Assembly (NCBI RefSeq): GCF_001619985.1 | Contig: NW_017264193.1 | Coordinates: forward strand, 67,726 to 131,725 | DNA from: Xylona heveae TC161 | Taxonomy: Eukaryota > Ascomycota > Xylonomycetes > Xylonales > Xylonaceae | Length of the DNA stretch: 64,000 bases | Direction of reading: 5' to 3' | Part shown: in pieces, positions 1-64,000 of the stretch | How the letters are laid out: every line of letters begins with the position of its first letter | Position numbering within the stretch: position 1 is the first letter of the stretch | The notes under the pieces: model-generated | The model's input: the letters and a program-made list of their open reading frames with translations, nothing else | Told to the model about the DNA's origin: nothing | Database searches by the model: none | Program-made: the position numbers and the translations under genes

Positions 1-2235
1 GCGGCAGGCCGCCCAATGAATGGCTCGATAGCAGACGTTGAATGAGGTAAGAGGGGGGGGGGGAAGTGACCAATTCGAAATCCCATCACTGATTGTTGTC
101 GATTGTCCCATGTTATTGGAGAGCCTAGAAAATTGGGGGAGGGGAGGGACAACCTAATTTGGAAGGCGAATTTGGGACAAGAAAAAGGGTATCGGCAACA
201 ACGCCAACGAAGGCGGCCCATCCCTCGGCCACCCGTCTACGGTTCGGGCCCGCTTGTCATTCGCGTTCTGGACGTGCATTTCCCTGATGGCGGACATGGG
301 GACATAGGGGAAATAGTAGCATGGGCTCCACGCTGAGTCTAGGAATATCGGGCCGCGCTAGCACGCCCGTTTCCTTCTCCCTTACCCACTCTCCTCCTGG
401 TATAACGCCTTCTTCAACCACAGAACCCACCAGCCAGGTTCTGATCAAAAGGGTACAGTCTCGTGCCCTCCATGTAACGTGCAACCAATCATGGATCCTT
501 CGGGTCGTTGCGCACATTGATTGACGGCTGATGACTTGATGGCGCTGTGAGCCATCGCCGGGCTCCTCATCGCTATTGGGGGGGGGGGGACTTTTGCTTG
601 GGGTAGGGTACTCCGTAAGCACGATGCGGATCACACACACAGAGGAAGAAAGCGAACGTGAGAATACTAAAGGATCCAATAACAAGAAGCCTTCATCCAA
701 ATCTAAAGGTCACACACCCATCATCGCGCCCGCATCGACAGTCAGCAGCAGATACGGGCACGGCAACTGCTCCATTGGCTACAAGAGAGGGCGCCACGGT
801 GTTGCTCTGGGAAGAGTCAAGTGTAAGCAGCAACACAATGATTTGCGAAATCAATCAGAAATCATTTGGAGTCAATTTGAGCACGATCCACACAAAAGGG
901 CCGCTTGGGGCAGAGATTAAAAACAAAAAAGAGCAGGGAAGTGCTACCAAGTTATCAGAATAAAATACCAGCAGCAGCCAAGCCATGGGTGAGGGTTAGA
1001 CCGAGGATCACAGAGAACGAGTATCCGTACCTTACAGAGGACTCCCTGACTCCACCAAGGAAAATCGTTGTACACTGTAGCGAGCAGCATGAAGAGCCTC
1101 ACCACAGAGTACTTTGTACATACCTTAGGTACTATCGTTTCGGGCCTTCCCACTAACCCCCCGCGGGTTCGGACAACTAAAGGGCCCTGAGGGTCCCCCA
1201 GGGTCCCTTGACCGTACTGTAGAGGGATTGGGGGTCCCAGTAAGAGCGGTAATAGGTACCTCACTAATGTCCTATTTCGCATAGTCATCCGAGTCTATTG
1301 CCTTTAGTCCACTCATTGATATTTGCTGCCTCAACCAACAACGATTTTCCCCCTCTTCAGGACCGTGTCGCTCAGACCACTGCTCCAGTCGGCCCAGCCC
1401 ATAGAACGCGTTCTGTCGTCCTGTCGTCCTCTTTGGCCATTAAAGCGGTCTCTTTGGGCTTTTGGTCATCAGCCTCGCTGGTTATCTCGATTTGCTCATG
1501 ATGCGCTGGGCGTGACTTAGTGCAACCTCGGGGGCCGGATGTGGCCCATTACAGGCGTTACACCAGCCTGCTGTGTCCTCAAAGATTTCCCTTTCCCCCT
1601 CTCCCCCAAATGGCTAACAACTAGCTTAAGGTCTGTCCGGGACCAGGGGAAGTTTGGTTTATTCGTGCGATCCGGTCCCTTGGTGCGTCTACTCTAGTAA
1701 GGAGTCCCCATTCACGATGGGAGAGAGAGAGAGAGAGAGCCAATTCTTCCCACGGACGTTTTTCTCTCTTGCTCTTTTGCCCCACAGCCCTGAATCAAGC
1801 CTGCCACGGTCTATTTATCACTTCGCGACCCAGATTTTTCCGAAACCTGCCTGTCTCTTATAGTTCCTTTCTCTTCTTTTGCCTCGTTGGTCTTCATTTC
1901 TATATTGTATAATTTATAAATCTTCTTAATCGTCATCTCTGCGGGCCCCTCCCCCCATTGCTTTCAAAGCTATCCCTTTTCGTCTCGCAGACCGTGACAT
2001 CCGCAAGCTGTTGCTTTCCCGGCATCGTCTCTGCATGCTATAGGGCCTTTTGCGAATACGTCAATTCCTAGACATTTGTTTCTGCCACTCGGTCTCGGCC
2101 TGCTTGACCCCGCTTCCATAGATTTGCGAATGCTGTTCCGCTCCTGAGGATACCTGATGGTGGACAGACGCAGGCCGAAGCTCTAACCCGCCTCCGTCAT
2201 TTCACGTCATTCGCTCTTCACATTGATTCATCGCA
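1..2235. other. Long upstream region without a supported gene
   Basis: No reading frame here looks like a protein. The longest ones (for example 257-700 on the minus strand) are low-complexity and have no recognisable domain or splice pattern. The stretch holds two poly-G runs (53-63 and 578-589), a GA microsatellite (1721-1739), an imperfect GC-rich palindrome near 1182-1210 and one TACTCCGTA motif (609-617). The pyrimidine-rich 1.6-2.2 kb part probably contains the promoter and 5' leader of the receptor gene that starts at 2236. Confidence 0.6.
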
Positions 2236-4014
2236 ATGTCTGCTCCTCTGCTTAATATACCGGGTTGTCCGGCCCCGTTCAAGCTGGAGTCAGACTACCC
2301 TGCCACCGGAGGCTGTACGTCTGTCGTCAATAAACATACAAAGGCCTGTTGTCGCTAATGTCGACTAGTTATCCAAGGTCGAGCATGTCAATCACTCCCT
2401 ACCAATATTACATGTTGTCTGCCATGTCCGATGACAGACTGGGTATATCCTGACAGTACGATCTGCCTGTCATCCGTGGTTTGTCAACCCTTGTTAACCG
2501 CCAAATAGACTTTTCACGTCTGAGTTTGATCTCAAACTGGCTCAACGTCGGTGGCCTAATCTTGTGTTTATTCCTTCTGCTTTCATTTGCGGCCTTGCCC
2601 GTTGAGAAGACGCGGCGGCATTACCTCAGCATCTGCTTAATCGGTGCTATTATACTTTTGCAGGCAGGTCTGATCCGATCAACACAATATAATGAGCTTT
2701 TTCTGATGGCGTTGGCAGTTGGGTTTTGTGATACCGCTCGGTGCCAATCCGGGGGAATGCTATGATGCCATCACTCCGCATGACATGCGATCGGATACCA
2801 GTTGTGCTCTCTCTGGCTCATTTCTCCTCGCTGGAGGGTTTGCCACAATGCTCTGGGGTAGGAATGCGTGTTCCATCACTTTTGCACGCCACTTACTTAC
2901 CAATGTTCAGTTTTTATACGGGTACTTTCGATGCATCTCCAGGTTTGCTGGGATATCGTTCCAGGGCATGTCTTCTTCTTTGGATCCCTGTTTGCAGGAT
3001 GGTTTATTCCCGCCATTTTACTCTCCATCGCCTTGTCGCTGACCGGGGTCTCTTATCGTTTTGGGAAAACATGTCATATCAACCATGACAAGAGCAATGG
3101 CGATTTCTGGGGACCTCTTCTTGCCATAGCTGCTGCCGCTTCAATTCTGCAATTCATAACGTATGTTTTGTTCCTTTTTGTGAAGAATCTGACTGATCGG
3201 CGATTAGTTTTGGATACTGTATTCACGTCTATCTCAAGTCTCTAATGGCGGAAGGGACAGGGAGCGGCAACAGCTCTGGACTTCCTTCGCACAATGGTAG
3301 CGTGACTGCAGCCACCGCCCGGGCGGCATATCGAAAAGTTCGGAGAGTCATTGCTCTGCAATGGCGGGGAATTGCACTAATTTTGATTATCATTGTCGAC
3401 TTGGTCTTTTTCTCGGTGATATTCTTGAGCATGGATGCTCAGACCCAAAATAACATGAAACACCCGGAAAAAATGGAAGCCTGGCTAGAATGCCTTGTCG
3501 AGAATGGCGGAGACAAGAACAAATGTCTTGACCTTGCGTCGCACCTAGTGGTCAATGAAGCCACTGTCATGGCCGTGTTGGTATTGCTTTCGGTATGTCT
3601 GGTAGTTATTCGATATGTGAATTTCTCGACACTAATTGGTTTCTCTAGTGGAATGGGTATTGGATTACCTTACTTGTTGGTCGTTGGACTATGGTGACTG
3701 GCTGGTTCGATGTTTTAAGAAAACGATTACGAAAAAAGAGGGAGTTTGTAAGCGTCGATGCACGGCGTCTCCCTCAGGATGCGCGCACCTACGAAATGCT
3801 CTCATCCACACCACGTCCGCATTTAAAGACACCAGATACATCAGTCATCAGCCCGATTGACTCAATACATCATACGGACCAAGGAAATTCGCCGGATTAC
3901 TTTGGCCGGGACGCGAATTACAGTTCTCCGGTCTCGTCGTTCTCTTCTCCGAAAGCGCCGCAGTCAGTTATGCAGCGGGATTGGGACCCACGCTCTACTT
4001 TTGCGCCAAAATAA
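2236..4014 (+). CDS. Seven-transmembrane receptor, fungal GPCR (Frizzled/secretin-like type)
   Basis: Putative plasma-membrane G-protein-coupled receptor. I place seven exons: 2236-2314, 2369-2455, 2509-2663, 2719-2857, 2911-3160, 3208-3592 and 3649-4014. They join in frame to 486 aa. The N-terminal outer segment is Cys-rich (CCLPCPMTDWVYPDN). Hydrophobic helices follow, with family-type segments such as GFVIPLGANPGECYDAITP, SMHLQVCWDIVPG and TGVSYRFGKTCHINH. The tail after the last helix is Ser/Pro-rich and cytoplasmic, as expected for regulated receptors. The third intron (2664-2718) appears to use a GC donor, which is the weakest junction. The closest described group is probably the GprM-like fungal receptors; that placement is from memory of the family. 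The ligand is unknown. The gene stands alone, with long gaps on both sides. Confidence 0.85.
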
Positions 4015-6734
4015 CTCAAGCAAAAGTATGGGTTAAAGACTGCAGCAAAAGCCGTAAATAATTATTCTTTTTGTTTATTACCCCTGATCAGCCCCTTGAA
4101 GGCGAATTATTAGCGAAGGCGAATGTCGGCGTTACAGGCGAGGAATTATATCCGATTTCCTGATTGCATTCTTTCTTCTTTCTTTCTTTTTTTATTCAGT
4201 GAGGAGATACAGGTTACCTTTATTTGGTGTTTAGGAAGGAGTATATTGGAGCGATCTTTTATCAGCGGAGAGTGCACACATCTATTCTGCAGCTCCAGAA
4301 TTTGGACTCTTGATAGTACACGCTCGGCGGCCTTGGAGGATTTAAATGTCCGACTAAAATATATTTGGCATGCGAATGCAAGTGCCTGACGTGTTAGGAT
4401 CAGCGCGTGGTTCAACTATCCAGTCTATGAACCACATATACAATAGAAAGTTGAAGGGCGCATCTAGCGTGCCTCCTTATTTCAGCCAGCGATTACAATA
4501 CTGGGCTAGATACTCTACGATCTAAGAGAGATCTAAGCACCAGTGTACTGTTTGAAATACATTGTCGCAAAAATGATTGAGGGTACATTATATTTATTGG
4601 TGGTTTGAGATTGATGAAGTTACTCTCGGGAAAGCTAGACATAGAATAATTTAGTCGGTTGGGACCGTTGTGGCTTTTGTCCTCGACAGTAATTAGTATT
4701 TAAATACACTACACTCATACCGGGAATCAGTAACCATAAGAAAAAGAGGAAAAGCGCAAAGCGTAAGACGAGCGTGTCCAAAAGTTTGTTTACTACCCCA
4801 GCCCCGGGAGTTTGTATTTTGGTTTACTAACTTCCCTGTTATATTAGTAAGTCAAACTGAACTAAATTAAAATTATATTACTCCGTACTCCACCAGCATG
4901 ATAACGTTCCTACGTAGTAAGTGACTTGAAATGGGAATGGCAATTAGTCCCGATCGTTTCAAATTTTTGGGACTACAGTCATCATCGTCCTGGAATCTGT
5001 TTTCCCCCAACGCCCCAGCCAAGATTGGGCCGCGTCGACAACGGAGAAATTGCCCGTTTCAGGAGGTCACTTTCCGACCCGTCGTCCATTACGTCCTCGG
5101 AACCTTTTCCGGAAGGTCCAAAAAACCACACAAGTTGCTATCCTTTTGCTACCAGTACCACGGAGGTGCTGACACTAAGGGAGGTAAGTCAAAGTAGTAA
5201 TTTTCTAGGGATCAAGCCGATAGAAAAAAGGTGTTTCTTCAGAACGCGGGGCGAGATGAAGAATACCATTGCGACGCTGCAGGTTGGCAGCCGACAGCGT
5301 ATTTCACACGGATGACACTCACCCTTTTTCCGATGTGCTTGAATAGTGCGTTACGTTGCAATTTTGCGAAGAACAGGGGCACCTCGTGGTCGAAGCAGAC
5401 ATTATTCCGTCATGCAGGAAGGGTAACATCCCCCGCATCAAGTTGATCCTTACCTTTGCACTGGGAATCCAATCTGCAATGTGACATCGTGACGTCGATG
5501 GGAGATCGGCAGCCGCTTTGTTGATGAACATATGATGGGATCGACGTGGGATATTTGCAGGCATAATGAAAGTGAATGTATCAACAATCAGGAAGAAATT
5601 GGGAAGGAATTGGGAAGGAATTGGAGAAGGAAACCGGGAAGGTTTACCCGACGGGGTCTAGGGTAAGGCCGACTTCCCGCGGTTTGGCTTGCTTTGGTGG
5701 CTTGGGTTTGTTTCATTGTTCCCAAAAGAACGTCTGTTCCGCATGCATATCAGGGAGGGGTACAGGATCGTAGAGATCGGATGCCTCGCAAGGATTTAAT
5801 GAGGCAACAAAGCCATTGGGGATCGGAAGCCTTCCAGAAGCGGGCAGAGTCTCTTCGGAGACGCCGTGAGCCGATTCCAAGTGACTGTAAGGTGGCAGGC
5901 TTAGAGATGTGTAAGGCATTTATCTGACTTTCGCTCTGATCCAGCGTTTGCACATGATTTTGGCAAAGGTGTGCATGGTATGCGTTTCATTGGATATTTC
6001 AAAGGACAAGCTGACACAATCATGACCAATGCTCATTCACAATGCTGCGGTTGGCTAGACGTTGAGAAAAGCAGTCATGATAGCAAACGAATTTGGTTTT
6101 GAGATCAGGAGATAATAGGAATGTCATTGGTATATCTATCTTAGGCAAGCTTATAAATCTGTTGAAACATTAGCGATGCTGTTTCAATGAATACAAAGAC
6201 AGAAGACTGCGAGGTAATGAGGGCAGCAAATATTCAGAAGTCCAATTAGGTCATGGGTGATCAAAAGATCCCCTCACATAAGAGGTACCAGAAATAAGTA
6301 AAAATGGGGTATCATCACAAAGGCGCTGCGGCAAAAGGTACAAACAAATTGCAGTAATAAAGGGTTTGTAAAGAACATACCTTATACAAAACAAACGAGA
6401 AAGGTCCATTTGACCACAAAGGTCAAATATTTTGTATCTCAGAGCGTCATATGAGTGTCGCAAAAGTTTCGTTGCAAAAGATGAAGCGGTCTCCTTGGGA
6501 TGAAAACATGGCTCCAGCAAAATCCTTGGATTCGCTTAGTGTTAGGCTGACTAAGAGCGCAACAGCAAAATTGCTGCCAACTCTGCCCTAGAGACGCTAG
6601 CGTACTCTCACGTGACCCACATTCTTTCGCCAATTCAAACATCTTCAATTTCTTCCAATTTGCGATAGTTTGAGCACACCGATCAGCGACCTTCGAAACA
6701 CATCAACGGTCTTCAACCTCGACAAACCGCCGCC
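4015..6734. other. 2.7 kb intergenic stretch
   Basis: I see no gene with support. The best open frame is 4926-5315 (+, 129 aa). It has a Ser/Pro-rich middle but no domain, no convincing splice partners and no homologue I recognise. A TACTCCGTA motif sits at 4879-4887. The A+T-rich part between about 4400 and 4900 looks like ordinary spacer DNA. The last few hundred bases should include the promoter of the ribosomal protein gene at 6735. Confidence 0.5.
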
Positions 6735-7441
6735 ATGGGTCGTCTTCACAGCAAAGGAAAGGGCATTTCGTCCAGCGCCATCCCCTACTCGCGCACTCCC
6801 CCCGCGTGGCTCAAGACCACCCCCGAGCAGGTCGTTGACCAGATCTGCAAGTTGGCCAAGAAGGGTGCCACTCCCTCTCAGATCGGTGTCGTCCTCCGTG
6901 ACTCTCACGGAGTCGCCCAGGTCAAGGTCGTCACTGGTAAGTTTGCGCTGCAATTTTGATTGCATATATATAGAAAGCCAGGATCCTAACATTTTTCCAG
7001 GTAACAAGATCCTCCGGATCCTTAAGTCCAACGGTACGATTGCACCACACTGAATATGAATATGAATTGGGAAAATAGAATTTTCCCTTTTTCCAATATC
7101 CCCTTATTATGCCTCTGATTGGTCATGAGACTGACGGAGAGATTTTTCATGTAAACAGGCCTTGCGCCCGAGATCCCTGAGGATCTTTACATGCTTATCA
7201 AGAAGGTATGTGATGAGCCAGAGCCTCTTGTGCGCTCTCGTGGATTATTAACATGGTTTTCTTTCAGGCCGTTGCCGTCCGCAAGCACCTTGAGCGTAAC
7301 CGCAAGGACAAGGACTCCAAGTTCCGTCTTATCTTGATCGAGTCCCGTATCCACCGTCTCTCCAGATACTACAAGTCCGTCGGTGTCCTCCCCCCCACCT
7401 GGAGATACGAGAGCGCCACCGCCAGCACCCTTGTTGCCTAA
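6735..7441 (+). CDS. rps13: 40S ribosomal protein S13 (uS15)
   Basis: Component of the small cytosolic ribosomal subunit, bound to 18S rRNA near the bridges to the large subunit. Four exons (6735-6936, 7001-7033, 7159-7205, 7268-7441) splice to exactly 151 aa, the usual eukaryotic length. The start [20 protein letters not shown] and the end [16 protein letters not shown] are both typical of the family. The conserved uS15 part ([20 protein letters not shown]) lies in the last exon. The second exon is only 33 nt, and introns crowd the 5' half, as is common in ribosomal protein genes. It converges on the Sdc1 gene, about 300 bp downstream. Strong constitutive expression is expected. Confidence 0.97.
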
Positions 7442-7737
7442 ATTAGCGGTGGAGCGTGGATTGTGGCTAGTTGTGGTGTGTTTTAGAAGACGTGCAGAAA
7501 TGGATGTCTCAGCAGATACCATGACGCCTTTTTAAAAAAGAATGAAAAGCCATAATTTTCTCTCGAATTAGGAGTATTCCATTTAATTTGTTTCTTCATG
7601 CATTTTTGTGAAACGCCAATGATATCACACCCATTGTAAACACCCAGTAGCGAAGAGACTCGCGGTTCCGTTCAAAACGCCAAATGCCAGTTTTCCATGC
7701 AAGGTTCATGCGATTCCGCCTTTCCCATCCATGATAG

Positions 7738-8343
7738 TTACTTGGATTCTAATTCCCTACTTCTCTGTAGAAGGTATTCTCCTAAAACTCGTAGAGGGTC
7801 ATTTGGCCTTGGAGATGTTAGTAGTCATGCCAATGGCAATGGGATAATATTGGTGTGCTGGGTTTCAGTTTAGACTTACTGCTCCTTTGCTATCATCTTC
7901 ATTCCTTCCATGAGAACCCCGGTTACCTTCTCGTTTAAATATTTCCTTGCTGGAGCTCCATGCGACGCAGCCTGTGCGGGCAATTCTGTACCGTCGGGGT
8001 GCATTGAACCTGGTCGCGATGTTTGCTCTAGTCCGTTGGTGGTGCGACCAGGCGTTGATGTGCGAGGTTGAGATTGAGGGACTGGTGTTGAGCCTGTCGA
8101 TTGTGGCTGCGGAGCAGGACTCTAGAAAAGAAGTTAACAGCGAGAACACGGCGGTCGGCTTTCTTTGAGTACCTGGACGGTTTCAGCGGGCAGATCCTTC
8201 ATAACTGCGTCTGGGGCATCCTCTGGTGAATTTGCGAGGGCCGGTGTTTCTGATGTGCCCGGAGGGTTCTGTGACTGATATTTTAGGTTGGCTTGGTATT
8301 GCTGCGCAGCAGCTGACATGCTTGTAGAATTATTGTCTGCCAT
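7738..8343 (-). CDS. sdc1: COMPASS complex subunit Sdc1 (Dpy-30 domain)
   Basis: Small subunit of the Set1/COMPASS histone H3 lysine-4 methyltransferase; its Dpy-30 helices dimerise and dock on the Bre2/Ash2 subunit in the nucleus. Exons 8173-8343, 7880-8121 and 7738-7807 give 160 aa. The N-terminal two thirds are disordered and rich in Ser, Pro, Thr and Gln. The C-terminal 45 residues carry the Dpy-30 motif: ARKYLNEKVTGVLMEGMKM, then, across an intron, PNDPLRVLGEYLLQRSRELE and the stop. The last intron (7808-7879) was chosen because it restores this motif. The start at 8343 (MADNNSTS) is preferred over an in-frame ATG at 8358. The gene is divergent from FAN1, with 207 bp between the start codons. 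Confidence 0.9.
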
Positions 8344-8550
8344 TGTGGTGACCTGCAACCTTAAGCTCCACGGACTGAATGGATGATTTGTTGCGCCCTT
8401 CAGGAATTGGGATAAGTTAATGGATCACCAGCTCGGCACGTGCCAGCGCGTCAAACTCGCGACGGGGACGAAAGGCATGCCTGTCTCTCGACGTCACAGC
8501 CAACATGCTCGAGTTTGCAGCAATTTCTGCCTCAAAATTTACTTTTCTAG

Positions 8551-11270
8551 ATGTTGGGGTACCTTATCAAACCTTCAAAAGAAGAGGATTTGTCTCGTCC
8601 TTCAAAACGACTCAAAACTTTCGACAGCATTGAGAGCTCATCCGCTGATAGCCCCGAGAATTCGCCGGAAGCTTTTGGATTGATTGATCGGCCTACTGCG
8701 GTCTCTGACAGTGACGATGGAAGTATTGGGATTTATTTCCAAGACGATTTGAAAGAAACGGAACTTGAGAGTGCTTTGCCGCACATCTCCAATGACCAGG
8801 AAGCCATTGCGGAATATGAACTGAGAAGAACAGCCGATGATCGCAACGAAGCTTCCAACTTCGCAGCACGTCTGGAGTCCGGCAAATGGGCAAGAGGGAA
8901 AAGTTCGATATATGTTGATGCTTTTAACTTAGCTCTGGAAACAGTGCTTGAAGAAGAAGCTCATCTTTTTGACCGAGCTGAGCTCGCTTTGTTCGAACAC
9001 TGGCGAAGTCTTGGCTATGAAGCTCAATATCTGTATGCATTTTCCTAGCAAGTTCTCTGAATAATGTTGCTGACATCTGGCTACAGATATGTGAGACTTT
9101 TTCTGAGGAAGACTTCGGCATGGCATCGAGTGAACGAGATCAAGTACCACAGTGACATCGCTGATCTTCCGGCAGCGGTTGAACAGCTTCAGACTCCCCG
9201 CGATATTCCTTCTAGTACACATCTACCAGATTTCACCTATGAAGCGGGCGACTCCCAAGAAGCACTGCAGCTTAAGGAGAGTTTTACATTTGCAGATGAC
9301 TCCAACGAGGAGATTGGATCGCTGGAAGAGGCATTAAATCTTCTCAGGCTGGACGAACTCAAATCGATTGCCAAGGACGCAAGGATCCAGGGGAAGAATA
9401 AAGCGGAGCTTATTGCGGCGCTGCAGCGTAACAGCCAGAACCAAAGTAGCCTGCTCTCGAGCGGATGGCAAAGACCAAGATCAGATGTTTCTCATCTCGG
9501 AGAGCCTCCGCCGAATGGTGTCACGGCAGACACACCCGCGATCAGGCGATCAAAGGAAACCCGAGATGGGCACTTTCTTGGAAAAATCATGGAGATCACT
9601 GGGCCATGTATTCGACTCTCATTGCCTGCGCTTCAGCTCTTCGAAAGAGTGCATTTAGTATTCTATCGTTCCACTGAATGGACAGAGAAGTCCTTGATTA
9701 CTGTCATCCTTGCAAAGATATCCCGCCGGACGTTTCCGGAATACTTGGTGTCGCGCTCGCTCAACATATTTACGTCTCGGTCTGCCCTCCTTGAGTTCGA
9801 GGCGTCCATTCGAACACAGCATTATGTCGATTCCATCCTGGAGTTTGGCGGGACACCAAGAAAGGATGACCTGCAGAGAGTTCTTGATGTCTTTGACAAA
9901 ATATATCCTCGATGGAATGCACTACTTCGGGACGAAGAATATAAAGATCGATCTCAATATGATCTGGGTGAGGGAGCTTATCTTCGCCGTTTCTCTCCGG
10001 CGTGGGTTTATACCAGGATAGTGCACAAGGGTGCCCATGTCCTGGGAAGACTAAAATATCACAAACGGGAGCATTCAGTATTGACCGAATTATTGAATCA
10101 GAGACTTTTTCACCTGGCTAGAAGAGGTGATTGGTATATCAGAAAGGCTCTCCTCGAAGAACATTATATGGCGGCAATTGAACCCGATCAAGGACGGAAC
10201 CCGGAAGCGCAAAAAAAGCACTGGAAAAGAATAGCATTACAGACTTGCGAAGAAGGACTGCAAGACAGAGACTGTCACATCATCTATCATTACGATCTCC
10301 AGAAACGAATCATGAAATTAGAGAAGAGCTTGAAAGTTGCTAAACGAGAACAACACGATTTCAGCCATGTCAGACTTATCAAACCGAAAGAACGGGTAGT
10401 CGAGGGCATTAGAATCGAGAAGGATGAGGTTCTAAATCGAAGAACTAGTGAGACTGGAAAGGGCGGGAAAACTGTATGGATCGACGAATACGAAAATGGG
10501 GGTTTTTGCTCGGTTGAAGAAATGTGCCTCAGCTGGTATCGGACCCAGGGTTGGAAGGGATATCATTCGGAAGGTGGCGTCATTCGTACTTTGGTGAGTC
10601 TTACCGTTTCATCCCAGCGCGAGATTTATACTCATTTCGCGCACAGTTCGGCTATCTCTTTTTCGAAATTCTCTTCCTTTATATCCCGAACGTCTTTCAA
10701 ACAGCATATCAGACTTGTCCGCTAGACCTCCATACCGACGCATTTTTTCCGACGCGAATGTCTGAAATCAATCATCGATTGATGGAAATCGCCAACGGAG
10801 AATCGGAAAGAATCATTAAGGCAGTGCACGCCAAGCATTGCGAGAAGAAGACATGTGTTGTTGGGTTAGACTGGGCTTTTGCTTTGGACGATCTTGTTGA
10901 AATTGCGAAAGTAAGTGGATCAGGCGTTACAGTGAACAATACGTGAACGATTGCAAATATTGATTATCAAAAGTGTTTTGAAGGCGAAGCCCTTGCGACA
11001 ATATGCAAAGTGGTAAGTGAATGGGTAATGAACTGAGGCGATGACAATCTCTGACCTTGACAGATGGCGCAAGACTACCAGAAACGAGGCGGCGGGGTTC
11101 CAGACCTTTTTCTTTGGCACCCTGTGGAGAAGAAGGTCATGTTCTCCGAGGTGAAGTCGGAGAATGACCGCCTGAGTGATACACAACGGCTTTGGATTCA
11201 TGTCTTGACCGGTGCAGGCGTGGAGGTAGAATTGTGCAACGCTGTCGCAAAGGAACTTCGCCACGTCTAG
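8551..11270 (+). CDS. fan1: FAN1-type structure-specific nuclease (SAP + VRR-NUC)
   Basis: Fanconi-associated nuclease 1 homologue, which cuts 5' flaps and branched DNA during interstrand crosslink repair in the nucleus. Five exons (8551-9032, 9087-10593, 10647-10910, 10974-11012, 11064-11270) give 832 aa. A SAP-like DNA-binding helix pair (LNLLRLDELKSIAKDARI) lies near residues 240-266. A long helical TPR-like middle follows. The C-terminal VRR-NUC domain has the PD-(D/E)XK signature RGGGVPDLFLW ... FSEVKSEND near residues 770-800. The 39-nt exon 4 supplies CFEGEALATICKV just before the catalytic core. An N-terminal zinc finger like that of human FAN1 is not evident, as is usual for fungal members. 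All catalytic positions look intact. Confidence 0.94.
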
Positions 11271-11627
11271 AGTGCGTCATACACGTTTAGAATGTTCACC
11301 ATGACTGTCTCCAGTCGAATTGTGGCATCTTTCATGCCTAAGAAAAGGGAAGCTTTTTGTACGTTGACCAGCCATTTTATTTCTAATTCTTGTCTGATAT
11401 ACAACGAGCATGGGTATCCAAAGATCTTCGCTAAAATTTTACAACTCAGAACGTCATTCAGGGATAAGACATATATGGTGGATAGAGAGGCCGAGGAGAG
11501 TCGGACGCTCTAATACAAAAGGAAAAGGGAAAGCGCTGAGCAAGCAAAAGAAATCAGAAGGTCTCAACTGGCATCTGGGGGAAGACGGGGTATCTGAGGA
11601 AAGGCAGATCACTAAATTGTGCGACTC

Positions 11628-13580
11628 TCAGTACCCAGAGTCGCCAAAGAAGGCCCCGAATCCCTTCCGGAAGATTCCAACGACCTTGTTGCCCTTCTTG
11701 GCCTGATCCGCCTCGGCAAGCTTCTGGGTGCCATAGTACCGTCTTCCTCTGTAAAGGTCAATATCCTTTGCCTTGATATACCAAGAGCCCCTGTAGTAGC
11801 ACCTGGCGCCCAGGTAAAGGACAATGATCGCTGGGACAGAGACATAGTTGGCGAAGAAGCTCTCAGCAGTTGCCTTGGCGCCTAACGGCCAGACGGAAAG
11901 ATAGAACTCGACAATGATGAGCAAGACAGACCAGAACAGGCCCCAATATGCTGCAAAGGGATATGTCCAAGTCTTCCATGGAAGGTCATTCGGAGAAAAC
12001 CCTTGGGCCTTCCAGGCGTGTCGAAAACGAATATGGGCGAGACAAATCAAACCCCATCCAAAGAGAGTGAACAGGGATGTCAGATTCGAGAGCCAGTTGA
12101 AGACTTCAGCGCCAGAGTGGTTTACGTTGAGATAGGCGAGACCTCCACCGACGATGAAGACACTGAGCAAGCCAGCCCAAGGTCTGCCCTGGCGATCGCA
12201 TTTTTTGAAAAACTAAAAACCTCAAATGTTAGCTGGGAGAGGCTTCGATCATTCAAAGTGCAGTAGGGAACTTGCCTTAGGGGCCATGCCCAGATTAGCC
12301 AGACCGATCGGCAAACGCGATCCTGCATAGGCCGAGATAGTACCAGACGAGAGCACAGAGACAAATATGACTGCGTTCATCATATGCGCCAGAGGCTCGA
12401 TACCAGCGTTGCGGAAAGCAATGACAAACGGAGAAGCATTGCTGCCGTCACCACCAAAGAGGTTAGGGTCGTTGGGGGAGACGGTGATCGTGACCATGAG
12501 CGCACCCAAGAGGTAGAAGAGGGTGAGCCGGATCCAAATGGATTTGACAGCCGCCGGGACCGACTTCAAGGGGTTTGCCGTCTCCGCTGCCACCAAACCA
12601 CTGGCTTCAGCACCGCTCATGGCGAAGATACAAGTGGGCATGACTCTGAGGAAACCCTTGAAACCATGACGAATGGGTTCCTCATTCCAGTAGCGAAATC
12701 CAATAGCGCCTCCCTTGGGGCCTCCTCCAGCGGAGATGACTTGATGCATGGTTAGCTAGGAAGCATGAAACAAATGGAGGTAGTCTGTGGGCTTCTTACC
12801 AATGCAAGAGATGATGACGACAATAATCCAGAAGAACTTGATCATGGATGCTGTCACTTCAAACTCTCCGAACCAATTGACAGCTCCGATATTAACCAAA
12901 ATAACCACGACGAGGAAAATACTGATCCATGCTGGGATGGGAACCTTGTCTGTCCAGAAAGAAAGAACCGTGCAGATTCCCTACCGCCCGAAAACTTGTC
13001 AGATCTTCGGTCCTTTCCAGTGTGAAGGGATGAGGCTTACCTGGAGTTCGTTGGCGACATTGATTGGATAACTAAAGTAATAAGCCCATCCGAGGGCAAA
13101 TGCGGCAGATTTATCGATGAATTGACCACTCCATGACACAAATGCTGAAGGCACAGGATACATGACGGCCAATTCTCCAATCGACTGATTGACAGCCCAA
13201 ACAATGGTTCCTGAAAGGACATAACCAATGAAGATACCGAGGGGACCTCCGCGTGTAAGTGAGGTGCCCGAACCTAGCCAAAGACCCATTCCAATGGAAG
13301 ATCCTATGGCAACCATGACCAAGTGGCGGGTGGTCAGTCGACGCTGCAGCTCCGAATCACCTCCGTGGTCCTCTACCAATTGACCGGCTTCCACTTCGAC
13401 GTCGGGTGGTGATGAGGTGCCGATCGCCTTCTCGTCCTTTGTGGACATGGACATTTCCACAGCGGCCATGGCGGGGTCTTGCAGCGACCAAGGCGTGGGT
13501 ATGCGGTCAAGAGATGTGTACGGTCTTTTTAAAGTACCAGAAATGTTTTGTTTTCTATTGTTTGCGTCCCGTTCACTCAC
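11628..13580 (-). CDS. Amino-acid permease (APC/YAT family), copy 1
   Basis: Plasma-membrane proton-coupled amino-acid transporter of the fungal YAT branch of the APC superfamily. Exons 13041-13580, 12800-12980, 12276-12739 and 11628-12212 give 589 aa with about twelve hydrophobic helices. The first helix carries the family signature IGSSIGMGLWLGSGTSLTRG. Later landmarks are GAEASGLVAAETANPLKSVP and the C-terminal SWYIKAKDIDLYRGRRYYG. The third intron (12213-12275) has a GC donor (GCAAGT). Translation could instead start at the internal ATG at 13469 (MAAVEMS), so the first 37 residues are uncertain. The substrate cannot be read from sequence. It is divergent from the FAD oxidase at 14783; that pairing and the GATAAG sites between them suggest uptake of a nitrogen source. 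Confidence 0.92.
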
Positions 13581-14782
13581 TGTTGGGATGAGGGGGGACA
13601 GATATATGTCATGCCAAGCATTGTATGGGGTTCATAATTGCCACGAGATATCTTGGAATTACTATCACTCAATTGATGCAACGGAAACTCTATTGCGTAA
13701 ACTCTGATTGATAGGCCGGTACGAGTCTAAACATGAATCAATGGTATGTGAGGGCCCCCGGTCCGTCTCCAGGTGGAAGCAGAGTGCGCGAGACGATGCC
13801 GGTTGGGATTTCAGATACAGGCGTAGATGGACTACTGTACCCCATAAGTCCGGAAGATGTCTAGGATAGAAACGGGGAAATTGACCAATTAAAGCCATCA
13901 GTAGAGACCCATGATAGGTAATGGACCAGGATAGATTGGAGTCTCAGGTTTGCCAAGCGCCATGAACCCTGGCAACCTGGCCGGAGAAATACAAAGGGTA
14001 TACACATTACAGAACAACTGCATGTGATGGGGAGAGAGTGAGGGTATCTAGATGCCCGACGGGCTGCACGATGACACAAAAATATGCAGTCGCGACCTTT
14101 CTTGTTCGGTCCTATTCAATAGTTGTACACTCTGTCCAATAATGCAAAAAGGGGTTGAACAGATAACAGAGTCCGATGGATGACAGGTGCTAAGCATCCT
14201 TAGACTCGGTCCGCGATGATAAGAAGCCAATTGTTTGCGGTTTGGCAAACGGTTAGCCTCCACCCGGGCCGCTTTCATTGCGTATGACCGGTCCGGACAA
14301 GATATTGAATAACGAAACGAGATAGGAATAACGATCGATTGCGTTAGTTTACAGGATGCTCATACTTGTTTTTCTCATTCCATTGAAGCATTCTCGCAAA
14401 CGCCATTATCGTGGGCTCTCGCCGACGCCGGAACGCTCGACGGGGAGTTCGACCGGAAGTTCCACAGTTATCAGATCGATGGGAGCGGGACTGATTGATA
14501 AGGTCCGGCCAGAAAGGGGTTGGTTAGTTGGGACCCTGAACAAAATCTGGACAAATATCGATAAGGAAGAGAAGTGGTCTGTATCACTCTGGACCGATGG
14601 GCGTGGGACTCTTGGAGGAAGAGGAGGACGAGCCATGATTTCCTCCGAAATCGTCCCATTTCCCATTCAGCTACGTAGTATATAATTGCAATGACTCCTC
14701 TACGTAGAATCAATTCAAACAGTATATACCCTACCTGTTGATTCCTTGTTCGGGACGCTTTTTTTGTTTACACGCCGTCAAG
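13581..14782. promoter_or_regulatory. Shared divergent promoter region with three GATAAG sites
   Basis: This 1.2 kb gap lies between the start codons of the permease and the FAD oxidoreductase. GATAAG occurs on the plus strand at 14218-14223, 14497-14502 and 14560-14565. HGATAR is the known binding consensus of the nitrogen regulator AreA/Nit-2 and of other fungal GATA factors. Chance would give about 0.6 GATAAG in this length counting both strands. Control of both genes by nitrogen is an inference. Confidence 0.45.
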
Positions 14783-16359
14783 ATGACTGCTCCCGACTTC
14801 TTCCCCCACCCTGAGCCCACTCAGTCGTACTGGTTGACGCACGAGGATGATCTTGCAAACCACCGAACGACCGAAGAGCTTCCCCAGGAGGCAGACTATG
14901 TCGTGATCGGGTCTGGCTATGCTGGAACCACGTCGGCGTATTATCTCCTCAAGGACGAGAAGTTCCGTCCCTCGACGGTGATTCTCGAGGCCCGCAGTGC
15001 TTGCTCTGGTGCAACCGCCCGAAATGGTTCGTTCTATTATACCTATCGTAAATAAAAAAAAATGATGATGACGGATGGGCTGACAGTAAAAATATAGGCG
15101 GCCATTTGAAGCCAGACTGCTATCTCTCATTCTGGACGTATGCGAAAATGTTTGGGCCGCGGACCGCAGCGCAATTAATCAACCATGAGATTAAGCACCT
15201 AAAGGAAATCAAGAAATTGGTCGAGGAGGAGAACATTGACTGCGACTTCCATCTCACGCGAGCCATTGATGTGTTTCTGGACGAGCGGGTCTCGGTGCCC
15301 ACCATTCAGGCGTACAGGGAAATGGTCAAGGCCGGCTATCTCGATACGTCGGACATTGAATTTTGGGCCAATCCCAAGGAAGCCGAGCAGGTATGACATC
15401 TCCCCTGCACATTGAGAAATAAAGCGTGTTCAATGGACGAAGAAAAAAAGAAGAGAACAAAAAAAAAAAGCCAAACGGGATATTGACTGACAGGAAATCT
15501 CATCCAGGTCTCGGGCATGAAAGACGCGCTGTGCGCGTTCTCGTTCACTGCAGGCCACATCTGGCCGTACAAGTTCATCATGCATCTCCTCCGACGGGCC
15601 GTCGAATGGGGCGCGAACCTGCAGACCAACACGCCGGTGACGACTCTGTCCGAGAAGCCCGACGCCGAGGGGCGGTGGACGGTGACCACACCGCGGGGCA
15701 CGATCCGCGCAAAGAACGTGGTGATTGCAACCAACGCCTACACGGCGGGCATCATGCCCGAGTTCAAGGACAAGATTGTGCCTGTTCGGGGAATCGCCGC
15801 GCACATTGCGGTGCCCGAGGGCCAGCGGCCGCCGCACCTGAACAACTCGTACGCCGTGCGGTTCGGGCCGAAGCAGTACGACTACATGGTCGTGCGGGCC
15901 GACGGCAGCGTGGTGGTCGGGGGCGCCAAGCAGAAAGTCCTGCTGAGCGACAGCAACTGGGAGAACGTGACGGACGACTCGAAGCTGATTGAGGGCGCGG
16001 ACGAGTATTTTGACGGATACATGCAGCGCCATTTCAACGGCTGGGAGGACAGCGGGGCCACCACGACAAAGATCTGGACAGGCATCATGGGCTACTCCAA
16101 GGACTTTATGCCCTTCCTTGGCCGAATGCCCGGCAAAAGGGGCATCTGGCTCAACACGGGCTTCACCGGCCACGGCATGCCCCGCATTCTCTTGTCCTCG
16201 GTGGCGCTCGCGGGTCTCATGAAGGGCGAGGTCGACGACCTGTCCCACACGGATATCCCGTGGCCGTTCTGGGCGACGGAGGAGCGAATCAGGAGCACGG
16301 AGAGTGTGGTCCAGAGCTATATGGCTGGCGACAAGCACAATGGCGAGAAGAAGAATTAA
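14783..16359 (+). CDS. FAD-dependent oxidoreductase (DAO superfamily)
   Basis: Flavoenzyme of the D-amino-acid oxidase fold, probably oxidising an amine or amino acid to an imine/aldehyde with release of hydrogen peroxide. Exons 14783-15026, 15098-15390 and 15508-16359 give 462 aa. The ADP-binding motif VVIGSGYAGTTSAYYLL covers residues about 40-56, and an acidic residue (ILEAR) ends the second strand. GATARNGGHLKP, spanning the first intron, is the FAD-contacting motif seen in this family. The C-terminal GIMGYSKDFMPFLG and NTGFTGHGMPRI segments also match DAO oxidoreductases of the gamma-glutamylputrescine oxidase kind. No signal peptide is seen, and the C-terminal KKN is not a peroxisomal SKL-type signal. 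The exact substrate is unknown. It is flanked by a permease and a HAD hydrolase. Confidence 0.9.
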
Positions 16360-16840
16360 TCGGTCATTGGAACTATGAAAAGAATTTATGTGTTGGCATT
16401 GGTTTATTTAGTTTTTGCATTTATTTGGCATCATACCAGGGGCGGGTTGTGTTTATTTTGTTCTGGATATAGTTTTACGGTTTGTTCATTTGTAGAATGA
16501 GATGTAAGATAGATAGAATAGTACGGTCGACAAATTTATCTGATTCATTCTAGATGCATACACTTGTTCGACATAATATTATCATTCTGACACTTTGCAG
16601 CTTCCTTGTCGAGACCAAAAAATATAAAACATGCTTCGCAATACATCCTGGCCTAATCTGTCTCAGACAAATTCTACATACACTGAACTTCCCATTACAG
16701 GACGGCATATTGGAATAAGAGATTGGATAAATTCATTTTAAAATACTTATATGACTATCAAAATGCAGCTGAGACACACAGCTATGCAAATAACTCATAA
16801 CCAGTCGAACAACAAACGCCGATAATGCAAACGCTATAAT

Positions 16841-17674
16841 CTATTGTGTAGCGCCTTTTGACTTTGCAATGAGTGCGTCTGCCATCTCGACAATGGTCAC
16901 ACCCTCTGCATCATACTTTCCAAAGATGTCGTAGCAAGGCTCCTTTTCGCCCTCGGAGCAGTATGCAGTTTTGAAGCTATGAACATATTGGTCAGCTCTT
17001 CGTCCCATTTAAGGCACTTTAACGTCGGAAAATGCAAGATAAAAGAACACAAATTAACAACTGAGGGAAATGAAAGAGGAAAAAACGTACCCAAACTCCC
17101 TAGCAGCCGACGCATCCCAGCTGTGGGCCGCTGCAAACCAGACCTCTTGCCCTTCAAAGCGGCCGAGCATATTCTTATACGCTTCCGGCGCGGGCTTGGA
17201 CAGACCGAGGGTATCACACGAGAGAATACTCTCGGGCGCCATCTCGACACCCGCGTCCTGGAAATATCCCAGAATGCGCTTCGCGTCTCCCGTAGTGAAG
17301 CACCAGACCGTGAACCCGGCATCGCGGAGCTTCTGCATGGCCTCTTGCAGTCCCTGGCGGGGGCCCAAGTGGCGCCAGCCGTCCAGACAGGCCTCGACGT
17401 CCGCGTCGGTCGCGAAGGCGCGGGGCTCCTTGATGCCCGAGAACCACAACATGCGGTAGAAGAGCGATTTGAAAACGTGCTGGAAGGACAGGTACCGCCC
17501 CGTCATGCTCAGGTAGGTGTATTCCCGCTCGGCGACCTCGGTCCAGGTGTAGCCAAACAAACGTGGTTTGATCCCCGCGGCGAGCATCTTGTCGCCGAGA
17601 CGCGCCTCAATGGCGGCGAAGAAGCGCTCGTAGGTGAAGCATGTGCCGACAATGTCGAATACGACGTGTGGCAT
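16841..17674 (-). CDS. HAD-superfamily hydrolase, 2-haloacid dehalogenase-like
   Basis: Cytosolic HAD hydrolase most like type II (L-)2-haloacid dehalogenases, which use an aspartate nucleophile. Exons 17091-17674 and 16841-16976 give 239 aa. Motif I is MPHVVFDIVGT with Asp7 as predicted nucleophile. Motif II is CFTTGDAKRI, motif III the Lys of LGLSKPAPEAYKNML, and motif IV HSWDASAAREFG. An upstream in-frame ATG at 17689 would add five residues, but the start at 17674 fits the family better. Fungal members of this family are mostly uncharacterised and need not act on halogenated acids. The gene ends tail-to-tail with the FAD oxidase, 481 bp apart. Confidence 0.9.
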
Positions 17675-17730
17675 TTTGATATATTTCAATGATAAAGTAC
17701 CCTTTAACGGGATAACCGTAATAGAGAAAA

Positions 17731-17751
17731 ATATATATATATATATATATA
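17731..17751. repeat. AT dinucleotide microsatellite
   Basis: About ten AT units directly upstream of the HAD hydrolase gene, 57-77 bp before its start codon, so it lies in the promoter or 5' leader. Confidence 0.95.
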
Positions 17752-19157
17752 GATTTATGGAGAGATTAGAATAATGAATTGGGATAGTGGATTGGATTGT
17801 GTTCAGAGCAGTCCCAAGAAGCAGGCTATTGCGTGTTCAATTGCAAGCCCTTTTCAAAAGTGCCATATCAATGCTGCATACATGTTGATATATACAAAAC
17901 CCCACAAAGTACGGCCTCCGCCTGTCACAACAACACGACGATAATTCGACCGTCTTTCAAATGGAGTGAGACCGATAAGCAGCGCCGACTCCGGACCGGA
18001 TAGGCACATGCAGCAACTATCGCATTAGAGTACGCCACATAAAGGACGAGCTTATCGAAGGAGCCAAGAATGTGGGGATCATATGGCGTTGCTCTTATCG
18101 TGTCAGGAGAAGCCCCACTTGCGTAAAGTTGCGGAACCGGCAACGGGCTAAGGGGAAAGGGGAACGTCTGATACTGTGCATACTGTACATATAAGCAGCA
18201 CGATATCAACAATGATGCAAGGTCTTGTCCGATAAAGGTATCGTGAATTAAAGCTAACTCGTAATATTCGCCGACGAATACATGGTTTACCGGAGCAGGT
18301 GGTTAAAGCCATGTGAGAAACAGGGGAAGTGGAAAGGAAACGGAGATGATTGATAGGCGTGCAGTGGTAACCAAGTACCTCCGGATGAAATGATAAGTGT
18401 ACGGAGCTACACGATCTGATAACGCGGCCGAGGGGCCTGACCGGACCGGTCGGGGGAGTTGCCGATGGGTTCAAGTTCGACCAAAGATGGAGGTTGTGCA
18501 TCTTCGAGCAGGTAATTCGGAAGGTGTTTCATCTGACCTGCAAATGCCCACTATGCCAACTATGGCCGCGGCCTCCTTCATCTATCATCATTGCTCTCGC
18601 TGTTGGTTGGAGCATATTTATCTGATCGAAGTCCTATGTTATTAGCGCAAATATCTCGATTTCCCCCCTCAACCCCTGATGGTCTACAAGGAGGCATGTG
18701 AGCCCCACACCTCATTGAGACTCAACGAAGACGTTCACTACACACAGTCATCGCACATGGAAACAGATAGTTAAGTCTTAAAAGACTTTTATTTTTTTTA
18801 ATTTTAATAAAGAGACGGTACAGTTGCTTTGGTGCCAAATCAATGGATTGCACCATCTTCCAGGAGCATCCAGTGGTCGCATACAACTATAGCTTTCGCT
18901 CCTCCCATCAGTACGACGAGTGACGACAGTATAGGTGGGATGGCTGCGAGAGATAGTTACAAAGCTATACAGTCAAAACAAAGAAGTGCAGTGGGGTACT
19001 TTCTGGCAACCCCCCCATTAGATCCTCTGGCTGAGAATGTTTTAAAACAAGCAAAAACGTAGACTATAAAATCAGTATGCATCCCCTGCTGATAGATTCG
19101 AGATATAATAATAATTGATCCAGGGGATGCTGCGTTTGAAAAGGAAAAGTTCAGACT

Positions 19158-19158
<1 letters not shown>

Positions 19159-19208
<50 letters not shown>
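19159..19208. repeat. Poly(A) tract, about 50 nt
   Basis: Fifty consecutive A residues on the plus strand, bounded by CAGACTC on the left and GGCGTTATTA on the right. The length of such a tract is often unreliable in assemblies. Confidence 0.95.
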
Positions 19209-19211
<3 letters not shown>

Positions 19212-19970
19212 GTTATTACTGCCGATAGAATCAAAGGGGAGAAGAAAACGTGAGCGCCCAAAGGTAAAGCTCAAATGAAAAGAGGTTGCATCTATCGATG
19301 CGTGCCCTTGGTGGTGTGGCTCATAATAATTGGAGCCCCGCCTCAACGTTGAAGTAAAACCCATCAAAGTCAAACGCAGTTATTTTCAACGCCCGCTGCC
19401 AATAAAATAAGTATTTCACAGATAGAAGAGTGGAGATATCGAGAAGAGCCAAAATTGCGCTGTCCGATAAGCAGTCGTGGCGTCAGAAACCGATTTTATC
19501 GACCCGATTATTGGATTCGCCCACAATCGAAGCCGACCAGAGAAAAAGTTGTGAAGGAATTGGCCGCGCTACACGAACAACGCATCAAAAGTGGCAAAAT
19601 CTGCGTGTCATCTCTTGTGAGACTGACTATTTGTAGCCCATTATCAGCTCTCTTTTGACAGCTTGATGGTCGGGTTTCCCAAAGTCAGAACCGCTCGAAA
19701 CACCGCAACACATCGCGCTGGTGAGTTTCAGAAGAAGAAAAAGATTGAGACAAAGAAAAACTAAGAAAGAAAGCAAGCAAGATTGAACACTGTTGCCTGA
19801 AACCTTGCCCCGATCGTTACAACTATTCGTTCGTAACCGTAATGGTATCTCTAAAAACGCCACCGACAGCAAAAGCTCCGTCGCCCAATACACCACGTGA
19901 AGAAAGCAACAATAAAAGGGAAAACGCATGTTTCAGCGTCTTCATACGATTCAACCAAGAGGAAATTTCA

Positions 19971-21331
19971 TCATGATATCGTCTCTTCCCAGTTGTGATC
20001 GTCAATGAATGATGTCCATTCCTTTTCAATGCCTGGCGTACCCGAGCCCATGCTTACTTGCTCACCGCCCAAAGTCGGCGGAGCTTTGGAGGGCACGGAA
20101 AAATCGCCGCCACTAGTGTCCAATCCGAGGTGAAGTGGTGTAGGCAAAGATTCTGTGTTGGATGAATCAGATAGTTGCGCTTGGTCGGATGCCGATGACA
20201 GAGTGAGATCGCTGGGTGCGAGCGTTGCAGTAACATTCTCGGAGTGTGCCTTCATGTTGGTGCCTACCGGCGGTGGGAAGCCGTAAGAGGGTTGCTGCAT
20301 ATAGGCAGACCCACCCATAAGCATGGCCGAGTACGGATCAGCTGGACCAAAGGCAGGGCCGAGCATAAACTGAGACTCTGCAGGCAAAGTTGGGGTAAAC
20401 GGGCCATAGTCGTTGGCCGCATCAACATTCCCAAAAGGATATGGAACACCGTACTGCGGTAACATCGGGTGCTGGGACGGTGTGTGCTGAGGCTCCGACT
20501 TGGGCGACTGAATCGAAGCTGGAGTGGGTACTTGGGTGGGAACAGGCCGGGGCGTTGTCGCCGCGGAAGAAGTAAACTGCGCGGGCATAGACATACGACG
20601 GCTGTCCGACGGATCAAGCACAGGTGTCGGAGGATGAGATGCCGCTGCTGATTGTGGGTTGGCAATAGAGCTGGAGCGACCTGCAGGCTGTTGATGGGGG
20701 TATCCAGCGACTGGTACAGCTGGATTAGGAGGCGCTGGTTGGTATGAGGGATTGAAACCTTGCCAGTACGGAGGGTACATCATCGGAGAGGGATACGTGG
20801 GTTGATTATTATGCGGAAAATTTGGAGCCTTGGGATAGTGCTGCGCATAGGACTGGCTGACGGCTTGCTCAAGAGCTGTCCTCATCGCAACGTGGTTGGT
20901 GAGATAGGCAGCCAGGCGACGATTGAAATCGGTGGAGCTTGTCTGCAAATGCGCAGTCAAGCGCCGATATTGAGACGGAAACCCGTCGTCTTCTTCCTCA
21001 TACATTTCTTCGTTGACCACATCCTGTTCGGTGACACGCAGCGAACGACCGGTTCGTCGCTTGTGTATTTCGGAAGCACGGCGGGCAGACTCAACACGAG
21101 CCTCAAGGCTTCGGTCGCTACGTCGAGAAGCGGCAATATAAGCCCTGAGATGGGGGGATTAGCAAACAGTACACGTATATTCAGCTCGACGAATTGGAGA
21201 TGAAAATTGCAGCATGCGTGGTCTCTCGGGAGAGGAAGAAGGGGAATATTTTCCTACCTCTCTTGATTCTCTTCATGAGTTCTCTCGGTCTTGACGGCCT
21301 TTGCAGCCGGCGTAGTGCGTATTGGAGGCAT
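19971..21331 (-). CDS. Conserved fungal protein, Pro/Ser/Gln-rich, possibly nuclear
   Basis: I do not recognise a named family. Exons 21258-21331 and 19971-21144, split by a 113-nt intron, give 415 aa. The N terminus (MPPIRTTPAAKAVKTERTHE) leads into a basic, predicted helical segment of about 60 residues with many Arg/Lys (AASRRSDRSLEARVESARRA, then HKRRTGR). It is followed by an acidic patch (EEMYEEEDDGF) and a second helical block (RRLTAHLQTSSTDFNRRLAA). The remaining 260 residues are low-complexity, rich in Pro, Ser, Tyr and Gln, resembling the disordered activation regions of transcription regulators. A nuclear regulatory role is only an inference. A long 5' region with a TACTCCGTA motif at 21763 precedes it. 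Confidence 0.8.
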
Positions 21332-24300
21332 AATAAGCGATGATACGAGAAAACAATTTTACTTGCTCGCGGCAGAGATGGGAAGATCTCAAGAACGAAA
21401 ACACATCAAATGAGAAAGATAAATTGATGGTCGCGCTCGCATATAGCACGAAACGTAAAAGTATGCCGAGGTGCACCTATCACACATATAACGTGAGGCA
21501 CACAGCAATTTGTCGCTCGAAGAAATAATAGCGGCAAACAGCTCCTGGCAGAAAAGGTTGAATCTGAAACCTTTCGCAACGGAAAAAGAAAATAAATAAA
21601 TAAAACAGGAACGGAATGAACCGATTAACCAAGTGTTCTGATCGAAAGATCCAAATACACGAGTAGAGAAACTTTGTGTGAAGTAGAGGTAATTACGATA
21701 CTCTGTGTGGCGGGAGAGGGCGAGTGCCAGTCGGTGGGTTGAGAGTGTTGCGAGCTTTGAAGTACTCCGTAGGCGTAGGCCGAGGGCGAGTGGAGAGGAA
21801 GCAGCAAGGTAGCAGTGAAGACGACCAGCGACCGAGTTCAAATAGAAGGGTCAGCGATCGCCCAGATTAAAACCACGCAAGCAGAAACGTTCGTAATAAT
21901 GCGCGAAACTGCAATGGTTTTTTCCGTAAAGTTGGGAAATTTGTGTCGAGATGGGTGAGTATGGGAAAGTTAGAAATCGATTTGACAGAGACTCGATCGA
22001 TGCCAAGCTCGACGGGGCCAAAGGTGGAGGTCGGATCGATCTGAATCGGACTCTCAGAAGCGATGCGGTTCGATGGGGCAGAAGGGGGGGCAGAAGGGGG
22101 GGCAGCTGGTAGAAGTAGGAAAAGCGGCCGCCTGCTAAAAGGAAAAGAGTTTCCAGCTAAGTTTAGCCGGATGGTTGAAAGCAAAAAAGAACGAAGGCAA
22201 AGAAAGAGAAAAGGTGCGACCGCAATCGACGGCTAAACTTGGTCCGCCCGTGGCATGCGCCACCCGATCAACTGCGCGTTCTCGGTAACTGGAACACGGT
22301 ACAGTACTCGAGGTACCACTGATAGAAGAACGATGAATGCAAATGAGATCTGCTTGCTCCTTGCAATAGCTGAGGCGAGAAATCCGTTGGTTGCAAATCG
22401 TAAACCCTTTAGATAACCAAACCAGATGCACCCAGAATATTTAAAACCGCAAAAGAACGCAGAAATGGTATTTTGCTGATTTGTCGATTTCAGAAAGAGA
22501 AGGGCCAGGCTGTGGCAGATTGGACTTTCCCAGGATGCGGGAGGGGATGAGATGGGATGGGAGGAGGGATTGATAAAGGAAAAGGTAACTGTGTCTGTGG
22601 GAGCACGGGGTCGTCGGGAAGTGGAGGTGGGAAATGAGGAGGAGGAGGGTGGCTGTGAGGCTAACGCACATGAGGGCCCAAGCATGAAGATGTTGTGGAA
22701 AAACCATCAGCATGCGCATTTAGCATGAGCCTTAACATGGCCTGTGTCATTGTCGCAGAGGGCCATCGTGGCCGAGGAGAAGGGGGGAGCACAAAAGTCC
22801 ACCCAGCTTAGCTTGAGAAGACGGCAGATGGAGGGGGGCCACGCACTGCCTGCAGACACACAACAGAAAGGCAGAGGGGACTTCAAGGTACCGATACCAA
22901 AAGGGGCGCTCCAAGGCCGCTCCAATAATATCAAAGAGGGCCAGGGTTCACCGGTTGCGCTCGACATGGCCTGTTTCCTATTCGTTCCCTGGCCGGCCCA
23001 GGGCACAACCGTACAGACTCCGAGACGTAGGTAAGTTGCGTTCAACTTGTGTTATCCCGTCATTCTGGTAAGCCCAACTTTGGAGGCTGCCGGAAAAAAG
23101 GCCGGAGCCGTAGGATAGCCGCAGCACAAGAATGATTGGAGAATTGATTGGAAAGAAAAAAAAAAAGAAAAGATTGAGCCGAGGTAACCGTAGATGGGAC
23201 ATTGTTTGCTCGTAGCTTACCCCCTTTGATGCCTATTTCGGACAATTTTCTTCTTCTATTTCTGAGCCATTCGTCATGATCGTACCGTGAAATAAAGAGT
23301 AAGAACACTTATGGTACGAGTGCCATCACAAAACATTGGACCGTTCTTTTCGATGGCAGAGAAGGAACGGAACCCATGACATAGCGCACGAATCTTTAGT
23401 GGGCGGGGGAAAGGTCTCGAGTTACTGTCAGACCCGCTAAGGGTCCAAGATTGGCGGGAAAGGTTGTTGCTAATTAGTTAGCCCAAGTAAGCTGACCTCC
23501 CCGATTCCTGATTGAGTCCACCCTCTGCCCTTTTTGATCAGAACACAGAAATAGTGGAAGGAAGGTGGGAAAGAGGAAACACAAGGCAGAAAAGAAACAA
23601 TACTCATGTGCCAATGGTCAATTCAATATCCCGTGTCAGGGCCAAAAATTGATATCGACCTTCGTTCATATGCTATGGGCACTTTGGTAAAGCAATTCGG
23701 CTTATGAATCCAACCGCACGTCCTGATATGGCTAGCTTTGCGGGCTGGCCCCAAACAGATTAGCCTCTTAATACTCGCTAATCCGAGCAAAGAAAAGCTC
23801 GCAGTTAGTGAGGAATTAGCGCCAGATTGACGCAACTCGCCAATCTCAGTCGATCCGCGCCGCCGAGACACATCGATCGAAACTTGACCGTTCGAATGGC
23901 GATCTTAACGATGCCCGTTGCCCCCCATAAACTCTCCGTAAGCACATTCATACGTACCTCAATTATTGAATCCAGCTTCGAATTGTATTTGGTGCACCTT
24001 TGATCCATGGTTCACAGACAATCAAATGACCAGCCAATACCGCCCGACTGATCCGTGAATACGTTGCAATCATATCAACCCCGAAGAAATAATCGGATCT
24101 CTCACTCATCATGACGTCGTAGTCATTTTCCAAATCCAATGTGAACAATATTCATCTTGTGAGATTTGCTGCGTCAATGGCCTTAGGGTATGGCTGTAGG
24201 TGCAACGAAATAATGTGGATTCAGTGCCTAGCCACAGTTAATGCTAGCACTTTCAGTAAAAGTAACCACGCAGTACGAGATATGTGTCGCAGTGCTTAGT

Positions 24301-25011
24301 AAAGGAGATGGAACCATACTATTCTTCACACATCTATAGCGGAATTTTAGAAATGGAATTTGGAATTGTCGATACCAAAATACGTTTCTCCTGGGTTCCA
24401 AACCATCCTCGACCTTTGCTCCCATCATCTGCACGTCAGACAACCAGATGCCGACAGCATTGCCGAGGACCGGGCTAAACCCTTTCTACGCTCACTTGAT
24501 CAATCGACGTCGATCCCGACCTTCGGGGTCTTCCTACAGAACCTTCGATTACGGTCAAACATAAAGCCGATTAGGATGAGGTCAGGGGTGACACTCTTCA
24601 TAACAAGAGGAGCGGAGCTAAAGAGACGGGGCAGCGGAAGGAAGTTCCTCCGACCTGTGCTTGCCGAGGTCATTGGTTTCAGGGAAAAAGGCCACCAAGG
24701 TCATCGTCAACCCACGGTACCACTGCCCGGCTAACAAGCGGAAAGGTTCTTGGAGGGCTTCGGGGTAAATATAATCACAATGAAGCGTTATACTCAGTAC
24801 AGGTCGAAAGGACTACGAAGGGCCAAAACAGCCATGAATTCAGCTAAGCACCTCCCTATTGTGGGGTGGCACTTCGGTTATCTATTTACTGCTTTCGCGT
24901 CACTACCCATCGTCCATTAGCTGTCCCTTAGCTATGATTCATAACTCTATATTCAACTAACGAGTGCTAAACAGCTCTGGCTTTGATTGCCTGCATAGCA
25001 TCAAAATACCC
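21332..25011. other. Long 3.7 kb stretch without a supported gene
   Basis: The part next to 21332 is probably the promoter and leader of the minus-strand gene ending at 19971. It contains a duplicated 13-bp G-rich unit near 22079-22104. Between 22.7 and 25.0 kb several short frames exist on both strands (for example 23963-24148 minus). None has a domain, splice support or a known relative. Some may be remnants too decayed to name. Confidence 0.5.
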
Positions 25012-25890
25012 TCACTTCAATCCATGTGCAGCCCGGCCTTTTGCAATTACCTCCAGGCACTTAGCCACCTTCTCTCTCCCTTTCAGTGCCTTGAGCCAAG
25101 CCGTATACCTGGGGAATTTTTCTTCCAACCTATCTGCTTGACCAATTTCGTGCAGCAAGCCTTCACCGATGACAGCCCAAGTGACAAAAGACAGATCGGC
25201 ATAGGTACATTTGTCCCCGACGAGCCATCCGGTGCCATTGCGTGCAAGCCCTTCCTCCAGAACCCCAATCACTCGCAGAATCTCTTTCACATATCGCTCA
25301 ATGGCAGATGGGAGGTTTTCAGGGTGGAAACGGGCAAAATAAGTTGCCTGGCCAAAGTAGGGGCCTTGGCCTGTTCCCATGCTCAGCTTCATGGTTGACA
25401 TCGAGCAGGAAGAATTATTACTTACCAGACACCTGAAACGCCAGCCATTGATGACACAGGTGCTTTTCGGGGCTTCTTTCGTAGGAAAGGCTGCCCTTTC
25501 CGTCATATTGTTCAATGAGGTAGAGTATGATGGCTGCGGTCTAAAGGGCAATCGACTTTTAGCTCCTTCGCTTCGGTGGATCAGCCACGGAAAATAAAGA
25601 TAGATACCTAGCTTACCTCCCAAAGAATAATACCAGTGTTCGGATCTTCAATAGCAGGGAGACGGCCGTTAGGGTTCACCTTGAGATAGTCAGGCTTCTT
25701 GACATCTTGGAACTCGACCATCTCGAGGTTGTAGGTGACTCCAAGCTCCTCGAGTAACATGCAGATTTTCCTGTTTCGTTTATTAATACCCAGGTCAATG
25801 CCACGGATGGCTCGATCAGAAACTCATTATAACTGACCATGGGTTGGGGCCACCCCAGTGACCCCAGACTTTAATTGGTTGCATGGACAT
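25012..25890 (-). CDS. Glutathione S-transferase, Ure2p/YfcG-like
   Basis: Cytosolic glutathione transferase, which conjugates glutathione to electrophiles or reduces disulfides. Exons 25838-25890, 25617-25770, 25426-25540 and 25012-25370 give 226 aa, normal for the family. The N-terminal thioredoxin fold has WGGPNPWKICMLLEEL, the cis-Pro segment NPNGRLPAIEDP and the glutathione-contact ETAAIILYLIEQYD. The C-terminal all-helical domain has GTGWLVGDKCTYADLSFVTW. The Ure2p/YfcG assignment comes from these motifs. It is divergent from a Zn2Cys6 regulator 676 bp away, which could control it or a wider local pathway. Detoxification and secondary-metabolite maturation are both known roles for such fungal enzymes. 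Confidence 0.92.
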
Positions 25891-26566
25891 GTTTAATCAA
25901 GATAGAGGGTAGCAATATCTCGGCTCAGAGCAGTTCGTGATGCTGCAGACTGGGTTCTGTTTTTTTGAGAACTAGAACGATACGCTACAGATGGATTGCC
26001 AGGCCCATTTATATAGACAGAGAAATTGATAGATATGACTATCATTGTTGCGGTTCGAAATCATCTGTCCGTCGCTTGCAAGGATTTACCAGGGTCCAAC
26101 ATATCCAAGGGCAGGAGGCTCATGGAAAGTAAGTCATCTACATTGAATCCTGCCTGAAGGAGATGTTTTGCGAGGATTTTAGCGCAAAGAATTCATCGAA
26201 AAATGGGGCTTTTGGAACTCTCTCCCGGATTACAGTATTTTCGTAGTAATACCGGCCCACGAATGATTACCGATCAGAAATTTTTGTAATAGCAGAACTC
26301 AAACATGGATGCATCAGCAGCCATGATATCAAATTTCATTCTAATTGATAAACCAATAGAGGATATCAAGAATTATTACTGAACAATGCATGTTTTGGTA
26401 GAGTCGGTTAGATAGGAAAACACTAATAGGAATAGCGCCCGTCCTTGCGAGAAATTTAGCGCGAGCCCCGTTTGCGCCGTGACCATTGACCAGCTTCAAC
26501 GGTGACATCTCACCCGGATTTGCTCAGAATTGTTACTCCGATAGGTCTCGCTGAGCAATACTTGTC

Positions 26567-28178
26567 ATGATGGTTAATCCTGGTCATGCAAGTAGGAGTT
26601 GCACGACCTGCAAGCTGCGGAAAATTCAATGTGACCTGACTCGCCCCGCTTGTCGACGTTGTACGAAATCAGGCAGAGCTTGTCTTGGATATGGAGCAAG
26701 ACAGACGGACCCGACTGCAGTGTTTCAAAATTCGACGATAAACGCAACAGAATTAAATACGTTTTCCCCTAATTCACTAGAAGGCACACGCAAAGTCTAT
26801 GACAGATCAGGCCTGATCAAGGCATCCACAACTGCCGTTTCATTTCTGGAAGAATTGCTTATGGGAACCAGCGAGTCGGAATGCCAGCACTTAATTAGCC
26901 CCCTGACGAGGGTGCAAATTTCAGGTGATCAAGCACTATCTACCGTAAATGTGATTCAAGAGTGCCTTCAATGGCTAGGCCGACGCGAGCAGTCCACGGG
27001 ACAACGAAGAGCCCTCCTTGCCAAGTATGGAGCTGCAACTCGAGATCTGAGAGTGACAATGTCCTCATCCCCATACTCACCTACCTTGGGAATCGCTGCA
27101 TTTCTCTTTACATTATATGAAGTATGCTCTGATTTGTCGTCTGCAACTGCAAATGTTGATCACGGGTATAGATGATTGTCAATATTGATTCAGAGGACCA
27201 CACATGGCAAATTCACCTCGGAGGGCTTCTCAATATCTTATCCCAGCTACCTTCATATCAAGGAGATGATCAAGTTCAAAGTGTACAGCTTGCAATTGAG
27301 ATTGCTAATTCTGAAGGTGACCCGTTTCAGGCACTTGCAAGCCACGACATGGGAGATATCGCAAAAGCCTTTGTAATCTTAGACATCGCAATGCTTCGTC
27401 TGCGTCAGGTGGCAGAGGATCTCGAAAACTTGTGTCAAGAGGTGAAGACTCCGCGAAAATTAGACGTGCAAAAGCTTCGAGCCTCTATCAAACACATCCA
27501 AAGGAACCTCAACTTGTTTCCAAAAATCTGTCAGAGCCTGAATTTTGACATTGCCGAGATGCATATTGATGATATATTGGGAAACGTAAGATCCCATTGC
27601 AATTATTCCGACAGAGAACTGACTCTTGCCTAAGCATCTTCTATTGGCACGGGTGAACGACTACCACTGTTTACAAATAATCACCTCCGACTTGCTTGTA
27701 GAGACCGGGAGATATGTCTATTCAAATGGAAGCTTTGAAAAGTCCAAGGAATACTCAATTCTCTATGGCATCATTCACCAGGCAACACGAAGCATACGTG
27801 CCGCAGTCCCTGGAGTCCTTCATAGAACCGCCGCCCAAACCCAGGATTATGACAACAGACCAATGAAGCCCTTGATAAGTGGCTTACTGGTAGTTTGGCC
27901 GTTATGCTGCTGCTACAAAGCATCGGAATTATCTCTGTCACAGCAAGATTGGATTCGAGACACCCTGTGGTCGATCGGAAGTGACGGATTCATCCCTAAG
28001 GCCTCGGCATTGGTACGCATCTTAGCCTGGATACATCTTAGAATAGGTCTAACTTTCCTAGGCTCAGTCGCAAGGAGCAAATGCCAAATGGACGGATGTT
28101 TTAGCAGGATTGCTTCTCGTCCGCGTGGCCACTTCGGGCGAGCTCCGGTGTCTTGTCGGCTGTAGTGGGCCGCTGTAA
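26567..28178 (+). CDS. Zn2Cys6 fungal-type transcription factor
   Basis: Nuclear DNA-binding regulator, probably recognising CGG-containing half sites. Exons 26567-27121, 27172-27585, 27635-28012 and 28062-28178 give 487 aa; the introns are 49-50 nt. The binuclear zinc cluster lies at residues 12-39, with Cys at 12, 15, 22, 29, 32 and 39 (CX2CX6CX6CX2CX6C). The rest is the helical fungal transcription-factor region (for example HLGGLLNILSQLP). The last intron is optional, because reading through it would stop at 28165 instead; I prefer the spliced form because it fits the rest of the gene. The divergent GST and the decayed coding fragments downstream suggest a local regulator of a small, partly lost cluster. 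Confidence 0.87.
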
Positions 28179-28198
28179 CAAGAATAGAGGATTAAAAC

Positions 28199-28569
28199 CT
28201 CGCATTATTTGACGAGATCTTCCTCGAGCCTGTACTCTGCCTTCCAATGCGAAGTTTACGCCCATCTGGAATTATTCAGGCCCCATCAAGGGCACCTGAA
28301 CCTGCTAACGGGATTCCTGTCAAAAACAACCACATGCCAATAAAGTGCAAGGCCTCAAGATAGGTCAACTTTTACAGGAATACTATGCGAATCCAGCGCC
28401 TTTCACCCTCGAGGATGAACAGAAAAGAGTCCTGGTTTGAGCGGTCAGTGAGAATGAAGACGAGGCCGTCGAATGGATCGATAGTCTGCAGCGACACCAG
28501 AGCCCAGTTTCCTGGCCAGCTCTTCTCCTATGCCATCCTGCCGAACATCACAAGACTAGAGTGGTTCTG
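28199..28569 (+). pseudogene. Coding-like remnant downstream of the Zn2Cys6 gene
   Basis: I do not recognise the protein. The stretch reads as plausible protein, with segments such as GLKIGQLLQEYYANPAPFTL, EDEAVEWIDSLQRHQSP and SWPALLLCHPAEHHKTRVVL, ending at a TGA near 28569. One in-frame TGA near 28436 stands where a tryptophan codon would fit, and I find no start codon or complete intron set. It may be the 3' end of a lost gene, or an extra part of a neighbouring gene that I have failed to splice. Confidence 0.35.
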
Positions 28570-28778
28570 AGGTGGCCATGAAAACTAAGTATACTGAGAA
28601 AATCTTACCAGTTCATCACATTGTATAAGCGGTGCGAGTGAATCGAACCGATCTAGTAGATTTAGTCGGTTTGTATACGAGTACCCTTGGACCGGGGTGC
28701 TTTTTTAAGAGCAGCTTCAACATGAGGGAATGGCTCATCACTATTATTGTGAAGATCATATCCTTCCAACGTGCGAGC

Positions 28779-29033
28779 AAAAAAAAAATAAAAATATAAT
28801 AATAAGAATAACGTGAGCGACAAAAGAGTTCGGATGCCCCGTCTTCTCATTCGAAGAACGGTTGAGGCATCCTACATCTCTACCCCTTTCCCGGTGCGGC
28901 CTCATCCAGGGGCGCCCCTCAGGCAGTTGGAAATAAATTCCCAGCTGCGATTGTGGCTACACCCCGACTCGAACTCACCTCGTGAAATTCCAGAACGTTG
29001 ACAGAGCTGTTACCACTCTGCCACCGTCCCTTC
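28779..29033 (-). repeat. Candidate tRNA-derived SINE (Pol III A/B boxes, A/T tail)
   Basis: On the minus strand the sequence begins GGGACGGTGGCAGAGTGGTA and contains an A-box-like TGGCAGAGTGG. About 49 nt further on is GTTCGAGTC, matching the B-box consensus GWTCRANNC; this is roughly tRNA spacing. An unrelated body of about 165 bp follows, then an A/T-rich tail (TTATTCTTATTATTAT plus a T run on this strand). The cloverleaf stems do not pair well, so it is not a functional tRNA. I could not find clear target-site duplications or a second copy in the window, so the call is tentative. Confidence 0.4.
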
Positions 29034-30697
29034 TGGTACAGATGGGTAGTAATTGACTTGGTATTAAACGTTTGGTTGACAGTGAATGAAAATGTCCGGC
29101 TAGTGAATCAGGGGCTGTGGACTGCGGTAGAATATCCGATGCAAACACAATGAGACAGGAACGTTCAGCTACTTTGGTCATCAGCTCCTTTATGATAGGA
29201 ACTCCCGCATTCAGAAGGGAATGCATCTGATTAATGTCTACTGCATTACTCCTAAGGCTTACTGCACGCCTCGAAAACCTGCCTTCAAGCTGAGTATCAG
29301 AGAAAAGAAAGAGAATAATTGTTATATTCCTTAGAAGCCATGCTGGTGGGCAACCACCATTCCAGATTGGAGCGACATATCGAGGTTTCTCGAATCCCGA
29401 GTGGGGTGACGTAGCTCAATTTGTTTCTGCCGTACGGTTCACATATAGATGCCACTGAATCAGTTGCAAACGCATGATTTTAAAGCAACGTGGAATCATT
29501 TTACTCTCCGTTGCGGGTAACACCTCAATCCAATTACGAGCAAGACGGATGCCATAGAGAAAGACATCGTCAGCTCGTCAGCTCAAGCGATCCCGTGGCT
29601 TAGGCTTCGAGATCTGCGAAGCTTCAAGCCACACTGTCATGGACCGTGTCCAGCCTCCTCAGCCATGTTATTCAGATCTATTCGAGACCATATGATTCTT
29701 ATTACTGTGATACCTATCGCAAACTAATTACCCCGGCGATCATGCGGTAACGTATCCACATATATTGATACGTGTAACACTCAAGGCCCCCGGAGATGCT
29801 TCCATCCTCTTAGCCCATCCGTCTGCTCCGGAAGTATGCAACGCAAGTGGTCTAGCTAGATAGCTTAGTTCACTGGTGACGGAAGCATACCCGCCCTCCT
29901 CCTTCTTGTATCCCGCGCCTTAGACCATTCAATTGATGTCTATGATTCACAATTTTCTTCTCTCATTGGTCTGCAGATCCAGTAAGTGTGGGGTTTCTGG
30001 CTAGTTTCGTTGACGGCTCGCGAATCTCGTTCAGATCTCGTCTAACCCTGCCAAACGCCATTTTGCCACGCCGGGGCGCGCGATGCCCGGAAAGTATATT
30101 ATTGCATCACGTCGGCTCGCAAATTGGGGAGCGTAGGATGACTAGACGACAGCTTTTGTCCAACGGAAAAAAGGTTTACGGGACCATTAGTTGGTACAGG
30201 AAACCTAAAGCATCGCCGCGATCCGGTGCACGCAAATGATAGAGTAGGCCAAATAATGGAAGCCAGACTGCGTCCATCTCTCTGCACCTGCTGACAGAAT
30301 TCATGCTAGAAATGCGTATTACTGAAGCGATCTTTTATCCCCATGGTACTGAAGGCCGAGGAGAATGTTCCCTACGGTAGGTACCTAAGGTAGGTATTGA
30401 GCCCAGAATACGGGGTAAGCTTCGCCCCCCGCTTTGCTGCAAATTGGAGCCGGCTCCGACCAATGGAAGACTTGCATCGTAAGTCTAGACTCTTTCAACC
30501 ATACGTGGGAAGGAAGAGATAGCCCAGAAAAGTAACAACTGCGTTGCACCAATGCGGAATATCCCAATTCTTTTTCCCTGTACGCGTGGCTGTTATGCAA
30601 TGCTTTGACGCTGCATTACACATACAACAAAGGGTTTCAATTATGATGTAACTGAGGTGCGGTGAAAGAGTCGAATAATAGAAAGAATTCACTAGCT

Positions 30698-31180
30698 TTA
30701 AAGTGTCAATTTAATGATAACATCGTCCTTTTGACTTGAATCCGCATACGGCGCGTAGCACTCTTCCGGATCAATCCTGACCGACCCTGGGAGATGTTTC
30801 TCCACCCCTCCAATTCTCAACTTCTTTAATGCTGAAACCCGCCAAATTTATTATCAACCAATCTGTCTTAGATTGGCTGCATCCAGATCATCACCTGAAG
30901 ACAATTGGAGACAGTCAAGACAAAGTGGATACGGTCACAAGCTTTAGCCAGTTCCAGAAGGCAGAGTGTTCCAATTTTCGGCGTCGCAAATCTTGAATCC
31001 ATGATCCTCGTAAAGCTACGCCTTCTTCCTGCTTTGTATTGTTCTATGCCTTCCTCCGCATGATGATAACCCCCGTGGTTTCCAACATAAACAGACAATT
31101 TGAACCAAGACTTGAAAGGCTGAAAGTCGCATACCGTTAAGCGCCACGTTAAGCCAGTGCAAAATGATAACCATTGTGAT
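30698..31180 (-). pseudogene. Coding-like remnant of an unrecognised gene
   Basis: Two stretches read as good protein on the minus strand. The first (about 30900-31180) includes WFKLSVYVGNHGGYHHAEEG, then DSRFATPKIGTLCLLELAKA and FVLTVSNCLQ. The second (ending at TAA 30698) includes HLPGSVRIDPEECYAPYADS and KDDVIIKLTL. An apparent intron with GTGATG and TTTCAG ends lies between them, but the frames do not join cleanly and no start is evident. I cannot name the family. It is either a decayed gene or the 3' part of a gene I could not model. Confidence 0.35.
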
Positions 31181-31806
31181 GGAAGTTATGAAATGGAAAA
31201 TGGTGTCATAATTTATTAAGAGAGAAGTGAGTATCAGAAAAGAAAAATAAGAAAATGGATGAGAACAAATAGGTAGAGAAAAGACCAGTGCCTTTCAAAT
31301 TGGAAGAATCGAGATAAGGCGTTGATTGGAAACAATAAAGCAAGCTCATTCAAGGAGAAAGAAGTAAAAGTGAAATGGAGAGAGCCATAAGGGATAAGTT
31401 TTAATGCATGATAAGATAGGTCTGGGCCTCTTCGCATTGTCGCCTATTACATATCTGATTTTGGTCTACTTACCAGAAGTAAGCGGACCATCTCATTGAC
31501 TTTTCCCATGTGTGTACATCAGATATTGATCTTCGGTATAACTTAATAGAACAACACAAAACGAACGGCCGGCGCTCCGTGTTGTGGATGAAGCAGAAAT
31601 CCGTCAAGAAACGTCCGAAAAAGAAATGTATTGCTTTTATAGTATGACGTTCAGCGGATCGGGACCCATTGTCGCGTTATTGCAACGCAAACCCATGAGC
31701 CCATGGCTGAAGCTCTCTTCTCACGAGGGTAATTCCAGTTATTTCGGTCTCCCGCCAAGATCAAGATTGAGGAATCGTAATCGTTTTGCAAAGGTGATAT
31801 CGTCTC

Positions 31807-33079
31807 TTACAAGAGGGAGTCGAGCCTGGTAAAGACACTCAGACAAGCTGCCACAACCTAACTCCGAAGTAAGTGTCCGCGCCAAACGAAGCTCCTGAAA
31901 AATGGATGGTCTTTAAAAAGCAACGTACCTCTAGCTGAAGTTCACGATCCTTAGCGTTGTTAACTTCATCCGCAACGGCTTGTCCAAGATTTGCCCCGAT
32001 ACCTGCCGTTACGCCTGTTTTCTTGCCAAAGGGCCATTGGGAAAATTCAGCCAGCAGTTCGTCCACCTGCGCAAAAGCACGTTCTCGTGCCTCGTGACTA
32101 AGAGTTGCCAGAGCGTTTTCGAGTACATTGGCCGCATACGCTGCGCACACCATGGCAATCGTCCTGAGGTATCTAAATTCCATTTCCTCAGGGAATAATT
32201 GAGTACCGGGTATCACCACTGTCCGGCTTGTCAACATGTTCCTCACTCGCCGTCGGATGTCGTCCTTCGCGCCGCCATCAGCTACAGGATGTGTGGCCAT
32301 GTCGAATAGAAGGAAATTCCGTTTCTCGGTTCGTAGTATCCCCTTATCCACAAGACCCTTGGCAAGCCTCTCACGGACTTGTTTCAATTGGTAGCCGATC
32401 TTCATCAGATTCCACGTTTCACCTGCATCCTCGGAACGCCGCTGTTAGCTCCTCGTCTCAACATTTTATCAAATTGATTGGCACACGCACCGCTCATAAG
32501 ATCAACCCACGAGCTCACACTCATGGGCTCGCTCGACTTCATCATCTTCAATGCCTCATCTAGCAGGACCTCGCCTGTTAAACTATCGTCAATCACCTCG
32601 ATGAGTCGATCTGCCAACGGGAAGCGTCGCCGAGACGAGTCTTTCTGCATGCTTATTCGGCCTCGGAAGGCCAGCTCGATTACGATGCATCCTCGCAGCG
32701 CATATGAGATGTTGTCATTCCAGAACGAAAGATAACCCTTAATCCCAGAGACACGTCAGAACAATTTTCAGGAGTGAAGTTCCATTTAACTTTTACCCAC
32801 CTGCTTATCTTTCAGACCGAGTAATAGAATCTCTTCCATTAAAGTGAGCTTTGGCTGCTTGCTCCTCTCCACGTTCTCATTAATGTCCCGAGGGTCGTAG
32901 GCAATCTTGTGTCCATTCTCCCCACTGTCGTAGGCCGTCTCCGGAGTCCGGTCATCGTACGCGCCACCTTTGGGTGCAGGAGAGCCGACCCTACTGCCAG
33001 AGAGCTCTTCATTTTCTGCTGTGGCTGCGGCAGCTCCACCGCCCCTTCGGCGGGTCAATCCTGACCCAGTTGAAGCCAT
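31807..33079 (-). CDS. vps74: Vps74/GOLPH3 Golgi phosphatidylinositol-4-phosphate effector
   Basis: Peripheral Golgi protein that binds PtdIns4P and the tails of glycosyltransferases, keeping them in the Golgi through COPI vesicles. Exons 32801-33079, 32491-32737, 31929-32422 and 31807-31857 give 356 aa. A disordered N terminus rich in Gly and Ala (residues 1-75) precedes the GPP34 fold, which starts at [20 protein letters not shown]. Landmarks are [16 protein letters not shown], the [16 protein letters not shown] helix and [20 protein letters not shown]. The final 51-nt exon was chosen because it restores the family ending [16 protein letters not shown]; reading on without the last intron loses it. 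An 11-bp tandem repeat lies upstream at 33417-33458. Confidence 0.95.
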
Positions 33080-33416
33080 GCGGAATCTGGCCCTGTATTC
33101 GTTGCTGAATCGCTAGCGAGGCCGCGCGGGAGCTGCCAGGAAAGCTACACTTCGACCGCTGCAGACTGCCGTTGTCGTATTGGCTTCCAAATCTTGGCGA
33201 AGCCGAGTCAAGGTGATCTCCCTCAGAATGCAAATCACAGCACTGTAGTTGTTAACCGTTTATACCAAGTTGAAGCTCCTAAATTACCCTGCTGGGAGAT
33301 TTCCCATGGGGTCGGGGGTTGGAATATGCGACATTACGAGGGTAGTCTACAGATCGCCTACTTCGCTAAGCTTGAGCCGCCGCATTTCATTGGTCGCTGA
33401 GCAAGGGAGCTCATTA

Positions 33417-33458
33417 AAGGACAAGAGAAGGACAAGAGAAGGACAAGAGAAGGACAAG
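33417..33458. repeat. 11-bp tandem repeat
   Basis: Almost four copies of an 11-bp purine-rich unit (GGACAAGAGAA) in the promoter side of Vps74, between it and the acyl carrier protein gene. The rest of 33080-33692 holds nothing I can identify. Confidence 0.9.
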
Positions 33459-33692
33459 TGCTCAAAGGCTTAAGGCAATCAAGCGTTGTATTCTCACGAG
33501 GCACATAAGCAGCGTGATCTTAGAGAATGTTTTAATATGCGATGACGATAGTGATTGCAGAACTCCTCAAATGATTTCTGCAGCAAAATAAAAAATGTAC
33601 ATGGTCCCATTCCCAGGAAATAGCCATTCATTCGCTGCTTGCACCCAGAAAAATTCTCCCTTAACCTCTTTGCTATCCGAAAATTATATATT

Positions 33693-34392
33693 TTAGTGAG
33701 CTATATCAGGATTAGCTGGTGGATATCCTGCACAAATGGATGTAAGAAAATTACCGTCCGGCTGAGACAAGATATATCCAACAGCATTATCAACTTGAAC
33801 GATGTCAGCAGCTTGATTGATGGAAGGTAAGAGGGGAATCATAACGTACTGCTGTGGATGGCATCGGCCTCCTTGTCGGGAATTTCAATGCTGAATTCCT
33901 GTTGAATTCTCGATTAGATACACCGTCAAAAACAAGCTTGACGGCTTCGACAAACCTCCTCAATTGCCATAACAACCTCCACAGTGTCTAAGCTATCCAA
34001 CCCAAGATCGTTTGCGAAGTGAGAAGTGGGTGTAATCTAGGAATGTCAATTCGTTTCCGATCGTGGAAAAAAGCCGGCAAAAGGTCATTGTACCTTCGAT
34101 GCATCCTTGACCTGAGTCGGAGGTTAGAAATGAAATTGCTTTCTCAAATTCAGTCTGTAGCACAAACCTTGTCAAAGTTTTTCAGCAGATCAACAATTCT
34201 TCCCTCGACTTCGTCCTTTGCTAGACCAGCTGGTGCCGAATAGCATCGCACAGCTTGGAATGAAACAGCTGGAGTGAAACGGGTAGACAGGGCGGATGGG
34301 GCCTGGAAAACGGGACGGACAAAAGTGCTTTGGCTGCGAACAGCAAGCTTCGAGACGCCACGAACGGACCGTAGAACAGCTGATCTGAACAT
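33693..34392 (-). CDS. Mitochondrial acyl carrier protein (complex I SDAP subunit)
   Basis: Carries acyl chains on a phosphopantetheine arm for mitochondrial fatty-acid/lipoate synthesis. It is also a structural subunit of NADH:ubiquinone oxidoreductase. Six exons (34168-34392, 34094-34111, 33956-34036, 33850-33898, 33755-33793, 33693-33700) give 139 aa. Residues 1 to about 52 form an Arg/Ser-rich mitochondrial presequence. The attachment serine is Ser96 in LGLDSLDTVEVV, followed by the acidic recognition helix EEEFSIEIPDKEAD. Exon 2 is a micro-exon of 18 nt (VKDASK) and the last exon is 8 nt, completing the family ending QPDAH. Five introns in 139 codons is unusually dense. It is divergent from the 23 kDa complex I subunit, 263 bp apart. 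Confidence 0.95.
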
Positions 34393-34655
34393 GATGAAGG
34401 TTTTAAGGAATTGTTTCGAGGAAAAGAACGACAAATTGACGAATGCAAGAATTACCGCGGGCAGAATCGATGATGCTGATGGCTCGGGGAAGATTCGCCA
34501 GGAATAGTCGGTCACGTGATAAACAAGCTCGTCGGCGTTGTATCTCTCGAGCCAATCAAATGATCGAGAATCTACATTATTGGGCCTACTCGACATCACC
34601 GGTCTCAACCATCGCTTTCCCCACATCTCACTAGCCACGGGCCACCTCGATAACG
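34393..34655. promoter_or_regulatory. Bidirectional promoter of two complex I genes
   Basis: Only 263 bp separate the start codons of the mitochondrial acyl carrier protein (minus) and the 23 kDa iron-sulfur subunit (plus). Both products belong to the same respiratory complex, so shared control is plausible. I did not identify a specific factor site. Confidence 0.55.
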
Positions 34656-35469
<814 letters not shown>

Positions 35470-35661
35470 ACTGGAGGCCTTCGAAACAGGAAACAGGGCA
35501 ATTTTCAATGTTCATATATCGCCCCTGCAAACTCCTTTTAGCATTAAGCAAGTTATTCAGCGAAAGAAATCCCAAAGCAAGTCTCAATGCATTAAGCAAC
35601 CATGCCCCAAACTTTTAGCGCCATGCCTAACAAAAGTTATGCCATCGGTGAAATGGATAGT

Positions 35662-37416
35662 TCAAGCTCTTGACTTAGCCTTGAAGCTTCCCTCAAAGCC
35701 AGGCCGCTTCACCTTTTTCCCTGGTTTGCCGGCCTTCTTTCCCTTTCCCTTGCTACCCTTTTCTTCCTTCCTCTTGCGTAAATTCTCTTCTCTCTTTCGT
35801 TGCCGCATTTCCTTGCCCTTCTCGACTCCTTCTAAGCGCTCATTCCAGGCCTTTTCACTCTTCTTCTTGGCTTGTTCCTTGCGCTTTAGAGTCTTTTTAA
35901 GTAAGGCAGTGTCGTCTCGAATTTTCTCGCCATGAGCACGCTTCTTCGCATTGAGCCAAAGGTCCTTTTCTTCAATGTCCGCACGCTTATCTTCGTCGTA
36001 GCCGTTCACCCGAGCCTGCTTGCTCTGGGCTGCCTTCAGAGCAGTGTACGGGTCTTGCGGGCCCCTGCGCTTGCGAATGTCCACGATACCAGATCCACTT
36101 GGGTCCAACTGTTGTCCCTCGCCAAACGCGATACGTCCAAATGAGAAATTCTGATCCTGTGAATCGTCTGCAGCTCCAAAACTGCCTGCATTGGACGCGG
36201 TAGTCGGCGAGTTTAGGCGCGAGAGTGTTTCCTCTCTAGCCAATTGCTCTGCCTCTTTGGCCTTTTGGCGAAGTTCTTTTTTATGAGTCCTTCGTTGCTC
36301 CTCCTTGCGCCGCCTTGCCTCCATCAATTCCTGACGATTTTTTGCTGGAGCGCCATTGATTCCATCCGCCTTTCGAGCAGCGCGCAATGCGTCAATCCGG
36401 GCCTGTAGTCGTGATTTAAGCTCTTCGGGAGCGACCTTTGGCTTTGCCTGCTTTTCTCCAGCCGCACTCTTGCTCTGCTCATCCTTGTCGGTAGACGGAA
36501 CAACAGACGAGGTCGAGGATGCGGTTGATCCCGGCACCGACTGGTCAAATTCGTGAGAACCGGGTGCTGGCGAAGACGAAGCAGTGGACTGAGTCTGCCC
36601 TTCGCCGGCTAGTCCATCTATATCAATCCTCTCCATATCGGCAACAGAATCGTCATCATGAGGTTCCTCTGCATCTTCGTGGTTGACAACTTCATCTTTG
36701 TCATCTCCATTTTCCGGCACAGATTTTTCTTCCTCTTTCCGGGCCTTTTTGGCCTCCTGTTTCTCTGTTTGGGCTTGAGCGCGCGACTTCTTTCGCTCCT
36801 TCTTCTCCTTCCGCTTCAGAGCTTTGTTAGTTTTCTCCTCTGTGGGGTCCGATGTCTGTTGTTCCTCTGTCTGTGTTGCATCTTCGTGAGACTCGGAGTT
36901 GGCATCTTTTTTCTGTTTCTTTGCCCCCTTGTTCCCCTTCTTCAAGCCCTCTTTGGGCTGTTCGCGCTCAATTCCTTCAACATCGTCGAAACCATCCAAG
37001 ACATCCCCGCCTTCCTCTTCCCGCTTTCGCTTTCGTGCGTTTTCATCCATAATGTCCTTGGCGCTTTTGGCGGAGTCAGGATCGAGTTTTGCTCGCTTGG
37101 CTTTCTGGGCCTCGTCCTTGGTTTGTTTCTTCTTCCGCCATTGATCCTGTGTCCATATCATAAAAAGTCAGTAATGAAACACTACCAGAATCAGGAGCGC
37201 TATCATGCAAGGGAAATCTATGGCCTCGAGGGTGCTGCGGATGCAACTAACACTGTTGTCGTCCCCATAGTAATATTTTGCGGGAATCAAAGAAAGTAGA
37301 CCGTCAAAGGCCTTTGCATGGCTCTTCAGCCGTTCCTGTAGCAAAAACCTCTATTTAGCCCCTCTTGCCATCCAAAGAATACTCAGTTGAAGACATACCT
37401 CGAGACTGTCGCTCAT
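35662..37416 (-). CDS. rrp14: Ribosome biogenesis protein Rrp14/SURF6
   Basis: Nucleolar protein needed for pre-rRNA processing, mainly of the large subunit, and linked in yeast to cell polarity. Exons 37399-37416, 37252-37335 and 35662-37146 give 528 aa. The first exon is only 18 nt (MSDSLE). The second encodes the conserved ERLKSHAKAFDGLLSLIPAK and YYY. The long last exon is highly charged. It has repeated Lys/Glu-rich coiled-coil segments, then the SURF6 domain (RLQARIDALRAARKADG, NFSFGRIAFGEG, RKRRGPQDPYTALKAAQ). It ends in a Lys/Arg-rich tail (GKKAGKPGKKVKRPGFEGSF) that can act as a nucleolar signal. The strong charge bias creates long open frames on the opposite strand, which are not genes. 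Confidence 0.95.
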
Positions 37417-38250
37417 GATGCCGAAAAAAAGGCACGAGAAAATAAACTCAATCTGAAAGAAAAATGCAAAGACGACTCAAATAATGTGCAGATCGCCCCT
37501 GCCGCCGAACAGACTCAAAACTCGAATAGCAAAGTTTGCTGAGAATACCTCAAGAGAAATCACGTCGGTCGATCAAAAATCTAAAGCGAATGGCTTTGGT
37601 GCCTTCCAAAATGAATTATTGCCGCCAAGATTTCACTCGCTAAGACCCGAGCCATGCGATGGCATCAAACCTTCATAATTATTTTTGTGCACGTTCTACA
37701 TAACTATTTGCGGTTAGTGCTAGGAGTTGAGTCTCCACCACCACCGACGAATCAGAATCACACTAGCCGTTCAAGTAATGACGGCGCTTCATTATCAACT
37801 GGCTGTCTTCGCCGGTAATCATGGCATAAAATCCTATAGACATTATATTTTGATATGATGGTTTTGTCTTTTGGATATGTGATCACTGTCTGAAGTGGTC
37901 GAAGCATCAATCGCGGTCCCGTCATGAGAAATGGTTGATCAATGGCTTACGTCGGCACAGCTTTCGCGGAGGCAGTGCACTCTCGCTCCGGCTATAATCC
38001 TGACGTCTGATCTGCAATGCCTGCATTTCCAGCTCTTCTCAGGGTCTGACATGTATTATTGACAAGAAATATTCTTACTAAAACAGCTATTCGACGTTAT
38101 GCGTTTCATATGGTTTTACGAACTTAGCAATTTTCGGCATTGATTTCTGAGAACTCATTTTTATCTTGTCATCTCTTGTTGCGAGCAAATATCCCAAGAA
38201 CGTCTCATCCGAGCTCTGCTAGCAGGCACAAGGAGGTGCTCTTACTCACA
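37417..38250. other. Intergenic region
   Basis: This stretch separates the divergent Rrp14 and 38251 genes and should hold both promoters. I see no gene or repeat of note in it. Confidence 0.6.
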
Positions 38251-40411
38251 ATGTCAGCTACTGTGCAAGCCAGGTCGCTCGCTTCTGTGACATGGCTTGC
38301 AGCAAATCCACCAAAATATTTAGGCAACTCAAACCAAGCAGTGCAACAACCGCTAATCCTCTATATCGCTCGCGTGCCTGGAAGCAAAGGTACGCTATGC
38401 TACGCTTCAGTTCTTTTCTTCTCGTTTACTTTTCTTGTCTTTGTTGTGCCAAGGAAGCATGATGGACACCGTCATGGCGATATTATCTCGTCTAGTTTTT
38501 CTTTGTCACATGTTCGGTCTGCATATTTATCTACTTCTCTATTTTCATGAGTTCGCTTTGAAATCATCGTACCTGACCACACTCTTCTAACTCCTCCAGA
38601 CATATTTTTGACTCCTCTGAAACCACGCCAAAAGGTTGTATCCGCAGAAGATGTACAGAGTTGTCTGTACTATGTCCACGTTGACCGAGAGGAAGATGAA
38701 TTACTCTCACAACCTTACGAGCAAACGGACAAGAAAAAAGACCCAATAACTCCCTTGGAAGAGCTCCAGGAAGAGCTAGACGAGCTTTATTATGAATTCT
38801 GCGGCGCTTCCTCCTCAGGAGACCAAGGAACGATACAGAATCAGCAAAGATCGCCAGTAAAACGAAAGCCTGTTGGCGGTTCAGCCAACTCTCCTGCACC
38901 GAGTAAACCAAGCCCCCTGGCGCCCCATGGCGAGAATCAGACAAGGCGACCTCTAGGGCCGCGTCCGTTTCTTTCTCAGTCAGAGACCAGTAGCTCGCCA
39001 TTGCCGTCCGATTCTCCACCAAGGATTCAGCGCCGTCCCGTGCGTCCCCTGTCAGAAGACAATCATCATGCCGCAGGCGGTCCTCTAAGCACATTTACTG
39101 AAAATGGGAAAGATGATGCTCTTCTATCAAAAGACCCGAGAGGATTTCAGGACGAGCTGCGTGCTGCACAGCCACCAAGTTTACCGCCCAGAAATGTTAA
39201 TGCTCCAGAGGTCGCTCCGCGGTACCCAATCAGACGCAGCATATCAGGTCGACCACAGAACGGCATTTCCTTGACTCTCATCCGCCGAGACCCCGGCTCA
39301 GGCAGCCAATGGAATGTGGGAAGGGTGACGGTGCCATCAGTATCTCGTCAGTCGAAACGTGAAAACCTGGCACACAACATCGAGGAAGGAAATGAGACCC
39401 GACAGTCAATTGGAATTGAAATTACCAATACAGGGTATAACAAATTTGCCCATCAGGACGATAGATTCGCATCCCCAAGACCAAGCATGGAACGAGGACT
39501 CTCTGGCACAATCCCTAGAGCTGCCGCCGCAGACGGATCAGTAAATATGCCAACCCCGGGAGACTCGCCAGGCAATAATTTCTACCGGACCCTTCAGCTC
39601 GAGGAGGCCGAACCGTGGAGGCAGAAAGTAGCAAGCGTGGTACGATCGAATAGTCAACGCAATTCTCTCTCTCTTCCCTCAACTTATGGCGAGGATCCCT
39701 ACGCGCCTCGAGACTCGAGGAGTTTAGAAAACGTGGTGTCCAACAAGAACCGATTTTCCCACGACTACGCTCGCGAACCCCGAAGAGATCGTTCTAGTTC
39801 TTTCAGCAGGAGCTACACGTTTCTGAGCCCATGGAATGGGTGGTGCAGGTTCTCGACCGGCCTAAGCGGAGGAAACCTTAAGGTTCGTACTCCAGCCACT
39901 CAACCCTCGAGAATCTACCTCAATAACCTAACACTTCTCCTTTCCTTTCTAGTGTCGCCACGACCTCGTCGCAAGCAATACGGGCGTTCCCATTTCTTCT
40001 ACGATTGTCAGTGAATTACGCTTCAACCTTCCCAGTGCAGCAGCAGCGAAATCAAATTTATCCTCGCCCACCAAATCCTTTCTCCCATCTACTATGACCG
40101 CGTCGGACGCAAGTCAGAAACGCTCCTCCTTGTTTTCGGCCCGTCGACACCGCAAGAGCAACTCCTATGACCCTAGCATTTCCCGCCATCTTGATTCTTC
40201 TTCCCTCGTCCCCGCAGACAGGGACGAGTCTGAGCGCTTGGACCTGTCTCTCGGCCAGGAGCTCGCGGGCGGTGGGTTCGGCGGGAAACAGGCCAAATTA
40301 GGAAAACTCATTATCGAGAATGAAGGATCGAAAATGCTCGATCTTTTGGTTGCTGCCAATATAGGGTTATGGTGGAAGGTGTACGATCGTTTGGTTGATC
40401 CTGTTGGCTAG
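38251..40411 (+). CDS. Uncharacterised conserved fungal protein, largely disordered
   Basis: I do not recognise a named family. Exons 38251-38389, 38600-39882 and 39953-40411 join in frame to 626 aa. The first exon encodes a short ordered segment (SVTWLAANPPKYLGNSNQAV). The second starts with an ordered piece (SAEDVQSCLYYVHVD), then a long Ser/Pro/Arg-rich region with RRPVRP and similar basic-proline runs. The C terminus is the most family-like part (LGQELAGGGFGGKQAKLGKL, then MLDLLVAANIGLWWKVYDRL). The first intron (38390-38599, 210 nt) is longer than the others here. The very end (after LWWK) could be spliced differently. No signal peptide or membrane helix stands out. Confidence 0.75.
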
Positions 40412-41043
40412 AGCTCCCATTGACGGCTACATGTCGGTGCATCATACCGTTATGGGATTTGGATACTTCATTTCGAATTTTGTCCTTGTCATTTCTAAGG
40501 GCTCTCGGTCAATGGACGCGACAAGGAGAAAAGTGCTCAAGTTCAGAGAGTATCCCTGCTTGGACAACGGTATCTTGGGTTCAAGCTCTGAAGATCGAAG
40601 CAGGCGAACCGAACCGGTACAGTGGATGCGGCCCATATTCGACAGAGTTGGGCGCAGGCGGAGCAACAACGCAAGCGATTTTCCTTGCGGCCGCTTCATT
40701 GACTAAGGCATTTTGGACATTGTAAGGCTGGAGTTATGGAGCCTCAAATCTCTCGAACACACTCAAGAAATTAATATCCTGCAATATAGTTTGTATTTTA
40801 ATGAACCGAAAAAAAGGCTTTTATATGAATAAAGCGATGAATCCAACTCCTTGAAATGCCGACACAGCTACAGATTAATCTAAATCTCTATGCATATTTA
40901 TGCAAATCAATGCACGTGTACTCTGACGGTGCGTTAAGCTTGTTGTTGTCAGAGCGAAAAAAAATGTTGAAAGGGTATCATGTGTAAACAACTACAACTC
41001 TCTAGTACTGCGATCGATCAAAAATGATACGGCAAGTCCGAGT
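40412..41043. other. Intergenic region between convergent genes
   Basis: Holds the 3' ends of the 38251 gene and of permease copy 2. No further feature is evident. Confidence 0.6.
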
Positions 41044-42949
41044 CTATCCCCACAGGACGTTGAGTTTCTGCCACTTGGTAGGCTCCGGAATGGGTACTTC
41101 GGGATTGAGCCGTATCTCATCAATGGCGGCTTGGAGGGGGATCTCGGTGAGGGGCACGAGACGGGTCCGTTTATAGATTTTCCAAGCGACAAACGCTGTG
41201 AGCACGAGGGGAATATCCCTAAGTTTACAATGTTAGCTTGTCTTTTTTTTTGTGCTATTGCACAGCTTGGAAAAGATGACATACAGATAAGAGGAAACAA
41301 AAGAAGGAGCGCTGAAATCGCCGCGGGTGAAATTTACAAAGCCTCCAGTCAAGAGGAAGATGACGCATGTTATCAAGGAAAACCACGAGCTATAGACTAT
41401 TTATATTGTTAGTGAGAGTGCAGGATAAAAAAAAAAGGCCGGTGGGGTAGCGAATTGCTGTGAAACTTACTGGACCACCAATGCCTCCAAGGTAGGAGCT
41501 CAGTTGAGATATTTTGAGCCTTGAATGCCTGAAGCAAACGAATGTGGTTGAAGCAGATGACAATCCATGAAATAAGAACACCGGCAGCTGTCAGATCCAG
41601 GAGCCAGAAGAACACCGTCAAGGCACTATTAGAGACGCTCATGTAGGCGAGCAGCATGAACAGCGTCTGCAAAAGCACACACATATAGGGGGTACCCCAG
41701 CTAGTCGTCCGGAGGAAGATCTTTGGTGCCTGCTGTTTGATAGCCAGTCCATATAGCGCTCGTGTGCCGGCCAGCAAGCTCTGATTTCCGGCTGACCAGG
41801 CAGAAGTCAGCACCACCGCATTGACGATTGACGGCAGCGCTTTGATCCCCGCGCGAGATGCTGCAGTAACAAAAGGGCTTTGTGTAGCCGTTCCAGATTC
41901 ATCAGAGAGGTGAGGATCGTCGCTGGGGACAATCATTCCCACAATCAATACAGCAAGAACATAGAAAATTGTAACTCGGGCGAATACCCGCTTGCATGCT
42001 CTTGGGATACTCTGACGAGGATTTTTCGTTTCGGCGGCAGCCATTGCCAGACTCTCAACTCCAGCAAAAGAATACACGGCATTGCTCATGACAGCCCAGA
42101 ATCCAAGGAACTGGCCCCAAGAGCCGCTCGCAATATATTCAACAAAGGGTCCAGGGTGTTTCCAGTAGCGAAAGCCAATCCGGTCCTGGCCGCTAACACC
42201 ACCGAGGTCTATCACAAGTCCAAGAATGATGACACCAATGACAAGAAGAATCTTGAGCAATGCAAAGAAAAACTCAATTTCCGCATAGACCCTGATGAAG
42301 GCGATGGCGACGAAGAAGGTGATGACGATCAAAATCGTAATCCAAATAGCCGCGTCTAAATCCGTCCAATACTGAATCAGAACCACGGCAGCGGATATCT
42401 CGCTGGGAACCGACATATATGCTCCGTACACCACATTCCAACCGACTGCAAAGCCGAGCGCTGGATCGACGAGAAATTCTGCATGGCGGATAAAGGAGCC
42501 AGTCACGGGAAGAAAGGCTGATACTTCTCCCAAGGCGAATTGAACTGAGCAGACGACGAGGCCAACGAGTGCGTATCCTAGCAATGCTCCGAGAGGTCCG
42601 CCGGTTTGAATGGAAGATCCTAGTCCTAGAAACAGTCCAGTTCCCTATGAAGCGCGGAATAGGCGTATTAGTGACATGATACAGGCCGAAATGGTGGACG
42701 TGCAATGTCCAAGTTGATTGTAGTTGGAAATTCCGTATTGGTCCACAGTTGCTCAAGCAAAGGCAAAGGAACCTAGCGCGTAAACGTCTGACTTACAATT
42801 GCTCCTGCCAGTGCAATCATAGACAGATGTCTCTGTTCGATTTGCCGCGACAGATATCTTTCCTCCTCATCGTGAACGACTTGAGATCTTCCAACGATTG
42901 GCTCTTCAGCCTGAATGCTCACGTGGTCATCCTGCTTATTGGTGGCCAT
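41044..42949 (-). CDS. Amino-acid permease (APC/YAT family), copy 2
   Basis: Plasma-membrane amino-acid transporter of the fungal APC family. Exons 42797-42949, 41471-42644, 41285-41396 and 41044-41218 give 537 aa. The N-terminal tail (about 45 residues) is hydrophilic. The first helix holds the APC signature MIALAGAIGTGLFLGLGSSI across the 152-nt first intron. The canonical ESLAMAAAETKNPRQSIPRA loop is present, as are GTPYMCVLLQTLFMLLAYM and the C-terminal segment RTRLVPLTEIPLQAAIDEIR. About twelve membrane helices are apparent. It differs clearly from the permease at 11628, so the two are not a recent duplication. The substrate is not predictable. A TACTCCGTA motif lies 386 bp upstream of the start. 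Confidence 0.93.
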
Positions 42950-44234
42950 TGCTGTCGTAATCAGAGGCCGTCAACAGCAGCAGGGCTCCAGTAGGGCTCC
43001 AGCAGGTACCAGATAATGGAGGCAATGAGCGACAATCGACACCTATGTAGCTCTCAGACGGGAACAAAGCTGAGAGCTCGGGAGCCAGAAGGAATGCATG
43101 TTTTCTAGGAAGATTTAGGGCCATCTTTCTCCACCAGCAAGAAATCAGAGGGCACGCCAGCGAGGGCACGAGCACTGGTTGGGATTTGGCTCAAGTTCGC
43201 CATGGGATCCCCACATCGCGTGCTGGAGGAACGGACCGAAAAGGGCTGCACTATCAGTTTCAATTACAGTTACACTTACAGTTATGCAGTCGCTAATCTC
43301 CCTCGCTTGGTCTGTGCTGCCTCTGACCACCGAGTACTCCGTACAGATGGTTATAATACAATCTTAAGCTACAAGGAGCTGAACAGTTCTGAGTCTATAA
43401 GTTTTCTTTCTTCGATATCAGACGGACATCTTCGTATATATTGCACTTTCAAACAGCTCACCTGAATAAATCCAGGGCCAAATGTCTCACGAGCCTGCCT
43501 GGTAGATGATAGGAGGGGACTCAATTCAACTGGCCGTATCGGAGTGTACAGTACCTTGCTATTTCCGGACTCTTTATAGTCTTAAAGGCTTCAACCCCGC
43601 AAAAGATGAACCCTGCATCAACGTTCTCTTTATAACTTCCTAGAAATACAAAATCTGAATTTTCAAATGACATTATTTTGAACAATTATTGCGCCAGCGG
43701 CTTGGCCTGTCCCTGTCAAAAATAAATGAATTTTTTCCGTCTGTGTCTTGGCTGGAGCTTGGCATTAGTGATTGGAGACCCGAGTGGGGGAAGGCTGAAC
43801 GGACTATCTCCACTGGTGCAGGGTCTACCTGCTCCTTGTGGCATAGTCTCCTTCTCTCACAATACGATGTCGGAACTATGCCGACTCCCAAATTACCTAC
43901 CTTGTCGTAGTCTAGGCAGTAGCCCGCCCTTACAGAGCAAAGATGTCAACGTCGTCGGTGATATCCTCAATGGCTTAGACCAAAGTTAAAAAAGAACACT
44001 GATCAAGATCGCAGCCTTCAAGGGATATTTCTTAATTTCTTCAAGATGAACATTTCTGCAACAATTGCATTTTATTTTATTTTTTTATTTAAGTGAATAA
44101 TAAAACCAACAAATAAAAAAAAAGGAATTTTGAGTAAAATGTTAAAATCAAAGTTTTCTTGGACGTATATAGTCAAGTATACTCGCCATGCTCACAGATT
44201 GTTGCTACAGCATGAGGCAAAGTTACACATCTGC
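42950..44234. other. Intergenic region upstream of permease copy 2
   Basis: Contains the permease promoter with a TACTCCGTA motif at 43335-43343, and A/T-rich DNA (44030-44130) just past the 3' end of the Ams1 gene. Short frames near 43690-43990 lack support. Confidence 0.55.
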
Positions 44235-47200
44235 TCATTCAAGCTGGAGACGGAAGGTGGCCACCTCAAACGGTCGCAATTCAACCTGCACCTGGCCATC
44301 GGATATACCAAGTTCTTCGCCATCGTCTTCAAGCACGTTACATTTCCACACTTTCTTGACCGGCAAGGTGGTCTTGATAGTGCCTCGGCTCTTGCCACCA
44401 AGAGCCTCGTAGATTCTGACAATCACACTTCGACCCTTGCGAGTGGGTAATTCACCCTTCGATACATCTTCATCGTCCTCGCCCCTTTTGATCGTGTCGA
44501 GCACAAGCGACGGGAAGCCCTCGAGTTTGACCGCTTGCAATAATGACGCCGTTGCGGTTGTGGATGAAAGATGCGAGCGCAATTTCAGAGGATGGTTGAA
44601 GTTATACGCTGCACGAACTGTTCGCGCATCGAGTGGTCCTGCATGCGGGAAGATTGCATATCGGATATGATGGCGACCTATGGCACGTTAGTTGAAGATG
44701 TCATCTTAAGAGGACCACTCTGCTTACCCATGTCAGCATGAGCATCCGGCGCCTTCGGAGCACGAAGAAGCGAGAGACGCATCAAATTGCCACAAGTGGC
44801 GAAGCCATATTTCGAGTCATTGAGGATTGAAACTCCGTAGCCATTTTCCGAGAGATCCGCCCATTTATGACAGCAGACTTCGAATTTTGCCATGTCCCAG
44901 CTACTCTTCGTCAGCATCAGTTAAATGGCCACATGATATTCAATCATACCTGGTATTGTAATGAGTTGGCCTCTTGACAATGCCATACTGAGTTTCGTAT
45001 GATGCTTCTGTATTGCGGATGTCGACTGGGAATTCCACCTTCAGGAATTTCATCTTTTCTCTCCACTCGACTTCACTCTCCATCTCCACGTAGGACTTTT
45101 GTCCCTCGACGCTGGCTTTGAGACTTATAATTGTCTTGACCCAGCTATTCTCACTGATCCGGGTTTCGGTCACCAAGCTTGCTTTGTGTGGACCACTTTC
45201 CAAGATCTCAGTCTTCCCAGCCGGAAGCTCTTGGCGGGACTCTAAGTGATATACTTCAACATCCCATGCCTGCCAGTAAAGAGGTTTGTCGTCAAAGATA
45301 ACGAGTTGGTTGGCTTTTTCCCCAGATGGAATAAGTTCACGATCGACGGCAAGGTCAACGAGTGAAGTAATGCTTCCACCTACAACTTCGATCTTGTAGT
45401 CTTTGTTGGCAATTTGAAATACACCCTTCTTGACCTCTTTTACAGACACTGAGGATTCTGGAGACTTTTCTGACAGCGTTTGGTGCTTCAGAATACCGGT
45501 ATCGCCAGCCATAAGGCAATATTGAGGAGCTCCAGAGTCGTTTTCTGTATGGGGCAATTCAAGTATCTCAGCACGGGACCAAGGCAGGGTGTTCACCGCT
45601 GTTAAAGTGGAGTCAGACGAAACACGCTTCGAAAATCCAAGGAAAGAGAGTATGTCTTCGAGCAATTTCTCGCCCGTCTCAAATACTTCCGCATAAAGCT
45701 GCAAATCACATTAATATACGAAAACAACATGAATCAGAGAGTTATGAGACTCACCTTATCTGAGTCATCGTAGCACATTTCGATCGAACTTCCGGGCAAA
45801 CAGTCGTGGAATTGACAAAGTAAAACCTTCTCCCACATTTCATCAATCTCTTTCTTGGGATACTTGTAAGAATCCCCTTTATGAGCAATATCTTTGAGAC
45901 TGGCAAAGGTAGCTAAAAGCTCAACATCGTGCAGAAGGATTTCTGCCTTCCTATTGTTGCGCTTGTTATTTGCCTGCGTGGTGTAGGTGCCTCGATGGAG
46001 TTCAAAATAGAGTTCCCCAAACCAAGTCACAAACTCCGTGCCATCCTCTGCCCGCTTTTCGAGCCTATCGAAGAAGTCTTCCACCGAATGCCCCATTTTA
46101 ACACGCGGAAGTAGCCCTACGGTGTCACTCAAGCCGCGACAGCGCCTGAGCTTCTCTAAATGCTCATATGTGGGGCCACCGCCTCCGTCACCTTTTCCAA
46201 AGACAAGCAGAGATGTCGCATCCTGGTCCATAGACTTGTGTTGGGTGATACTGCGCTTAACGTCACCAAAATGCGCGTCGGCCGTATATGTCTCTGATGG
46301 TGCCATATGACAAATAACTTGGCTGCCGTCAAGAGCGACCCAGTTGAAGGTGGTATGCGGGAAATTATTGATATTGTTCCAGCTTAGCTTTTGAGTAAAA
46401 AACCGCTTCATCCCAGCGAGTCGGCACAATTGTGGCAGCTGGCTGGAGTATCCGAAAGTATCCGGAAGCCAAAAAGTCCTGCAACGGTCGCCAAAATGGC
46501 TCTCAAAGAATCGTTGTCCGTACAGAAATTGTCGTACAAGTGACTCGCCGCTAGGCATGTTTGTATCATGCTCAACCCAGCTCCCACCGATTGGTTGAAA
46601 CGTCCCCTTTTTCACCTTGTCCTTCACACGATCATAAAGCGCGGGGTAGAGCTGTTCCAGCCACTTGTACTGTTGGGCTTGAGAGCAACAAAATCTATGC
46701 TCGGGGTATCTGTCCATCAAGTCACACTGATTAGCCCATGAACGGGCTACCTTTCTTTTCGTCTCGGCCCAAGGCCATAGCCAGCATGTATCAATGTGGC
46801 AATGACCAATTGCATAAACAAGCGGCTCATGCTCAGTGTCATAAACTTTCGACGAGTTAACCTTGTCACCGAGGTATTTCTTCGCAATCTTTCGCCCCTC
46901 CAGGACAGACTCTTGACTTCCCTTTCCTTCGATGAAAGCATCAATAATGGCATTGCCAACCTGGAGAGCTTCATGAGATTGCCAGGAATCGCCAGGAAAT
47001 TCCCGTGCAGCATCTAAAAAAAAGTTAGGATTTATAGAGATCTAGAGTCACACAGTTTTGAGAAGAAGGGCTTACCGCCAATAATCCAAAAGTCAACGAA
47101 CAGTGCTTTAGCTTCCAGGTTCACAGCGACAATATCGGCCAGGTTCAACCGGAAATACTTGTCCGGATTAGGCGGCTGGATGGAATCTCCACCAGGAGCA

Positions 47201-47792
47201 TTTCCGAACATGCCATTACATGCCATTTCGATGTAGAAGGTATGCCTTTTACCGTCTCTGAATGCATTAGGTAAGATCCACTCGTTGCGCTCTCCGCCAC
47301 CGGTGAGACCCTGTAGAGGAGTACCATCTTCGGTCCATATGAGTCCTTCATTACTCGCATCCCAGTGAAACTCTAAGCGTTCTTTATGCTGCAGATCCGA
47401 AGGAACTTGTAGCTCGATCTTGAACCAATGCGTTGACCAGCTGGGTCCGAACGATTCACCAACTCGAGTAGGCTTGAATTCGTGGGACACAGCTTCTTTG
47501 AATGGCGGCCTTTCAAGGTTTGGAACGGAGTAAACCGACAGCTTTACAAAATCATCACCTGATGCTCGGCCTTCATAAAGCACTCTATCAAGGAGCCGGT
47601 GTCAGTTATTTCGCCAAAGATTTGCGCCTATGAAGTATCAACATACGAGAGCAGACTTTGGCCTCCATATTGGCCCCCATCTGTAAATTGCCTGAGACGA
47701 TCCTTGTAGATGCTCTGGATCTTTTGGCCTACAGGGTATTTGGCAAGCGTCGGGTATGAGCTTGGAGCTCTATTTGACGTCTCGCCGCCCAT
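44235..47792 (-). CDS. ams1: Vacuolar alpha-mannosidase Ams1 (GH38)
   Basis: Hydrolyses alpha-mannose from free oligosaccharides; in yeast Ams1 reaches the vacuole by the Cvt/autophagy route without a signal peptide. None is seen here either. Exons 47647-47792, 47076-47584, 45755-47013, 44950-45698, 44728-44900 and 44235-44677 give 1092 aa, close to the family's usual length. The GH38 catalytic domain begins with [13 protein letters not shown] (zinc ligands His289 or His291 and Asp293). The predicted nucleophile is Asp403 in [35 protein letters not shown] closes the middle domain. The C-terminal beta domains contain [19 protein letters not shown] and end in [13 protein letters not shown]. All landmark residues look intact. 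Confidence 0.96.
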
Positions 47793-48740
47793 GATTGTTC
47801 AATATTCTTTAGTTTGCTCGTCAAGCCGTAGAGATTGAAAGAGGACGAAAGCTCGAAGTCAAATAATAATGTTCTATATGAGCTTCAAAAGGATCTCAAG
47901 CTTACAATGCCGAGCGGGGCAAGTGGAGAGAGCATTGGAGCTTCGGCTACACAGCTCTATCCCTTACAAGCACATCGAAGAAGCTGCGTGCGCAAGGGAC
48001 CAGCTAGGATACGAGGAGCTCCTGGAGGGTCATGACCTCAGTAGGTACCACAGGATTGCGGGGAAGTTGCTTATCAGAAGAGGTACTCATGATTATTGGT
48101 CCGTCCGCAACTATCGTAAGTTAGTTCGGCTGATCCGAAATGCGTCGGTTGGAAAGGGAACCAACCCCTTGAACTGGGACCAGGGCACTCCCGACTCCTC
48201 TCGGCGGGAACTTTTGCCGAGCACTTTAACCATCTCTCATTCAATGTAGTTATACCTCCTAGGCGTAATACCCGATCTTTCACCACTGTACAGAGGTCGA
48301 TGCTGGCTTTCTCTCCTTTTTGAGATCTTGTCAAGTTTCTAATTAGAAGGATATTGTCCAAGATACCTCTCTGAATCATAATGCAACTCTACCTAGAATA
48401 TACAGAGGAAGGATGGTTCCAACAGACTTTCTTTTCTACGAAGCAAATAGACAAGCTATTTCCACATTTATAGTAGGTAGGTAACATAGTGACGCACCAT
48501 GTAGTGAAAGTTATTCTGCTCCATTTCCAGGGGAACAATATTAATACTCCCAAGTGTAGTATTCTCATGTCACCTGGTTGCTGACTTGTTGATATGGAGC
48601 TGCTCGCTATCAGCCTCCGCGCTAGTGGGAACTAGTACAGTGTGATGTTTATCGGGCTACGGAGTATAGTGGTATCGTCGCCATACAAATTCGACATGGC
48701 GGGAGCCGCTGGCCCATAACCATCCTCAGCCCACGCCGCC
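47793..48740. other. Divergent intergenic region between Ams1 and the Lcl3-like gene
   Basis: Holds both promoters. A TACGGAGTA motif lies at 48658-48666, 75 bp before the Lcl3 start. An open frame at 47869-48249 (126 aa) has no domain and is not called. Confidence 0.55.
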
Positions 48741-49608
48741 ATGAAATGGCCACCATGGTCTTCCAAATCCCAAGACGATCGCGATGATAGTGAGCGTTCT
48801 GTTTCTTGGACCAACTCCCTCAATGTTACAGATTGGTCGCACTACACCGATCCGCGGACAATCGTCCCTACGATTCTGCTAACGGGGACGACTCTCTTCT
48901 TTGTCCGTATCTATCGATCGTATCTGCGTCGCATTCCAGCAGCCTCAAGCATTCATCCAGATTTCTTTCGTCGACGAAGTCTATTTGGGCAGGTCACAAG
49001 TGTCGGCGATGGCGATAATTTCCGTCTCTTCCATACACCTGGAGGACGGCTTGCGGGATGGGGTTGGATGCCCGGTCGGCGAGTGCCCGTGAAGAAGGAA
49101 GAATTGAAAGGAAAGACGGTAATTAAAGATCCACTGAAAGACTATTCTGTACAAAGATTGATATTGGCTAACGCAATTATACTTGAAGATCCACATTCGG
49201 CTGGCCGGTGTGGACGCCCCCGAGCTTTCGCATTTTGGCAAGCCAGCTCAGCCTTTTTCCAAGCAAGCTTTAGACTGGCTCACATCGTACATATCGAACC
49301 GCCGCGTGCGAGCCTATATCTACAAGCGCGACCAATATGACCGTGTTGTTTCTACAGTTTATGTACGACGATGGCTCTTACGCAGAGATGTCGGCTTGGA
49401 GATGCTAAAGAGAGGGCTTGCTACTGTATATGAGGCAAAAAGTGGAGCAGAGTTTGGGAAGCTCGAAGCTAAATATCGCAACGCAGAATGGTGGGCGAAG
49501 AAAAGGAGGAAGGGCATGTGGTCGGCCAAAAAGGCAGATTTTGAGAGCCCACGAGAATTCAAGACCAGAATGTCCATGCTGGAGGATGTAAAAGATCCTA
49601 AGTCTTGA
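48741..49608 (+). CDS. lcl3: Lcl3-type membrane nuclease (staphylococcal nuclease fold)
   Basis: Probable endonuclease with a TNase/SNase domain; yeast Lcl3 is mitochondrial-membrane associated. Exons 48741-49118 and 49189-49608 give 265 aa. A single hydrophobic helix ([20 protein letters not shown]) sits near residues 40-59, after a short hydrophilic N terminus. The SNase fold starts with [20 protein letters not shown]. Across the intron come the active-site segment [20 protein letters not shown] and the basic loop [28 protein letters not shown] and [12 protein letters not shown] close the domain. The intron acceptor was chosen because it gives the family sequence KTIHIRLAG. Catalytic Arg and Glu/Asp positions appear kept. 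Confidence 0.93.
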
Positions 49609-50070
49609 CATCCACTCCTTTTGCTTGTTCCGTCAAGGCTTCTCGGTAGTAATTGAGTTATGCATCGTTTTACAATTGGGCGAACCAGCGATGCAATGTT
49701 GATGCGAGCATGATATATATACATTTACATATGTGACGGCAAACAAGACAAATGATTCTACACTTATAATGGATCCACTACAAAGAATTGTCAAATATTA
49801 TCTCACTTGTACATATACCAAATTAAGCAATTTCAATGTTGTTTGACTTTTAGGTAAAGGCTCAACTGGAAATCTATGAGGGTACCGGGGTCGCACTGCT
49901 AGCTCCGGGAGCCACGCAACCCCAGATTTCAATTAGTTAACGACCCTGTTGATTCTTAACCTCGGCTCGTGGGCAGGGTGCAGTACAGCACAACTGTCAC
50001 ACCCATACGAACAAGCACCTCCGCGAAAGATGGGTTATGTTTTGTTTATCTATAGAGGGGCAGCTTCACC

Positions 50071-51405
50071 ATGGCCGGAGAAGTACGACAGCCCATTAAC
50101 GTGGAATCTTTGAACGCATATCTGAGCAACCATGTACCGGAAATAGCTATACCCGTTAAAATCAAACAGGTCAGCCATCTTCTGTGCCTCGTACCGCAGG
50201 GAACAGAGTTATCACTGACACCCGTCACAGTTTGGATTCGGCCAGTCGAATCCAACCTACCAGCTCACGGACCGTACTGGAATGAGATACGTGCTACGGA
50301 AAAAGCCTCCCGGGAAACTTCTCTCAAGAACCGCACATCGGGTGGACCGCGAGTACAGAATCATAGATGCACTCCAGGGAACAGACGTGCCTGTCCCGCG
50401 GGCGTACTGTCTTTGCGAAGATGACAGTGTTATTGGAACACCTTTCTACGTTATGAGTTTTCTGGATGGTCGAATCTTTGAAGACCCGACGTTTCCTGGG
50501 GTCTCGCCTGCCGAGAGATACGAAATGTATTTTCTGTTGATTTTTTTTTTTTTTTTGGTTTCTTGAATAAGAAATATCTTTCCCATGTGAGGATTATTTT
50601 GGCTAACATAAGTCTTTCTGGCAGGTGGCATGATGCCATACGCACGCTCGCAAAACTACATCGTATCGACCCCGCCTCCATAGGCCTGGAGAGCTACGGG
50701 AAAGCGTCAGGGTTTTATAATCGGCAACTGCAGACTTTCAACACAATATCCAATTCCCAGGCTCAAACTGAGGATATTGACACCAAAAAACCTGTCGGCA
50801 AGATTCCGCATTTTGATGATATGCAAGCATTCTTTCGAGATCCGAAAATGCAGCCTAGAGATCGCGGGACGCTGATACATGGAGACTACAAAATTGATAA
50901 TTTGGTATATCATAAAACAAAACCAATAGTAATTGGTATTCTGGAGTGAGTATTGCATGTCCTTCGCGTTTTCACGTTCATAATTTATCTGACTTTTCTT
51001 TTTCTGTATAGCTGGGAGATGTCAACGATAGGACATCCGCTTTCAGATCTTGCCAATCTTTCAACTCCGTACGTCCTGGCAAACGTACCAGAAGGCAGCG
51101 GTATTCGGGATCACCCTGAATTTCGTCCTGGGGTCACTCCGGGAATTCCATATCGAGGCCAATGTATTCAGTGGTATCGGGAAGTGGCTGGATGGGATCC
51201 ATCTATAGAGATGCCATGGGGAGATGCCTTTGGCATTTTCAGAGGGTCAATTATCATGCAAGGAATTGCTGCAAGGTCTGCACGAAGGCAGGCCAGTAGC
51301 GCCAAAGCGCACGAATACATTGTGCAGATGGCACCGTTTGGAGAATTTGCCTGGAGTTTGATCGAACGTGTCCGCGAAGGATTCCAATCAAAGGCAAATC
51401 TATGA
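50071..51405 (+). CDS. APH-fold phosphotransferase (ACAD10/11 N-terminal-like)
   Basis: Kinase-like protein of the aminoglycoside-phosphotransferase fold, of the type fused to acyl-CoA dehydrogenases in ACAD10/11; here it stands alone. Exons 50071-50169, 50231-50526, 50625-50945 and 51012-51405 give 369 aa. The nucleotide-binding start [14 protein letters not shown] is followed by the Lys-bearing strand [13 protein letters not shown]. The catalytic Brenner motif [14 protein letters not shown] and the metal-binding [18 protein letters not shown] lie on either side of the last intron. The natural substrate is unknown; these enzymes are thought to act on small hydroxylated molecules, not antibiotics. 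Intron 2 contains a 16-nt T run (50541-50556). Confidence 0.93.
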
Positions 51406-51747
51406 AAAGAATCATGAATGATCATATTACTCGAGCGCTCTGTTATATGACTCGTGAATGTGCTATCTATAAAGAGAGCCAAGGAAAAATAGACAAATGA
51501 AAATGTCATCAGTGCGTATCAAACTATTGGGTTTCATCAAAACATAACTGTCGTTACTCGTGCTTCGAGCCCGCTAAGACGAGCAAGTTAAACCAAATTG
51601 CCATGACGTAGACCATCGTCTGGGGACTAATGGTACGACGAGAGGCATTCGTAAAAAAAGGAAATGAGCATCGCATGAATGAGGGGCACCAGAACGGACG
51701 AAACATCTCTGATTCGGAGAGACAAGAAAAATCCAGCGGTCTGGGGG

Positions 51748-53241
51748 TTATTTGGCGTGATCAACAATCTCATCGTAGAGACCATTGGGGATTCGGTCGA
51801 GGATACTAATAGCAAGCCACTTTATCTTGGAAGCTTGTAGTGGAGGGAATGACCTTAAAACTTTCATGGGGCTGCAAATCCGTAAGCAGACGCAGAGAGT
51901 GACAGGACATGGGCAAAACAAACCTTGGGCTCTCGAGGATCGCATCTCGGGTCATGATTAATTGTGCCACAATACATAGGACATTCATATGTGCTCCGGA
52001 GGCGAACAGAAAGTCCCAGAGGTGAAGTACTTCTGGAAGAGGTGGAGTGCAGGCGCAGAGTGTTAGTACAGATGGAAAGGCGTACAACTTGGCCTGCATG
52101 CCTTTTGACAGCAGATATGCTGATAGAGCTGGATCCACAATGGCCAGCACCCTATCAACAAGGGAAAGGCCTCGATGAACACCCTCCATAGCACCTCTCA
52201 CATACCCAGGACACTCTTCTGTTAGAAAGCGATGGAAGGCCACGAAAGCCTCCACTTCACTGCGCGCAGCGTAGAGGAACGGAGCCGCAAGCACGTTCAT
52301 CCCTTGCACATAAGTACCTGGCTCAGCACTTCCTGCTTCAGAGCCCTCGGTCGTGGTTGCGGTTGGCGGGCCGCGAGCATGCTTAGCTGAAGGTATAAAG
52401 TTGAACACCGGGTGGAGCTCAGGACTGGCTTCAGCCAGGGTTGTTATTGCAGATTGATTCTTGGTGCTAAGGTTGCGTTCCTCCTTGGCATCATGTAACC
52501 TCCAAGCCACGGCATTCAATAATCGGATCAAGCTCGCTTCGCTAACTCTTCTTCGGAAAAGAGGATCAGTCGCCAGTGTACGAAAGGTATCATTGCGGAT
52601 TTTCGAATATGCCGGGGAGGGACCGCGGTGAATCAAACCAAGGTAGTTATCGGTAGGTAGAGAAGGCGCGCTGAGAAAAATTAACCACAAGTAGATCCGG
52701 GAGGTAGACTGGACTTTATTAGTTCGTGCTTATCCATTGCATTGCTGGATGAGTATACCATTCCGTCACTGTCACTTGGAACGCCGTGAGCGAGAACCAA
52801 TGTCTTTATTTCTTGAATACCCAGTGGTATCTCATTTTTAGCCGGGACATGTCTTAACATTATATCTAAGCTTTTTGGGGTGGTGGTTGGTGTCGGTAAT
52901 GAACTCTGCCCCGCGCCACGTCGAATTGGAAGTGCGACGGTGGGTGGACCTTTCGTAGAGGCATCGCTATTCGATCTGGCTCGGCCAAACGGTCGCGACG
53001 AGCTAATTGCAGACAATTGATTGTTGAGGGAATCTTTATGGAAAGCAGATACGGAGCGCTGTTGTCGAAGGCGTGACTGTGCAGAAATCGGGACGTTCAG
53101 AGCGGCCGATTGTGACAAGGCTTGGGTAGAGTGCAACTTGCGAAGACCGCGCGGCTTTGGCGAGACAGGTGTGGGATTCCAGGGGGCAGTTGGAGGAGGT
53201 ATATTGGGTATCGACGGATTAGACGATGTGGACGACATCAC
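51748..53241 (-). CDS. bub2: Mitotic checkpoint GAP Bub2/Cdc16 (TBC domain), with a frame break
   Basis: GTPase-activating subunit that, with Bfa1/Byr4, holds back mitotic exit or septation by acting on Tem1/Spg1 at spindle poles. The N-terminal ~120 residues are disordered and Ser/Pro-rich. The TBC domain has the arginine-finger motif SKIRNDTFRTLATDP and the glutamine motif GTYVQGMNVLAAPF. The C terminus is spliced at 51872-51923 and ends in LDRIPNGLYDEIVDHAK. Upstream, the frame covering 52681-53241 stops (SLPPGSTCG), and the TBC frame, open from about 52690, is a different one. I could not find an intron that joins them. This is either a sequence or assembly indel, an intron I missed, or a real frameshift; most of the protein is otherwise well preserved. 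Confidence 0.82.
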
Positions 53242-55979
53242 ATCGGCGAGCGGAATGGAGAGATGTCTTTTAAAGATACGGTTCTCAGGTATGACCCCTA
53301 GGTGTTAGATCAGGGGTCGAAATGGAAATATGATCACAATGCTTGAAAGGACCACATGAGCTGAGAGAACTGAATGGAAAGAAAGATTTCGTAGTTAAAG
53401 GAGCGAACGATATGAGTAGGTTAGAATTCGTGATTGACCACAACGAGCGTGAGAAAGGTCGGTGCTGATGGTGATGTCGTCGCGGTTTGGAGTTGAGCCT
53501 CTTTCCCCTATAGCCAACCAGCCACGGCGCGTGCTTCCCCAGCCACGCATACTCCGTAGCTAAAAACAACCCCCAAATTTCGGTTGTTTGGCGTGCACTA
53601 TGGTACAAGGTAACTGTCTTAAGAACCTTTAAGCATGGCGCTGGTAACACCTTGATAACATTATGACTCGAACTGTATTTGAAAAAATATTTAGGTAATT
53701 GTCAGTATGTAGATGACAGGAGTATGGAATCGTCTCCGAAATCTCTCCATTCTCCTGGCGGTGTTGCAAAATGGTAACAAGGGAACAAGGCTAATCACGT
53801 GGTTCTCTAGCTGTGACTTGGATTTCGCCCCAATGATTGAGTTAGCAGCAATTCGCTCCATCGAAACTTCATAAAACATTCTAGAATATTAGGTCCTGCA
53901 CCGTTTGCTAATGAAGAGCGGGAGAGTCACAAGGTAAAAACTCGGTGAGCTCCTGTTCGAGGCTCCACCATGTGCAATGTGGGGTAGATTTTCAGCTATA
54001 ACTGCGACCCAGATCATTAGCTCAAAACACACCCCTAGATGATCCCAGTCATCATCGATTTGGTTTAATTGAGACATGAGGCCTCCCATACTACTATAAA
54101 CTCATTACGGAACAGCAGGTACGATAATCCATAGACCAATTTAACATACTTAAAACCGTAGAACGTGGGGACTAGAATCCTAACAAAAGTGGGGATCAGT
54201 TGAGAGCGATTTATCAGTCTATTTGATAAGAACTTTGTAGATGGATTTAATCCGGTAGTACTTGATATGAGATGAGTTTATTTGGTTGTTATACTATATT
54301 TGTATGTTGGTATATCCCGCCTCATATGATCCGTTAGTTGGTCTCATGCGGTCTCAGTGATCACTGCCTGTCAAGATGCTAGCAAAGGCTGTACTCAATG
54401 CGAGACACTCTTAATATCAATGTCCTCATGATGATCCCCACATAAAAATCTACACATTGCCAGGCGGTGGGTGTTTACAAACTACTCCTTGTCGTGTCGC
54501 CCGAAACGCGCTAAGGGCGGCTCGCGCATAGCGGGGAATCGTACCGTCTTACGGAGTACTCTACCGTGATGAAGGATGATATCAGGACGGTGGGGATAGA
54601 TAATTTGGGCGAAAGGGCCAGAACTGAGTTTGACGGAGGTTGAGGTACTGACGGCGATGTGCTCAGTCTTTGCCTTTTGACAACCCACTCGAGAAAAGTC
54701 AGTCTTCGGTAGGCCGAACATGATTGGCCGGGAAGATTTTCTCAGGCTAAATTCGGGGTAGACCAGGACGGCTATAACTAACTAATGCTCCGTTCAAATC
54801 TTTTCATAGATTAGATTTGCCTTCTCCCGCTTCGGGAGGGACTGGGGCATAACTATACTAATCACCTACGACACTTAGAGCTTCCACCTCGCACATGCCA
54901 AACATGTGCTATGCTCCATACTACGCTGTCATCCATTGAAACGACATCGACCTGCTACTGCGGTCCAGGAACATTGCGCAATTCTTTTCTTCTCATTCTC
55001 TCTCTCTGTCTTTCGCCTCCGACTCGGCCTTGGCTTTACGTACCAATGTGATTCATGCTTCAATAAACGTGACAAATTACATTGGTCTTTATCTACACTT
55101 TTGGAATCATCATGTCGCCTGGGACATGATGTGACGGCTTCCGAGGACCCAGATGGGATATTCTCATTTGATGCAAAGCTCCGAACTCTGGGACTTACGT
55201 GACAGAAAATCGATTAGACTTTGGCTTTGGTTCAGTTAAAGGCTGTCGTTGCGTATGGCGTGCTCTCGGCTAAGCGAAAAAAGGTACAGATCGCGTCGAG
55301 TGAGCCCCAGAACTAGAATTTCTCTCCTCCAATGATGGTCCGTCTGAGTGATGCCATCGACACCCATACGCTCATCACTGCCCGTTGTTCACCAAGTTGA
55401 TGCTGAGACAAGCAAAAAGCCCTGGAAAGCCACCGCCCGCCCATCATGTCGTCTTATTGCTCATGTGTTCATCCACTGCTGTGCCAATTCTCTTCTCTTG
55501 TGCTTTCCTTTTCATTGTTTTTTTCCCAGCTCCCGCCATAAGAGGCTTGCAGTCTGGACCCCCTTTCGGTCCGTTCATTTGATACTATTCGTCCGATGTT
55601 TGTGCATTGCTCATCTTGATCGCCCTCATCTTTCCGGGGTCATACGCATCGTCTCATCATTGTGCAGAGAAGAGTTTGAAAAAAGCTGTGGGAGTCTTAT
55701 CTGCGGTGCGGCGTCGCCTAGATCGCATCTGAAGGAAAATTGATTCCTTTCACGATCCTTGAGATCTTAGCGTCCTGCTTGGCTTACCTCCCTAAGTCAC
55801 TTTTGTTTTATTATATTAAAGCATCCCACCTTCTCCTCGTGTTCGGATAGTCATCTTGCATTCGGGTTCTGCTTTGCTTACGGCCCTTACCATCCCGTTT
55901 GGCCGCCTTCTGCAGGGACTAAGCTCCTCAGACCAAAGCATCCCGGCCAGCATCGACTGCGCCTGTCATTTCCATAGAC
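53242..55979. other. 2.7 kb intergenic region
   Basis: Lies between the divergent Bub2 and sulfate permease genes. It has two copies of the 9-mer motif, at 53550-53558 and 54550-54558; the second extends to a near-palindrome. A pyrimidine-rich stretch at about 55460-55960 is the likely leader of the sulfate permease. No gene is supported. Confidence 0.55.
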
Positions 55980-58743
55980 ATGGCTGCTTCCCTTCCTTCC
56001 AAGACTGGCCATCTCCTGGCTAAGGTTCTTGGCATCAAGCTGGATGACCAGAGGCAAAACGAGCAAGCCGTCGTGACCCGCGGTGAATCTATTGTTTCTG
56101 TTTCCACCACGGACACGTTTGTTGAGGAAGAACCGACCGCGGTAGAATGGGTTCGCGAGACCTTACCATCTGGTCATGAGCTCGTTCAATATGCACGCAG
56201 CCTTTTCCCCTTCACCAATTGGATCCTTCGTTACAATCTCCAATGGCTTTTCGGAGATCTTGTTGCTGGTAAGTCTTTTTTTTTCCCCGTGATATAAGAT
56301 ATGACACCGTATTAAGATTTACCCCTTCAGGTATCACCGTCGGGTGTGTCGTTGTACCACAGGGTATGGCCTACGCCGGTCTGGCAGAGCTAAAGCCTGA
56401 ATTTGGTCTGTATTCTTCCTTCATGGGAGTTCTCATCTACTGGTTCTTCGCCACGTCAAAAGATATCACCATTGGTGTAAGTGTACTTGATAAAGTTGCA
56501 ACAACAGGTTCTGGGTGCTGACGTATTCCTCAGCCTGTTGCTGTCATGTCCACAATCGTGGGAAACGTTGTCCTCAATGTTAAAAAAACCAATCCGGATC
56601 TTGCACCAGACGAAGTGGCATCTGCTCTGGCAATCATTGCCGGGGCCATCATTGTATTCATCGGTTTGGTGCGCTGTGGTTGGATCGTAGATTTCATCTC
56701 GCTCGCATCCATTTCAGCTTTCATGACTGGCTCGGCGCTCAACATCGCTGTGGGTCAGGTACCTACGATGATGGGCATCTCAGGGTTTTCCACTCGCGCC
56801 TCAACCTATCTAGTTGTCATCAACACCCTCAAGCATCTTGGCCGATCGAATCTAAATGCTGCCATGGGCTTGACAGCCTTGGCCATGCTCTACATCATCC
56901 GATCGGCTTGCAAATATGCCGCGAGAAAGTACCCCAAGCACGAGAAACTCATCTTTTTCATCTCAACTTTGCGGACAGCTTTCGTCATCCTTTTGTACAC
57001 CCTGATTTCCTGGTTGGTCAACCGGCACCGGAGGTCTCATCATGCGTTTAAGATCTTGGGCAAGGTTCCTAGAGGTATGCTTTCACTTCGCCCTATTTCC
57101 TCTCAAATGATCTTTCTGCAACCCTTTCACTGACATTGCAATGCAGGCTTTAAGCATGCCCGGGTCCCCACTGTCAACAAGACCGTCATCAAGGCTTTTG
57201 CAAGCCAATTGCCTGCTACAGTCATTGTACTCCTCATTGAGCACATTGCCATTTCAAAGTCATTTGGACGGGTCAACAACTACACAATCGACCCATCCCA
57301 GGAGCTGGTCGCTATTGGTGTCACTAACCTACTCGGACCGTTCCTTGGAGGTTACCCTGCTACCGGATCTTTCTCGCGTACAGCCATCAAGTCCAAGGCA
57401 GGCGTCCGAACTCCTTTCGCAGGTGTCATCACTGCTATCGTGGTCTTGCTTGCTATCTACGCGCTCCCTGCTGTCTTCTACTACATTCCAAATGCCACGC
57501 TTGCTGGAGTCATCATCCACGCCGTTGGCGACTTGATTACTCCTCCCAACACCGTCTACCAATTTTGGCGTGTCTCCCCACTGGAGGTACTCATCTTCTT
57601 CGCAGGAGTAATCATTACCGTCTTTTCCAGCATCGAAAACGGTATCTACACCACGATTTGCGTGTCTGCTGCCTTGCTGCTGTTCCGTGTCGTTAAGGCC
57701 CGTGGCCGATTCCTCGGTCGGGTCAAGATCCACTCTGTCGTTGGTGACCACGTTCTGGAGGATGATAAAGATGATGCTCGGGAGCCTCTCAAGGGAAACA
57801 ACGATGCCTCTGTCCGAAACATCTTTTTGCCCATTGACCACCAGGATGGTTCCAACCCTCAAATCGATGTGGAGCGACCTTACCCTGGCATCTACATCTA
57901 CCGCTTCTCTGAAGGATTCAACTATCCCAACGCCAATCACTACCTTGACAAGCTGGTGGCTACCATCTTCAAGGAGACCCAGCGGACTGATCCCTTCACC
58001 TATGGACGTCCAGGAGTATGTCATCTCAGCGTTGTGTTTTTCGTTTTCTTTTTTTTTTTTTTTTTTTACCATTTCAGTTTGGCTAATATTTACCCTTGCA
58101 GGACCGTCCATGGAATGACCCTGGCCCGCGCCGCGGCAAGGAAGTTCAAGTGGATGACCACCGGCCTACACTCAAGGCTATCGTCCTTGACTTCTCCTCG
58201 GTTAACAACGTCGATATCACCTCCGTTCAACAACTCATTGATGTACGCAATCAGCTCGACCGCTACGCGGCTCCCGACCGGGTAGACTGGCACTTTGCAT
58301 GCATCAACAACCGCTGGACAAAACGTGCTCTTGCATCCGCTGGTTTCGGCTACCCTACTCCCTCTGATAGTCAGTTCCACCGGTGGAAACCCGTGTTTAG
58401 CGTTGCCGAGATTGGCGGCCAAGACTCTGCCGCCGCGGTCGCCGAGAAGGACGAAAATATCAAGGAGCTCCAGCGTCTACGTACACAGGATGCTGAGTCT
58501 GCTCGGTCGCAAAGTGCGCACAAGGATGAGATCCACATTCAATCGCAAAGCTCGTTGGAAGGCAAAGACTCTGCAGGCTACGGCACGGCCTTGAAGGTTC
58601 CTCATCCAAAGGTGGCTGTTGTTCACGGCATCAACCGCCCACTCTTCCACATTGATCTCACTAGTGCGCTGCAGAGTGCTATTGCCAATGCTGAGGCAAA
58701 GTCGCTTCAAGCAAACAACTTGGAACTGAAGCCCATTGCTTGA
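55980..58743 (+). CDS. Sulfate permease (SulP/SLC26 family)
   Basis: Plasma-membrane sulfate uptake transporter at the entry of sulfur assimilation, like A. nidulans SB and P. chrysogenum SutB. Exons 55980-56268, 56331-56476, 56534-57074, 57147-58015 and 58102-58743 give 828 aa. The first membrane helix holds the SulP signature VVPQGMAYAGLAELKPEFGL. About ten to twelve helices follow, with GGYPATGSFSRTAIKSKAGV as the second family landmark. The C-terminal STAS domain has KAIVLDFSSVNNVDITSVQQ, where this fold normally carries its regulatory Ser/Thr. A long acidic insert separates the helices and the STAS domain. The last intron contains a poly-T run (about 58050-58066). No site for the sulfur regulator MetR/Cys3 was identified. 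Confidence 0.96.
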
Positions 58744-59143
58744 TCTTTGATATCCCTTTCATTCTGTATTCTTATATATCCTTTTCATCCTGTCTTCTTC
58801 TACATATCCCTTTCTCATACCATTTTCTACCTTTTCTCTTCCCCCAATTTTTTGGGTTCAAGGCATATATACATATACCTGAAGCGTTCTAGCGGCCTTC
58901 ATCTACCTTATATCATCAAACAAAAATATAATACAGCCGATTGGATGGCCACATCTTGGAGAGGTCCTTATTCAAGACACACTTGAAAGTATTTAAGTGC
59001 CTTTTCTGGTCATCTAATGCAAACAATCTTCTCCCAAAAACTTATTCTTTCTATGTTGAATTAGTTTCAAGTGAATTTATGCTTGTATAGGTCTTCCTGT
59101 AATATCTAAAAGATGCTCAACCAGCTACATGAGTAAACAGAAT
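58744..59143. other. Short intergenic region between convergent genes
   Basis: Pyrimidine-rich 3' flank of the sulfate permease and 3' flank of the coiled-coil gene. Nothing else is seen. Confidence 0.6.
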
Positions 59144-60775
59144 TTATTTCAACTGAATCAAGCCCGCCGTGACCATTTCTTCCAGGGACAAGATATATCT
59201 CTTGCGCTTCAGCGTCGACGAAGGTGCCGATGCAATCCCTTCGTTCTGCCGGCCTACCTCGCTAGTATTACCCACACTGTCCTCACCAGTCTTTGCTTCA
59301 TTGCTACTTCCTGTGCGCTCTTTCGCAGGGGACGAATAACATGCCACTCCCGACGATCTATAGCGCTGCTGCTGCTGCTGCACCACCCGAGGTTCTGGAT
59401 CCTCTTCTACCTCCTCTTCTCCAACAAAACCTCGTTGTGTAATTCTTGTACGCTTACGAGAACTTGAACTTGAACTTGAGCCTGCTGAAGCCGCAGATGA
59501 AATCAACGATACATCTTTTCCAACTGACGGCCTCTCCGGCTGTCCTGACCTGGAAGAGAACGTTACGTTTCGCATTTCATCTTTCGCTTTTGCCGGCGGG
59601 TTGTTGTGCGGAGACGAATAATGCTCGCCGTCGATTGTCGATTGTATTTTTGTTGGTATCTGGTCTTGATCCTGACCACTGCACTGATCGTTCAGAGTTG
59701 CATTTTTCTTGCTAGAAGTTGTAACCTTGACAGAGCTGGTCCTTTTCAAAGACAGTTCTCTCTTGGCATGTAGCTTTGCTTGTCTCTCCGGCTGGGCTCT
59801 TCTCGGGCGTAGATTATGTCTTAGGGGAGCAGAACGTTCCGATACTGTGTCCGGTTGAGTATCAGTAGAAGTGCTGGTTGGAAATGTCACTGGCTTTGGT
59901 TTTGGTTTTGGTTTTGGATCTGAGGCAGTTGAGATACTTGAGTCTGTTTGTTGTGGAGGACTTGTTATCCTGCAATTTGATACTGTTGTCTGGCTTAACG
60001 GCACGTTGTGACCTGGATTTGCATTTGCGTTGGCATTTGACGACTTGGAAAGCGTTGAAGAACGAGAGGAGAGTCTAGGCTGCCTCAGACGACTCGTTGG
60101 ATAATGCCTTTGTTTGGCTGCTGATATCTTGACCCCAGCTTGTAAATCGTCGTTGAGCATCACGTCACTGTTATTTTGCAGAACTAAATGCATTTCCTGC
60201 GACTTCACGAGTTGCATCTCTTGTGCCTCTTGCATAGATTCCATGCAGAAATTGGTGCTATGATTTTTGTTTGGGCTCGACAGATGTCTGTGCACTTGCG
60301 GCGGGGCAATTCCAACTGGACTGTCCCTTTCTGCCTGTATATATCTGCCACGGCAGTCTTTCGACATTTGAATGCATTGTGTTTTAATAGTCCTACATTG
60401 AGCTTCCAGCTGGCTGCTTGCTAGTGTGCATCTCTCAATCTTTCCTTCCAGGTGACTGATTCTCGACCGCAACGTTTCATTTTCGTGTTTGAGAACAGAC
60501 ATGCAAGCTTCGAGCGCAACTGCGGCATCCTTTTGGGTTGCATCCAGCGTATCATGGAAGCCCTGGAGGCCTGTGTCGAGCTTAGCACTCAGTTCTTTTG
60601 CCAGAGAAGTTGCATCTGTGGCTGCAGACGATGCTGCAGCTGTGGTGGATGTAAGTGCGGCATTCTTTTCGACAGTAGATGCCTCGAGTCTAGCTAGTCG
60701 CTCAGAAAATGCGGCAAGAGATAGGCGGAATTTATGGGCCCAGAGGAGAGAGGTGGGTGATGATGGTGCAGGCAT
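59144..60775 (-). CDS. Uncharacterised coiled-coil protein with disordered C-terminal half
   Basis: No intron is needed for this 543-aa frame, and I do not recognise the family. The N-terminal ~150 residues form heptad-rich helices (SERLARLEASTVEKNAALTS, HENETLRSRISHLEGKIERC), so the protein probably oligomerises. The middle contains an acidic/Gln patch, then a long Ser/Thr/Pro-rich disordered region with a PKPKPKPK repeat (about 59889-59914) and several basic clusters (LRHNLRPRRAQPERQ, RKRTRITQRG). A Gln run near 59370-59385 and a short conserved-looking C terminus (LKRKRYILSLEEMVTAGLIQ) complete it. The layout would suit a chromosome-associated or structural protein; that is an inference only. 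Confidence 0.75.
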   Translation of the reverse strand: MPAPSSPTSLLWAHKFRLSLAAFSERLARLEASTVEKNAALTSTTAAASSAATDATSLAKELSAKLDTGLQGFHDTLDATQKDAAVALEACMSVLKHENETLRSRISHLEGKIERCTLASSQLEAQCRTIKTQCIQMSKDCRGRYIQAERDSPVGIAPPQVHRHLSSPNKNHSTNFCMESMQEAQEMQLVKSQEMHLVLQNNSDVMLNDDLQAGVKISAAKQRHYPTSRLRQPRLSSRSSTLSKSSNANANANPGHNVPLSQTTVSNCRITSPPQQTDSSISTASDPKPKPKPKPVTFPTSTSTDTQPDTVSERSAPLRHNLRPRRAQPERQAKLHAKRELSLKRTSSVKVTTSSKKNATLNDQCSGQDQDQIPTKIQSTIDGEHYSSPHNNPPAKAKDEMRNVTFSSRSGQPERPSVGKDVSLISSAASAGSSSSSSSRKRTRITQRGFVGEEEVEEDPEPRVVQQQQQRYRSSGVACYSSPAKERTGSSNEAKTGEDSVGNTSEVGRQNEGIASAPSSTLKRKRYILSLEEMVTAGLIQLK

Positions 60776-61524
60776 TTTTGCTGTGAAAGAGTGGGCAGAT
60801 TAATCAACTTGAAGGCAGAAACGAGGCCCAGTGAAGGAGCACTCTGCTTTAGGAGGAGCTGATGCCTGTGAAAATGTTTAGAGAAACAGGGAGAGGCTTA
60901 TTCATTTGTGGTCGTGATGTGTATCTGCAACGAGCAGAGGATCCCATGACGGTATAACCATAGCATGCGTAAGCGAGTGAGAAATTAGTCTTTAACAATG
61001 GACATAGAATATTAAGTGCACACGGGAGAATCAGATCAAAGAAATCATAGCATTGGTCTAACGTGGTAAAGGTTGGAAAAAGAGCATCATCATTATCATC
61101 GGCATTCCTGGTCATCTGAACGTGTCAACTCCGAATCTCCAGATGAGTTATCATAAGCACCACCTAGAGAGCAAATGGCACAAGCAGGTCCCAGGCCGAA
61201 CCGATGACCTATCTAACGAAGAAATTGGATAGAAACAAGAGAAGACCCACAGCCGACAGCCGAATGCAGGATAAAAAAGCAGCAGACAAGTATGCAGAAG
61301 ACAACTAGAAATCGAGAGATCCCAGAATTAGAAAACCCCCAGGACTTCCCTACTTTTAGTAAACCCTAAATAAATTCCCCGCAGGCCGGGCGAACCAGCT
61401 CTGCTCACCATCACTTTTCCTCCTGTTAAGAGGACATTCCCGACCAATCTATTCGATGCTTTACCAAGTCAAAGATGATGTCGAGAATACGTGATATACC
61501 AAACGTAAATTATTAGAAGTGAAC
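60776..61524. other. Intergenic region
   Basis: Contains the promoter and leader of the coiled-coil gene and the 3' flank of eIF4A. No further feature is evident. Confidence 0.6.
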
Positions 61525-63058
61525 TTAGATGAGATCTGGGATAGAGTCAGCATTTTGAAGCAGCGCATAACCGCATCAAGATAGGACTTACCAGCAACGT
61601 TCATGGGCATCTCCTCGATCTGGGTGCTGTAAAACTGCTCAATTTCTCTCATCATGCGGACATCGTCAGCAGTGACGAAGTTGATGGCAACACCCTTACG
61701 ACCGAAACGACCACCACGACCGATACGGTGAATGTAGTTCTCACGGTTGGCGGGGAGGTCATAGTTGATGACCAAAGAGACCTGCTGAACGTCGATACCA
61801 CGGGCAAGCAAGTCAGTGGCGATCAGAACACGGGAAGAACCAGAGCGGAACTCCTTCATGATGAGGTCACGCTGAGTCTGGTCCATGTCACCGTGCATGG
61901 CAGAGACGGTGAAGTCCCGGGCGGTGAGCTTGTCGGTGAGCCAGTCAACCTTTCTCCGGGTGTTGCAGAAGATGACAGCCTGGGTGATGGTAACAGTCTC
62001 GTACAGATCGGAGAGAGTGTCAAGCTTCCAGTCCTCCTTCTCGACGGCGATGTAGAACTGCTTGATACCCTCAAGGGTAAGCTCGGCCTTCTTGACCAAG
62101 ATACGGACGGGGTCACGCATGAACTTGGTGGTAACCTCAAGGACGTCCTGGGGCATGGTAGCCGAGAGAAGGACGACCTGGGTGGACTGAGGCAAGAGCT
62201 GGAAGACATCATAGATCTGCTCGGTAAAACCACGCTGTGGAAAAGGTCAGATTTGGGCTCCAATAAGCGAGAAGAAAGGGTTTGCATACAGAAAGCATCT
62301 CGTCGGCCTCGTCGAGGACGAACATCTTCATGGAGTCGGTCTTGAGGACACGACGCTGGATCATGTCGTGGACACGACCAGGGGTACCGACGACGACCTG
62401 AGGGCCGTCCTGAAGGGCCTTCATGTCATCACGGACACTGGTACCACCAATGCAGGCGTGGCACTCAATGTTCATGTAGTCGCCAATGGCAACAACGACC
62501 TTCTGGATCTGCTGGGCAAGCTCACGAGTAGGAGCAAGGATGAGAGCCTGGCAGGCCTTGACGTTGGGGTCGATCTTCTGGAGAACAGAGATGGAGAAAG
62601 TAGCGGTCTTTCCGGTACCGGACTGGGCCTGGGCAATGACATCGTGGCCTGCACGAGTTTTAGTTGGCTAGGAGCGGGGATGAAAAGGACTTGATGCTGG
62701 CTTACCCTTGATGACAGGCATAATAGCACGCTGCTGAATGGCGGAGGGACGCTCGAAACCATAAGCGTAGACACCTTCATGATTCGATTAGCAATGCTCT
62801 TGAAAATGCAATCCGGGCAAAAAGCTTACCGCGCAGAAGCTCAGGCTTCAGGTTCATGTTGTCGAAGGAGTCGACGGTCTCATCGTAGTTGGATTCGATG
62901 GTACCTAAAGAAGTATCCCGTCAGTATCTCGTTCGAATTTTACGTTATCAGTGCAGACATGGGCGAATATCGCCACTTGCACCCAACATTGAGCCATTTT
63001 ATCGATGAAAAGGATTCATACCCTCGGGGAGCTCCTCAAGACCTTTGTCGGTAGCCAT
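61525..63058 (-). CDS. tif1: Translation initiation factor eIF4A (DEAD-box RNA helicase)
   Basis: ATP-dependent RNA helicase of the eIF4F cap-binding complex, which unwinds mRNA leaders for ribosome scanning in the cytosol. Six exons (63022-63058, 62830-62904, 62706-62774, 62290-62648, 61592-62234, 61525-61535) give exactly 397 aa, the usual length. Motifs in order are Q-motif [17 protein letters not shown] (68-75), [16 protein letters not shown] (173-176), SAT (204-206), [10 protein letters not shown] and HRIGRGGR (about 349-356). All are intact. The last exon is only 11 nt and supplies the family ending NVADLI. Several introns crowd the 5' end, as is common in highly expressed fungal genes. 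This is the second clear translation gene in the window. Confidence 0.97.
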
Positions 63059-63727
63059 GATTGCGATGAATGGAAAAAGATCGCAAGGTGTGCCTTTGCG
63101 ATCTAAATGGAACTGCGCGTAAAGCGGTTGAACGGTGTCCTCAGTAGGGCACCGCGACGAGCAAAGTTAAGATTGAACTTAAAAAACTAGATACCAAGAC
63201 TCCCGTTTATGAGAGTCGATCGGATCTAGTGGGTGGTAAATGTATGCTTTGTTCTGGTGTATCAAAGTTGATGAGGAGAAGAGAAGAGGATCGGAAGAGC
63301 GCAAGATGATCTCAAAAATTGTTTCCTACTAGTGCGGGCGAGAAAGAGTATGACACTAAACTGTTTTGGGACATTCGGAACAAGAATCTTTTCAGCAGCC
63401 CCTCACCATTCGCCGTCACTGCTTGAGTGAATTTACGTGATTAAATTCTTCACTAGGACAGATAATATCTAAAATTCAATTACTTTATCACGTCAAGATG
63501 ATACTGTTGTACTGCAAGCTATGAATTTTTGAAGTTGTAGTTATAAATGGAATGTCGGTGGAGAACTTCCTACAAAATTCACTGCCAGGGCTCATATGAT
63601 AGTTGTGTGCTGGTGTTTGCTAAGCGAAGATTTCATGTTTCCCGAGTGGCCAAACGTGGTTTTCACGGATTTACTAGTGTCACAAGTTTCACCGTTGTCA
63701 GAAATCGACTGTTTGGAAGTGAACCAG
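63059..63727. other. Intergenic region between eIF4A and the F-box gene
   Basis: Should contain both promoters, since the two genes are divergent. No repeat or RNA gene is seen. The exact start of the F-box gene may lie inside it. Confidence 0.5.
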
Positions 63728-64000
63728 ATGTCACCGTCGGTGATTTCTCCGGAAATCCAAAACCAGGCCTTAAATGGCAAGATAATCAATCTACCCAGCC
63801 ATATGCGACAGGACTTGATTGATGAGCCTGATGAGTCTGGCGAAAAGCCAGTCACGATACCCCAGCACCCTTTGGGGATTAAACCTGCGGGTAACGCCTA
63901 TGTCGCCCGCTATGATATGAAGACAGCATGTGGCAACTTCTACTCACTCGCAGACGAATTAATCATCCAAATATTGGAAAATTTGGATGCCAAGTCCTTG
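63728..64000 (+). CDS. F-box protein, N-terminal part (runs off the window)
   Basis: The first 91 codons of a gene cut by the window end. The start at 63728 (MSPSVISPEIQNQALNG) is the first ATG of the open frame; the next in-frame ATG is at 63803. Residues about 50-91 include HPLGIKPAGNAYVARY and then an F-box core, SLADELIIQILENLDAKSL, which would bind Skp1 in an SCF ubiquitin ligase. Fungal proteins with this kind of opening can carry a JmjC domain after the F-box. That domain would lie beyond the window, so I cannot confirm it. Confidence 0.65.
   Translation, partial: MSPSVISPEIQNQALNGKIINLPSHMRQDLIDEPDESGEKPVTIPQHPLGIKPAGNAYVARYDMKTACGNFYSLADELIIQILENLDAKSL

What the first reader, a model, noticed from the sequence alone, without database searches (positions are those of the whole stretch)
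609..54558. Recurrent non-coding 9-mer TACTCCGTA / TACGGAGTA
Exact copies occur at 609-617, 4879-4887, 21763-21771, 43335-43343, 48658-48666 (reverse), 53550-53558 and 54550-54558 (reverse). All lie outside coding exons. Chance gives about 0.5 copies in 64 kb counting both strands. Several are half of a longer palindrome TACGGAGTACTCCGTA; 54550 and 43335 keep 12 or more of its 16 bases. Four lie 75-432 bp upstream of start codons (21331, 42949, 48741 and 53241). It could be a binding site for an unknown regulator, a remnant of a short palindromic mobile element, or a replication/architecture signal.
Basis: partly seen in the sequence, partly recalled or inferred. Interest (0 to 1): 0.7.

Follow-up and report, generated by a model that had tools for sequence, protein, structure and literature searches.

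The report
Genome-wide fungal SomA-type promoter motif
The short word TACTCCGTA, seen seven times in this stretch of a fungal genome, matches a DNA motif already reported as the binding site of the fungal regulator SomA; it is real and far too frequent to be chance, but it is not a new kind of element.

Summary
Genome-wide there are 1000 copies in 24.28 Mb, against 187 for the reversed word and 62-88 from Markov models. It is the most over-represented non-simple 9-mer in C1:1-260000. None of the first 30 sites lies in a confident coding segment; the other 970 were not tested.

The 16-bp palindrome is not the unit: one perfect copy exists genome-wide. The better unit is the 11-mer GTACTCCGTAC: 131 copies against 10 for the control. 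One is in the window, at 43334-43344, upstream of an amino-acid permease gene.

That 11-mer is letter for letter the published ChIP-seq/EMSA motif of SomA in Aspergillus fumigatus. TACGGAGTA also appears among UvCGBP1 ChIP-seq motifs in Ustilaginoidea and in the target site of the Starship Tardis, whose authors left its function open. This genome encodes SomA-like and PtaB-like proteins.

Best reading: a promoter binding site of the SomA-PtaB regulatory system. The direct DNA reader and conservation at orthologous promoters remain untested; the few named SomA targets checked gave no support.

The parts
609..617 (+). TACTCCGTA, outside predicted coding segments
4879..4887 (+). TACTCCGTA, outside predicted coding segments; followed by CTCC, so it begins a partial second unit
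21763..21771 (+). TACTCCGTA, 605 bp upstream of the coding segment 19977-21158 (minus strand, no Pfam match); 13 of 16 of the palindrome
43334..43344 (+). full 11-mer GTACTCCGTAC (the published SomA motif), 371 bp upstream of the weak segment 42779-42964 (score 16.3, no Pfam match) that precedes an amino-acid permease segment, 41496-42632 (minus strand)
48658..48666 (-). TACTCCGTA between a GH38 alpha-mannosidase gene (minus strand) and a plus-strand gene: weak segment from 48771 (score 14.8, no Pfam match), then a staphylococcal-nuclease domain segment from 49168
53550..53558 (+). TACTCCGTA, 249 bp upstream of the segment 52693-53301 (score 17.7, no Pfam match) that precedes a RabGAP-TBC segment (minus strand)
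54550..54558 (-). TACTCCGTA in the same intergenic region, between the RabGAP-TBC gene (minus strand) and a plus-strand segment from 55923 that precedes a sulfate permease segment

Best explanation
TACTCCGTA is the core of a sequence-specific promoter binding site, best written GTACTCCGTAC, used by the SomA-PtaB (Flo8 / LIM-binding type) regulatory system of filamentous ascomycetes. A DNA-reading protein (SomA itself as published, or a zinc-cluster partner that carries it) occupies these sites in intergenic DNA, sometimes several close together, and SomA-PtaB then recruits co-activators to switch on cell-wall, adhesion and developmental genes. Shown here: the over-representation, the sharp sequence, the non-coding placement of 30 sampled sites, the clustering on C1, and that the genome encodes SomA-like and PtaB-like proteins. 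Taken from print: SomA occupancy and EMSA on this motif in A. fumigatus, and the SomA-PtaB-SAGA connection. Inferred: that the same proteins use it in this fungus and at these seven sites.
For: 9-mer: 1000 copies against 187 control and 87.5 Markov order 4. 11-mer: 131 against 10 control and 4.7 Markov order 4. Rank 1 of the non-simple 9-mers counted 8 or more times in C1:1-260000. The 27 one-mismatch neighbours together: 4832-1000 = 3832 against about 2815 expected, 1.4-fold, so the signal is sharp. Location: 0 of 15 sites of C1:1-260000 in segments scoring 20 or more, which cover 43.5%, and 0 of the next 15 sites on C1 in any segment. Clustering: 16 of 99 gaps between the first 100 sites on C1 are 1200 bp or less, 3.9 expected. 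PMC7667024: MEME motif GTACTCCGTAC in 119 of 476 common SomA peaks, EMSA lost on mutation (passages); PMC10900910: EMSA on the meaB promoter (passages). PMC9581972: PtaB forms a complex with SomA and co-precipitates the SAGA subunit Spt20 (passages). PtaB-like LIM_bind gene at G000:C11:219151, E 4.6e-60.
Against: SomA's LisH motif is described as one for dimerisation, and in yeast SomA bound FLO11 promoter regions holding the Flo8 consensus TTTGC, a different word (PMC4631450, passages), so a partner may read the DNA here. Named SomA targets gave no support: no exact 9-mer between C1:646014 and 688555, where a chitin synthase lies (674757-676457); no 11-mer within about 90 kb of the chitin synthase pair on C4 (9-mers there were not listed). 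The nearest 11-mer to the KilA-N gene at C4:743618 is 7 kb away. The Pfam-identified genes near the window's sites are ordinary transport, glycosidase, nuclease and trafficking genes, not obvious biofilm genes. Counted raw, words with up to one mismatch are fewer than for the reversed control (4832 against 5385); the excess of neighbours appears only against the Markov model. One-mismatch neighbours are themselves low in coding (9 of 39 against 41.1% coverage), so part of the non-coding bias is composition. No binding data exist for this fungus in anything I saw.
Confidence: 0.65

Rival explanations
1. The site belongs first to another, widely expressed DNA-binding protein (for example a C6 zinc-cluster factor) that acts like a general regulatory factor, opening promoters; SomA, UvCGBP1 and others appear at it secondarily.
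For: The same word is reported for unrelated proteins: SomA, the C2H2 factor UvCGBP1 in Ustilaginoidea as one of six MEME motifs, and as overlapping predicted A. nidulans C6 zinc-cluster motifs, JASPAR UN0291.2 (as cited). It holds a CGG triplet. The Flo8 consensus given for yeast is TTTGC, not this word. About 1000 sharp copies per genome is the scale of general regulatory factor sites (recalled comparison).
Against: EMSA with recombinant SomA and loss on mutation are reported. No nucleosome or binding data here. The Neurospora factor ADV-1 was considered and has another motif, GCGCTTA.
Confidence: 0.2
2. Target-site footprints of Starship giant transposons of the Tardis type, which use TACGGAGTAG.
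For: Tardis target site TACGGAGTAG; CTACGGAGTA above the 99.99th percentile of k-mers in Af293 (PMC12153272, passages). One DUF3435 captain-like gene in this genome, G000:C5:491235-492618, in three matched pieces.
Against: 1000 copies are hard to explain as footprints where one captain-like gene was found, none of it in the window. Flanks of 30 sites share no sequence. [quoted passage not shown] My inference: the element targets the word and did not make it.
Confidence: 0.03
3. A short palindromic or tandem repeat (MITE remnant or heptamer microsatellite).
For: Eight tandem copies TACTCCGTACTCCGTA and one palindrome genome-wide, none in the reversed controls.
Against: These hold at most 18 of the 1000 cores. 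No shared flanks among 30 sites.
Confidence: 0.03
4. A replication-origin or chromosome-architecture signal.
For: Outside confident coding segments in 30 of 30 sampled sites; orientation balanced 493:507.
Against: Clustering of several sites within about 1 kb and the published promoter occupancy point to transcription. Not tested directly.
Confidence: 0.06

Closest known systems
SomA-binding motif GTACTCCGTAC of Aspergillus fumigatus (PMC7667024; passages seen)
   Same: Identical 11 letters, 131 copies against 10 for the control here; 30 of 30 sampled cores outside confident coding segments; SomA-like and PtaB-like genes present.
   Different: No binding data in this fungus; the chitin synthase and KilA-N genes checked here lack a nearby exact site as far as the lists reach.
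Target site of the Starship Tardis, TACGGAGTAG, and over-represented CTACGGAGTA in A. fumigatus Af293 (PMC12153272; passages seen)
   Same: Same 9-bp core; same kind of genome-wide over-representation.
   Different: Here no Starship is tied to the sites. That paper's text does not contain the word SomA.
TACGGAGTA, one of six MEME motifs in UvCGBP1 ChIP-seq, Ustilaginoidea virens (PMC8344781; passages seen)
   Same: Identical 9-mer.
   Different: UvCGBP1's EMSA-tested site is AGGGG; no test of TACGGAGTA in the passages seen.
JASPAR UN0291.2, A. nidulans C6 zinc-cluster factor (known to me only as cited in PMC12153272)
   Same: Said to overlap CTACGGAGTA.
   Different: Matrix not seen here; protein not identified.

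Membership tests
SomA-type motif | Sequence GTACTCCGTAC or its core | tested here: met
   One exact 11-mer and six further cores in the window; 131 11-mers and 1000 cores genome-wide
SomA-type motif | Lies in non-coding, promoter-type DNA | tested here: met
   0 of 30 sites in segments scoring 20 or more; 4 of 30 in weaker ones. The sample is the first 30 sites of contig C1, out of 1000; non-coding was tested, promoter position only by eye for the window's sites
SomA-type motif | Genome encodes SomA and PtaB | tested here: met
   (query recalled from memory); orthology not confirmed by a tree
SomA-type motif | Site upstream of orthologues of named SomA targets | tested here: inconclusive
   Chitin synthase on C1 has no exact core nearby; C4 pair and KilA-N gene have no near 11-mer, and 9-mer lists there are absent or partial; glucan synthase on C16 not covered by the lists
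SomA-type motif | Bound by SomA in the cell | not testable with these tools
   Needs ChIP-seq
Starship Tardis insertion | Element with a DUF3435 captain bounded by the direct repeat | tested here: not met
   No captain in the window; one captain-like gene elsewhere (C5), its borders not examined
Short palindromic mobile element | Conserved unit longer than the core | tested here: not met

The most novel reading that the evidence does not exclude
TACTCCGTA is a shared landing site across filamentous ascomycetes: an ancient general promoter element read by one still unnamed DNA-binding protein (probably a C6 zinc-cluster factor), onto which SomA-PtaB dock and which the captain of the Tardis Starship has adopted as its integration target. 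In that case the unexplained Tardis target is simply the SomA promoter element, and giant transposons land in regulated promoters by design.
Probability: 0.2. Interest if true: 0.65.

Novelty: new member of a known kind. Interest (0 to 1): 0.38.

Why it matters
It ties a strong anonymous word in a fungal genome to a published regulator, and it joins reports that do not mention each other: the Starship paper contains no 'SomA', the UvCGBP1 paper no 'SomA' or 'Starship', and the SomA paper no 'Starship' or 'UvCGBP1'. The Starship paper left its motif's function open, so a stated open question (what is the Tardis motif?) becomes directly testable. The 131 11-mers and 1000 cores counted here would be a first candidate regulon for this fungus once all are located.

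Tried and rejected
The 9-mer also occurs in primers, probes or listed sequences of other papers, which I take as incidental: SntB primer, AtrR abcG1 probe primer, A. oryzae primer, FvCon7 primer, a SINE. The first literature search held 965 papers, of which 40 were listed, and held 51, of which 30 were listed; the rest were not seen. The reversed word is a lenient control: Markov models expect 2.6 to 4.4 times more of it than of the real word, so true enrichment is nearer 11-fold or more than 5-fold.

Limits: no annotated relatives are held, so conservation at orthologous promoters could not be tested. The coding model was trained on 64 long frames of the same 260 kb and is not a gene finder. 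On its weak threshold (14) 4 of 15 sites fell in segments (P 0.055); on the earlier sliding score 3 of 15 sites exceeded 5 and a fourth read 5.0, where 44% of bases exceed 5, and the next 15 sites all stayed below 5. The reversed word had 2 places in that stretch, both scoring as coding. The coverage figure used for the second 15 sites is that of the first 260 kb. Several sites lie in clusters and so are not independent. Of the nine Chitin_synth_2 rows I used the five strong ones (three genes) and left out four weak ones (C4:779285, two on C15, C2:2242972). Place lists stop at 100: the 9-mer list is whole only to C1:2980529, the 11-mer list only to C8:891311; one search listed a further, incomplete set of exact sites on C1-C4.
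Full report
What was claimed. A 9-mer, TACTCCGTA, recurs seven times in non-coding DNA of the window, perhaps as half of a 16-bp palindrome, and might be a regulator's site, a mobile remnant or an architecture signal.

Check. All seven copies are exact and in place; shuffles give 0.24. The window lies at G000:C1:67726-131725 of a 24.28-Mb, 17-contig assembly. The gene content (Rrp14/SURF6, GH38, RabGAP, amino-acid and sulfate permeases) and the SomA-like and glucan synthase genes fit a filamentous ascomycete; this is inference and the species was not determined. Genome-wide the word occurs 1000 times (493 and 507 by strand) against 187 for the word read backwards. That control is lenient, since Markov models of orders 1-4, trained on C1:1-260000, expect 62-88 copies of the word and 224-272 of its reverse. 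In C1:1-260000 it is the most over-represented non-simple 9-mer of those counted 8 or more times, 15 copies against 0.92 expected. Seven in 64 kb is above the genome average of 2.6.

What the unit is. The palindrome TACGGAGTACTCCGTA exists once in the genome and the tandem TACTCCGTACTCCGTA at 8 places. The 11-mer GTACTCCGTAC exists 131 times against 10 for its reversed control and 2.6-5.0 expected by Markov order. Words with up to one mismatch number 4832, fewer than the 5385 of the reversed control; but against the order-4 model the 27 neighbours of the 9-mer reach 3832 (4832 minus 1000) for about 2815 expected. Either way most of the signal sits in the exact word. Among the first 30 sites on C1 no flanking position within 12 bases exceeds 0.26 bits, and 500-bp flanks share no sequence except where fetched pieces overlap, plus one imperfect 68-bp inverted self-match inside the cluster at C1:413 kb.

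Where it lies. With a hexamer coding model trained on 64 long frames, segments scoring 20 or more cover 43.5% of C1:1-260000 and hold 0 of 15 sites (P 0.0002); at the weak threshold of 14 they cover 50.5% and hold 4 of 15 (P 0.055). For the next 15 sites on C1, 0 of 15 lie in any segment. As a warning, one-mismatch words are also under-represented in coding segments (9 of 39 in segments of 25 or more, which cover 41.1%), so part of the bias is composition. Sites cluster: 16 of 99 gaps among the first 100 sites are at most 1200 bp, 3.9 expected; four sites lie within 1.8 kb at C1:413161-414960.

In the window, 43334-43344 is a full 11-mer 371 bp from a weak segment that precedes an amino-acid permease; 53550 is 249 bp from a segment that precedes a RabGAP-TBC domain; 48658 is about 100 bp from a weak segment that precedes a staphylococcal-nuclease domain; 21763 is 605 bp from a segment with no Pfam match. 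That the nearest segments are first exons of those genes is inference.

What is known. SomA ChIP-seq in A. fumigatus gave GTACTCCGTAC as the top MEME motif, in 119 of 476 common peaks, with EMSA lost on mutation (PMC7667024, passages); meaB was added later (PMC10900910, passages), and a review draws it into the biofilm network (PMC9581972, passages). UvCGBP1 ChIP-seq in Ustilaginoidea lists TACGGAGTA among six motifs (PMC8344781, passages). The Starship Tardis has target site TACGGAGTAG, and its authors found CTACGGAGTA above the 99.99th percentile in Af293, noted predicted zinc-cluster motifs, and called the motif of interest for future research (PMC12153272, passages). That text does not contain the word SomA; the SomA paper has neither 'Starship' nor 'UvCGBP1', and the UvCGBP1 paper neither 'SomA' nor 'Starship'. 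Searches of the held library for 'CGGAGTA' with 'Starship' and 'fung' and for 'Starship', 'target site', 'Tardis' and 'fung' found only that one Starship paper, so within that library and those searches I saw no statement of the SomA-Tardis link.

Who reads the DNA. SomA's LisH motif is described as a dimerisation and tetramerisation motif, and in yeast SomA bound FLO11 promoter regions that hold the Flo8 consensus TTTGC (PMC4631450, passages). That differs from GTACTCCGTAC, so a DNA-binding partner is a serious possibility despite the published EMSA.

Machinery. A SomA-like LUFS region is encoded at G000:C3:1050802-1051158 (query recalled from memory, so identity figures are approximate) and a LIM_bind (PtaB-like) gene at G000:C11:219151. 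Three LisH genes found by Pfam look like other proteins by eye.

Results against. Named SomA targets in A. fumigatus include chitin and glucan synthases, stuA and medA. Here the chitin synthase at C1:674757 has no exact core between 646014 and 688555; the pair at C4:1175035 and 1185639 has no 11-mer within about 90 kb (9-mers there were not listed); the KilA-N gene at C4:743618 has its nearest 11-mer 7 kb away; the glucan synthase on C16 lies beyond the lists; medA was not sought. Which of these genes are true orthologues of the Aspergillus targets was not established. Regulon conservation is therefore not shown.

Verdict. A real, sharp, genome-wide word, non-coding in the sample tested, that is identical to a published transcription-factor motif. 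Most likely it works as a promoter binding site of the SomA-PtaB system; whether SomA or a zinc-cluster partner reads the DNA is open.

Noticed in passing
G000:C5:491235-492618 (outside the window): One DUF3435 (Starship captain-like tyrosine recombinase) gene in three matched pieces, two with an in-frame stop that may reflect introns; the only one that the search found in the genome.
   Followed up: no
G000:C4:1175035-1187260 (outside the window): Two chitin synthase genes lie head to head, their matched domains about 9 kb apart (minus and plus strand), an arrangement I recall for class V and VI genes.
   Followed up: no
L018-L021 (G000:C1:413161-414960): Four copies of the 9-mer within 1.8 kb, one of them an 11-mer, downstream of a VPS53-like segment; a dense cluster with an imperfect 68-bp inverted repeat near it.
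   Followed up: partly
C1:1-260000 (loci L031-L050 and window): 5725 bases read N in the joined stretch; none in the window itself. Whether gaps or withheld was not examined.
   Followed up: no
window 578-589: A run of 12 G just upstream of the first 9-mer.
   Followed up: no
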